Positions 1-64,000 of a DNA stretch of 64,000 nucleotides are shown piece by piece (positions within the stretch are counted from its first letter, which is position 1; each line of letters opens with the position of its first letter). The translations under genes and the position numbers were made by a program. Origin of the DNA: Antedon mediterranea (lineage: Eukaryota > Echinodermata > Crinoidea > Comatulida > Antedonidae). The notes below the pieces were generated by a model. It did not search any database. It was not told the origin of the DNA and worked only from the letters and a program-made list of their open reading frames with translations. The DNA is taken from the NCBI RefSeq assembly GCF_964355755.1, contig NC_092680.1, positions 6,675,001-6,739,000 of the forward strand, given 5' to 3'.

Positions 1-434
1 GATTCCTATATAGTTCTGAATACAACTTTGAAACAAGAATTTTACATTGCTTAGCAAATTTCTAGAGTTTACACACAACTCACACACCATACAAAATGTC
101 GGTGTTGACGTCTGGTGTGTAAACTTTGGAGTTTTGCCATAGGCTTTTTAAAGGGTATTAAAGAGTTGTTCTTTTGCATCTTACACCATACTAGGTCACA
201 TTTTAGTGTTCGACAGACTTGATTCAGTAGTTTTGAATAAACAAAACTTCTGCTTGAAATGTAAAGTGCACTGGAAGTCCTCCTCCAGCTCTCAATATCA
301 CCAATTAGTCTTTTTCAAAGCTTCATATCATGGTTTATGAAACATTTTTAGTCCTCCATTTTAATGTTTCCATTCACATTGCAAATTTTAAGAACCATTT
401 TTGTTTATGTTCTTGCATTTAATAACTTCATACA

Positions 435-454
435 GTAATACTCCATGGTAATAC
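435..454. repeat. minimal P-type footprint candidate (7-bp repeats around TCCATG)
   Basis: GTAATAC at 435-441 and again at 448-454 flank only TCCATG, the outer six bases of the right end of the P-like family. It fits an excision footprint whose left terminus was lost. With so little sequence between the repeats chance is possible; the exact 7-bp spacing is what supports it. Confidence 0.4.
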
Positions 455-2094
455 CATCATTTTTCAAAAACAAACAATTCTAATTAATTTTAAAGCAGAC
501 ATTTAAGTGAGTTTTCACTCCTGTGGTGTCTAGACATACAAATTAAACAGATACTGACAAGTACATTAAAGTTGCCAAAACTCACTCTCACCACAACCTA
601 AAACAATCTTAACAATGAATTCGTTTTGCAAGTTTCTAATATTATAAATTACTATTATTAACAGTAATATTTTGCAGTAAAAAGTGCAATAAGTATTTTC
701 GTTTAAATTGATTTTTTTCATCTCCAAGAACAGAGTAATATTGAACATTATGGCATTCAAACCATAAAAATCCAGCATTAAGAAGTTAATACTCTTTCAT
801 CAATTCAGAAGGGACTTCAGATGAACAAAACAAGAAATGAAATTAAGTCTTACATATTTCATTTAAGGAATTATCTGTTTTGTCGATTGGGTTAAAACTC
901 TCATTAAATGAAAAACACAATAATAAAATATGAAAAAGTAATCTGAAAAAAATAGTGAATCTATATCAACGTTCAAAACTGAATGTTCATAAATATTTTT
1001 GAATGTGAAATTTTGACAAAATTGTTCCAAATCCAACAAAATCCTCACAAACTGCATTTACAAAATAAAAGTACTCTCACTCATGCTTTTTACTCAAAAC
1101 GTCCTCTATCTCCAAAAAATAAACTGCACAACTGCCATTCATCTATGTTAGAATATCATTTTTTCAAAATGTCTTTGGGACAGCCCACATTCAGTAATTC
1201 TAGGCCATTTCCATACCTCAAAATTAGATTCCAGAGAATGTGGAGAATGTAATAAAAAAAAATAGGTAGCAGTCTATGTCTGTTTTATATCTATATATAT
1301 ATACATAAGCACAGAAGACACAAGCATTCATATTTCCACTTTCAACTCAATTTATTGTGATCAAGTACAATCTCTAAATTATCAATTTAAATTAGAAATT
1401 GTATCTGCTAATATGATTATTTTCAAATAAATTTAATAAACACTGATCTATGTAGATAATTTGAGGTTGTCACCATCCCCGAATGATGATGGAAACTAGT
1501 ATTATAATAACTGTAATATTGATCATCATTATTAGAAACTAAAAAATTATTCAATAAACATCTACTGCTGTCCAACCACATACAGACATCAATGCATGTA
1601 TGTTATAACTTGCCAGTGGTCTAAAAACATCCAGAAAGTCAGTATTCAAAATTTGTATTCTTTCACAAATTGATCAGTTGGTATTCTTACTCAATCAAAA
1701 AATTAAGATTATTAAAAATTGATTACGAACGAAATGTAATACTGTTAAATAGTCTGCGTAATTGTATTACATCCTCTAAAACCATTTGCAGTCCATGCCA
1801 ATTTCTTATTACGGAGTTTCTTTATGCAACAGAGAAAATAGGCTATATATTGAAGTTTTAAAAGAAAAAAACACAATGAAAAAATGTCATTGGCTATATA
1901 TCTTGAGATAATACAATGAAAAAAGTCTGTCGCTGTGTATTTTGAGCTGTTACGTAACCTATCAACTACACTTTTCATTTGTTATAATACCACAGTGGGC
2001 AAAAATGAAAAGACTTTAGGTTTGTCGGCTAAGTTGAAATAATGCCTCAATTATGATTTGGCTTCCATGTTTTCTTTTCTTTTTTTAAGGCAAA

Positions 2095-2275
2095 CTGCCT
2101 TCTTTGTTCTTTTCTTTTTTCAGGCAAACTGCCAAGGATAGCCATAAGCGAAATCCATCCTGTTCACAAAGCAAACATACACACAACGCCTTTAGAAAAT
2201 ATCCTGACATGTGATGAGATTTGAACCCAATACACTCTGATCGGAAGCCGGGCATCTTAATCATCAAGCTACAAT
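2095..2275 (-). repeat. tRNA-derived SINE, copy 1
   Basis: Read on the minus strand it begins with a tRNA-like head (TAGCTTGATGATTAAGATGC as A-box region, GGGTTCAAATC as B-box), then a body with CACATGTCAGG and a tail ending GGCTATCCTTGGCAGTTTGCC. Body and tail resemble the copies at 58787-58972 and 61637-61812. A short duplicated tail (AGGCAAACTGCC twice) follows at 2087-2131. Confidence 0.6.
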
Positions 2276-3075
2276 CCATGTTCAGAAAATGTTCAATCCA
2301 ATGGTTATCAATGATAGTTAATTTAACATATACAAAACCATGTAGTAGTAAAAAACTGTTACAAAGCCATGTTATGTAATGAATTCTTAGAATCCAGGCC
2401 AACAGGCAAACAAGTTTCTAACAACATCCCATCAAGTGCACATCAACCCATGACATTTGAAGCCTTCTAACTAGAAAAATGCTGCTCGACTCATTGACAG
2501 ATTTAATTATAATTGTTCTTCCTTCATTAAATGATGCTTGTATTGATATTCTATTTAATAAATTAAATTATCAACCATTTTTGTTTAAAAATCAGTAAAC
2601 ATTTTGTGTACGCCCGAAATGCTCTATTTGGTTACGTTGTTAGTTTGTGTAATGTGCATGGGCCATTCAACGGAAAATTTAATATCAGCAGATGTATTCA
2701 TAGACTCTCTTCTCCCAGACGTGATTTAGTGTGTGCGCATGCCCAGTCCAAGTTTACAATTTCCCATTTTTTAGTCTTCGTAAGTAATAGCACCCGCATT
2801 GATACTGTTTTGTAATGATTCCGTCCTGGACTATAACTGCCTAAAGACGCGGCGCGAAAAAATAATGAAATAGAAATACCATATGAATGAACTTCTTTAA
2901 GTACAAACCTTTTAGATGTATAATTTCTACAGGAACATTCTTGTTGATAACTTCTGCTAGACATCACAACATTCTCTTTACTTCTTTGAAAGTTTCTTCC
3001 ACTGGATTTTACAATAAATCTATCTAGAGTTGGTCATTCTTTCTGACTCTGTATACAATAAATTTAGAATTCTCC

Positions 3076-3081
3076 TTTATT
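3076..3081 (-). terminator. candidate polyadenylation signal AATAAA for SMG5
   Basis: TTTATT on the plus strand is AATAAA on the gene strand, 459 bases after the SMG5 stop. It is the first canonical hexamer I noticed downstream and lies in an AT-rich stretch. Other hexamers occur nearer the left edge, so the true cleavage site could be further on. Confidence 0.35.
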
Positions 3082-3539
3082 TTTTATTCTCACAAGATTT
3101 ATATCTGAAGCCAATTATGTATGTATGTTCACTTTGCTCGATGTGTTCATGTATGACCATCATGACTTTATACTTAGTTACATGCATAGTAGTTGTTTTG
3201 TATGTTTTCTTGCAGTAACATCCTTAGAGTTCAATCTTCTGGTTTTGCATATTAAGTTGATATTCTAGTCCATTTTTTTTCTCGACACAATTTCAAAATA
3301 TCTAGTGCTCACTCTGTGTTCTATTTGCAGATGGTCTGTGTTGATCCTCTTGCTACCAGTCATCTCTGTTTCTTCCATTTAGTGAGGACAACTCTTTGAG
3401 TAAACTTCCTTAATTCTGCTCTTTTCCACTAACCTTACCATGAATTAAAGTAAAGGTAAAATATGTAGACATAGCTGAAGTAGTAGTAGCAGCATTCTTT
3501 GACTCAGATCATTCCCTTGGATCCATGCTTCCATATCCG

Positions 3540-3750
3540 TCATCCCTGTGTTTTCCATTTAGCATGGAAAACAGTCACATTCTCAACATTGATTCCTTCA
3601 GATCTTGTGTTCTGGATGAGAGCGTGTAAAATCTCTGGCAAGGTCTGCTCAATCTTGTAGCTGGTGAGGATTGTAACCATTCCACTGGAGTCATACTCGG
3701 AACTCTGATGAGCAAAGTATCGGCAACAGTCCAAGATACCATAGAATGAC
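3540..3750 (-). CDS. SMG5: SMG5 last coding exon, end of PIN domain and stop
   Basis: 211 nt including TGA at 3540-3542. It encodes SFYGILDCCRYFAHQSSEYD, then SSGMVTILTSYKIEQTLPEI and the C-terminus VTVFHAKWKTQG. Human SMG5 ends DFYKQWKEIG. After VTILTS there is no acidic pair (SMG6 has TDD), as expected for an inactive SMG5 PIN domain. The acceptor is AG at 3751-3752. Confidence 0.95.
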
Positions 3751-6700
3751 CTATAGAGATTTACAATTTAATTATTATGTTATCTTAATGATTTTATTTT
3801 GTATTATATTTATGTAATTAATTTGTACATGATTTGCTTGATATCTTCTAAAAGAATTGGAAGTTAAGATCAATAGGCATGTAGTTGCCTTTTCGTCCAT
3901 ATTTCACTCTATATATTGATGTTTTTTACTATATTTTCTTATGGGTAAATAAAAGAAACCTTTAACTTATAACAATATTGCAGTAAATTATGATTATTGA
4001 TTTTCATCATTTATGAATCAAGAAAACAAATATTACCAAACTCGCTTATCCTCATTCTTTGTCTTCTTTCTTTTCACTGATTTAACAACCTCATTTTCCT
4101 TCTGAGCTCTCAGGTACCTACAAAGATTGTTATTAACTTCAGAAATGCTTTAAAATGAAAAGCAATGAACAAACCATTTTGATGATTCATAATGTAATTT
4201 GAGAAACTTTCATAACATCTGTACATATCATAGCCTCTGCTAAAATGTATGTCTTAATAATTTCCTTTTCAAAAGTGCTTAATTACGAAAATGAAGATGA
4301 TACTAGAGTTGACAGGAGGTAGGTAAAGGTATTGCAGTATAGCATGTAGCTTGTGTAAGGCAAAAGACAAGAAAAAGAAATTGGCAAAGAAATTGTATAC
4401 AAGTCAGGCAGTATTAGATAGATTCAGAATGCAATTTAAAAGTCAATCAGTTGCATAAAAAAATGAAACACAGACGAAGCGATTTTGTTTTAGACATAAT
4501 TCAATGTAAATAAGCTTTTTCATTTGTTGAATTCATCCAACATACCACAGAGAAATCAAAGAATCAGGACAACATGAGTTTTCTAAAAATAGGTAAATTA
4601 AAGCATTTACTTGTTTGAATTGATTTCTTTAAAGTATAACATATTTGTGAGAAATGGTAACAAGCTGCACACTTAAGTCTACCCTAAGACTTACTTATTT
4701 TTATTTCGGACAGATTTTAGTTTTTTGTTATAAGTCTGAACTGAATGTTAGTAAATCAATTGCTTTTATTAGTTCTAGTCTTGTTTACTCTTATTCTACA
4801 ACCTTAAATACATAATGAAATACAACTCTTTTTATCAAACCAATGGTAACAATAAAAAAAAAATTGTGATTCATTTGTGATTACAAACAAGATGAAAATT
4901 TACAATCATTTTAAAACTGTAAGTACATTTTTTAATAACATAAGAAAAAAAAAGTTTTTATGGTATTAGAAGTGAGCACAAGTTGACCGTCTCATCCGAT
5001 GATTTTTATTTTTACTCAGGGGATGGACCAAATATAAACTAACTTCAAAATTCCTACAAAAAACAGAAAGAAAGTTATTAAGGTGACGAACCTGTTTCCT
5101 TTGTGGAACTCTCTCTCGAGGTACTTGATCGTGTCTCGGGCGCCCTGCTGAGTTTTCTTGCTCATGTCCAAAGTATCAATCACTAAAACGACAAATAAAA
5201 AAGCATATCACTTGCCTATCAAAAGCGACACCGTTTGTGATGCCACATTTGAAAATGAAAGCTTAATTTGAAATCAGATTTTTTTTTTTCTGTTAATACC
5301 AATTTTATTAAATGATTGACAGATATAATAATTGATAGATGGAATGATTCATTTTGACAGATTTTTAGAAGTTTTTTTTGAAAGGTCTATTTATTCAATT
5401 CTAACAAATTGTCTTTAATATTTGCAAATCATGGTAGAAAACAGCTAGGAAACCTTAGAAATACCATTTATGGAAAAGTGATGAAACTTTAAAGATTTAA
5501 GAAAGCTGGTTAGATTTAGGCCCAAAAAATAAAAGACCAAAACTAAAATGAGTAAAGAAGTAGTGTTTTAACTTTTAAAAACCCTTTATTTTTCATTATT
5601 GTAACATAATCTTAATATTATTCAATCTATCTAAAAGGTAAAAATTGACACACATACAAACAACAACTACAAAACCTGTTTATATGCCAATACATTTTTT
5701 TTAGAAATTTCAGAGAATAAAAAAACAACAGCATCTTATTTTCTATTACAAAATGTATTTCTTTATTTCAAAAATTGAAAATAGTATTAACAATGATAAC
5801 AATTGCTAACTAATACAAAGTAGATTTGCATCAGGGAGCAAAGTTAATAGGTCAGATGTTTGCTCTCCTCTGATGTTAATTGTACGTCTGGATGATACAT
5901 TGAAAACATCAGTACAATTACATCAGAGCAAAACATCTAAAGGTTGCAGCCAAGATGTGCAAAAATATATACACTTTGAATGAGATGTGAGGAAAAACAA
6001 GGGTACCTTAAACCTTGAAACTTAACAAATTTAATAAAGAAAATATATTACTTTACAAAATCTTTAGTTTTAAGTCTGTAGAAAGATACACTTTCCATGT
6101 TTATTAAACTAACTTTTACCCAAGAGAGCCTTAAGATGTCTTTAAATTAAATTTGAAAGGAACAAACTAGCAGGGCTGTTACTATGCGTTTCTCCATGTT
6201 GACATTTCTGACACAAATCAAATCAGAAACCAAGCTTCAAAATAAAACTTCGTTTAAGAATCTGTTTTTATTAGTGTATTATTAAACAGTTGTTATCAAA
6301 ACTCCAATTTTATGACAGTTGAACTACAGAAATTTGATTATTTGTACATAATTTCTGACACCTTAATTTCCCTTGAGCCCACTGGGGGCAGCAGAACTCA
6401 CTAAAAAAATATTTCCCTTTTCTATTCTATTCTTTAATTCTTTATTTATTATTCATATTCGCTTTTATTTGTTAAAATATTTATGAGATGAGTAGTAGTA
6501 ATTAGTCTTGTTTATTTTATTTCATTTATATGTAATTTTTACTTTCTATGGACCAGAGATTCCGAAATAAAAGATTGAATGAATGAATGAATTTCTTCCC
6601 ATGGCCTAAAAATTGTAAAATGAAAAACTTAAACTTATGTCCAATTTTTTGCGTATTGAAATTGAGGGAGGTCCTGGTTGGCTCTCCACCCTGAATCAGG

Positions 6701-9700
6701 CTATGCCTTTCCTCCTGTAGTAATTCTCACTAAAAAAGGTTAAACTCTTCTAACACTTTGATTTCCATTTTAAATCCAATCCTCAACATACAAATACTTT
6801 AACATCAAGGGGAAATGCTTTTACCCCTTATAGTCACTGTACAGGATGCAAACTGTAATTCTCAAATTCAAGAGAAAAAAACACACCAAAACTTTGTATT
6901 AAAACATAATTTCATTATAAATAGCTTTTAAACACAACCTTGAAAAAAGGAAAAAGAGTTTCTTATAGACGACTGTGACAAATTACTATCTAAACCTTGG
7001 TATTAATGTACAGCCTCTCACAACTGTATAATATTTGATTAAACTTTGGCAAATGCACTCAGTATAGGCGTTAAACGAAGCATGACCAATTGAATCAATT
7101 AAAGGTCAGATGTAATTTTGATTGGTTCATTATTTCCGAGCTGTAGCAGTAATACTGACTATAATTAACCAATTAGGAGCTTTTAATTACAATTTCATTA
7201 TGGTGTCAGACATGGAAACTGCTTCGTGTTTATAATGTGTATGCAGATTGAGTGGTGATTTATATTTTATTACTCACCACTTATAAAAACAAACTTTCAT
7301 TTTTGTCTTAATGCTGACACCAACGATATTCTCTATTTGCCAAGTTAAAATATTTACTGTATATCACCATGTCGGGAATCTCTACCAAAACTGGAGATTT
7401 TTTTGGTAAATGTCCAAAATGTAAAATTAAAACTGACAAATTAGAAAAAAAAAGTTGTAAAATCAAACAGCAAAAAATCTACAGAGAGTTGACCAAAAGA
7501 AGTGAAATTGATATTATAGGTTTTTTATGTAATTAGATTTACACAAATAATACAATACTGAATATATAAATCTTGATAACTAGCCTACAATTTATAGTTT
7601 AATAAAAAAAAAAAGTATGGAAAGAAAGTTGAACAGAATTTGTTTCAGAACAGAATTTGTTTCAGAACAGAATCTTATTTCAGGACAAAAAAATCAAGAA
7701 TTGGAGATGGACAAATATATCATGGAATGGACTCCAAGAACAGGCACACAAGGCCGAGGAAGACCAAAAAAGAGGTGGAGAGATGATATTGTTGCATTTG
7801 CAGGTGTATCTTGGATGAGGGCAGCACAGGACAGGAAGGGACCGGCTCAGCTTGGGGAGGCCTTCACCCTATAGTGGGCTAAAAATGGATGAAATGATGA
7901 TGAAATGTTTTAGGAAACATGTTCAGACTGCTTCATCACATAGGAATTCAATAGGCACTGCAACATGTTTTTTTAAGCACAAAATACAACAGTAGTAATC
8001 CCAGTGGTGTTGGTTTTGATAAATGAAATTGAGAATGGTTGTAGCATAGGTAGCAAAACATGCTACAGAATAGGCATTGAAATTGAGAATGGTTGTAGCA
8101 TAGGTAGCAAAACATACTACAGAATAGGCATTATGATATAATGTATGAACCAAGTTCAGGTTTCTCTGTTGAAAACTTTTATAATCAAGTTAACATTTCG
8201 GAAGGTTATTTTATTAATTAATACAAGATCATTTTTTCTTTATTAGCAATTGATTAAAAAAACCCAGAAGCTATTATCTTACAAACAATAGAAATGATTT
8301 AATAGCGGTATGAGATATTATCAATGCAATTATCAATGCAATGACATTAGAGCCTTATTCACTATTGTCTTAATAAACTTACCTGTCGACATTAAGAAAC
8401 AATATAAGTATAATACAGTAGGTAGTATAATTAGATCAGGAAATCGCAACTTCTACAATATTGCATCAGAAAAAGATAAGTTGATAGGATCTGGGTAATT
8501 ATCCATCTTAAATTATAACTTTTTTTTGCCAACACTTGAGGCCAGAAAAGTTAATTTCTAATTAGTTCCTTTGTTAATAGCAGGTTGAAGTTATTAAGGA
8601 ATTGCCTCTAGTAGCAGTTAGAAATTGTGCTGATATCATTATTTTTGCACACTGTATTGAATTGAACGTAATTAATAATCTATCAAGGAGTTAAAAATGG
8701 ACAGGGAAATATACATATAGTAATGCATGCAAGGTATGAGGTATAATAATGATGCAATTGGCACGGTATGGTAATTGATGTGAGGTAGGTATGGCAGACC
8801 TCCCAACTCTCCTGATGACGGCAAGAGTCTTCTGAAAGTTCTCTCACTCTATTGCTAAAATAGAATTTTACCGAAAAAAATATCATAATACTTATAATTT
8901 CTACTACTTTCCAATTCATGCATTGGTTAATAAGTGAAAGAATGAGTTGGCACCATATTTTCTGCCTTTGGGACATGTGACGTACTAGTATACCTTTAGA
9001 TAGTGTCCACTATGGTTAGAAGCATTTATGAAAATATTATAGAATTAAAAAACCTCATGTTATTTCATTTTTCTGGGTATGGTAAAGTTTGTGAGGTACC
9101 AGTACGGAATTGATATGGTATGGTAATCATTACCTGCTTTAGGAATGACAACGATGAAACGTGCACTTGAAGCAAGCTGTTTGACAAGATTCAGGTGATT
9201 AGTTAAAGTCTCAGCATCAGGTACAATGTATGGAGAGAGACTGCCCTCACTCGGTTGAATGCTTCCCTCAAGTTGTTGTACTTCAGTCTGTAAGTAGACA
9301 TAACATTTTGATACCAAGAAATTCTATAAGTGTAAATGCTTTGTGGAAAATAAAACATTTACAAAGTCTTATGTCCAAATTTAATCTAAATTCAGAGGTG
9401 CGTTTATGCTCTTAAGCATGGAATTTTACTTTGCCATTTATAGAGTTAAAAATATTAAAAATGTATTTAACATCACGAACAAAACATGTCTATAATACAA
9501 TTATTAATAAAAGTAGGACGAACTATCAGAAGACAAAAAATTAGAACATGTTACATTAAATTAAATAAAAATATACAATTACATAAAAATTTCAAAGCGA
9601 TATGAAAAATGTCAAACCATCTTGACATTAACTGCCAAATGACGCTAGCATATTTTTTATTGACGTGAACAGTGATAAGGGAATTTTTTTCACAATCTTT

Positions 9701-12700
9701 ATCCTATCTCGTTTGACAAGTTGCGTCGAGAAATTGATACAAACAGTAATTGGCAAAGTTAAACGAGGCCACTACACAACACAATTCTATTATGATATTC
9801 ACTCATTCACTTTCTAAAAGCTCAACAAAATTCAGGTCTCGATTAAAATTGGCTTTTTCCTTTTACCCGCCCCGGAAAGAAACCGCAGAGTGTGCGTAAT
9901 TATATAGTAAAAACGCTGTGGATTGGGGACTTAGTGGAAAGTGTCTGGTGACCCTCAATGTAGGCTGACTATGCAGTTTAGCACCGTACAGGGTGGATTA
10001 ACCAATTAAATATCTTGATTTCCCAGGGGCTTTAAAGCCTATACTCGTAACCTCATCCATGTGCGTGTACCCTGACGTATACAAACCAGATAAGCAGACC
10101 TGTCATACAATCTTAAAGGGATATATATTAAAAAAATATGAAAAATGGTCCAGTGCGACCAAAGAATGTTACAGATGAACATTCAATATCGTAAAACAGA
10201 TACTTTAATTTCTGAATCCAATTTAAATTCAGTATAGTGCATTATTTTGCAATCAGCGTTTATATTGTTTTAATAGTTTTATCTGTAATTGCTTTCTACT
10301 TTTTGGAAACATTTTAATCTTAAACCAACAATATGGAAAACCCATAACAAATTTATAGATTTATATTCAAAATGTAATAAATTATAACTAAGGAAAACCA
10401 TGGTTTATTTAATCATAAATGTTATTTAAATAAAACTGAATAAAAAAGTGTAAATCTAAGTGATTTTGAAAAGCAATCATCATTGTTTTGATCTCTTGTA
10501 TTGAGTCTTGATCTGGTAGAGGTATTTTAGGCAACATGTTTGTTGTTCTAGGATATTAAGAGTTTCAGTGGTCTAATGGTAGGATGTCTGCATATCAAGC
10601 AGAAGGTTCCAGGTCGATTCTCGGCTGGAGCAGATTTTTCTCATTCTCACAAAGTTAAATAATAAGTAAGATATTTTCTATTTTATTTGTCTGGGATTAA
10701 ATTTGAGACAACAAGAAGGATAAAGTAAACAACAAGAAATCCACAAGGGGCTTTAGCATTCATTAATAGCCTGTGATAATTAGCCAAATTAAATTTGTAA
10801 TCATAACATAATAGTTTCATAGGTTTTTACAGCCAATTTATCAATTTTAATTTAGGCAGGACTTATGATTCAATGTGTAGCTTGAATATCTCTTGGGGCA
10901 TTTGGCCAAATCTCATAAGTGAGGTATGTACAGTGTTTACACAAACTTTCACTGTATTTATTACAAATTAAAAATGTGACAAGTTAATTCTGGCAATAAA
11001 TTGATCAGTCCTATGAAGTTAAATTTGTTAGTAAATATGGCAAGAAAAATTCCCCCGCAATTTTTAATAATTTGCTGTTATTAGTGATAAAGGTGCAAGT
11101 CTCCAAATGTAATCAGTTGAGTGTATAGAACTAATCCCGAAGCAAAACAACATTGAAAAAAAAAAATGTGTTTCATATGATCGACATGACAAGCTCAGAG
11201 GAAATGTGGACACTTTCATTTTAGTATATAGAGGTGAAATCATTTATAAACTCAATTAAAATCAAATCTAAAACAGTTTTAACATTACTTTTCACTTTAT
11301 GTATCATATTAAATGGAATTAAATTTTGTACACACAATATTATACTAGAAGCTATAAGTTGCATTAATTCCTCACACAATTAGTACTATATGATCAAGTA
11401 TAATCTTGTGTTCTAGTATTTAATCCCACCAAATAATTTAGGCTAAATATGGACAAAATACTCAATTTCAATAATTTAATTAAATCAATCAATCAATCAA
11501 TCAATCAAATTAACATTTATTTTCTTCCGCAGTAAAATAACAACAAATATCCAATATAAATTGTGAAATGAAGGAAGAGGGCAAAACTCAAAAAGTAACG
11601 CCAGATGAAAAACAGAAAACTATTAATCAAAAGACCTTGTGACGAGCAAGCCCTAAATTATAAATATAAATAAAAATTACAAATTAATTAGCGTACACAA
11701 ACACACAGACAGGACAGGGCAAGAAAAAAGAGAAAAAAGGAACAAACGATCATGTGATATAAAAACTGAGGATGGTATAAACAACATTTTATAAATCATA
11801 TTTTGACAAAAGAAACTGTTTGGCTGTATGAGAGAAAATTTTCCTGAGAGGTATTAAGGCATCTCCCTAATTTTCACTTGGCTTATTATATTATATAATA
11901 AGAGAATGAATGGTCAATAGAGCTACTGTACAGCTGCAACCGCAATTTTACCTGAAAATGTTTCTAAGCAGGGAAAAATTTCATTTTAAAATTTTGTTTA
12001 GCAATTATTGCTATTAAATCAAACTGATTTTTTAGTCGAGAAACATAGTTTTGTATTGTCTTTTTTTGCTACACAATTTTAGAAATGTGTAGCAATAAGG
12101 TTCTTTTGTATAGCTTTTTGCTATGCTACAATGGCGAAATTATTCCCTGCTAAGGTGCCTGGACTCATAAATAAGCTGGGTTGAATAACATAATCTATTC
12201 AAATATTTGTTATTGGATAATCAAAAAGAAATCCTTAAAATAGCTAATAAAATCTAATGATCAAGATGAACCTTTTAACTATTGAAGTTAAGTTGTATTG
12301 TTTGTTGAAGGTTTGCATGGCGAAATCAAATGTTGATATAAAGTCTGCGGTACACCACATATATTAGTTCTGAAAAAAAAACTGTTGCGTTTCTCAAGAG
12401 AAACTTAACAGTTCTAATATACGTGAAGTTATGTTCTTATGAAATAATCATTATTAATTAATTATCATCATATTTGTTGCCACTTAAACAATAATATAAT
12501 TAAATAATAATAGAAAAAACTTTTAAATAACCTTAAAAAAGAAATTTTCCTGTTATATCATATAAGCTTGCATGGAAGCTAAAACATCATACGCAGAACA
12601 TGGAATTCATCATCACACTGAACTGCAATTTACATTGACAAATTCATATCGTAATATTTGAAATTGGAAATTACTCGTAATTGATTTTGCTTCAATGCCA

Positions 12701-15700
12701 TATGTTTTTGATTTTGTAGGTTACACGACTGGAAATAAATCTAAATTAATATTCGTGTAACGTTTATGTCATGTTTCCCAAATGTAATAGAAAAGAAATG
12801 TTCAAACGCTTTCTTAGTCAGTCATGATAATATTGTTTTCTCATTTAATGTCACTTTCACCAATTTTCTTTGCCACAATACTAATTTTAATCTAACTCTA
12901 ATTGTGTAAAATGTTTAGGAGGGGGGTCAGAAAGTGTGTGTATATTGCAGTAGTATCGGCATAACTGTTTTTAAAGGAGTGTTTTTCAGCAGCAACTAAA
13001 TAGCAGTCTCAATATCATATTACGGTATCTAATTTTTGAGCACAAACAAATCAACACAACCTTATTATGCAAAAAAACTGCTTCTAAGGCCCTGTTTCTG
13101 CTGCCAACTAAATACCGTATATTATACGGTATTTTTTGAATACCGTATATATACGGTATATTTTTGGCAGCAGAAACTGCGCTCATAAAAAATATACCGT
13201 ATTTTGTATACCGTATTTTCCCCACAAAATTTGTGGATAAAATACGGTATTTACAAATTTATACCGTATTTTTTGTACCCGTTTCTGCTGCCAATAAAAA
13301 ATACCGTATTTTTTTTTTTACATGACAAAAGGTCAACATTCGTGTTTTTATTTTCTGTCGCTGTCAGCTGCTTTACACACGTGTATAGATATATTCGGCG
13401 AAAATGTGGAGCGAAGACGTCACAGTTTTACTAAATAAATGTGTGTGGGGAAGCTAAAATGTCTGGCCAACTAATAAAAGGGACAACCACATTTATAAAG
13501 ACATTTCTAAAAAAATAAAGCAGGAGTATGGAATAGACTTGTCTCCAAAGCAAGTAAACTCAAAGCTGAAGAGCCTGCGAAAGCAATACAACATTGCAAA
13601 ATACAATAACTCAGGGAGGGAACGAATTAATTGTCCCCATTACGATGTTTTCTGTGCTCTCACAACATCTCTATCACTAGGGCTAGGCTGTTGAAAGTGA
13701 GACGTAAAACTTCCTTTATTGCGACTTTTAATTATCGACCAAATAAATGAATGGCAATTTGGGTAAAAAAGATGAAATTTAACACGACCACCCAAGAAGT
13801 ATTGTTAGCAGAAACGGGGTACTAAAAAATACGGTATAAAAAATACCGTATTTTATACCGTATTTTTATACCGTATTTTGAGCAGTTGCAGCAGAAACAG
13901 GCCCTATAACACCACAGTATATAGGGATGTTCAGACTTACAGCATTTGTTTCTACTGTATTTCGTATATAACGTAATGTGGTAATCTGTGGTGTTAAATT
14001 TAAGTGCGAGTCTGAACATACCCTTAATGTTTATAAACATGGTTATTGTTTATAAACAATTACTGCAATCATTAATCTTTATAATGTTTTTTTTTTGCAA
14101 TCTTCAGGGGTAGAGAAGGGGTATATGAGAAAATGGAAAAACATTTAGCAATTCATAAACATTGAAAATATTATTAAACTTTTTGTAACAATTTCATATT
14201 GCATGATATCAGTAGTTGAGTTGAGACTTTTGTATTTGAAACAACAGGGATTATATAAAAAAAAATGTGAATAACAATAGAAAATATCTATAAATATATC
14301 CTTATCATCTTCTTCAAGAAACGCATGTCATGACAATCATTTTCACTCTATGAATTAATTCTTTTCAGTTCAATTTCAACAAATTGTTTTGACATTTAGT
14401 TGAATTTAGAAGGAAAACCTGACAGATAGACTTCTGTTTTTGAAAAGATTTTGTTACAACTGTTCATACATTACAGTACCTTTTAACCAAACTTATAAAC
14501 TACTCAAGCTATTTCTTTTTATCTATCTAGCTATGGTAGAATGGCAAATGTTTGTGAAAAATGTGTTTTTTAGACCAATTTTTATACAATGGGTGAATGC
14601 TGCATTTGGTAATTGTCAGCCATATTCTCTATCACAGTCAAGCTGCAAAGAGTTCGTTATAAAGTTACTAATTAATTAGATAGTGGCCATTCATTGCAAC
14701 GTAAACCGATAGTTATATATAATTATTAATTAATTGTTTCATTCAGAAGTAAATGTAATTAAAACAGAAATAACAAAAAAAAATGTGAGATAAAGAGATC
14801 GACAGGATAATTGCGATTCAAGGATAAAGTGAATTGTTGGATTATGCTGAAACAGAAAAAAGTTTTGACAACAGGATACAAATTCAAAACCAATCTTGCA
14901 GTTGTTCTGAATATTAAATTCACAAGGCCATCTAGCAAGAAAATACTGAGCCCCTGTTACTCCTCACCTATTTTGACAGCCAAATTAATACTCAAAACGA
15001 TTATTGTTATTAGTAAACATCGCAAGTAACATATCTTAGACGCCAAATTCAAAAACTAACCAAACAAATCATCGCTATCAAAGTAATGATTATTAAATTA
15101 TATCAAGAAGCACAGATTGATTGGTGTGGCAGTCACTCAGCACATGCGGACTAGATTCCTGCAAGTGGCTATTCAAGAATTGACTCATCTATTAACAAGA
15201 ACAAATCAGTTGGGTTGTATTGGCTGACATTATCTAGAGATTGTAATCCCTCGTTTGATAGCAAACAAACGGAAATTCTATATCATCCTTTTCCCTGGAG
15301 ATGTGACAACACTGGGGCAGATACGTGGTTTCTTCAAGCGGTTAACATGCAAACCGCAATTGTAGTAGGTCAGTTTATTCCCGACATTACCAAAACGTAT
15401 CAATTCTACAGAATGACAGTGGGGATATGATGAAATATAAACTGTCACTTTGGAGTTGCATTGTAGACAAGGGACTCCATGAATAAGATGTTTGGCACAG
15501 GAAAAAGGGCAGCAAAGTTTACATAAACTAGTAGTAGGTCAAAAAGTTTTCACAAGTTTGTACAACTGATTTTTCTTTCATTGCTACTTTAAGTTTCAAG
15601 TTTAAATATTTAAGTATTTCATATTATTATGTTTTTTAACTAAAGACAAGCAAATTATCTGCCAAGTTGGATACAAATTAACTAAGTTATATCAATTTAA

Positions 15701-18700
15701 AAATAATCATGTTGATTATATGGCACCTAAACAAAATTTTAATAAACATATTTTTATTGAAAATTATTTTATTCTTAAAATAGCTACTTCAATACAAATC
15801 ATCAACTTATTACACTGACAGCTAAATTAGGATTATTTAAGTGGGCGGTTTGGCTAAATCTAAGCACAGTGTCAAACTAAGTACTACAACTACAACTTAG
15901 AATTCCCCTGAGTCATGGCTTAGATGAGGGGATCCAGTAGGGTACTCGAATAATGAGTCAATCTTGTGTGAGCAGTAGTATGTAAAACGGATGAGAAGGT
16001 TTTCAATGAAGCATATTTTGGTGAGACAGAATTGGATGAAGGGGAGGCTATTAAAACTTTATAATTTAACAATATATTAAGATTTTGTAAAACCTTTATC
16101 AGTTGATGTACTGTATTATTTATAATGTAATAAATAAATTGCTATTTTCTTCTCTCTTCTATTTTTCTTTTCTTTGTGCTTTTCTCATCAGTTGCACCAC
16201 ATGTCAGAAGAATATGACATTTTGCACTCTAAGCTGGATGGCCTGGGATATATGGTATGATTAAAAGTAATGTTCGGCATCACATTGTGGGATGCCGGAT
16301 GAAAGATTGGAAAGCTATGGTAGAGGCTATAATGGTGAGAATTGATGGAAGAGATTAGATGAATAGAATTTGTTAGACTTAGATCGGGATTGGTCTACTG
16401 AGGTTAGACGTACAGAGGCTTAGAAATGTGAATGTGAAGATTGATGGGAAGGATTTGTTGAAGGGTATTAGACGAAGACAACTTAGAAAACCGAAGATGA
16501 ATGGAGAGTATCAGAAGCCTGTAGAATTGAATGATGACAGTATTTGACAGAAAGGAATTTGAGAATAACAAAAATAAGGATCCAGTTTTATGTTTAATTT
16601 AAAAAAAGGGGGGGGGGTGGTGGTGGGGGTGCATGGTATAAAGTTCTTAGACTTAATATGCAATTGATGTATTTCTTGGTGCCCTCTTTATTACAAGAAG
16701 GTTTGCCATAAAGCTCATTACCATGATCATCACACTGAGAAATGAACCCCAATTATCAAATAGTGTACCAAGTTCTTTATTGTGAACATGTGCATTGTAC
16801 AGGAAGACTTGTACAGTACTTTAAGTCCAATCTGAAGGACGAGGCAATGTACAATAGAGTAATATAAATTGATTTTTTTCTGTTGACAGGTATACCATTT
16901 AATATAAGTTAATTTTATGTTGGAAAATAAAAAGTAATTGAGAAGTTTGAATTGTTTTCTTTTTGTGTGTTTCTCCAGATTATAAGCTGTAACATTTCAA
17001 TGTCAAAAACAATTAAATGCGTGGATAAACACATATAAACAAAACAAGCATATACAAACAAATGTATTTGGAAATTGGTCACATTAATTGCCTAGACCCT
17101 TCAAAACAATGTATTTTATAATAACCTGCTAGCTAGCTAAATAATACTTCAAAGTTGAAATTAATAACTTTTGTTAAAACATTGAAATTATTGGGTGCAA
17201 CAATAGAAGGATTTACTGTATTCTAACTTGGACCCTTTTCATACAGAAAACAATATAATTGCCATAATTCACCTTCTTGAATTTTGTCTCAACCAGCAAT
17301 ATAACTCATGCTTTCTTACCGCAGTACTGCCAAAATCTGTTGGAAAGGAGCTAATGATTATGAATATTTTACGTCATGTCTGAAGAATCACTAAAGTAAG
17401 CTCAAATGATTATAATAATTGAAAATTATATACAAAACAAACTGATATTTGTTTTAAATCCAAAGAAAGAAAAAAGATTCTTATTAACCCTGACAAAAAA
17501 TGATGACTATGTTAGCCTTGTGGGTAAATCGTAATTGTCAATTTTGGAGATTTTTAGAGACAGACTGGCGCTACTCCGCAAACTGATACGCAAACACAAC
17601 CAATAGAAAATTACTGTTATTTTCGAACCAGCATTTCCTCCTCTGAGCCAAGAAGAACTTGTTCAATCTGATTAACATGGACAGGGCAATACAATTACGA
17701 AGAAAATGTGTCGAAGATAATTAGTCAACATGCACTATCATTTGAATACAAGTTTTAAAGTTGTGTATTTTATTCTTGTGAAAATATCCTTATTTTATTT
17801 CCTTGCTTGTCTTTTCAAAGTTCCTACAACATTGATTAAGGTGCCCTATTGGGTGCTTATTTCTTGACAGACTTTTATTAGGTTTAAAAGTAATGTTCAA
17901 TTAAATGTTCAACAACATTTTATGTTAACTGTATAAGAATGTTTCCTCTCTTCAGTGGTGTTTGAAATTATTTACTCTAATTAATGCAATCATTTGTGTT
18001 GTAATTCAATATAATAATTATTAAATAGGTATATAGTTTTTATTTTTATAGTTGTTTAATTCATTGTACATTATGAAATAAATATCCATCAATTACCAAA
18101 AAAATTTGAAGAAAGCATCTCTTCTTATGGCAAACTATGTTTTTGTTAAGTCAGAGAAGTAGCTATGTTGTCTATTTTTTAATCTAGATGATATTTTGGT
18201 CTAGGCCTATAGGCTTGAGGCATAAGAAATGGTCTCCCCCTTTTTTCTCTTTTATCTTGATACTGGCATGCTAGATTAAAAAGAAAGTAACAAAATGATC
18301 ATAAAAACTATGATAAACAACATTAGCCTTAGGATCACCTGTCAATTTTGCTGTGAATTCATTGATTATCATTTCTTTCATTTTCACCAATAATTTTGTC
18401 AATCCCAATGGAGTAGACAAAACATGGTGAAAAGATATGTTTAAAATATACTCACAAAGAGTTTATTGTAATAGTTTATTTGAATAGTCTGCTTTTTTTA
18501 ATATGGGCACGTATTTGAAATGGGGTATAGGTATTTCGAAAGTGGCACAAAACAAAATTGATGGCAAGAAGTGTAGAGGTAAAGAGTCCAAAAACATGCA
18601 AACTGATTGCAATGTTAAAGATCATAGACTATTTACAATAGATATTTACAGGGGTTGCAACTAATCTTCAGACCTGCCATAGTCATCGTTCTTAAAGGGC

Positions 18701-21700
18701 AGGACATAGGAAGAAGACCCAGCACACAATTAGAGACCTCTTCTGCAAACTTTGTTTCAAAACTCTTAACTTACAATTTACAATGAAACAGTTTTACTTA
18801 TTCTACTGGATACAATTGTTAAAACTATGTATAAAGCTTTCTTAATTTGACCTCAATTAGATCAAGATAATGTCAACCCAACAAAGTTGTGTCAGTGCAA
18901 TTACTTGACCGTAAATGCATATTTACCAGAAAAGTGGCATGTAAAGTGTTTCGCACTTCCTTCTAACAGTGTTGGAGGTAATAATTACATCATTCCACAA
19001 TCATTAATACCTGAGGGAACATGTTATATTCAGTAAAACGTTTTGACTGCAAAACAATCTTTATCTATAAACTACCAGAAACAGTATTATATACAGTACT
19101 TCCGTACCAAGGCTCCACTTTAAAATGCGTGTCTACACATTCTGTTGTTAAAACGTTTTATGAAGGCATAAAAAAAGTACACGCTATTGTACGAAGGTTT
19201 CAGCTTCAACACATTTTATCGTAAGACTAAGACAAAAGTGAAGAAATGATCATTTAAGCATGCTTATGAACCTTTTAAATCAGTCCTTGATGGACATCTA
19301 ATACCTTCAAACACTCCTCATTATTTCACAAGTTAACCAGAACATTATAGATAACAGGCACCATAAATATGGCACCCCGTAGGCTGTAAATCTCTTCGAT
19401 TAAAATAGATAATGTTCAGGATGTCATCTAAATACTCACTCTTAATCGATCAACTTAAAAACAAAATAGTTCTGACACAAATTGATCAGTTTCCCTAATA
19501 TAAGTCATAGTTTAAAAAATGCACCTTACTTAATATGCTACAGTTGATTCTGAATGTTGGAGATAAGGATATATTTACCGCAATTTTATCTGATACGAAA
19601 ATTAATTAGTTTCCAAGTAGAAAAACATAAACTGTAATTTCAAGGAAAAGATTAATCGTTAAATTTTATTTATAATTAAATGCTTAATTTATTGAATTTA
19701 TGTAGTCTCAATGATTCCTGATAGCTAAATATTAAACAATGCAGTAGTTAGGGTCATATATTATTTTTAAGGGTGATCAGAATATTTTTATTATGAAATA
19801 ATTTATTTACCTGAAGCCTTAGTTGAGCCATATCTCTCATAAGTTGATTTCTTCTCGTTTCTTCTTCAGCCTGGAAGGAAAAACAAATATACCCAATTTA
19901 AAAATGTGCTATCTACTACAGCTGAATCCCTCTTTTGGGACATCACTATAAAGGGTCACCCCTACTATAAGAGGGACTTTCCTGTAAAACACTTTCCCTA
20001 GAAATAAATGAGGGGCAATATAAATTAAAAACTATACTGCCAACCCCTATTCAAGGGGACACTTTGTATCATTATTAGACTCTATCTATCTCTTTGTACT
20101 GACATACAGCCAGTGTAGCTTATGCTGTTTCTTTACAATTACAATCATTTTTAAGACAGTGAAAAATGAATAAATCAAACATTGATCAGTAAAAATAATA
20201 TAATACATCAGCATGTTTGGATTTTGTTAAAATCAACATGGTAAATTCCAAAATAATTACCATATTGCACAACACCAATACAAAAACGTTTATTTTTTAT
20301 ATAAACCAAATCATCTACATGATTTAATAATTATTATTATTTAACATTTTAGACACTTTTAAGTTGAAAAGTTTGTGCAATTCGCCCTTCAAATGATAAT
20401 TTGAATTAAAGTTAGATGAGTTGAGTCACATCCTTACATAACATGACCATTGCAACTAGTTTAATGAATTACTTTCAAAGGTCAATGCAACATCAATCCA
20501 ATGTATCTAACCAATTATTATTACTTTTATATAACCATTTCGATTGGACATATCATAAAGTTCCGTGTTCTGTTTTATGTCAATCAATGTGTTTGTCATG
20601 AGTAGACAGGATAAATGTTGTATAATTCATTCATGTCATTTGTGTGAGGATATTTTTTACATAAAGCTCTAGCTGCACAATCAAAGTTTATGTGACAAAA
20701 AAATATGATGTGCCCATATATGGACATAATGATGTCATCACTACCATATTTTGGCATATCACTACCTTATTTTAGCACATCACACTTTTTTGTCAAACTA
20801 GTTTGATAGTGTATACAACGCTTTAGAAAAGTAGCCTTGTAAGTAGTCGGTTGGGTTTTATTGTTCGGGCAAATCACATTTTTAACAGTCCCTTTGTTTA
20901 GAAAAAACAAAACACTTAAATAAAAAAAAAAGCAATAGTATAACATTACTTCTACAAAATTCTTAAAAGAAATTAATTAAAGGCGTTAATGAATGCAATT
21001 GCATTTCTTTATTTCAACTAATTGTAGGTGTAAGTTTGTTTGAAACAGATACATTAACACAAATATGAACATCATTACAATTAACAAATGTCAACATTTA
21101 ATATTGTAAATGTTTATTTGGCAACCAAGGATAGGGAAAAGAAATTGAGGCAAAACCAAAATTAGATGGTGATATGATCTGAAGACAAAATGAAAACAAT
21201 TGATTGAGAATTGCAAAAGAGAGTAAGTAAATGGAGGCTTTGGAGGAGGGATATCTCCTGAAGAAGCTTTTATTGTATAAACAAATAAATTCAATTTCAT
21301 AAACTCTATCCTATTCTATAAATTCTAAACAAGCCATGTAGGGTGACTAACTTAAAAAAATATCTTTACAGCAATAAGTGATTGAAATTAGCTTCCATGT
21401 TCATTGCAAATATGTGAGGCATTTTCAACCGTATTCAATTATGAATAGAAATTTAAGTTCAAACTAATGTAGTATAAATAAGTATAAAAGATTGAAATAT
21501 GAATATAATTATTTCAATTCAAGAAAGCAATGTATAGGCGTTAAGGCAATTAAAGCTGTGCATACAGATACAAATGTGTTGAATTTTGTGATTCAAGATT
21601 AAACAAAACATTCAAAACGGAACTGTAATAATCTTGCTTAATTATCAAAAGGAACTAGGGATTAGATGTGAATTGTCAGTAAATAAATAGGTCCCTGGAA

Positions 21701-24700
21701 ATTACCCCTTAGAAACTGTCAATTTATGCAGAATTATGTACATAATAACGTACACAATAAAATACTCCAAGCAATTATAATAAATACACGCCATCATGTT
21801 GGCATTCAATATTTTGACACTAACTATGTCATCATCATTGTCCATTAATTAATTGTAATAATGGATAAAAGGAAAATAAATGTTTTGAGTGTAATAACTT
21901 GACCGTCAACAACCAAAAACATTAAATATTGTCCTACACACTGTATAAACAATTTACAGAATATGTAATGACACCAAAAACAAAATTTGTTTTCTTATCT
22001 TTATTTTGTTATTTCAGTGTGTAAAAGCATATCAACCAGTAGCATAAAAACATCTACCGTATATTTCGGTGTATAAGTCGCACCTGTCTATAAGACGCAC
22101 CCCCTAACTGAGAGTAAAATATAGGTATTTTTTATATCGTCGATGTATAAGACGCACCTTATATTTCCATCAAAACAATTTTTTTTTAAATTGTAATCAA
22201 TATTATTGTAATAATATATTTTGTTATATCTACAACGGCGTCCTTTATTTATGTTTTTTCTTACCTAGGCTCGGCCTCGCCCAGCCTCAACAAGTTCTTT
22301 CTAACTTGTTATTCAAGAGTTTCGCACCCGCAACATCGAGTGCATGACCGTGTGTGTAACACGTACGTACGTGTGGGCTAGCCTCGCTCGATCATTTCGA
22401 GAGGGCGCACGTTTTCACGGACAATCGTATTCGATTAGTATCTATGTTTCCGAGAAGTGTGTACGCTAGGTCCATGCTATAATTACCTGGAGAATATACT
22501 AGTCGAATACCGTACACCATGTGGCCGCCAAGAAGGGCTTGCGCTGGGAGTACGGTGATCGTGCGTATAACTATAAATAAATACTAGCCTAGGCTATTCC
22601 AATCGTAAACGTTTACAAATGAAATTTTATAGGAGCGCCTACAACAGCTCCATAATGAACAAATCTTTTCATCATATTTAGTATAACATCATCTAAAATG
22701 CCTTGAAAACTAGGCAGAAGCAGGTTGCCGTTGTGTTAGTATAATGTAGCTAGTTTAGCCTACTCAGGCCTAGCAAACGAGGTGACGATATGTACAATCT
22801 GTGTGGTGAGGCATTTATGTTCGGTGTATAAGACGCACCCTTAATTTAGAGGTCAAATTTTCGTGTCAAAAGTGCGACTTATACACCGAAATATACGGTA
22901 AAACACAGCTATAAATGATTTTGGTATGAGCTGCTTTTAACATTTGAAGCTAGAGTGTTTCCCTTAGTGTATTAATGGTGAATACGACCGCTATACATTT
23001 AATATGAGGATAACACAACATACAATTCAATACAACAATTTAGGGAAAGTTTTGTGAGCAGGAACAAATAGAGGGCACTATACCATTTCCTGTTACCTAA
23101 AGTCTCTAGTCTAGTTTAAGTTATAATAGTGTTCTTTACGACCGAGTGTTTTAATTTTTCTTCAAGTATTCAATTCAATTCAACATTTATTTCGACCAAA
23201 ATCAAACAATAACATATGTACCTAACACAAATAAAAGGTATGAAACATGCATGTTTTAACTAAATATTACTATTAGTATTAAGCAAATTGCCATCTAGAA
23301 CCTAAACCTAACATGGCCAATTCAGTAAAATATAATTCTACAGCTTCAAAATATCAGCATGTTTAATCAACATTGATAGTTTTTGAATAGGAATAATGAA
23401 ATCTATGTGCTCATGTCTGAGTAAGACATTAATTCCAAGGCTTATAATGTTTTCTCATCAGCATGAGGTTCATAAATGTTTGAAGGTTTGCATGGTGAAA
23501 TCAAATGTTGATATAATGTTTGCGGTTCACCACATAGTTCTGAAAAGAACTCGAGTTTCTCGACGTTTCGATCGATATACTTTGATCTCGCCCTTCCGAG
23601 TGAGAATGCAGAAAGTCCAGTAAACTGAGAATATAAGTGATATTGGGTGGGACCGGTGTGAAAGCTAAAACAATAGCAAGGTTCACAGTGGGAAGGATTG
23701 AAACTAGCTATAGAAGAGCAGTGTTTCTCATGAACGATGGTTATAAATGTTTTCACATTTGTCACTGTATTGTGTGAGATAATTTTCAGTAAAATCAAAA
23801 CAGTGCAATTCTATGATAGTCACCAGATAGACTTTCTTGATCAGATTGTACCTCTATGAATGGATGACAGAAAAAGTCTTTGATCAAGCAGAATTACGCC
23901 TACAATTTTGATTTTATAATCAATTGAGAAAATATCTCATAGCTTTTTAACCATGGTTTGACTAAATTGATCATAAAATGACCAATAACATGATTAATAT
24001 AATATGTTATATCTATTTTCATTTACAACTATTAACTCATAATATTAATGTGGTTTGTTTCAATAAGTTTGATAGTTAAATTACATAATAAAATTAAAAT
24101 CCGTCTACCTAAACATTTTCAAATAAAAATTGTTATACTACATGAATGTTTAAATCCTCTAACTGAATTGTTACAAAATCATTCTACATTTGAAAATTTC
24201 CCAGAAGGTTTGGATTCTGTCTGCAGAAAATCATAATCAATAGTTATTTAGTACAGGTGTAAATACAACAAAATATGCAGATAGGATCTAGAACCATTTG
24301 ACAGGGTTTCATTGGAAAAGAAAAACCACATGCAATGTCTCACCACAAATAGTTACTCACAGCATGGAATTAACTATATAAATAGTTCCACCATGCTGAA
24401 GATGTGTACAGTCGGACTAGAAAATCTTCCCATAATGCAGTCTAACATCAGTGACTATCCAATTTAATGTAAACACACCCACCTTATTATCAATTCTTGC
24501 CCACCAGAGCTAACCACACCTACTTAATAAATATTAGTCATGTGATAACTCTAAACCAATAGTAATTGATATCTTTGAGTAGGTAAATAATTCACATCTT
24601 GTGGTGTAACTGGATCCTTGTCAAACAAAAGGTTTTATTTTTTTGCAAGAAACTTGTAATCACAGGTTTAAGAGCATAAATCAAGGCTGAATCAAGAGAA

Positions 24701-27700
24701 CAATTTTATTGGTGGGTCTAAAAATCTAGAATGATAAACAGCTGTATGGCCACGTCTGCCAGATTTAGCAATTAATTCAGGAAGACTATTAAAAACTCAA
24801 TAATAGGAAAAGAAATGAACACTGCCCAAGGGAAGCTGAAGAAATTAAACCAGTAAACATTACTACATCTTTCTGTAGCTTGATTTTTTTCAGGAAAGAA
24901 AGTGAATATGCACTCTAGGGAAAAGGAAAATTTAAGAATAATAAAAGGATTGTTGAGGCTTCACTTATCTGGGGACAAAGTGAAGTAAATGTAATTCAAG
25001 TGTTCACAATATATAAATTCTCATTTAATCCTGCGATTTTTTAAAAGAAACAGGCCCACAGACATCTTTTTTTTACTAAAAATATTTGTACACAAAATTT
25101 TGTGTTGCTTTCATCTACCCATGTAAAGCAGAATTACTTACATCAAAGAAAACATTAACATATGTTGTGCTATAAATATTGATAAATCTACCATTCACTA
25201 TCTATCATTGACATCACTCAATTCAAGTACTATGAACTACAAGTACGAAATGGGGACACTTTTAGGACCCAAAAAAGTGTCACTGAATCATGAGGTTGGC
25301 GGTAATATTAAAATATTGCTCCTTGGTTATTTCACACTAAGAAGTGTCCCTTAATAGGGATGTCCAAAAGTATGGGCAGTATTGTATTCCACGTAAATGA
25401 AATTCACACATTGGTAATACATAAAAAACTATTTAAATTTTCCATGTTTGCATGGTTCCTCAAAATAATAGCCCAAAAATTGATTAGTAGTTGGTTAATT
25501 CTTGACAGTTGAAATAGATTTGAATATTAACATAAACTTTCAGCATATTAATGGTCAAATAATGTCATGATATATTTGCTTAAATAAACATAACCAATAT
25601 TGGCATTTCAATCTTGATTACATACAATTTGGCATCTTAATGAATATTGTTGTGTTTTATTATGGTGAGAGTCATAAGGACATCTACGATGAGTGGAGTG
25701 AGGCTTCCCATTGCTATAAAACAGCAAAGATATGTCACTAGCAATTAATGTACTGAACAATTATGAGATATTGAATGTCCTTATTTAGCCTAGATATTTC
25801 AAAAGGGGACACTACATCAAGTATTCAGTGTACAGTTTGATGACAAAATGTTGAAGTAGAACCTCTTAAATATCATAAATCAAAAAACATTGTTGTTAGC
25901 TTTATTGCTATAAAAAAATTTAAAGTTTATCAGCTTGATGAATAAGACAGGCCAGTTCTGGGAATAAATCCAGATATTTGGTTCAGGTGGTTTTGTCCAA
26001 AAAAAAATCTAATATGGTTGAGAGACTACACCACCTCACTCCTGCCATGTTTGGTGCAGAGATAAAGACATTTTGATAGAATATAAAGGGAGCTTGGATT
26101 TTCAGAAATTGTGATAAAATATTTTCTGGGTAGTAAATAGTAGTAAAAAGTTTTTAAAATGAATTAGTTAAATTTATTTTAAATTATCATGCAATTAAAC
26201 TTTCATCAACTCAATCAAAGTTTGGTAAAAGAATGGATAATGAAAGTATTGATTTTAAACATTCTTTACAAAACCCCTATTACAATTTACAAAATGTCCC
26301 TTTAGTGGATGTTTTCCATAGTGTGTAGTGCCTGGGGAAATGTCCCTTTAATAACAGGTTGTCACTCTACTGGATATGTAAAATATTACAATGTTTTATT
26401 TTTAAAATATTATCTATAATAATTATATATTTTAAACTTATAATATTAATTTCATATAGTTATTATATAAATACTCACGCATAAAATTTAATCAAATATT
26501 CCAAAAAATAATATAGCATTCCTTCTAAATTGTTCCTACAGAACAGAAAAATATTCTGTTCAGTATATATTATATAATAAGCAAAATTATCTGGTAAATT
26601 TTCTTAATATTTAATGCTAAGATTAGAACTAGTGCGAAAGAATATTATTAAAACAGTGGCACAGCATAATGTTTAATAGTAATCTTTAATAACATGAAGT
26701 AGGACACAAGTCGAGCATATAGATTACGCTTCACTTGATCAATCAAGCAAAAAATTAGACGATGCATTAGTTTTGATATTTTATCCACTTGACAAGGTTC
26801 TTAAACTGTGTCTACCTAAATATAATAAAGAGTTAAACAAGGTGGCATATACACCCACTGAATATTAATATAAAACTTGTCAAATCCACTTTTCATAACA
26901 CGTTCTGCTTATTGCAAGAGCCCAGTTAATTTGAAACTTGGATCAATTTTCCAATGATTACTGGGAGGTCAACTACCTATACCGTTCCATATGTGGACAC
27001 GTAACTGTAATTTTTGCTTGATTATCTGCTCCAACGCTGATCCAATTTCCTTTAAAAAAAACTTTCTTAAGTTTTCAACACAAATTACACTCAAATGAGT
27101 AAAGGAAATGTTGCGAGTAATTTAATTGGGGAAGCAAAAACTAGCTATTGCTATAATTCTAAGCGCTATTCTGTATTATTCTTACTGAAAGAAAGAGCAA
27201 AATAAAGGCACCTAATATCTGAGGGTTCGTTAACAAAACCTGAAGTTCCGGGGATGTCCTTGGATAACTAGGTAATCATTTAACACATTTCTCGCTGTCC
27301 GTCTCGATTTTATTTATAGAGCTTCAAAGTGACCCAGCAACTTTGCAGGGAACACACCAGTCCTTTTAACACAAAATGGTTTTATAAGAATATGGATGAA
27401 ACTTTAGCTGTTTAAAACAACCTCAAGAACAAAAACCTCAAACAAAACAGAAAACAACATTTATCTTTTATGACACGAAAGGAAGGGTTTCAAGAGTGTC
27501 ATGAACAATATAAGTTGATCTAATGCTTATTACTGATTTTACAAAATAACATGAAAACTTGATTAAGAAAAAGATGGACAGGAAACTATGAACAATCGAG
27601 ACAAAAGAGCTTAATGTGTCAGTGACTAAAAATAAATTTGATCAATTTTTTTCTAGGAAAGGTTTGTAAGTTTAGTGAACTATAATGAGAGGGGATATAA

Positions 27701-30700
27701 TTACTCCACTTGTCCAAAAGTGAGGCCCATTTACACTTATTCAACTTTAGCTGGCCCCGAGGGCCGCCCGGGGTGGCACTGTACTTGAGCTGGTATTGTT
27801 TTGAACCTCATTCACACTTTCAACAAATAGGAGCCTCAGGCTGATATTATTCTGTTTACACTTTGTTCTCATAGAGCGTATAATGATTTGATTTGCTCTT
27901 TACAGTATACACTTGTCCCACTATTATACAGCAGATACAGTAGCATTCATGATATATAAATAACAATTTTTATCTAGGTTCCTACAACAGGATCTGAACT
28001 CCTTTTCTTGTGTTTTGCTTGTTTTTCTTCTCCCAAGTTATCCTTTTGGATTTGCGTTACTTTGCAGTCACAGTTTAAGAACTTCAAACAAAATGAGCTT
28101 CTAATGTTCCTTATATTGTGCATGAGCGACTGAAATTGTAGGCATTAAACACACTTAAACTAGGATATAATCGGCTTTGACAAAGAAAGCTAAAGTGCAC
28201 ATTGACCATCTTAATTCTTACTTAGCTTTTAAAATGTTAACCTATAGGTAGGCTACATAGAGAGAGAGAGAATTTTTCTTTGGTGTTAAATTTACCACAC
28301 CAATGAAAAATTCACAAAAATTATCATTAGAAACCAGATGAATTTATCAGACGAGTTAATTCATTATAAAAGGCATTAGTGGTCGTGATGTGCATGCATC
28401 CCTAAATAAAAAGCGGTTGTCTAACCATGGAGGTAACTAACCTATCAGAGCATGGAGTAATAATTATTACTAATTATTACTCTATGATCAGAGTTAACAT
28501 TTGATGTACCTCGGAAACCTATCAGATTCTGGCAAGAAATGGTCAAGCACCTACAGTATACCACAAATATTACTCAACTTAAGCTAGTGCATATAACGAA
28601 GCTAAAGACATGGGAATGTGACTTTTGAAAAAACAAGATTAAAAACATTTGGATGGCTCAATTTGGTAGTAGGAGGCACTATGTCCAACAAACGAAACAA
28701 GATGATGAGCATGGAGTCTATTGTAAATCTATACTGTAACTTGGAAAAAAAAACTGGCCAGCAACTAAAACTGGGTTGTAAGGGCAATGTACAGGATGCA
28801 TTATGAGCTTTGCATATAATTTGGATGATCTGTTCATGTATTAATAAATTGGGAAGGATGTATTAGATCCTGCCAACTTTTATTTTCCATCTTAAGTAAA
28901 GACATAGAGGTTCTTTTAATTCAAACACTTTGACACATAATAAGGCTCCAATAGGTTTATTATGAAAACAATTGTATTAATATTGTTTGAGAAGTAAAGT
29001 TATCAACCAAGATTAATACCAATATTCAAACTGATGACTAAAGCTCGGTCTACACTATCAAACTAATTTGTGATGTGCCCAAATATGGTAGTGATATGAC
29101 ACCATCATGTCCATTATGGGCACACCACATTTTTTTTTGTCACATAAGGTTTAATAGTGTAGACAAGGCAAAAGGGTTGACTTACCATAAAACATTGAAT
29201 CATATCAACAAAGGATGTTGTATTTACTGTTTAATTATCATTTTCAATCAAAAATTACTAATTAAGTAATTAAAGTGACATGTGATTTATGATGTGATAA
29301 ATTAATAATTAACTATTTCCTGTTTAAATTTACACATTTTAAAAACTTCAATAACAATTAAAATCACAAAATAAATGGATATTATAACTATTATTTAAAA
29401 AAAGGTATTAATAATAATTACTTTTTATATTAACACCAAGTTTTTACAAAGATTATAAATTATCTTTTTAAAGGATGCTCACTTTTTAATTCACTTTACA
29501 TATTAGTAGAATAATGATTAGAAAACACATATTGTATTTTTCTCCCTCTAACTTATTTAGTCAATGCTAAATCTTAATTATATTTAATTGGTTTGTTTTT
29601 TGTTTTGTTACTTGGCAAAATAGAATTTTGCTAAGTATTACTTGCTTTGTTTGTTAGCACGATAGCGTCCAGAATTATCAAATTATCGCCCTGAATGTTT
29701 GGGTGTATATACTTTAAGAACATGCTTATTGATTTTCAGGAAAATTGATATATTGGTCACATCACAAAAACTTATTATATTCAAATCTGACTTGCATCTT
29801 CCATATGCAAAATTAAATAGCACGCTCTCTGTATTCTTTTAACATGGACCGAAATATCAAGTAGCGAGACGACTCTCTCCAAATATAGTTTTCTCTGAAA
29901 TATATTTTGCCAAGTACTTCACTCAGTTTCTGAGTATTTTTATTTTTTTGTATTTTAAAAACAATTATCGTGTTTTATTCACGGTATCTGTTATTAATTA
30001 GTACAGTATTATGAATCTCATCTCATCAAAACAATCAATTCAATAAATAGGCCTATTAGGCCTATAGCAAGTACTGTACATTCATTTTTTTTCAGTCATT
30101 TCAGTTCTAATTGAATAATCTTAAAGATCTTATAGAAAGTCTTACTCTATTTAAATTCTAAAATTGCAGTTCAAAAAAAAATCAAGTTTATTGATAATCC
30201 TAAACAATGGGGATTCTTAAGTCAAAGCTTTACCAAAAATCACAAAACTTGCATAAAAATTGTATTCTTACAGTCACTCCCAAGTAAACTTTACACAGTA
30301 CAAGCAATGGGCCTAGTGTTTCACTCAACGTCTTTCTATCTGTTCTATGTTTGAGAGAACTGAGCTAGAAATACTCAGTATCTGTGGAGCCAAAACTAAG
30401 TTTATATTTAGCAAATGACTAGCAGATTTTGGACTGCCACACAAATGCTGATTATTCTTAAACAAATTTGTCATTTACCAAAACTTTAGCATTTCCTGCT
30501 ACACAGACGTTCAGTAGCAAAATGCATGTTGAAGAACCGCGGCAGATTTTTTTAAACTTCTGAATTCTTTGATTCTACATTAAAACAAACAATTAAAGAT
30601 GTTTATGATCTTTATCCAAGTACATTATTTATAACTTCAACAAGACAAATTAGGAATAGAGATAAAAAAAGAAAAGAAAAGATATCTGAATTTTCTCCTT

Positions 30701-33700
30701 GTAAAAACAAATTACCGGTGACCAACTTTAATAGTTAAAATATTGGAGTGTGTGCTGAAATCGGATGTATTAAAGTTAAACTGCCAATCATAAAACTACT
30801 AACAAACTACCGTGGGGAGTTCAAGTACATACTCTACGCAGTCTAAAGCATATTTTCCTCCTGTATGAATTGGTATCTTTAATTGGCCCCAACATAACAT
30901 GACATTTCTCTTTCATCACAAGTTAAAAATCACAGTTATAATTACCAAGAAGTATAACTATAGTGGACCTTTTGTGGTAGTTGTCAGGTAGTTTCCTTTC
31001 AAATGACATAGTATCAATCAGTAAGGGCAACACCATGGTGCTGCTGGGCTGTGAAACATTACCAGAGTACAGGGAAACTAATAAGATAAAGAGTATGTAT
31101 AAAGGCTTAAAAACTACCCTACTACAGTAAACTGTTTTTAATTTGAATTTAAATTGAATCAATAATTTCTATTTCAGTTTTGGCAATCAGCATAAAAACT
31201 TGCTATGACAAAAAAGTTGGCCCTCAGATTTTGGCAGCTGGGCCGAGCAACTAGAGGCAGCGATATCTAGGTTGGTTTTAGGTTTCATATACTGTACAGT
31301 ATATTACGTATTATGGGGCTATTGCAAGACAAACCCAGACCTCTGGTGCCTACAGTTTACAGGTTTAATGTTCTCTGTACTATTGTTGAGAAGGTTTTGG
31401 CAAATTGATTTTGAATAGGGACACAGTGTATTGAGCAGACTGTTGAATGGAATCATTCAATATCACTTTAAAGATTGAATGGGTCAAATGCAATTTTGTA
31501 TGATCAACTATTATAGCAAGGATGTATTTAATGCAGTATTTAATGTCCTATATACTATACCTATTGCAACTTGTAAGTTACTTGAATTGCTGGTGTTTTA
31601 AGTGTTTTTTACTTTATGAAAGACGCGATGTAGATTGATCATGCTTGTGTTAAGATTTAAACTTTGTCATAGGATCTGGTTAAGGTTGTTGAAAATCCAC
31701 TTAGGATCGATATGATGGAACATGATGCAAATTAGTCAATACAAGACATAATAAGTCAACCTTTGACCTCATTATGCAAATTAATATATAAATGCATTAC
31801 TGCATCACAGGAAAAACAAGTTTTTATTCAGGATATAAATACTTAATTTGACAAGGTTATCAATTAGCGAAATGAAATAAGTATTTAATGAGTTTTCCAT
31901 TATTATTTTGATGTAGGCCTACTCTAGTCTTAATAGTTTTCTCTTTTTATATGACTTTGCTTGCTTGCTTCAGAATCACCAGTCTTGTTAACAGAAAGTG
32001 ACTTCTAAACACAAGTATGGTTTTTGTCAATAGTATGTTATAATTCATTGAATCGGAAAGGTCAAGGTCTTGAGGTAGATTTGAAAGTGCTGATAATGTA
32101 ATTACATTTCAGCTCTAACATTCTGTTTTTAAATATCTTAATTTTCATGTCATGTTTCGGTTGAAATACATGCGAAGTGAAATAAACGGTACTCGATCAG
32201 GGAACTTGAATCCGGATGTGCTGCTTATGACATTAAATTTGCATGAACAAAATGAAAGGAATGATTATGAACAAAAAAAAAGCAAACATGTTTTCGCAAA
32301 CATAACAAACAACAAAAGTGCGGAAATAGTATGTTAATTGAAAAAAGTACCAATAATTGCTATCTAAAATAACTATGATGTCATTACTGTAGTAGGCATA
32401 ATTAGCTACTTTTTATTTACTTGTAAGCTTTTGATCTTGATGAAATTAGTGAGTCTAACAATATTAAAATCTAACCTTCAATTTTATGACGAGTTACAAA
32501 TATGATTGAAGTGTTTGTATCATATTATGTGAGGTCACATTCTGATTTTGCATAACAACAAACATTCATTTATTGATTTTTAAGCAATGCTGGTTCTAAT
32601 ATAGCAATGCACACTGATGCAGATCCTTGGATGGGGTGGGTGTTTGGTCATCTGCAAAACCACAATTTTGTATAAAAGCAATCCTGTTTTATTTAGGTTT
32701 TTTTTCTGACCTCCCACCAATACTCAAAACAAATCCCCAAGCACTTTCACAATCTCTATCATCACCAATAAATCTTTTCATTCCATACCACTATTAATTT
32801 TTCCATATTTACTGCAACCATGGTGGTATTTTTACCTCCATACTGCAACAAACGAATACTAATAGACAATAGTAATGGGTTTGTATTGGGATGAATCACT
32901 GCATTATTAAACAATTTTATGCCAGATACACTGATGTTTCGTTTGAGTCATACAGAAAAACAACACATTATAATTTTAATATTTGATTTTAAGAATTGCA
33001 GTTAATAATTTGTTGATGATTCAGGCTTAAGAAGAGCATTAACTGCTCAATTGATTGTTTTGCAGGGGAAATACGGAGGTTAATTTTCTTGTTTTAAATT
33101 GCCATCAAGGTTTTTCCAATTATTCAGTTATTATCGTAATACTGCTTTGATAATTTTTTTGTTAAAAAGGCTCTGACTGTTTTGTGTTATACAGTAATCG
33201 CTTTGATTCAGGGGTGGATCTAGCATTTTTTATATAAGACAATAACAACAAACAATAGCCTGTGGACTGGTTTGTGTATTTTTAATTTTGTTCAACTGAA
33301 ATATAGGAGGGAGGGTGGGGGTTGACTGATCCACCTCTCAAAATCTGTCTCTGTGATTGATATTTTGTAAGGGAAGTGTAAAATGACCAAACCATTTTGA
33401 GTTAACACCTTGCCTAAGATGCAAGAATATACACGACTTTTAATCATTTAACAGTAATAGCAGCCCTCCCATGGGAAAAATGATTACCGGTGTACACTTG
33501 CTTATTTATCCTTTCTAATAAAAAGAAGACTATATCTAAGCACCATGGGACTTTTGATACAAAATCACATTTCAAATAATATAATTATTATGAACATTTT
33601 GCCATAATTTTAGAACATCAATATTTTTTTGGATAATACAACATGTGTTTTTAACTAAATATCAAATTAGAATGGGTCAATAGTAATACTCGGGAGGGAA

Positions 33701-36700
33701 GTTTTATGACATCCAAATTTGTATGTCACTCCAGTGAGAATAATTAGTCTGGTCAGATTAAACAATCTAGCGTTAGTTATCAAACTTGTTATGAAATAAT
33801 CCAGCATTCAAAGTGTGAAGCTAATCAAGCGGTGAATGGATTGCGGTCGAGGCAATGACATGATCAAAAACGTGTAATGGTTCGCAGGACTTTACTGTCA
33901 CAGACAGATCGTAGCCAACCAGTATCAACAGGAAGGTATAGTGGCAGAAGAATGGACAGAACGACAACAAAATTAGCTTCCTTTGAATTAATTGTGAAGG
34001 ATCTTACGTGCCTGTATATGGGTTCAATGATTTACTCAACGTTTCAAGAGTATGCTAGTTAAGCGACCGAAGTTAAGCGACGTTGGGCCTGGTTAGAGCT
34101 TGGATGGGAGACCATCTGGGAATAACGGGTGCTGTATACGGAGCTGGGGTCCCGTTAGGCATTTGAAATCAGCACTGCTGACTCTTATGGCAGCCTCTGC
34201 ATCTAGTATCTGCCTCAGACCTCTGGTCAAGGTGGGTACTGGACGAGAGAAGCCCTTGATCAATGTTAGGACCAATCAAGGTGCTTTAAACAGTCCTGGC
34301 TTTGTTTGTATCAAACCTGTTAGTGGCGGTAATTATCGCTGTTGGTTTTGATTAAATAAAATAAAAAATTAACTTTACTTAAAGTTGTTATTTAATTTCA
34401 TTTACAGTATTTAATTTAGAAAGATCTATTTATTTAGTTTGAAGCATTGGGTTAATAGAAGGATACACAACTGCAACAATAGTAAACCAGATGCTCATAT
34501 ATTGATACAGTACAAATAAAATAGAACCCCTATTTAGTGGACACTTCACATGAAACAAACAAGAAGAAATATATGTTTTAACGCTACGACTAACCCCTAT
34601 TAAGGCGACACTTTCTTGTGAATCTGAATTGGATGATGACAAAATAACTACGACCAACCCCTGCTAGAGGACACCCTTAATAGGGAATGCTTTGTTGGGT
34701 CCCTTTAATTATTAGGGGTCCTATAGTACTATAGATTTACAGTTAATGAATTAAATTGAATTTGTTAGATCTCTGTAATTTCTTTGTTATTGTATATCAA
34801 ATGTAGATCAACTAACCAAATTTCACTTGTACCTTGTTGTTAAAATGACAATAAATTCTATCGTATCATATTGAAATTATTTAACTTTAAATAATCTCCA
34901 TAGTGCACTAAAATAGTTGTTAATATAGTTTATTATGTATGTCTTGAAATTATGGCCTACAGTGATTATATTTTGAACAGACCTCATCCGCATAATAAAT
35001 AAAATATCAGTAACATTCTAGTATTTATATTATCCTATAAATACATTTTATGGGATTTAAATTTACTATTTTTATCATTTGTTCATAATGTCATTAATAT
35101 AATATTATTCGTCTCAAATTGTTTTTGAAAATTGGGGTCAAGTGTTCTTATAAAATGTATTCTTACATTTTTATAAAAAAAGTATATTTTGTCGCCAAAT
35201 TGATAATATAACCAGATGACTAACAGTTTATCAAATAAAATCTGAGACAATGTCAATTTTATCATTTTGATTGACTGACATGTCTCATTTTAAAAATACA
35301 TTTGGAGACATCTTTGTGAACAATAGATTTCTATGTGATGTACAATAATATACTGATATCAAGATCTTATTGACTCTTTTAGCTTTTTAGAGTGTTTATT
35401 ATAAGAAGACATTTTATATGGTCAAAAATGTATTTTTTTTTATTATTGTTGGTTTAATTTCCTTCCAATTAGGGTGGGGCTGAGGTTGATTCACTCACTT
35501 CCCATCAAAAATTTTTTTTATCTGTGTTTACGATATCTGACCACATAGATAGACATATATTTCTTCCATTTTCAAACATCAAATTCTGTACACCCTCGTT
35601 ATGGGGTATGTTCAGACTCACTGTATTTTAAGTAGCATTTTATATGCGGCGTACACATTTTTGTGTCTGAACATTGAGTAAAGAATAATTCTTTACTCCA
35701 TGGTCTGAAATAGACTGCTGATTAGTGTTAGACATCTAAAGCTAGCAGCACAAAGCATATAATGATGCTAAATCTGTGATTTTACCCTTCAGTTGAACGC
35801 CACCAATAAAAAGACATGACTACGAATATGAATATTAGACCAACAGCATACCTGTACCCTAGGCTTATGACCGAGCATTAGCTAAACATCAAATATATTA
35901 TAGGTTTTCAATTTTACAAGAACAGTACACTTTGCGTTGGCGATATGATTTTTGTAAATTAAATACATTAATCAGATAATTTTCAGTTATGTTTGAAATC
36001 ACTGCAAGTACCTTTGTCCTGGTAACTATATGCACATACAGTTTTATAGTTTCAAATGACCCCTAATAATAATGGAATAGTCCAATGAATATTGATCATT
36101 AAATTATCAAAGGAGCCCAATCATATGTGTGATGTAAATTAAATTTACACACCTATCATCAACATCACACAGATATACACATTCCCATAGACAGACACCT
36201 GCAGGCAAACCTGACCAAACATAGCCTAGCCTTCACAGAAAATAGCAACTGTCAAGATATATAAGCCCCTGCGGAGAACACAGCATTCCACAGCCTAGCA
36301 TGAATATAATTTGTCTTCAGGAGTGTTTATGTTATTATTACTAGTCTTTTGCAGTTGTTGATGGGGCTGTGGTGACTTTGGCTAGCAAGGCATTCTGTAT
36401 GCAGGGGGGCTTGGCTTCACTCCAGTTGCGCAGTTGACAGACAGAAAACTGAGCAGTTGATATTCATCTCTCCAGGGAGAAGTTATCTGGCCTCATTAAA
36501 ATAACAGACACTATAGTGATAAAAAACACAACAGCTAGGCAAGATCAAATGACTCAGGCGTTAGGCTATAATCAAAACATGGAACATGAACCAGCACGAT
36601 CTTATATATATGAAAAGGAAACTCTTAATATAATTCTCTCGGGTATACAGCCTATCCTTTACAATCTGAGGCAGGGTGGAAACAATTTACTGATGTTTTA

Positions 36701-39700
36701 ATAGCCATGAGGAATGATCTAGCAATTTTGTTGCCAATGAACTGAATTTAGTATTTTCGATATCTATGTTTTGCTCTTTCTTCCCACCAGGATCATTATT
36801 GAAGGAAGGCGACATGCTGTTTAATATTCCGTTCTTTTCAAGTAGATTTATTGACATTTGGTGAACAGTAACAGTTTCGTTATTAGACAGAAAAAAATAT
36901 TAAAAAATAAACTACAGTATCATCTAATATGTAGTACTAATAACAAGGTGTGTCTTTAATTCCAAACAATATGTTTATAAAAAACTACAATTGAATTCAA
37001 ATTATTTATTTATTCTTATCTTATCGTTACAAAAAAGATCTGTTTTGGTTTTTATAAAACAAAATTGTATATAAACACCCCAAAAATACAGAGAACATTT
37101 GTAATAAGATAAGATAAGATAAGATAAATCTTTATTGTCATGAACACAACAAGGCGAACATGAAATTGGTTTTCCTTGATGCTTAAAAACACATACAATA
37201 TATAAAACATTAAAAATATCAATACAATACATTAAAACTATATACAGTAGTAAACAAGTAAACAAACTATCTTTGGAATGTTGTGTTGGAAACATGAATA
37301 GAGTTGTGGACTTGTATTGTATCGTTATTAAACGCCTTGTTAAATTCATGCCAATAAACCTCTCAAGAAACTTCCATTTCCAAGAAAACGCAATTTCTGA
37401 ATATAATATTTATAATAAATGTAATACATTACAAGTAGTGAAATATTTAATATGAATATGATAAAATTATGTTCAGTTCATAATACAGTAAATATAGATT
37501 TCGTATTTCCTCAGAATCGTATCGCGGAAAAAGTAAAGTCTAGGCTTTTGATTATAGTTCTGATGATAATTATTTCTTATGACTTTAAACTTATAATTTT
37601 AAGACCATTTATATCATTATTAAATGACTTTTTATGTTCATGCTCACCTGCAATTTTGCTGGTATTGTACATTAGAAACAAAAATAATGCATGATATAGG
37701 AAATGAAATACATAACAATAAAGGGGAAAAAATATAACATATTATGAGGGCTATTCAGTCTGTAGCATGCTATTTTTATTCTATACTGTACACATTACCT
37801 GATGTTCAAGAGGTCTCACACTCACTACTAAGTGTAAACAATTTGTAAATGCAAGATATTATGACAGACTATAGTGCTAAATTCCTAGATTATATGACAT
37901 ACTCAACTGACCAAAAAAAATAAACAAATGGTTAATTCTAAGCAAAGTTCATGGAAAATAGAATTTGCAGAAACCAGGCTTTAAAAACAAATTATTAAAT
38001 CTCTACTTTTACTAATTAAATTTCTCATTTTGGATTTTTTGTATGATATTGATATAGCTGTCAACTGATTTTTTTTGACAAGGTCTAAAAAAATGTAAGA
38101 TCCTATTTTTTCTCAATTTAAAAAAAAAAAAAAATATGCATAAAAGAAAATAAATTTCGAGGATCCAACAAAATGGTGTAGCTAGGTATTTTTTACATAA
38201 TTAGATGTAAGAATCACCATGCATATAATTGTGCAAAAGTGAAGCATAAATGGATTCTGGAGGCAGGAAAGAACAAACAAATATTATTGTGCAATATCAT
38301 CGAACAAAACTCTTGGTCTGTTTCTGCTGCATAGTGTTGAATAAACCGATTATTTAAAAAATGTAATTTTCATATTGATTACATTTCTTCTCAATTTTTG
38401 CTCCAAAATAACCATTTAAATCAGTGGCTGGTCGTTAGAATTACCCAAAATGCAATTGGTCCTTGCGGTTTATTTAAACGTTACTGCAGTGAAGTTGACT
38501 CAAAGTTAACAGCTGTCAATAAAATAACCGTTATTTCGTGTTGCAGCTATAAATTGCTCAACAATAACCGGTTAAATTCTGTTCTAAAACCGAATTGAAT
38601 GGGTGTTTATAACCTGTTATTTTGCACTGTCCTTTAAACGGTTACCACAAAATTGTCCCGTTTCTGCTCTCAAGAAAATGGAATTAATTTATTGACACCG
38701 TTTTTAACCAGTTATTTTTATGAAGCAGAAACAGGCCCTGTAAAAACTGTGTACACTGAAGATAATGATGATTATTACAGTAATTTATAAATAAATTTTG
38801 TTATCATTCTCAAACAATAGACTATGTTGTTCACTCTAGAGGGGGTACTGCACTTTAAAAAATGAATCGGGGATATTACTAACTTTGAGTCAAAACACTA
38901 AGAAAGTCTCAAGACAAAGGGAACCAATTAAGCTGTATATAATCTGTAAGGAAATGATAGGCAATTGGACGCGGTCTGTTCACTTCCTGTGATTTCCAGG
39001 AGTGGTTCAGAGATTGTTTCAACAATTTCCACCATCTCTCTTGTGTATAGTTGAGAAGGCATAACAAGACCTAATCAAGATACGTCTAATAGCAGTACCT
39101 GGAAGTCGTTGGCCAACCTGTACTTCCTTTATCTCTTTCATAAGTGCCTGCTGTTGCAGTGGTGCATAAACAACAGGAATAAAGCTGTTACTGATACTAT
39201 TATAAACAATGAATAAGCACTATATAATTGACGAACAATTGTGTTTGTCATTCAGTTAATGTCTACGAAACTGAAATCAGAAAAACCTCCCAACAATGGA
39301 ACAAACTATTTCACAATAGGGAAATGTCTAAAGAAAGTTATGTTCCATTTTATAGATAGGTTATTTCCTACAACCTACACAATTATTTTCCACATCTACA
39401 TTATAACACTAAACCCAAATCCTTTATATGTTTCATACTCTTTTTCTATCTAAGAAATGATATTATATTTGTCCAGTTCCTTTAGACTGCAAACAACACA
39501 GCAACACAATCACAAGAAATAGTATAACAATTTACAGAACATTACCCAATATGGAGCATGCTCAGTAACCAAACAAAGTATGTTGGCTAAATCATAAATC
39601 AAATCATACAGACATTGAGTGTAACTTTTGGGCTCTGCTTGTTCAGATGCCTTTTTACATTTATCAATTGTTGGATGACAAAGAAGTATCTCAAGATATA

Positions 39701-42700
39701 AATTTTGGATGTCTATTGTAAAAAATCTTTGTTTAAAAGTTTGCATGGCGAATAAACACTACTAAAGTTAGGTTTACATCATGTTTTTCCAAAAGGAATA
39801 AAGTATGTTTGAGAATCTAAAGCCTGTTTAGCTCTCGCCTAAATCCGCACCTGGAAGGTATATTTACTGTTTTCTGTGTGAACAGAATCCAAGCAAAAGG
39901 CGAAAAATTTGCATATTTTAAAAAACAGAAGAGGATTCAACTTTGATCTTTGTTTTAACATTTTAGTGCGGTCCCCTTTAATACAGATTAGGCTTAGTTA
40001 GCACTGATGGTACAAGTATTAAATATTATCAGAATTTGAATAGTTCAAGAGATAGTATTTAGACCCTTTCACTTTTTTTAAGCCATCATTTGTTGTACAT
40101 GTGAATTAGCGGCACTGCGGCTCTGTGCAAAAGTTAGTGAATAATTTGACAAAACAGAGCAGACGTGTTTACCTAGATGATCTGCAGTTTAAAAGTTGAT
40201 GTAGAATACATTGTCAGGTCAATAGGGAACTAAAAGCAAAGAATATAATATCTGTTTATGATGGTATATTTATTCTTCTCAAGTAAATAAGATAAACTTG
40301 GTTACCTATCTAAAATATTTACATAAAGAGAAGACTAGTACAATAGACAATTGCCACTTCGCAAACAAAGTGACAAATTATGTTGGAATTAGAGGCCAAG
40401 CTGATAGCCAACAAGAGCTATGTCAATATATAGAATTATTAACATAAAAACAGAAATCAATTATGTAAATAAAGATTTGAATTGTCCTATAATGTGTCAT
40501 TCAACATATTGAAGGTTAAATAGGAAAACCACAGGTTGGTTCATTATTTTTCTTATAAAAAATGAAATGGAAAATTGCATAATTTGGTATCAATCAAGCA
40601 AGTTCTGATATAAAGAATTCAATGGTATGGTATACCATGAGTATTTACAGTAGTTAGCTCTGTGGGTGTAGTAATGTTTAATGCTGAGAATGTTTGAAAG
40701 TCACAAATTTATATATAGAGCCAGGCTGCAATGCGCTGCTAAAATGTGCCTGCATGTCCACTGACACTGGTTCGAATCCAGTCCAGTGATTTACGTATCA
40801 ACCAAACTGGAATACAATAACACACTCATAATCAGTTTACCACTAGGCCATTATATACATTCATGAAGTACCCCTAATATCACTAATAGTAATAGTTTTA
40901 ATTTTCATAATTTCGGTTGTCAGTAGGGCACTAAGATTACTAAGGGTCTGTTTCTGCTGGAAAAATAATCGATATCACAAACCACAGAATTGACCGCGTT
41001 GCAACTGAAAATTTTCTCCGACATTAATCGAATATAGTAAACGCATTTTAAAAATCACGCCATCCATACCCACAATGCAGTTCAAGTTATGAAAGACCAA
41101 TGAGAGTTGGTAGTTTGTTTACATCCTATCGCTGTCTAAAACTCTCACATGCAGGATTAAAAACTGAACTCTTACGAAAAGCTATATTATTTGTAAAATA
41201 AACATCTAGGCCTACTACCGTACCACATACAACATAATAATGATGTTATATTAATAAGGGCACGTCGGCAAGAAAAGTTTGTTTCGCCGTTGGTTCTACT
41301 CTAGCTAGGCTAGGCCCTAGAGTAGAACTGGACTGGTGGGATGTAATGGTGTACTCTGTATAATTTTCCCCCACAAAATAATAACAATCAAATGTTATCT
41401 CATCGGTCCTCATCGTTTTTTTGCTGATCGTTGTCAATCGCGCAAATAAATAGTATGCTTTGTGAATGAGGGTTGCCATACTCTAGAGGTCAAAGTGTGG
41501 TCAATAATCGCTATTTGTGTTGCAGCTTAAAACTGATCCGCAATAATTGGTTAAACAAGAAATAATCGGTTAAAACATGCAATGGATTGAGTGTTTTTAA
41601 TCGGTTATTTTTTAATCGGTTATTTCATTTTTCACCATTTCTGCTGCCCAAAAATAATCAATTAAAAAAATAATTGGTTAATAACTGATTATTCCTGCTC
41701 AGCAGAAACAGGCCCTGGGTTTAAGCTCAGTCACTTATATTATACAGGCAGATAGTAGTTTTGTTTAATTAAACAAAAACAAATATTTACCCTATATTTG
41801 ATAAATGCACTTTTACATTTATGCTCCTTACCAACTGTTACTGTCACCTGGTAACAGGGTGAACTTTTATTGCATAATCACAGTGTCATCAACATAATAT
41901 GACATAGATAGAAGCAATATTTACTATACATTCCATTTCATAATCAGAATATGCACACAAAGATTTCTGGGGCAGTGATAACAGGATGTGGCCTATCTAT
42001 AAAGCCCCAATTCAAATGTGTTAAAAACACTAACATGCTAACTACCAGGTACCGAAATCATGAACCACTTAAGATCTCTCAGCAACAGACAGACAACTCT
42101 AAATTGGAGATATTTGTGTACCTGATTAACATAAGAAAAAGAAATGAAAAAAATGTGTTTGATTAATCTCTGAGCACTTGTTACCCTGATCATAATTGGG
42201 GGCAGTGTCTACTGTAATCTAAATATGTTTGCAATAGACTTATTATTAATTAATATGACTGTTGTAATATATTTTTAAGACTGACTACAATTAAAATTCA
42301 TGTTTTTATAGCCTGTTTTACTGAATATGTCTAGACTGAGTACTAATAGACTCATTGCTTTTGTGCCTAGTGTTATTTCCAAATAGTATAGCCTTATAGA
42401 CTCATTTGTTACTTCTAAATACGTATAGACCGAGTGCTAAGTGCACTATTTATTCCCAATAGTATTGCCTGTAGTGCTAGACTAACTGCTTTATATATAG
42501 TGTTACTTCTATTTTAATGTATAGACTGTGTGTTCTATGTGCCTAATTGACTGCTTTTATGCCTATGTTACTCTAAATATGCCTATATTGGTTATGTAAT
42601 AACTTATGTAATATTTTAAATATATATTTAACATTTGACTACTTCTCATCAATTTGGACCAGTTAGGTAATCTGCCAAATGCAACATTCATGTACAGTAT

Positions 42701-45700
42701 GCCCTTTTATTAGTTTTAATCAGTGGTGACTAAGTTGTATATTTATATACAAGGAAAATTATATAATAAAAATGAATAAAAAATCATTTATTTAAACCAA
42801 ATTACTGTATGCCTAACTAGTGCAGTTCAGATTAAATAGGCAAAGGTTAAGCATTTGATAAATTGATGTTTATTTTAGTATGGTATATTTGATGTCTTTG
42901 AGTAAATAAGATAAAGTTGTTTGCCTATCTAAATATTAGCACAGAAAAGACAATATATTATCACTTTGTAAACAATATGTGTTGGTGACATTAAAAAAAA
43001 TGTAACAATATTAATATAAAAAAGTGTAAAGTCAAGTTAATTAACATTACGTCCTGTTTTTGCTGCGAAAAAATAACTGGATTTTACCATATGAATGAAT
43101 TAATTTAGTACCAACTTGAGACCAGTCAAAAATAAATGAGGGAGTGAGAAAGAAGGGAATGGGGAAATGGAAGAAAGGAGGAGGGAGGGAAATGGAGGGG
43201 GAAAAGGAAAAGGGAGGGAGAAAAGGAAAAGGGAGGGAAAGGGGAGGAAGGGAAAGAGAGGGGGGAAAGGAAAAGGGAGGGAGAAAAGGAAAAGGGAGGG
43301 AGAAAAGGAAAAGGGAGGGAGAAAAGGAAAAGGGAGGGAAAGGGGAGGGAGGGAAAGAGAGGGGGAAAAGGAAAAGGGAGGGAGAAAAGGAAAAGGGAGG
43401 GAGAAAAGGAAAAGGGAGGGAGAAAAGGAAAAGGGAGGGAAAGGGGAGGGAGGGAAAGAGAGGGAGAAAAGGAAAAGGGAGGGAGAAAAGGAAAAGGGAG
43501 GGAGAAAAGGAAAAGGGAGGGAAAGGGGAGGGAGGGAAAGAGAGGGGGAAAAGGAAAAGGGAGGGAGAAAAGGAAAAGGGAGAGAAAGGGGAGGGAGGGA
43601 AAGAGAGGGGGAAAAGGAAAAGGGAGGGAGAAAAGGAAAAGGGAGGGAAAGCGGAGGGAGGGAAAGGGAGGGAGAAAAGGAAAAGGGAGGGAGAAAAGGA
43701 AAAGGGAGGGAGAAAAGGAAAAGGGAGGGAAAGGGGAGGGAGGGAAAGGGAGAAGGGAGGGAATAGAGGGAAAGGAACTAAGGGAAGGAAAAGAGAGGGA
43801 ATGGAGGGAAAGGGGATGGAGGGAAAAAGAGGGGGAAAAGGAAAAGGGAGGGAAAGGGGAGGGAGGGAAAGGGAGAAGGGAGGGAATAGAGGGAAAGGAA
43901 CTAAGGGAAGGAAAAGAGAGGGAATGGAGGGAAAGGGGATGGAGGGAAAAAGAGGGGGAAAAGGAAAAGGGAGGGAAAGGGGAGGGAGGGAAAGGGAGAA
44001 GGGAGGGAATGGAGGGAAAGGGACTAAGGGAAGGAAAAGAGAGGGAATGGAGGGAAAGGGAGGGGATGGAAAGGAAGAAGGGAGGGAAAGAATACTAGAT
44101 GGAGAGGAAGGAGTAAAAAGTGGAAGAGGTGTTATGGCTTTCAATGGGATGGATTTAAAAATACAGTAGACACAGTAGTCATTTTCATGAATAAACTACT
44201 AAGTGTTGTACTTTTAAAAGAGGAAGGCATATGGCATAAAGACTGTGTTGACAACAGATAACTGACAGACTATGCTTCAGATCAGATTACAGTTTTCTAT
44301 AACCCCAATCTCGTTTCCGTTTCGTACATATATCAACTGAGAGTCATTCTAGTCCTATTCAACAACGTGAAACAATGATAGAAAGTACAAAGTCCAAATG
44401 TCAGACGTGAAGATTTGAATTACAAAAATATTGTCATTGTTATCCACGTAATCCATCAGGGTTTGTTGCTATTAACATGGAGGAATTACTCCTCCTATAA
44501 AACAACAACTTTTCATAATGTTTATGGTTACTGATTTACTGAATTAGTCTAAACGACCCAATTTGCTGATGGGCTATATTAACTTCAATCTCTTCACACT
44601 GATAACTAATGATATAATATGTTATCGCCATACAATTACATCTTATCAACATGGCTGTTCAATCTCTTATACAAATATTAAGCTTATCATCAGCAGAATG
44701 CATCTGAAATTATAATTTTGGTCTAACATGTGATATTTACATTGTAAATAACCTGAGTGACTGTATACACAGTAGGCAAACAATTAATCACTATACAAAT
44801 ACCGGTTTGGAACTACAAAATAAATGACATTTTCAGTAGTGTACAGAGTAAACTGTTGATATAGATTAGAACAAACATGTTGAAATCTAATGATATTTAT
44901 TGGTAAACACTGTACCATCATAACTAAGCTAACAATGTTATTATACTAGCCTCTATTTTCTGATATATTACTGTTTGTTTGTTGATGATCGTTTACATTT
45001 TAATCTATTATATCATGCATTTGTTTGTATAGAGAGGATTTTTATGGCCTTATTCACTTTTGTACTGCTCACAGACAAATAGGTGTATACTTTATTCTCG
45101 TTGTTTGTCATAAAAGCCTACCAGATGTTGTTAATTGTTTAGTATATGATGGATCTCATGGTTTAGTATGACCAACATAATAATGGTGTTTTGGTTTTGT
45201 ATTTTTCACATTTTAACTTTTTCATCAATTATACGGGGATGTGTATTGAACAGTGAGATTCGCTACATAAACCTTGTCTACACTTTCAAACTAGTTTGAC
45301 AGAAAAACGTAGTATGCCCAAATATGGTCGTTATCATATCCATATATGGGTACATCATATTTTGTTTTCACATAGAGATCAATAGGAGTGTAGACAGAGC
45401 GTAAGAATAAATCAATTATTAATCAAGTTATGTTTAGGCAGATTGATCATGCAATGCTTGTGCTACGAACAGAATAGGACAGTTTCAATATGCGACTACT
45501 CAGTGTGACCACGGAGCAGCATGTATTGTGTGTCGTCACATAAACCTACAATCTTCCAAAGTGTGTCGAGAAATTGAGTAAAGAGAATGATGCTCGAATG
45601 TCACTGCATGTGCACAATGAAACTTAACATTTAAAAAGAAAATTGTCTGCAATTTAGCAGGTCTACCTCCTTACTATTACATAAAAGCTATATATGTACT

Positions 45701-48700
45701 TAATATTATTATCTTTGGTATCCTATAATCCAGGTTAACTTGTTTGTTTAATAATACCTATTTTGTAATAACCAAACAATCGCAGCAAAAACATCGACCT
45801 TTTAACTTGTTATGAATCAAGATAAACATCAATATCATTTTTGAAAACACAGTTAATATCTGAATAAATATTTTACCAGGGTTCGGTAGTTGAGTATGTT
45901 TATGTATCAACAGATAAAGTTTTGTAAGCTTACATGTTTACTGAAAGTACATAGGTTATTAAAAAGTGGGGTGAACCTGTGCAATTATTCGGCGATAGTT
46001 TCTGAACCACTCGCCAAATGTTGTGGTTTTCAATCACAATGCTAAAACCAACTTTACTAAGTGTAATTTTTTATAATAAAATTGTCCCATGATGATGAAG
46101 GCATAATTATGATTGGAAAATAATAAATTTTCGTAACATGTTAACTCAAATTCAAATACCATAATTTCTGGAAAACAAGACATACTGTCTTAAGCCAGCC
46201 CAGTGGTGTCTGGTATTGTGAGATTTAATATCAATACAGCAATGAAACTAAAGCCTGGACATTTTCAAAAACAATTCCTACCTACCTTTCAATCTTTCTG
46301 TTCTGATTCTACCAGTTAAGGTATGTTTCAAACAATAGTTCCTCTCAAATTATAATAATGCTGAAAATTAGAAATAAATAAAATTGCTTCATTCCTTCAC
46401 TTACCATCTTCTTCTGTGCTTGAATTCTGTCCATGGAGTCACCTGTTACTTGCCCGACTTCTCCACTTGCACTTTGTGATGGAGCTAGGAATACCATGTT
46501 CTTGCTGTCATACGTGAACGTGAAACCGCGCACCTTGCTGAGGGAGTGTCCAAATTGACGAAGACATGCAACACGAATCAGTACCTGCATATTAAGTAAT
46601 ATTAATAATTGGATGGGGGAAGTTGGATAAAGCTCTGTCTACATTATCAAACTAGTTTGACAAAAAAGTGTGATGTGCCTAAAGATAGTAGTGATGACAT
46701 TTTCTGTTTGATAGTGTAGACAGAGCTGAAGTGAATGATAAGACTCACCTTGCAAACATAACAAATATGTTTCCACCTCACAATTCCCACTTTTTATTTA
46801 ATTTATTTATATTGTGTAGGATTATCTTTTTTTGTTGTATCCTAGTTAACTGTTGTCCTCAATCTCTTTGTTAACCGAGACAGGTATAAAAAGTTTGCAA
46901 TTGTGAGATGGAAAACATATTTTGATTCCATTTTTACCTCCTCATGGCATGAGAGACAGAGCTGGTGACAGAGGTCAAACTTCATCCACTTCTGAACGTC
47001 TCTTAGTGGTGGAATCTTCCAGACCATGATGTCTTCTGTGATTGGCAGTTCCTGATGCCATTGCACATTCTGGTTAGCTTCATTGATGATTGTTTCAACA
47101 GGTGCCCTGCAGGTATCTATAATAGTAAAACAGATTATGTTATGTTATGTTTTTGATAAATGCTTAAAAAGAAATATCCATGATCTGTAGGTAGTATACG
47201 GCATGAGAGCTCCCAACGGCCAAATTCCGAGCGCAAAATGTTTACATGGCTTTGTTTGAAAACTTTCCTATTCTAATAGAACCGACAATATAAGGGAAAA
47301 GAATGACTCTAAGAAAAAAAATGTGAAACAATAGTAACAAAAAGTATTTCTGTTACTCAACAACCCTGTATGACATGACATGATTTAGCTATACAAAACT
47401 GTCCAAATTTATCAAGTTAAATTTAATTAAATTAACATTTTTCCTTACAGTTTTCGTACTCATATATTTCACTTATAAAATAATACAGTTGACATTTTTC
47501 AGACATCAAAACAACGCCAAAATGTGACACAATCTTCTCAGACAGTAATAAAATGTCCTTAGAGAACAGTGGTATATTGGCCAAGCGCTGCTGCCCCACT
47601 ATTTTTGATTGACTGCCCAACTGAGCGACAGGGCTGGCATATAAAAGTCAACCTGGGGCAGCAGGACATGAGAGGATGTTTTTAAGCTTGTTGTTTACCT
47701 AGATATTCTTATCCACCTTCCACACTGATGTTACTGCAACATTCAAAAGGAAGGTTAAATGTTAAAGAGAAACCAAATTTATAAGTTTGATAACAGATAC
47801 ATTTTTCAAATAATTGTTTTCTTTTTCAGAAAAATTTACCCCTTATAATAGGCCTATGCCTTTACAGTTAATTCAATTTAGCCCTATCATTGGGTATATT
47901 AATACTCCATGCTAAAATTAATTTTGATATGCTTTTAATTAACCTTACAAAATAGTTATCAGTGTATAATGACGAATATATTCAAAACGGAAATTAACTG
48001 ATACATTTGAGTTTGAAAATATATTTGTCAATCAGCATGTGTAACCACAAGACTTGTAAATGTCAATTTATTCATGATATATTGATATTTTAAAGCATTT
48101 CTGCAGTTTATAACATTTGCATGTTGTATTGAAATAACACAAGATGTAGGTGAGGCTTTACATTTAAGATCGGTTCAACAAATGTTAAATAAAGCCACAT
48201 CATATTGTTAACTGTTATTTGTTCAAAAAATAAATCTACTGTATTTATATGTACAAATAAATCTCTCAATGGGTATCAATCTTCTCAAAATAAATGCATG
48301 TTTATCAAATAAAGATTTTCAATATTTTATTACTTCTATCGGTTCATGTCACATCACCAAAGTTAAGCAACGTTGGGCCCAGTTAGAGTTTCAATGGGAG
48401 ACCATCTGGGAATGTTGGGTGCTATATATATAGAGCTGGGGTCCTATTAGGCATTTGAAATTTGACTCTTATGGCAGCCCATGCATCTAGAATCTGCCTC
48501 AGAATTGGCTCATGCCTCTCCTCTGGTTAAGGTGGGCACTGGAGATAAAAGCCCTTGATTAATCAACCCAGGTGCTTTAAACAGTCCTGGCTTAGTTTCA
48601 TCCATCATTTCAAATGAATGTTAGACTACAGTAATTGACATTGTCGTTCGCTACAGACGTCGGCCAAAATACTATACTATTGAACACTGTGAAATAAATA

Positions 48701-51700
48701 TCCTCCATTCAGTTTTGTCTAAAGCTCCTCATTTGAAATTCAGAACCTGAAACTAGCACCTTTTTTTTTTTGACCTAATGTTATATAAACTTTGCAATGC
48801 CAGAAGGCTTGATTTACGACTTAAATGTATTTCATTGAAACCTAACTAAATGTGATGATAGATGATACAGTCCTCAGTACATAAATTAACATAGCATACA
48901 AATAATGAATGTTTGTGAATTGAATAGGGACTATATTTTATGGGTTTAATAGATCATTCAGGCTTCCAATGAATTTAAACATTCTGCCTATTCAATGAAT
49001 ACAAAACATTCATTATTATTCGAAAGTAAACTTTTATTCAATTAATCTGCAAGTTGAATCACATGTTCAATACTAGGTAAGAGGCTATATCGTTTTAAAA
49101 AAAAAGCAGGCTTGGATTTTGATTGTGGAGTACATATAGGCAGCACACTATAGGCTGATTTTAAAAGAAAAAAAGTCACCAGCCTTGTGTTGCAGACAAT
49201 TCCCATGCAGTAAAACCATGGAGGTATTTTATACCTCCATGGTAAAACCATGGAGGTATAAAAAAGAAGGAGATTCAACTAGCTAATAGAGATTAAAATG
49301 CTGTGTGCTATATGAACTATGACTGACTTCCTCGGACGCTGATTGGCTCGCTTAGATGAGTTCAAAAAAGCCGCCTTCCGCTCTGCCACGCGGGACGTCG
49401 CCTTTCATCGTTGTCAGTGCAGCCGGTCGTTCATCGCTTGTTACAAGGCCCCTTAGCATTTAAGTCGCCCTGAACATGTATTTTAAACACTTTTTTGGTT
49501 GTATTAGCTTCTAGAGAGGGCTTGTGGGGTCAGAGTTTAACATATCCGAAACCATATTGAATTTAGAAAGCCATTACATTTTATTAGAAGAAAATCGAGT
49601 AATATTTACCAAAATAACCGTAAGTTTAAGTTTTTATGGTTTTTATATTATATATCGATAACACGATAACCTCGGAAAATGATTTTTTTTAGTAAATATT
49701 ATTTAATAATTTAGGTTTCAAACCGTGAAAATCCCGACCGTGTACACGCGTGTATATTTTCTCTACATGCATTGCAACATAGGGCTTTTTTCTCTCGGCG
49801 AGTCGCTTGTTGGTTCATCAAGTGTGACGTAATCAACGGGTTAGGAAGATTATGCTGGGGCTAGGCCTAGAGTATCCTTGTTTGATATTATGATTCGTGA
49901 ACCTATTCAACAATGTTATTAATATAAATTATAGTTATAGGCTAATTTATATTATAATTAATACAATGGTGAACCTAATTAATGGTTGTATTGTTAAAAA
50001 CTATATTAAAGCAAATGTTAATACAGTACAATTAATGTTTATTGTGTTCCTCTACAGTTAACTCTTTTGTAAAACTTACAAAAGGAATTGCTTGCTACTG
50101 ATGGTGTGGACTATGTGTTGAGTGAAAAACTAAACCAAGATCCTCTTGAGGAATACTTTAGCAAACAGAGAGGATGTGGAGGAAGAAATGAAAACCCAAC
50201 AGTTCATCAATTCCAACATAATGCATTGACACTCTACAAGTTGCAGGAGCCAGAAGTGTAACTGGTTCAATCCACTCCAACACCAGGAAGTCGCGTTTTA
50301 GCATAGACAGTACCCCATTCCCAAAAAGAACGAAAACCATAAATAATATTAATAAAGTACAAATATAATAATAATTTCATGAACACCTTTTATGTATTTA
50401 CTGAACTGTATAGAAAATATTTATATTGTGAATAAATTGGAAATTCTTTCTTTAAGTTAGTCATTATTTTTAAGTTTCTTTCTTAAGGGTTTTTCACCCT
50501 TCTTTCCGACTGATGCATCTTTCTTTTTTCTTTCCATCATATATACGGTGGTAAAAGCCTTGCATCTGATGTCTATATAACATCCAATAACTTTGTTAAA
50601 TAAAGTAGACACTACTACCTCATTAACATTATCCCCAATCAACCGTTCCCATGCTAATTTAATGACAGGCGAATCAAGGGCTGAAGTAAGTTTGTCCTTT
50701 AAATTTAAACCACAAAGTTCTGTAATTTTTGTGGAGGACAAAATGGGTTTTACCTCGCATTCCAGCCACCTAAAAAATAAAAATGAATCATTATTTATTT
50801 GAAATAGGCCTCCTCTGTTAATTTTTGTAATCCAGTCTTTACTATAATCTAAAAATGACATTTTATCATTGTTGTCTTCAATTTCTAATTTCCTTAATAC
50901 ATCAATAGATAAATTAACTAGATTGTTATTTGGAAATCTTCTCTAAAAGCGTAATAATTTATGCGGAATATAGCCAGCCATGTATCTTAATGTTTGTTGC
51001 TCTTCCTTGGTTACCTCTACCTGTGGCGGTTCATTTGCAGCAGCATTCTCATACGGCCCAATTTGCCTTAACAACAACTCTTCTACAATTGCCTCGCTTG
51101 CCATTTGGAATAAAAAATTTGCAGCAATATCACAGTCAACTAAACCTAAAAATTGATTTGAGTTTTCATTTATGCGAAAAGTTTGAAAGTTTCTACACGC
51201 TGCGTCTAACCCTTCTGATGCAGTTCTTTTAGTGTTCGCTACAGTTGCTGTCTCCCATAAAGTATTGACAAGTTTGTTTGCAACATCCTGAATATCTTTT
51301 GACCGCAACTCGACCACTGCATTGTTTATTGCTGTTGCCATCTTTGGATTTAACTGCAGCATAGGGTCTTCCAAGAACTTTGTTAAATGAGTGATTAACA
51401 ATTTCCAAAGAATCAGCTAATGCATTTTCAAGTAGATATTGGCTCTTCCATTTTATCGGCTTCTTTTTTGCAGCTGTGAATTATTTTAAAATAAATCATA
51501 AATTAAAATGTCTTTCCCATAAAATTAAAAAGTTAAATTCAATCTGACCATCCCTAATATTTTAATTTCCTGTGCAAAATACAATGTAGTGGGCGACGTA
51601 GGGCTGAAATATCTATTCCCTGTATTTCGGTAATTTTAAATTTAATTATTTGGAAAATGTGTCAACAGCAAAATCCATGCATGAATTATAAAATGTACAG

Positions 51701-54700
51701 TAGTAGTAAATAGCTTTATTTTCTATTAGAGTAATTAATTAGTTAGGCCTATATATACCATCTATGCTCATTAATACCATGGAGGTATACCTCCATGTTA
51801 ATACTCACCTTTTTCCGGTTTATTGTTAGTAGTTGATTCGCTGGGCCTACTAGCGTTCGTATAATTGCTTGGCCCACTTCGCACTTCCACGTTTCTTCGG
51901 CGGCTAGGCCTGAACTCGCGCAATTCGTATGGAACCATCTGACTTCGCAATCTTTACCGTTGCAGGCTATTGTCTCTTCCGTCGATGGACAGTTACATAT
52001 ACAGATATTTTTCACTTTTTCGGTGCCTACTTCGGTATTTATTTCTTCAAATTCTGCTAATAATTCTTTTGTTAACAACTCATCAAACTCCATCACATCA
52101 ATTTTTGTAGAATAAAAGAATACAGTGTTGCTTTTTTGCACTGCCGGCCGCGCGCGCTAGCTACTCGACTCACACACAACGCTCATGTGCTCGAGGTCAA
52201 GCGGTTTGCTTCCGGTTTTACAATTAATTATACGACCTTTTCGTGACATATTGACCTTGTACGCCACGCAGTGCTTATGTGCGATACCGTTTATAATTAC
52301 TCCCTTATCTGTTAAACATTCGGCGGCTGCAATGAATACATCAAAGGAGACAAGCTAGTTGAATCTCCTTCTTTTTTATACCTCCATGGTAAAACTAATA
52401 CTGAATGGCATTATGTGATTCAAAAATCAGTAGTGATTGCAATATCTGCAGTAAAGGAAAAAATGTTTAACATTAAATGAGAAAAACATTCAAAAACCAA
52501 CAGAGGGCAGTACACATCATTTTAAGTTAGGAAATGGACTTGGGAGAAAATTTAAGCACATTCTCAAGAAGATGCTTGGTGCCGTCTTTTGTTCCGATGC
52601 CTTTGATTGAATGTTCATTGCCATTCACGGAATGTAGAGTTTAATATGCTGCTTTATTTTTGTCTTCTTTGTACAAATATGACATACCACCAGTTGTATA
52701 TTTTAATAAATTTTTAAACACCACAGACAGCAAACAGAAATTGTTTCTCTGTCACGAAACGCATCAGAATTTGCACCTTTTATTGACATAGACAGGAAAA
52801 TGAACAGATGATGTTTGAGAATATTATAACAGGTGAGGTGGTGTAAGCTGTGTAGACAACTGTTGGCAATCTACGTAAACATTAAGTTGGTTACACCCAG
52901 TTTACTATAAAACCAAATCAACTGAAGGAATTATGAAATAATCAAAGCTGGTTTGTCAACTTGTAACAGTCACCTTGATATTGAAAAAAAAAACTGTTTT
53001 TTTTTTTTGGTAAGAAAACAATTTCTTTTCAATAACATTTCCAAAGTAGGGTATTCTAAACAAACACCATTTCTGAAATTCTGTTTTTCTTTTCTATCTA
53101 GATATTAGCAGCATAAAAAGTGATGGTAAACTACTTTAAAAATAGATTAAAAAACGATTTTTGCTGATTTTATGGGGGGGGGGGGGGGGGGAAGCCCTAT
53201 ATCTGCTGAGTAGCAAAACATCATTTTTAAATGGAATACATTCACACAAACAAACAGGAGGGGTGGGTATGTTATTGACTGACATTGAAATAGTAGTACT
53301 ATAGAATTCCACATCCAATTAAAACAAAAATCCTCTTTATGAACTACTACTGCTAGGTACCAACTGCAAGCACAATGTATTTTAAACCAGAACCACCAAC
53401 AGTCACGTAGAAAGCTTAAAAGCCCAATGCAGTCAGCTATGAGGTATCAATCCTGCCACAAATCAATTTATATTGGAATGTCTTTTAAGACATTTATGAG
53501 AAATCAGTTTCCTGCTTTCTCAAACATAATTCATACATTTGACGAATACATTTTCTACATTTCCATTGGATTTCTTACAAAAGACATTTCAGAATGTCTT
53601 TCTGAATGTTATAAATCAAGTGCTATTTTTACAACATAGGTGTAAACAAACCTATTATTTATTCAGAATAGCAATTTTGTTATTATACTTAAGAAGTAGT
53701 GCTGTTTTACTTTAAGAGTAAAATGATGTACGTTACTGTACCTGAACATACCATAAAAGCCCCTAGGGGTGCAATATCAAGCAGAATGTCTCAGTTACAT
53801 TTTTCTCTCTTGCATATATTTCCAATTTCAAATCAAATTTAGGTTTAAAGAATTTTACAAGGCAGACATTTAGGCTTTAAGTCACATTTGATAGGCATAA
53901 TAATTGACTCACATTCATAAGATGTCATCATTGAAAATTGTATCAGAGTGGGCTTAAAAATTTCCCAGGATATCTCCGGATAATACAGCAATTAATCATT
54001 CCTTTATAACTAGTTTTTAATGACTGTTAGTCTAGATTTTGCAGCTTTTGAAGTCGAAATTGACCCGGCAAATTAAAGGGTACAAATCATTTCTTAGTGA
54101 GTGAACATTATATAAAAGAAAGAGTTTTATGAGAATTCTATGCAAATCATGCAACTTTCGCGCACAAATTCAAATTGTTATCTGGTTCCGTTCAGTTTTT
54201 GTGCAACTGTTGATTAGATTTGAGGATATTCTGGTTCTTTTGTCCCGCTAGCATGTTCCGTGGTTATCCACATTCTTCCAATTAAAAGACAGTGACTTAA
54301 TTAATCAATTTTTGAACCTGGAAAATGTCCTCCGGCACTACAATTCAATTACGTACAAACCTGAAGCACTCTAGATTGATTGGCCCAGAGGAGCTAACTA
54401 AATAGAAGTTCATTTAAATCAAATATGTTAAGATTTTGCCTTATGAAACTATCAAACTTTATATGAAAAAAAATGTGATGTGCCCATATATGGAAACGAC
54501 GATGTCATATCACTACCATATTTGGACACATCACTACCATATTTGAGCACATCACACTTTTTTGGTAAAACTAATTTGATAGTGTAGACAGAATTTTAAA
54601 TCAAAGCCAATTCAAGAGCATGAAATGCAGAGGAGCATAAATTATGAATAGAATTCATAGTTGATGATACTTTCACACAGGATGTACTGCCTAGCCTAGA

Positions 54701-57700
54701 AACATTATTGATGGCCAAATAATTGTGTTAAGAAAGTATGACTTTAAGTTTGTTGACAAGCCACTTTTATTAAGTACACACAAATAATACATTAGTCTTT
54801 CATGAGGTGCTTATTATAATAATATTAAAAAATTAATGTACAGTATTGATGATCATAAACAGATTCTTATTACGTCATTATGGTCAACCACAATACACCA
54901 CCTACCATGAGAGAGAGCATTGATTAGCATATTAATAATTAATAAATTAATGTACACGGTACCAGTAGCTGTACATCCTATCTGAAGGATGAAAGAATGT
55001 GAGAAGAAGTATTTGCCTATGATACAAGCAATATGACAAAGACAGATCTCAAACTGATAATACCATCATATCACTGATATACCATACCATTACACAATAT
55101 CGCTCTCTAAAATTAGTATTTTAAGATACAACTTTAGTAGGTATGAAAGGAGAGTGAACACAATTAACCATAATTTCTATGAAAACATCGTTTTAAATTT
55201 CACAGAACATAAGAAACTTGAGCTCAAACTATTTTCTATCTATTACTTGCTTGCCACAAAGTTGGCACAAAAACTTGTTGTCGATTTTAATGAACTGAAC
55301 AAAACCGAAATCAGCTTCGAACACAAATGTTTACAGTTAATACCGCAGGCTTAGGCTGAGCTTACTATGGGGACAACAGAGGTTACAAGGAATCCACAAA
55401 TTAAAACAGCCTGGTTTGATCCTACCACAGTCAGCCTGAGGAAATTGTGATTTATATTTAGTCATTAGAACCCGTATTGTTTCCTTGAGACAAAAGAAGG
55501 TCAAGCGAGGTCAGATGAACTAGTTGAAACATGACAGGTTGTTATACGATGTGATTTATGGAAATTATACAGTGACCAAAATAATTAGATTAATTCTAGA
55601 CTTCCTTTAGATGTCTCATCTAAATTATGATGGAAGTTGAGGATAGCTGACAATAACCTCAAACGTACATACTCCAATTAATTGACCCTTTTAGCCATGT
55701 ACTAATACTATTCTCAAAAATGTGTTTAAAATTGTTTATAAAGTACTTTACATTACACTATTTTGAAATAATACTCCTGAAATATTAAATGTTGGTCTTA
55801 TACTTGATTGACAAATACAAAAATGATGGAATAATCTTTTCAGGCATCTTCAGTGAGGTCTTACAGAATTAACATCGATGTAACACAGTGGTATCTGCTG
55901 AATGCGCATATAAGTCTAACTAACGTGTGAAAGCATTTTAAATAGGTTAGAGATATTCAGAAGATATACATCAATTGTTACATTTTGTTACATTTGTGTT
56001 GTACGTGTGAATTGAGTTTATATGCAAGAGTACTACGAGCATAATATTTAGTATAAAAATGTCTTTAAATACATGTCATTGATCTGGAATTTATACTAAT
56101 TAATGTAACTATATAAACAGAATAAGTCACTAAAAAAGGGTGTTTAGACAAAACATCATGTGTTGATGCGTGGATCGGCAAGAAAAAATAGAAAACTATT
56201 ATTGATATTAGGACATGTATTTAACTTCTACTGTCTACCCTTTGTTCTTCTATGTATTTATATGCAATCACTGAGGTTGTTAAACTTTTAGAGATAATGA
56301 ACATGATGTACAATCTAATACCAATCTATACACATACTAATTCTACTAGTAAATAACAACCATATTCCATCTAAAATAACTGCAGATACACCTTATAACT
56401 TATACATAATGTACAGTACTGACTACAAATCATGTACCATAACCCGCGTTTGTCGCGCGTGTAAAATATGTGTAATTGCCGCGTGCCTGTATTTACCGTG
56501 TGGACCATGACGTCATCACTTTGTAGCTTTTTACTGGTAAAATATGGAACTCCCGGTACGACGCCCGCGACAACACACACGTGGGTATCTGTTTGTTTCT
56601 ATTGTTTAGGCCTACCATCATATGTAATCTGAACCCGCCCGTTACTGTATGCAACAAAGTTTATTTTTTCTCTATTGTTAGGCAAACAATAAATAAGAAA
56701 GTTTATAGAATTCATGTAAATTGTTTTTCATCGGGGTTTTGTTTAGAGTTCACGTCGTATCATTTTATATAATGTGAGGCTTACAGAGAAGTGTACAACA
56801 GGGAGGCTAGAATAGAGAGCTACTAATACTATACCGTATACCTACTAAGCCCCCGACAACAAAAAAACATATTTAGCGATCTTTAATAGGTCAATAAATA
56901 GCCTAATAATAGTAATATTAAAAAATGATGTTTCCTTGTATTTTCCTAACCGTAAGCCAAATATTTAAATTAAAATACAGAGCTAGTGTTTATTTTAGGC
57001 CAAGAAGTACAGTATGTATTCGCTCAAATAACTGTGACTGTGAATGGGTTTTCCGCCGCTCGGTGTAGAAAGTTAAATGATTACGTTCTTCTAACACGTT
57101 TATTAAATGTCTTTTAGTATATTTCTATCTAACATGTCTGCATTGTATACTTGCTTTATGAATTCTCTGCTTATGTAACGACTTAATAAGTTGCTCAATT
57201 GACGTTTATAAAGCCGATATTTGTCTGACATCAGCCCATGTTTATAATGAAAACAAAACAAGGTTCCGAAAATGGTACAGTCCAAAATGGGGTGTGCAAT
57301 TAAATAATATCAACGTAAACATGCGCACGGTATCAGGGCTGTAATTATAAGAGAACTGATTTCCCCTGGACGGGAAATGGTAAAAACTTGTATTTATTCG
57401 ACCTCGCTTCTCTCTCGCTCTGGCTGTGTGCGGAGGATCGCTCCAACGTGGTTTCGTGGAGCGATTAATGGTCCAGTCCGTAACAGGGGTGTACATTGTT
57501 TACCGCGCTAAATACATGCATGTCAATACTGGCGTTGTAATACTATATAAATGTTTTCCTCCCCGACTGGGAATGGTAAAATCTTTATGTTATTATTTGG
57601 CCTAGCAACTGTGTGTACCTGTGTGAACTCCATGGATGAACTCTACAACGTGGTGTGTACAGAAAGTACGTCATTCGGCCACCAGTGACGATCGTGTTTT

Positions 57701-60700
57701 GAAAGATATTGTTGGGTCTTTTCTACCTTGTTTTTTTAATGAGTTTTCTCAAATACTTAATAAATATGACTTAAAAATATATATAAACAAACCCTGAAAG
57801 CAAACTAGGCCTAGAATAGTAGTACTGTACTCCCGGTAGTAGGCCTACTAACTAGGCCTAGTATTTTCAATCACAGACATAGCTTAATTGCATCATGGAG
57901 GTTTTTACCTTCATTATTGCAGTATGATAAATAAATCGATTTTTTATTTCAAATAGGCCTATATTTTGTTATATAAAATGCTGTTATCCTGTACTGTAAT
58001 TCCAGTTATTGTCTGTTTGATAATAATAATATATATGAACAAAACATCAACAAATTATAAATACAGTTCGCTGCAGTTGAATTACTCAATGCAGTAATGC
58101 ATGAGTGAATATGGACAGTATTGTTAGTACCTAATTACACGCGAGTCACGCGTTTTTCACACCCGTGTAAAATGTGTGGGCTTGGTATATGATATGTAGT
58201 CAGTACTGTATGCAAATGACATTGTCTATTTTCTCTATGCATCAACAAACACCTGACATTGGTACACCTGTGATACAGGCTGATTCTATTACATGGCTGC
58301 CTGACCTCAATCGCCTATCAATAAACCACTTAAGATCTAAAGATAACAATATGTAAATCATACAAAAACAGTTGTCTTTTTTATCTGGTTTTCATGCATC
58401 ATCACCTATTACTTAACAAGAGAATCAATAATGATGAACGCATTTCAAGATAACAATCTATGATGCCTGTTGTCACATGTCCTGTCTTAGGATAAATAAT
58501 TATCATATGTTTGTCACTAGCTTTATCCACCCTAACCAATCATCTATCACTCTATAATTACAAATATTGGAAAGAAAAGGTAAGATAAATCGACATACCT
58601 GGTTCACAGATTTGTTTCTCTCGAGGAAGCTGGTTAAGAAGAAGTGCCAAGCGAGCCCACAATGTATGTGAACTCTAATTTGTTAAAGAAAAAATAAAAA
58701 AATTACTTTAATCATGGTCTCAAAATCTTTTAAAATAGTGGAAAGAGGACAAGAAATAAGAAACAATGTATTTTTTTTTTTTACCATATTTATTGAGGGA
58801 CCCTCAGAGGTTCACAAGACCAACATATGCACAAGATGCTCTACATAAACAAAGTCTTATTACACGTCTTTGGGAGTGGATTTGTAATTTTGTCCTTAGA
58901 AAAAATCCTGACATGTGACGGGACTTGAGTGGTAGCCAAGCATCATAACCACCAAGCCACAACTCCACTCTTTAGGGTAATATTTCAAATATGATGTTAT
59001 GTTAGTTTATGATGGCGATGGTTGCATGTAGCGTGTAGGACACTACAGTAAATAAAGATCATGATCATCAAAAAGGATGATTATGCATCAGTAGTGGTCC
59101 TCATACATTATATTATATCTATATATAAATTTTACCAATAACATGAAAAACAATAAATATGTATTACCTGAGCAGTTGTGGTAATAATATCTGAATGTCC
59201 TCTCAGCCAATCACAAAACAGCTTTACTATTGGTAACAACTCCTCATTTGCTAATACAGATATCAATTTCTGGACAGAATCTTCTTTATCTAACAGTAAA
59301 AACACACATTCATTCGAACGGTGAGAAATTTCATGATTTGTACTAACTACTTTTGCTACTACTACTTAAAGAGCCCTGAGAGTGGATTTGTTGAAAAAAA
59401 GAAACACAAATTTCATAACTAACTACTAATAACTACTGCACATGTGGTACTGTGGCTAGAGGTTTCAGTGTAAAACATTTGAGAAATGACCTAAACAAGT
59501 TCATACCACCTAAAAGATGCTATTCTCAAATTTTTTTTAAATGCACCATATATTTTAGTTTAAACAGACCTTCATTCAGAGGTTTCTCTTTAGGATCATC
59601 TTCCTTGACATCAACTGGTTCACTTTTACCTTCGACTTCTGACCTGTCATTCTCATAAGCTTCAAAGGATGGAGCAAGACGGATGTTGCGTTTTAAGAAG
59701 CTAGTGCTTGGATTCTGAGAGAAAAGCTGTGATGACAGATCTTTAAGGTTCTGTGCAATAGTGGCAGGACTCCCTCTAGCACCTGCAGGCATCTGCTCCA
59801 CAGTAATCTGAGAGGTCATCTTCACATCAGGGCTCTTATTTTCCTTTGATTTAGATATCTCAAAATCTTGACTGTCCATCAGAAAATCACTATCAGAACC
59901 AGATGAAAATGGAGCGCCCTCACTTGCCACATCGCCATCCGAAGTACTGAAATCTGATTGACTGCTGATACTGAGCTCTCCCTCGCTGAGATCAAATTGG
60001 TCACTAGATGGCTTGCTTGATTGCATGGATCGTGCACGGCGTCTGCGTAAGGACTTACTCACTTGTTTTTTGCCATCTCTAGGAATGGCTTTAGTTGGGC
60101 TACCGTCTTGGCTTTGTGATGGAGTTAATGTATTGGTTGGGCTTGCAGGCCCAGACTTCACAATTTCATCATCCTCGTCATCCTCATCAGTTGCATCTGA
60201 AAATATTAACTTCATAATTGAATCAAATTACTTACATTCATTAATTAATTTAGCAAATCACATCATTCCAATTTTCCAATTCCAATGAATTGATTCAATG
60301 TCAAAGCTCAAAATTGAGTAATAAAAATAAACATACAATAAATTAACATTTATTTTTGTTAGTTTCATCCCATATGCATATCAAGAAAATTCAATGATTT
60401 AAAAAATTTATCAAATTAATTTTAATACTATAAATAATTATTCAAATTAAACAGGTTACTACCAAATAGATACATTAGAAGTCACTAACGATAAAACAAA
60501 ATAAGCTTAAGTCTAGGTTTATTTCTTACTTGAATTCATTCATTTTAATTCATAATTTTAACAAAAGTGAATTTCCACCAAGCCTATGTAATTTTTTACT
60601 AATTACAAACAAATAGTTACCTGAAATGTGTACATTACTGTCATAAGCACTAGGTGAACTAGGATGTTGTACATCATACAGCGCCCCCTGGATTCTCATA

Positions 60701-63700
60701 TTCACGTGATTTAAAAGATGTGAGAAAAGTGCTAACGTAAATGCAATGGCAGCAGACACATGCTTTGAGCCTAGATTTTGAAAAATGGACACATTAATGA
60801 GATATACTAATTACATACATATCAAATTAATATTAAATTAATATTAAATTAAGGTCGTATTAGGCTACGACCTCCAAGAGCAAATCTTTGTAGAACTAGA
60901 AAATCCTTCGTTGTAAATAGCATTCATATTTTTAATTCTAATGTAAGACGTTAATGCAATTTTTAAATAGTTTTACATTTTTAACTTTTTATCTTGTATT
61001 TTTAATCTGTTATAATACTGCACGTTTTAAAGTGTTGCAATATTGTTGTTTTAATCTACCAAGCAAAGTGAATTTCCATTTTTATGGACAAATAAAATTT
61101 CTTGAATCTTGAATTTGTTTTTACTATCAAAAATTCTAAAAACTGGACTTTTCAGAAAACCATAGACTTTGAGTCAGTGTTTACTGTATCATTATATTGA
61201 TGTTTGTGAAAAAGAAGGCATTTTGTTCCTAGAGATACTTTAGTTACACTTTATAACTAATTTATATTTCCTATTTTAACATATGGAATTGAGGTTTGGG
61301 GTGTGTCATATTTAAAACGTATTTTTTAATAATACTGTTTAATTATTATTTACGGTTTCAGTTTATCACATTATTTTTATTATTTGCCATTTACAGTTTT
61401 CGTGACTTAAAGCTTTGAATTAATCTTCTTTTTCTTCACATTACATTAAATGAATTATTCAACATATGGCATATTTCATAATTATACTATTTCTTTTGCA
61501 AGCTGGTGTTAAGCTGTGATTTGTTTCTTTGAACTAAATCTTATCACCTTTTGTCAATGATGATTGTTTATGTTGGTTTTGTTGGCAATAAAGTAAAGTA
61601 CTATATTCATATCATCATTCTTCTTTTCTATTATTTAGGCAAGTTGCTAAAGATAACCATAAGTGAATGCATTCACTATCCATCTCAATGGTGGCAATCC
61701 TATTCACAAGACAAACATATAAACAAGTTTTTGGGAGTGGACATCTGGCAGGATTTGAACTCAGGACCGGGATAGGTATCCAAGCATCCTAACCACTAAG
61801 CTAAACTCCTTATGTTACCTGCTTTCTGAAGTTTGTAAATTGTCATCAGCGCCATCATGACTACCTTGAAAACAACATCTGCTGATACATGCTGCTCTCT
61901 GATGTCATCAAGATTCTTCAGCACAACTGGTGCAAGATGGACCTTATGGTTGGGTGGATAGTACATGCACAGATTAAAGTCATGAAGCACAGCCTGGCAA
62001 AGATTAGACAATTCTGCACTTGTGGGGTTTGACTCAGGCTGCAGGAGGTCTTGAAGACGTAGGAATTTTATCAAGAGATGCTTGATATCTTTAGGTCTGA
62101 AAAACAGTAATTTATTAAATAGTTAAAAAACCAATAGATGCACTGTGTTTAAATAACATAGTATAAAACCGACTCCAAATAACGAGAGGCAAGCCATGAT
62201 TCAACGTTTTGATCTTTATTTGATCATCATTCCTTTCATTCATTAAATATTTCGGTAATCTTTATTTTAGACAATATATATTGACTTAAGTGTAATACTT
62301 ACTTACTTAATAGTGTGTATTTCATTTAAGTACGATTGGTGAATATGATTCATAGATCAAAACAAGAAGTGTCATTTATACTTGTCACAAAGAGACAATG
62401 TTTACCTTTGGATGTCTGGTGGCAAGTCACGATTATTTATCTCTGGAAGATCTCTAAACTTCTTTCGATTTCTTTGAAATATTTTGGCAAGATTATCACT
62501 AGCGCCTTCGAATGGTATATCAGCCAGCATGCTATATAACATAAAAAATTTTTTTATAAAATACTGTTTCCAAAAATAATCTGATTTCTAATAATTATAA
62601 GTAAACGAAAGAGGGTAGAGATACATAAATAATTACTATTTTACCTAAAGCTCTGTCTACACTATCAAACTAGTTTGACAAAAAAGTGTGATGTGCCCAA
62701 ATATGGTAGTGATATGCCCAAATATGGTAGTTTTATGACATCCTCTTGTCCATATATGGGCACATCACATTGTTTGTCACATAAAGTTTGATAGTGTAGA
62801 CAGAGTTTACTTTTCACTGATAGTAAACATGTTGTTGTGTACACAGTGTACACTATACAGTTTATTGTACAAATAATGCATGTCAGAGTGCGTTAAGCGT
62901 GGTTCCCACTAGCGACGCAACGAAAGGACGTAACGCAACGCAAGTGAATTGACCAATCACAAGCGATGGCTTATTCGCTTGTGATTGCTAACTGTCTATA
63001 ACTTCGCTTGTCATTGGTTAAAACGCTTGCGTTGCGTTTACGTCCTTGTGTTACGTTCTAGTGGGAACCAAGCTTAAGTGGAGACATTGTGAATACCCAA
63101 GAGTGAGCCGCATCTCCACTAACATACAAATTTAGACTAGTGTGTACTGTTATTTGTTTTATAACATGGGTCTATGAACTATTTTGACTTACTATTTTGG
63201 GTGAATACACCTAGGCCTACCGTGGCAAACACCACTCTACTTGGCGACCAATTCCTAGCAAAACAGTCATGTACCAGAATCGACAAGATATACAAGTGGT
63301 GTGTGTTTGTTTTCTTTTTTTAAATGGGGCCGCAGGACAGACAACCTGGAAGACGATTGGTTCTACTCATAAATCGTGCAGCGCTAGCGCGATTGGTATT
63401 CTGCCCTACGATTTACATGCAGAGTACTTTTTTGCTGCACACTTTTTGCACTCCAGTGCATGATAGTAAATCAATAAAGAGCACACACATATCAGTGCGT
63501 TTTATTGACTACATTCTTGAACCCATGTTATAATACTTTATTAGTTTATTACTGCTTACCATCTAATATAGTGATATGTTGCATCAACACTCTGATGCCT
63601 GATACCAGCAAGGGTTCCAAGTTGATTGTGAGGCATTCCCACATCTGGATTATAAAGCAAGGCCTGGTGATAATAACGTTGAGCCAAGACTTGGCTGCGG

Positions 63701-64000
63701 TAACCATCAAAATCCTGATGGTAACGGGCTATAAGTAAATGTTAAAAATGGAAAAAATATATAGATTTATCCAATGAAAAAAGTATGTAAAATACAAACT
63801 TTTTGTAATTTTTATAATATATTTTTTTGTGGAAAAACGACTAATCCTATTTCGTTTTAATCACTATATTTCATTTGGGATAATTTGCAAGTTTACTATC
63901 AAGACACAAACTTACCCAAGTCTCCAAGATAAATAAGGCATCGATGACATGCTTTCTCAGCCCATTGTTTTGCCTTTTCACTTGGTTTCTCAGTGGCTTC
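3540..64000 (-). CDS. SMG5: SMG5, nonsense-mediated mRNA decay factor (15 exons, 5' part beyond window)
   Basis: Whole-gene entry; exons are listed separately. SMG5 is a cytoplasmic EST1-family protein. With SMG7 it binds phosphorylated UPF1 and helps bring in decay and dephosphorylation (family knowledge). The 15 exons join in phase into 862 residues and a TGA stop at 3540-3542. Order along the product: EST1-type helical region (about residues 1-270), acidic Ser-rich linker (270-480), conserved central region (480-660), a short helix rich in Arg and Gln, then the PIN domain (about 702-862). Diagnostic strings match the SMG5 family: CHRCLIYLGDL, MPHNQLGTLAG, AAIAFTLALFSHLLNHVN, LVKQLASSARFIVVIP and DSSGMVTILTS. 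The PIN domain keeps one Asp (VPD, residue 708) but lacks the acidic pair of active SMG6, as in other SMG5 proteins, so it is probably catalytically dead. The missing N-terminal end (14-3-3-like part) lies past 64000. No frameshift or stop was seen. Confidence 0.95.
3751..5091 (-). other. SMG5 introns around the 4037-4117 exon
   Basis: Intron of 286 nt (3751-4036) and intron of 974 nt (4118-5091). Both are AT-rich, with no repeat or ORF that I can support. Confidence 0.7.
4037..4117 (-). CDS. SMG5: SMG5 exon, basic loop of PIN domain
   Basis: 81 nt. It reads YLRAQKENEVVKSVKRKKTK and then NEDKRVW, a lysine-rich insertion that replaces the region where SMG6 carries its catalytic loop. Vertebrate SMG5 has the similar IRCQKEVGKSFERHKLKRQDADAW. 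Acceptor TTTGTAG and donor GTAATA; the Trp codon is split across the junction. Confidence 0.92.
5092..5182 (-). CDS. SMG5: SMG5 exon, PIN domain
   Basis: 91 nt (2 + 29 codons + 2). It encodes VIDTLDMSKKTQQGARDTIK and YLEREFHKGNR. The family string is VIDGLDLLKKEHPGARDGIRYLEAEFKKGNRY. Acceptor TTTTAG and donor GTTCGT; the split Arg codon joins the next exon's TAC CTG. Confidence 0.95.
7728..7892 (+). pseudogene. LINE 3'-end remnant (endonuclease-RT C-terminal tail)
   Basis: The plus-strand frame encodes WTPRTGTQGRGRPKKRWRDD, then IVAFAGVSWMRAAQDRK and LGEAFTL*WAKNG. The pattern GRP-RWRDDI, AQDR and LGEAF-QW is the stock C-terminal tail of RTE/Jockey-like retrotransposon reverse transcriptases in animal genomes (recognised from the family). 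A TAG at 7872-7874 replaces the residue before the Trp. Nothing of the polymerase domain lies upstream, so this is a 5'-truncated dead copy. Confidence 0.7.
8025..8132. repeat. 54-bp tandem duplication
   Basis: Two adjacent near-identical 54-bp units, each beginning GAAATTGAGAATGG and ending AATAGGCATT. One difference is seen (CATGCTAC versus CATACTAC). Recent local duplication within an intron. Confidence 0.85.
9134..9287 (-). CDS. SMG5: SMG5 exon, start of PIN domain
   Basis: 154 nt (51 codons + 1). It begins TEVQQLEGSIQPSEGSLSPY, then IVPDAETLTNHLNLVKQLA and SARFIVVIPKA. This is the first beta-alpha-beta unit of the PIN fold; the Asp of VPD is the position of the first metal-binding Asp in active PIN nucleases. 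The donor GTAATG splits a Val codon completed by the next exon. Confidence 0.95.
10562..10632 (+). pseudogene. tRNA-like pseudogene (anticodon ATC)
   Basis: The ends GTTTCAG and CTGGAGC pair over seven positions, with two G-U pairs. An A-box (TGGTCTAATGGTAGGA) follows. The anticodon stem TCTGC/GCAGA encloses ATATCAA, giving anticodon ATC (Asp codon GAT, normally read by GTC). The T arm is damaged: a six-base loop TCGATT and one mismatch. An extra base precedes the anticodon stem. No CCA-like tail or poly-A was noted. It could also be the head of a decayed SINE. Confidence 0.55.
11482..11509. repeat. AATC microsatellite
   Basis: About six tandem AATC units within AT-rich intron sequence. Confidence 0.9.
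12308..12415. repeat. dispersed repeat, copy A
   Basis: GTTTGCATGGCGAAATCAAA and TGTTGATATAAAGTCTGCGG, then CACCACATA and AGTTCTGAAAA, recur at 23484-23560 with few changes. The first 14 bases also occur at 39738-39751. The family is not identified. Confidence 0.65.
13274..13822. mobile_element. Harbinger-like element (inner)
   Basis: The left end GTACCCGTTTCTGCTGCCAA and the right end ending AGCAGAAACGGGGTAC are near-perfect inverted repeats, each followed or preceded by the TACCGTAT motif of the host element. It encloses a Myb/SANT-like reading frame (13404-13694). Confidence 0.65.
13404..13694 (+). pseudogene. Harbinger Myb/SANT-like protein remnant
   Basis: It starts ATG TGG AGC (MWSEDVTVLLN), meets an in-frame TAA at 13455-13457, and continues in the same frame with NKRDNHIYKDISKKIKQEYG, IDLSPKQVNSKLKSLRKQYN and INCPHYDVFCAL to TGA at 13692-13694. 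Spacing and motifs (initial Trp, W-P before helix 2, QV-K-L-LR-Y helix) fit the Myb/SANT DNA-binding partner protein encoded by PIF/Harbinger transposons (family knowledge). The internal stop makes it a pseudogene. No DDE transposase gene accompanies it. Confidence 0.65.
13930..14024. repeat. small MITE with GGG(T)ATGTTCAGACT ends
   Basis: It begins AGGGATGTTCAGACTTACAG and ends GAGTCTGAACATACCC, an inverted pair about 95 bp apart. A related left end, GGGTATGTTCAGACTC, occurs at about 35605. Confidence 0.6.
16608..16631 (+). repeat. G/T-rich tract
   Basis: A run of ten or more G followed by TGGTGGTGGGGGTG, directly after an A run. Four G blocks in 24 bases could form a quadruplex (inference). 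Confidence 0.7.
19811..19870 (-). CDS. SMG5: SMG5 exon, 20-codon Arg-rich helix before PIN
   Basis: A 60-nt exon isolated between a 26.5-kb and a 10.5-kb intron. It encodes AEEETRRNQLMRDMAQLRLQ, which is almost the same as human AQEEARRNRLMRDMAQLRLQ, so identification is secure despite its size. Acceptor CTTCCAG and donor GTAAAT. It is too short for a simple ORF search and is found by homology and phase. It probably forms a helix leading into the PIN domain. Confidence 0.94.
19918..20085. repeat. dispersed GGGGACACTTT repeat
   Basis: Carries CCCTCTTTTGGGACAT, ACCCCTACTATAAGAGGGAC and CAACCCCTATTCAAGGGGAC. Similar phrases occur at 25240-25385 and 34525-34735. All share a CCCTATTAAGGGGACACTTT-like theme with degenerate inverted symmetry. 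Borders are uncertain. Confidence 0.45.
20661..20824. mobile_element. hairpin MITE-A, copy 1
   Basis: Flanked by TAAAGC and GCTTTA. The left arm has TCAAAGTTTATGTGACAAAA and TGATGTGCCCATATATGG; the right arm reads CACATCACACTTTTTTGTCA, then AACTAGTTTGATAGTGTA. The two arms are inverted copies around a short centre. Five more copies lie in the window. TA may be the target duplication. Confidence 0.8.
22057..22898. mobile_element. non-autonomous DNA transposon with TA target and 28-bp inverted ends
   Basis: It starts CCGTATATTTCGGTGTATAA with GTCGCAC next, and the reverse complement closes it (GTGCGACTTATACACCGAAA, then TATACGG). TA lies on both sides (22055-22056 and 22899-22900), as for Tc1/mariner/pogo-type insertion. 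An inner part repeats the GTGTATAAGACGCACC phrase near both ends. The interior has CpG-rich sequence but no supported ORF. Confidence 0.8.
23484..23700. repeat. dispersed repeat, copy B
   Basis: The first 77 bases match copy A at 12308-12415. Beyond that lies GAGTTTCTCGACGTTTCGAT and a CpG-containing stretch. Phrases like GACGTTTCGA are frequent near Penelope-like retroelement ends, but I cannot confirm that assignment. Confidence 0.5.
25240..25385. repeat. dispersed GGGGACACTTT repeat
   Basis: Opens AAATGGGGACACTTTTAGGA and closes AGTGTCCCTTAATAGGGATG, an imperfect inverted pair. Related to 19918-20085 and 34525-34735. Degraded fragments occur near 25800 and 26290-26370. Confidence 0.5.
28258..28271. 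repeat. AG microsatellite
   Basis: About seven AG units in intron sequence. Confidence 0.8.
28444..28493. repeat. P-type footprint: 36-bp palindrome with 7-bp repeats ATCAGAG
   Basis: ATCAGAG at 28444-28450 and 28487-28493 exactly flank a 36-bp imperfect palindrome. It begins CATGGAGTAATAATTATT and ends AATTATTACTCTATG. It has the same CATGGAG terminus and the same 7-bp duplication as the 3.1-kb element at 49249, but a different inner sequence, so it would come from a sister family. About 17-18 bases of each end remain. Confidence 0.7.
29039..29172. mobile_element. hairpin MITE-A, copy 2
   Basis: Left end TAAAGCTCGGTCTACACTAT, then ATGTGCCCAAATATGGTAGT; right part TGTCACATAAGG, TTTAATAGTGTAGACAAGGC. 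Internally shorter than copy 6. Confidence 0.8.
32812..32849. repeat. P-type footprint: 24-bp palindrome with 7-bp repeats CTGCAAC
   Basis: CTGCAAC at 32812-32818 and 32843-32849 flank a 24-bp insert beginning CATGGTGGTATTTTT and ending ACCTCCATA. Ends and inner GGTA match the P-like element at 49249-52388 with one change on each side. The duplication extends to eight bases if the preceding A is counted. Confidence 0.7.
34063..34357 (+). repeat. 5S rRNA-derived SINE, copy 1
   Basis: It begins within 5S rRNA: CCGAAGTTAAGCGACGTTGG, then GGATGGGAGACC and CTGGGAATAACGGGTGCTGTA, the internal promoter half (A box and C box region) of 5S genes. A body follows with GGGGTCCCGTTAGGCATTTG, CTTATGGCAGCC and GTGCTTTAAACAGTCCTGGC, shared with copy 2 at 48344. 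The first ~45 bases of 5S are absent. The end is AT-rich (AAATAAAATAAAAAA). This is the SINE3 type of short retroelement. Confidence 0.85.
34525..34735. repeat. dispersed GGGGACACTTT repeat
   Basis: Phrases AACCCCTATTTAGTGGACAC (approximately), AACCCCTATTAAGGCGACAC and AACCCCTGCTAGAGGACACC recur at about 70-bp spacing. It resembles the repeats at 19918 and 25240. Possibly a tandem array of a short unit inside a decayed MITE. Confidence 0.5.
35603..35722. repeat. small MITE end pair hosting a P-type footprint
   Basis: The left end GGGTATGTTCAGACTCACTG matches the right end of the MITE at 13930-14024. The right arm GTGTCTGAA is interrupted by the 31-bp palindrome at 35672-35702. Confidence 0.5.
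35665..35709. repeat. P-type footprint: 31-bp palindrome with 7-bp repeats GTCTGAA
   Basis: GTCTGAA at 35665-35671 and 35703-35709 flank a 31-bp palindrome starting CATTGAGTAAAGAATA and ending TTCTTTACTCCATG. It has the CATGGAG-type terminus with a third inner sequence. It lies in the right arm of a small MITE, so a host-repeat explanation must be weighed. Confidence 0.6.
37104..37127. repeat. TAAGA microsatellite
   Basis: About five TAAGA (AAGAT) units in the large SMG5 intron. Confidence 0.9.
38315..38738. mobile_element. Harbinger-like foldback element B
   Basis: Ends GGTCTGTTTCTGCTGC and GAAGCAGAAACAGGCCC. The interior carries copies of AACCGGTTA/TAACCGTTA-like motifs and an extra inner end, CCCGTTTCTGCTCTC, at about 38655. 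Same terminal family as 13088-13904 and 40944-41715 but a different core motif. Confidence 0.65.
40944..41715. mobile_element. Harbinger-like foldback element C
   Basis: Left end GGGTCTGTTTCTGCTGG, preceded by TAA; right end GCAGAAACAGGCCC. Near both ends lie AATAATCGATATC and repeated AATCGGTTATT/AATAATTGGTTA motifs. Another inner end (TTTCTGCTGCCCAA) occurs at about 41638. It includes CpG-bearing sequence at 41260-41480 with no supported ORF. Confidence 0.65.
43051..43090. repeat. TGTTTTTGCTGC end fragment
   Basis: CGTCCTGTTTTTGCTGCGAA, followed by AAAATAACTGG, resembles the left end of element B/C. No matching right end was found before or after the minisatellite, so this is a truncated copy. 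Confidence 0.45.
43137..44110. repeat. polypurine G/A minisatellite, 123-bp higher-order unit
   Basis: About 970 bp with almost only purines on the plus strand. It is built of GGGAGGGAGAAAAGGAAAA-type units. In the right third a 123-bp unit recurs: GGGAGAAGGG lies at 43748, 43871 and 43994. The long open frames on both strands (341 and 365 codons, Arg/Glu/Lys/Gly or Phe/Pro/Ser/Leu only) follow from composition and are not genes. Such tracts can form triplex or quadruplex DNA (inference). Confidence 0.9.
44469..44501. repeat. possible P-type footprint (CTATTAA/CTATAAA)
   Basis: CATGGAGGAATTACTCCTC at 44476-44494 is bordered by CTATTAA and CTATAAA (one mismatch). The left terminus is intact and the right one lacks its last CATG. 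Weaker than the other examples. Confidence 0.35.
45268..45403. mobile_element. hairpin MITE-A, copy 3
   Basis: ACCTTGTCTACACTTTCAAA, then CTAGTTTGACAG on the left; GGAGTGTAGACAGAGCGT on the right. Includes TATGCCCAAATATGG and CATATATGGGTACATCA. More diverged than the other copies. Confidence 0.7.
46405..46584 (-). CDS. SMG5: SMG5 exon, central conserved region
   Basis: Exactly 60 codons, phase 0 at both ends. It starts VLIRVACLRQFGHSLSKVRG, has a variable middle (FLAPSQSASGEVGQ), and ends RIQAQKKM. Human SMG5 has VVRICCIRSFGHFIARLQG here. The donor GTAAGT is an exact consensus. The next coding exon lies 26.5 kb away, and the join M|AEEETRRN matches the family string MAQEEARRN without a gap, so no exon is missed in that intron. 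Confidence 0.94.
46585..46937 (-). other. SMG5 intron, 353 nt
   Basis: Most of its left half is MITE-A copy 4. The remainder is AT-rich without other signals. Confidence 0.7.
46628..46732. mobile_element. hairpin MITE-A, copy 4 (short form)
   Basis: A 105-bp version: TAAAGCTCTGTCTACATTAT to TTTGATAGTGTAGACAGAGC. It keeps both ends and has lost most of the right arm's inner part. It sits about 45 bp from an SMG5 splice acceptor. Confidence 0.8.
46938..47116 (-). CDS. SMG5: SMG5 exon, central conserved region
   Basis: 179 nt (2 + 59 codons). It begins by completing an Asp codon (CEP-D-TCRAPVETII), passes through EDIMVWKIPPLRDVQKWMKF and ends CLSCHEE. The family counterpart is EDMALRNLPPLRAAHRRF. 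The donor GTAAAA follows GAGGAG at phase 0, so reading through into the intron would add only a short false tail. Confidence 0.92.
48344..48605 (+). repeat. 5S rRNA-derived SINE, copy 2
   Basis: TCACCAAAGTTAAGCAACGT, then TGGGCCCAGTTAGAG and GGGAGACCATCTGGGAA correspond to the promoter half of 5S rRNA. The body (GAGCTGGGGTCC, TTAGGCATTTGAAA, GACTCTTATGGCAGCC, GCTTTAAACAGTCCTGGC) matches copy 1 at 34063 closely, with small deletions. Confidence 0.85.
49210..49248. repeat. P-type footprint abutting the intact element (GTAAAAC repeats)
   Basis: GTAAAAC at 49210-49216 and 49242-49248 flank a 25-bp palindrome, CATGGAGGTA then TTTTATACCTCCATG. The second GTAAAAC is also the left target duplication of the 3.1-kb element starting 49249. 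The palindrome equals 10 bases of one terminus plus 15 of the other. Confidence 0.8.
49310..49480 (+). promoter_or_regulatory. probable promoter/5' leader of the P-like transposase gene
   Basis: A locally GC- and CpG-rich patch just inside the left terminus, with GCTGATTGGCTCG (inverted CCAAT box), in otherwise AT-rich DNA. A possible donor, ACC|GTAAGT, lies at about 49618-49625. The position matches the promoter-side end of the transposase gene. Confidence 0.4.
50073..50261 (+). pseudogene. P-type transposase C-terminal remnant
   Basis: The frame after an in-frame TAA (50070-50072) encodes LQKELLATDGVDYVLSEKLN, then QDPLEEYFSKQRGCGGRNEN, PTVHQFQHNALTLYKLQEPE and V, to TAA at 50259-50261. 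The block L-QDPLE-F--R---G---NPT--QF is the conserved tail of P/THAP9-type transposases (family knowledge). No THAP zinc finger or RNase-H core is found upstream within the element, so the gene is an internal-deletion product and cannot act alone. AATAAA follows at 50351-50356. Confidence 0.75.
50457..51473 (-). pseudogene. element-borne PHD-protein gene, exon 2 (broken)
   Basis: Acceptor AG at 51474-51475. It encodes AKKKPIKWKSQYLLENALAD, then after a frame change near 51385-51405 FLEDPMLQLNPKMATAINNA, LRYMAGYIPHKLLRF, an in-frame TAG (50943-50945), and in the same frame SFLDYSKDWITKINRGGLFQ, a WLECEV helix and the C-terminus KPLRKKLKNND. The pattern AGYI-KL, W---I-RGGL, and a Lys-rich end recalls proteins scattered through invertebrate genomes, usually unnamed. 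The YMAGYI-KL block also resembles the far C-terminus of P transposases, but this gene lies on the opposite strand. One frameshift and one stop make it inactive here. Confidence 0.65.
51771..51804. repeat. P-type footprint in the intron of the element's own PHD gene
   Basis: TTAATAC at 51771-51777 and 51798-51804 flank the perfect 20-bp palindrome CATGGAGGTATACCTCCATG, ten bases from each end of the same transposon family. It begins a few bases past the splice donor of exon 1. Confidence 0.8.
51809..52093 (-). pseudogene. element-borne PHD-finger gene, exon 1
   Basis: It starts ATG at 52093 (MEFDELLTKELLAEFEEINT) with an acidic N-terminus, then a PHD-type zinc finger: ICIC-C (residues 31-35), C44-x4-C49, RWFH55-x2-C58 and W69-K-C71. 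The eighth ligand after WKC is missing. A one-base loss at about 51878-51883 would explain this, since the only frame in phase with exon 2 differs from the finger's frame. Donor AAG|GTGAGT at 51807-51808. In other proteins this finger type binds histone H3 tails; here its role is unknown. Confidence 0.65.
52142..52320 (-). promoter_or_regulatory. probable promoter of the minus-strand PHD gene
   Basis: A CpG-rich patch (GCCGGCCGCGCGCGCTAGC and nearby) between the PHD start codon and the right terminus. It contrasts sharply with the AT-rich surroundings. No TATA box was identified with confidence. Confidence 0.4.
53174..53191 (+). repeat. poly-G run of 18
   Basis: An uninterrupted run of 18 G. 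It could be quadruplex-forming, and its exact length is prone to sequencing error. Confidence 0.85.
54440..54598. mobile_element. hairpin MITE-A, copy 5
   Basis: AACTATCAAACTTTATATGA and TGTGATGTGCCCATATATGG on the left; GCACATCACACTTTTTTGGT, then TTTGATAGTGTAGACAGAAT on the right. The centre has CACTACCATATTTGGACACA twice in tandem form. Confidence 0.8.
56412..58210. mobile_element. 1.8-kb element with 28-bp inverted ends, unclassified
   Basis: TACAGTACTGACTACAAATC, then ATGTACCA at 56412-56439; the reverse complement with three changes is at 58183-58210. The interior has CpG-bearing patches and a diverged direct repeat. GGGAAATGGTAAAAACTTGT at about 57373 and GGGAATGGTAAAATCTTTAT at about 57570 are each followed some 80 bp later by CAACGTGGT. 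No coding frame was recognised and target duplications are unclear. Confidence 0.55.
57887..57922. repeat. P-type footprint: 22-bp palindrome with near 7-bp repeats ATTGCAT/ATTGCAG
   Basis: The insert at 57894-57915 begins CATGGAGGTTTTT and ends ACCTTCATT, flanked by ATTGCAT and ATTGCAG (six of seven identical). It lies inside the 56412-58210 element. Older than the other footprints, judging by its changes. Confidence 0.55.
58599..58674 (-). CDS. SMG5: SMG5 exon, LWARLALLLNQLP
   Basis: 76 nt (25 codons + 1). It reads SSHTLWARLALLLNQLPREK and ends CEP. This aligns with SQSLWNRLSVLLNLLP of vertebrate SMG5. The acceptor contains two overlapping AG choices (ATTAG|AG); only the upstream one at 58675-58676 keeps the phase set by the exon before. 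The donor GTATGT opens an 11.5-kb intron that holds the P-like transposon. Confidence 0.92.
58787..58972 (-). repeat. tRNA-derived SINE, copy 2
   Basis: Minus strand: head GTGGCTTGGTGGTTATGATG (A-box region), a degenerate B-box, CACATGTCAGGATTTTTTCT, then ACTCCCAAAGACGTG and a tail with poly-A. It is related to 61637-61812 (shared TTTGGGAGTGGA on the plus strand) and to 2095-2275 (CCTGACATGTGA). It fills much of the 493-nt intron 58675-59167. Confidence 0.65.
59168..59289 (-). CDS. SMG5: SMG5 exon, central conserved region
   Basis: 122 nt: two bases of a split Asp codon plus 40 codons, ending at phase 0. It reads KEDSVQKLISVLANEELLPI and then VKLFCDWLRGHSDIITTTAQ. The vertebrate equivalent is LLPAVKVFLDWLRTNPDLI followed by CAQ. 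Acceptor GTTAG and donor GTAATA are in place. Confidence 0.94.
59570..60196 (-). CDS. SMG5: SMG5 exon, acidic Ser-rich linker
   Basis: The longest exon (627 nt, 208 full codons), encoding low-complexity, probably disordered sequence. It has an acidic start (DEDDEDDE), a Pro/Ser/Thr patch, a basic RRRRARS cluster, SDLS-like acidic Ser repeats (DLSEGELSISSQSDFSTSDG), and then a more conserved patch with PATIAQNLKDLSSQLFSQNP and RLAPSFEAYEN. The SQ and SP/TP sites suggest phosphorylation (inference). Human SMG5 has the same arrangement, including SDLSEG and RLAPTF. Length varies between species in this linker. Confidence 0.93.
60197..60620 (-). other. SMG5 intron, 424 nt
   Basis: AT-rich; no repeat, ORF or site seen beyond its splice signals. 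The neighbouring 280-nt intron 59290-59569 is equally plain. Confidence 0.7.
60621..60770 (-). CDS. SMG5: SMG5 exon, AFTLALFSHLLNHVN block
   Basis: 150 nt (2 + 49 codons + 1). It encodes SKHVSAAIAFTLALFSHLLN, then HVNMRIQGALYDV and a Ser/Pro-rich start of the linker. The AAIAFTLALFSHL-NHVN-R block is almost unchanged in human SMG5 and gives the firmest single-exon identification. Acceptor ATCTAG and donor GTAACT are in phase with both neighbours. Confidence 0.95.
60771..61818 (-). other. SMG5 intron, 1,048 nt
   Basis: AT-rich, with a tRNA-derived SINE in its right fifth (61637-61812). Nothing else was recognised. Confidence 0.7.
61637..61812 (-). repeat. tRNA-derived SINE, copy 3 (best preserved)
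   Basis: Minus strand: GGAGTTTAGCTTAGTGGTTA carries a good A-box (TAGCTTAGTGG). About 40 bases on, GAGTTCAAATCC is a good B-box. The body includes ACTCCCAAAAACTTG and TTGTGAATAGGATTGCCACC, and the tail is TTATGGTTATCTTTAGCAAC followed by TTGCC. The pol III promoter boxes are intact. It ends about 10 bases from an SMG5 donor. Confidence 0.75.
61819..62096 (-). CDS. SMG5: SMG5 exon, EST1 helical region
   Basis: 278 nt = one base, 92 codons and one base. It reads PKDIKHLLIKFLRLQDLLQP, then AELSNLCQAVLHDFNLCMYY and a helical stretch ending MTIYKLQKAG. Family equivalents are KDIKRLLVNFMYLQSLLQP and LCQSVLEDFNLCLFY. Acceptor TTTCAG and donor GTAACA border it. A tRNA-type SINE lies in the intron directly downstream (61637-61812), ending within about 10 bases of the donor. 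Confidence 0.94.
62406..62531 (-). CDS. SMG5: SMG5 exon, EST1 helical region
   Basis: 126 nt, phases 2 in and 2 out. It encodes MLADIPFEGASDNLAKIFQR, then a basic stretch (NRKKF) and DLPPDIQ. PFEGA-NL corresponds to SFEGAYGNL of vertebrate SMG5, after which EST1-family helices continue. Acceptor (ATAG) and donor (GTAAAC) are clear, and the Arg codon split at the 3' end joins the next exon in frame. Confidence 0.92.
62643..62810. mobile_element. hairpin MITE-A, copy 6 (best preserved)
   Basis: TAAAGCTCTGTCTACACTAT, CAAACTAGTTTGACAAAAAA and GTGTGATGTGCCCAAATATG on the left; CCATATATGGGCACATCACA, then GTCACATAAAGTTTGATAGT and GTAGACAGAG on the right. The inner phrase AATATGGTAGTGATATGCCC begins a short tandem duplication. 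No ORF. Confidence 0.85.
62893..63077. mobile_element. TTAA-flanked foldback MITE
   Basis: TTAA at both ends (62893-62896 and 63074-63077). The inner ends GCGTGGTTCCCACTAG and CTAGTGGGAACCAAGC are inverted. Subterminal GACGTAACGCAACGCAAG and CTTGCGTTGCGTTTACGTC are also inverted. CAATCACAAGCGA and TCGCTTGTCATTGG add a third inverted layer. TTAA targets are used by piggyBac and Kolobok; which one applies is not clear. Confidence 0.75.
63560..63728 (-). CDS. SMG5: SMG5 exon, EST1 helical region
   Basis: 169 nt, flanked by AG acceptor and GT donor. It starts inside an Ala codon and ends with TG of a Cys codon completed by the next exon. It encodes ARYHQDFDGYRSQVLAQRYY, then YNPDVGMPHNQLGTLAG and a segment ending HYIR. 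The GMP-NQLGTLAG motif is a hallmark of EST1/SMG5/SMG7 proteins (TPR-like helices), and the order matches human SMG5. Confidence 0.93.
63916..64000 (-). CDS. SMG5: SMG5 exon (partial at window edge)
   Basis: First SMG5 exon visible; its 5' end lies beyond the window. It encodes 28 full codons ending ACHRCLIYLGDL plus one base. The family has the nearly identical string MACHRCLVYLGDL in the 14-3-3-like/TPR region that helps bind phospho-UPF1. A GT donor follows immediately (AC at 63914-63915 on the plus strand). The last base joins the CC of the next exon to make Ala. Confidence 0.9.

Follow-up and report, generated by a model that had tools for sequence, protein, structure and literature searches.

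Among the described transposons of the P superfamily, the Drosophila P transposase cuts one strand 17 bp inside the inverted repeat, binds internal sites and acts on inverted repeats of 31 bp (PMC7776569), and 17-nt 3′ tails are left on the donor ends (PMC2895639). In the junctions tabulated for the Drosophila melanogaster construct P{wa}, the two copies of the target-site duplication (TSD) mostly enclose remnants of one tail or of both, with microhomology or insertions at the join (PMC2895639, Table 1). When that table is scored, 43 of 63 isolates show CATG at both ends of an inner sequence of at least 16 bp (range 16-44 bp, median 30), whereas the other 20 lack this both-end pattern; three further isolates with deletions past the TSD were excluded from the 63, and the flies were Rad51-deficient, with end joining as the remaining route (PMC2895639). 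Other members of the superfamily duplicate 7 bp at preferred palindromic targets, as reported for Galileo (GTANTAC, GTATTAC; PMC4168063) and for 1360 (GTTNAAC; PMC3276498). Titles and abstract openings among the matches listed in our literature search describe no natural P footprints, and no title among the matches listed concerned crinoid transposons.

We analysed a 64-kb stretch of the genome of the crinoid Antedon mediterranea, hereafter the window, in which short palindromes lie between direct repeats of 7 bp. In our judgment these palindromes are best explained as end-joining footprints of excised P-superfamily DNA transposons with 7-bp TSDs (probability roughly 0.9). This reading was advanced in a first-pass annotation of the same DNA as P-type excision, and it is supported here by an element with the same tips, 7-bp TSDs and a P-type exon, by the preference evident in the TSDs and by the likeness to the Drosophila junctions. 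The five sites with exact repeats and the weaker candidates, as we read them, are as follows.

28444..28493, unstranded: excision footprint, ATCAGAG-36 bp-ATCAGAG, tip variant CATGGAGTAAT
32812..32849, unstranded: excision footprint, CTGCAAC-24 bp-CTGCAAC
35665..35709, unstranded: excision footprint, GTCTGAA-31 bp-GTCTGAA, tip variant CATGGAGTAAAG
49210..49248, unstranded: excision footprint, GTAAAAC-25 bp-GTAAAAC, adjoining a 3140-bp element
51771..51804, unstranded: excision footprint, TTAATAC-20 bp-TTAATAC, nested in the 3140-bp element in an intron of its accessory gene
57887..57922, unstranded: probable older footprint, TSD 6/7 (ATTGCAT/ATTGCAG), inner 22 bp, kept outside the statistics
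44469..44501, unstranded: possible footprint, TSD 6/7 (CTATTAA/CTATAAA), inner 19 bp, kept outside the statistics
435..454, unstranded: possible one-tip footprint, GTAATAC-TCCATG-GTAATAC, exact repeat
28419..28441, unstranded: possible footprint of a single tip, its right TSD shortened, GTCTAAC-CATGGAGGTAA-CTAAC, chosen by eye

Six sites had originally been ranked as strong; five of them carry exact 7-bp repeats, and the sixth, at 57887, matches at only six of seven positions. Of the two given a lower rank, 435 has one tip only and 44469 a 6/7 repeat. The inner lengths of 20-36 bp at the exact sites amount to a maximum of 18 per side. In each of the five exact sites the ends form a near-palindrome of CATGG or CATTG with its complement, and the half-lengths range from 10 to 18 nt, values compatible with a stagger of about 17 nt. 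Two of the repeats can be drawn longer: that at 32812 as 9 bp (TACTGCAAC), which shortens the inside, and that at 49210 to 10 bp, since the first letters of the adjoining element are likewise CAT. The 28444 footprint contains an inner 10-bp direct repeat, AATTATTACT-AATTATTACT, and is directly preceded by the one-tip candidate at 28419..28441. A further CATGG-like palindrome, CATTGGGTATATTAATACTCCATG at 47888-47911, has flanks that match at 2/7 positions and is either a decayed scar or a chance occurrence.

The pattern of palindromes between repeats is confirmed as real within the window. In a motif-free test, exact repeats were sought around 12-60 bp whose ten terminal pairs include eight or more that are complementary, and the counts were compared with those in 100 dinucleotide shuffles. 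At a repeat length of 7 bp this recovered precisely the five exact sites, all five with CATGG or CATTG tips; the shuffles averaged 0.65 and peaked at 3. Counts also exceeded the shuffle mean at every other length tried, namely 5 bp (24 vs 7.24), 6 bp (7 vs 2.11), 8 bp (2 vs 0.13) and 9 bp (1 vs 0.03), so that an excess by itself is not peculiar to 7; at 6, 8 and 9 bp the sites have non-CATGG tips, except for one that lies inside the 49210 footprint. A tip test that specified CATGG/CCATG ends, with one mismatch permitted in each, found five sites at 7 bp, where 300 shuffles averaged 0.067 and never exceeded 1; at other lengths it found four at 4 bp and one at 5 bp, and zero CATGG two-tip palindromes with repeats of 6, 8, 9 or 10 bp in the 64-kb window. 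The cleanest control is a set of ten CATGG-like palindromes chosen blind to their flanks, five of which have flanks identical at 7/7 positions while the rest match at 1, 2, 2, 2 and 2 of 7.

The bare count of CATGG..CCATG was dropped as evidence (3 vs a mean of 1.29, reached in 8/100 shuffles); the motif without repeats is not significant, and the evidence is thus carried by the repeats. When five-base tips alone are considered, 15/1024 words, CATGG among them, reach at least 5 sites at a repeat length of 7, and the top eight are A/T-rich. One-tip candidates with exact 7-bp repeats number three, against a mean of 0.22 and a maximum of 2 in 300 shuffles: that at 435 is retained as possible, that at 14038 is probably due to chance since its repeat is 10 bp long, and that at 57624-57643 (TSD TGAACTC) is also probably due to chance, as it departs from the target consensus described below. 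The window was selected on account of this very pattern, so the density of scars in it cannot be extrapolated.

All five exact TSDs conform to NTNNNAN (T second, A sixth), a combination that has a frequency of 0.111 in the window and 0.121 beside CATG (n=536); the pattern was spotted post hoc, and the bound for any two positions being fixed in five is 0.0065. The weaker candidates at 435, 44469, 57887 and 28419 likewise fit, and that at 57624 does not. A complete GT...AC occurs in one of the five exact TSDs (GTAAAAC) and in the weaker 435 and 28419 candidates. As far as sequence can tell, the TSDs of the putative footprints agree with the palindromic preference of the 7-bp elements of the P superfamily. 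The 8-bp target of Drosophila P, GTCCGGAC, has an outline like NTNNNAN, and a similar outline is also seen in GTNCGNAC, the target of the hAT element hobo (both PMC3276498).

The set of footprints first proposed omitted a larger element that adjoins the 49210 footprint and holds the 51771 footprint. Its components are listed here.

49249..52388, plus strand: parent-type element of the P superfamily, 3140 bp, apparently internally deleted
49242..49248, unstranded: left TSD GTAAAAC of the element, which is also the right TSD of footprint 49210
52389..52395, unstranded: right TSD GTAAAAC of the element
50073..50261, plus strand: P-type transposase exon, C-terminal RNase H part, 62-aa ORF LNQDPLEEYF..GGRNENPT
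50460..52093, minus strand: broken accessory gene of two exons (52093 to ~51807; ~51474 to 50460), delineated by tblastn of P0001 and by ORFs

The element ends in 36-bp terminal inverted repeats that are 100% identical (CATGGAGGTATAAAAAAG) and begin with CA(T) as in the P superfamily; the repeat search gave the perfect inverted pair as 49247-49284 / 52353-52390, 38 bp counting the flanking AC/GT. Its TSD of 7 bp was recovered at a repeat length of 7 and was absent at 8. Membership of the P superfamily calls for a TSD of 7 or 8 bp, and 7 bp is found at the element and at the five footprints; the 8-bp TSD of hAT elements is found neither at the element nor at the CATGG two-tip palindromes. The 50073-50261 ORF matches the Pfam family PF21789 (TNP-like RNase H, C-terminal) with an E value of 1.8e-9 and, among solved structures with E up to 1, only the Drosophila P transposase (6P5A/6PE2, E 1.9e-4). 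The glutamate of its LNQDPLE motif aligns to position 531 of the 6P5A chain, and E531 is the third catalytic residue of the Drosophila enzyme (PMC8230255). By these sequence features the element is assigned to the P superfamily, with one 62-aa ORF as the transposase basis. A scan of the longer open reading frames of the 3140-bp copy revealed neither a THAP domain nor the first two Asp, and the copy, in which one transposase exon was recognised, is apparently internally deleted. A check for the 11-12-bp subterminal inverted repeats expected in the superfamily returned a 13-nt pair at 49359/52130, 92% alike and no better than the others among the best 25 of 28 pairs.

Two footprints can be derived from the ends of this element without any filler. 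Footprint 49210 is an exact join of parent ends, with 10+15 or 11+14 nt retained, and footprint 51771 is an exact join with 8-12 nt per side and a 4-bp TATA microhomology. Footprints 28444, 32812 and 35665 match the parent ends over only ~7-11 nt with one mismatch, so that sister subfamilies must be assumed; parents of these tip variants were not found in the 64-kb window. Between 36 and 3140 bp, a search for exact repeats of 7 or 8 bp with CATGGAG-like tips (one mismatch) found no spans. A 635-bp span at 62828-63462 is flanked by the 8-bp repeat ATAGTAAA, matching exactly, but its ends show inversion at CATG alone; it is another element or chance.

From 49210 to 52395, GTAAAAC occurs three times in register (GTAAAAC-footprint-GTAAAAC-element-GTAAAAC), and the same target is used twice. 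One element may have arrived and departed, leaving the footprint, after which a second would have entered the right TSD copy; alternatively, two elements may have sat side by side, one of which departed.

The scar reading is favored because identical 7-bp TSDs, parent-like tips, two exact end joins and a P-transposase exon occur together. Mechanistically, the transposase would place its cut in one strand at the border of the element and that in the opposite strand ~17 nt inside, leaving on each flank a 3′ tail that may retain up to ~17 nt of the element tip; the host would then fill, trim and join both tails to give the order TSD, tip, inverted tip, TSD, and joining may sometimes proceed via microhomology (TATA at 51771) or templated filler (28444). 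The inner repeat of AATTATTACT at 28444 suggests such templated filler. The longest scar, that of 36 bp at 28444, is 2 bp above 2 x 17 (34) and therefore needs either filler or an 18-nt stagger.

In form the scars resemble the P{wa} junctions, which share the order of TSD, up to 17 nt per end with optional microhomology or templated filler, and TSD, as well as tips that start with CATG; the five exact scars (20-36 bp) fall inside the Drosophila inner-length range of 16-44 bp. The P{wa} junctions differ in their 8-bp TSD, in being laboratory-made and in their tips (CATGATGAAATAACATA vs CATGGAGGTATAAAAAA here) (PMC2895639). Galileo and 1360 resemble the crinoid sites in having 7-bp TSDs of palindromic preference, represented here by GTAAAAC, GTAATAC, TTAATAC and CTGCAAC; however, both are known from flies, the likeness concerns their TSDs, and the inverted repeats of Galileo are long (575-610 bp in two breakpoint-junction copies; PMC2775673). 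Zebrafish Pdre2/THAP9 shares a tip that begins with CAT and a P-type transposase, but has a 13-bp terminal inverted repeat (CATACCTGTCAAC) and an 8-bp TSD, and the accessible part of the report makes no mention of an accessory gene (PMC10983969).

Since each palindrome has inverted ends and TSDs like those of an insertion, the palindromes might themselves be minimal mobile elements, tiny MITEs made of two tips that inserted as such and duplicated 7 bp. Copies of a mobile unit would be expected to share a single sequence, however, and the five inner sequences and lengths are all different; moreover, at 20-36 bp they would be devoid of the internal sites and 31-bp repeats that the Drosophila transposase needs (PMC7776569), and we regard this origin as very improbable. 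Extreme internal deletion through aborted gap repair after excision, as opposed to direct end joining, has a precedent in wild-type flies, in which incomplete synthesis followed by end joining accounts for most of the repair products recovered (PMC2895639). Break points would then be expected anywhere in the element, yet all five lie at most 18 nt from an end, and the absence of exact-repeat spans with CATGGAG-like tips between 36 and 3140 bp also counts against gap repair, which is accordingly very unlikely.

An origin from another superfamily, or from hairpins that arose by chance, is in our estimation extremely unlikely. The hAT element hobo, which prefers NTNNNNAN targets, brings the superfamily into consideration through the outline that its targets share with the TSDs here (PMC3276498), but the TSD length is 7 and not 8, and the element with footprint-like tips holds a P-type transposase exon. 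Chance hairpins are rendered unlikely by the 300-shuffle tip test together with the split among flank-blind palindromes. Direct end joining after excision of P-superfamily elements thus remains our preferred explanation of the five exact sites.

The least familiar part of the element is the accessory gene on the opposite strand, which is convergent with the transposase exon. Its copy in the window has lost a short internal stretch and also bears a frameshift and a stop. The closest relative, P0001, is an uncharacterized 443-aa protein of A. mediterranea that matches the read-through at 91%; in tblastn against the window three pieces of P0001 aligned at 96% each and a fourth, of 44 aa and spanning the frameshift, at 82%, the first four rows, which carry no query name, being taken as those of P0001. 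Footprint 51771 lies at the start of the intron and leaves GTGAGT intact. Remote relatives comprise a protein of the sponge Corticium candelabrum and three further proteins. Matches of P0001 to PHD fingers (E 0.22 and 0.49) fall far under the Pfam cut-off, and the predicted structure of the accessory protein has a mean pLDDT of 51. A search with a profile of this family, which scored the best 7998 candidates by shared words, returned three matches, all already known. Titles and abstract openings among the matches listed describe no P elements with a PHD finger or a second gene.

Several other features were observed in the window. A family of short elements, whose inverted ends are of the type GTCTACACTATCAAACT, is represented six times, at ~20673-20826, 29038-29162, 45266-45400, 46627-46730, 54448-54605 and 62639-62808. 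Another repeat occurs in two copies, 34066-34307 and 48356-48598, that are 85-93% alike in pieces; we presume that it resembles 5S rRNA and is perhaps a SINE, and it had no Rfam match at the gathering score. A purine-rich minisatellite with units of 19/25/82/123 bp and strong strand skew extends over 43147-44090, and several short arrays of repeated ATACCGTAT-like units are found at 13111-13879. A tRNA gene (Rfam, 43.2 bits) is located at 10562-10632 on the plus strand, and a 233-aa host-like ORF, acidic and serine-rich, at 59526-60227 on the minus strand has one relative, with 47% identity across 42% of the query.

Tentatively, these sites may represent a deuterostome branch of the P superfamily with 7-bp TSDs, in which the transposase would retain the long, ~17-nt stagger of Drosophila P, frequent excision would have left the crinoid genome dense in scars and a conserved, weakly PHD-finger-like second gene on the opposite strand, with remote sponge relatives, would aid transposition; we consider this combination possible but rather doubtful. 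Footprints as short as these are easily missed by repeat annotation, and yet each would testify to an excision event, and its length would show where the cuts fell. Genome-wide counts of footprints would measure the departures of P elements and would test, before any biochemistry, whether the long stagger of the Drosophila type is general to the superfamily. The same footprints would also constitute a record of break repair in crinoids, including the use of microhomology and templated filler.
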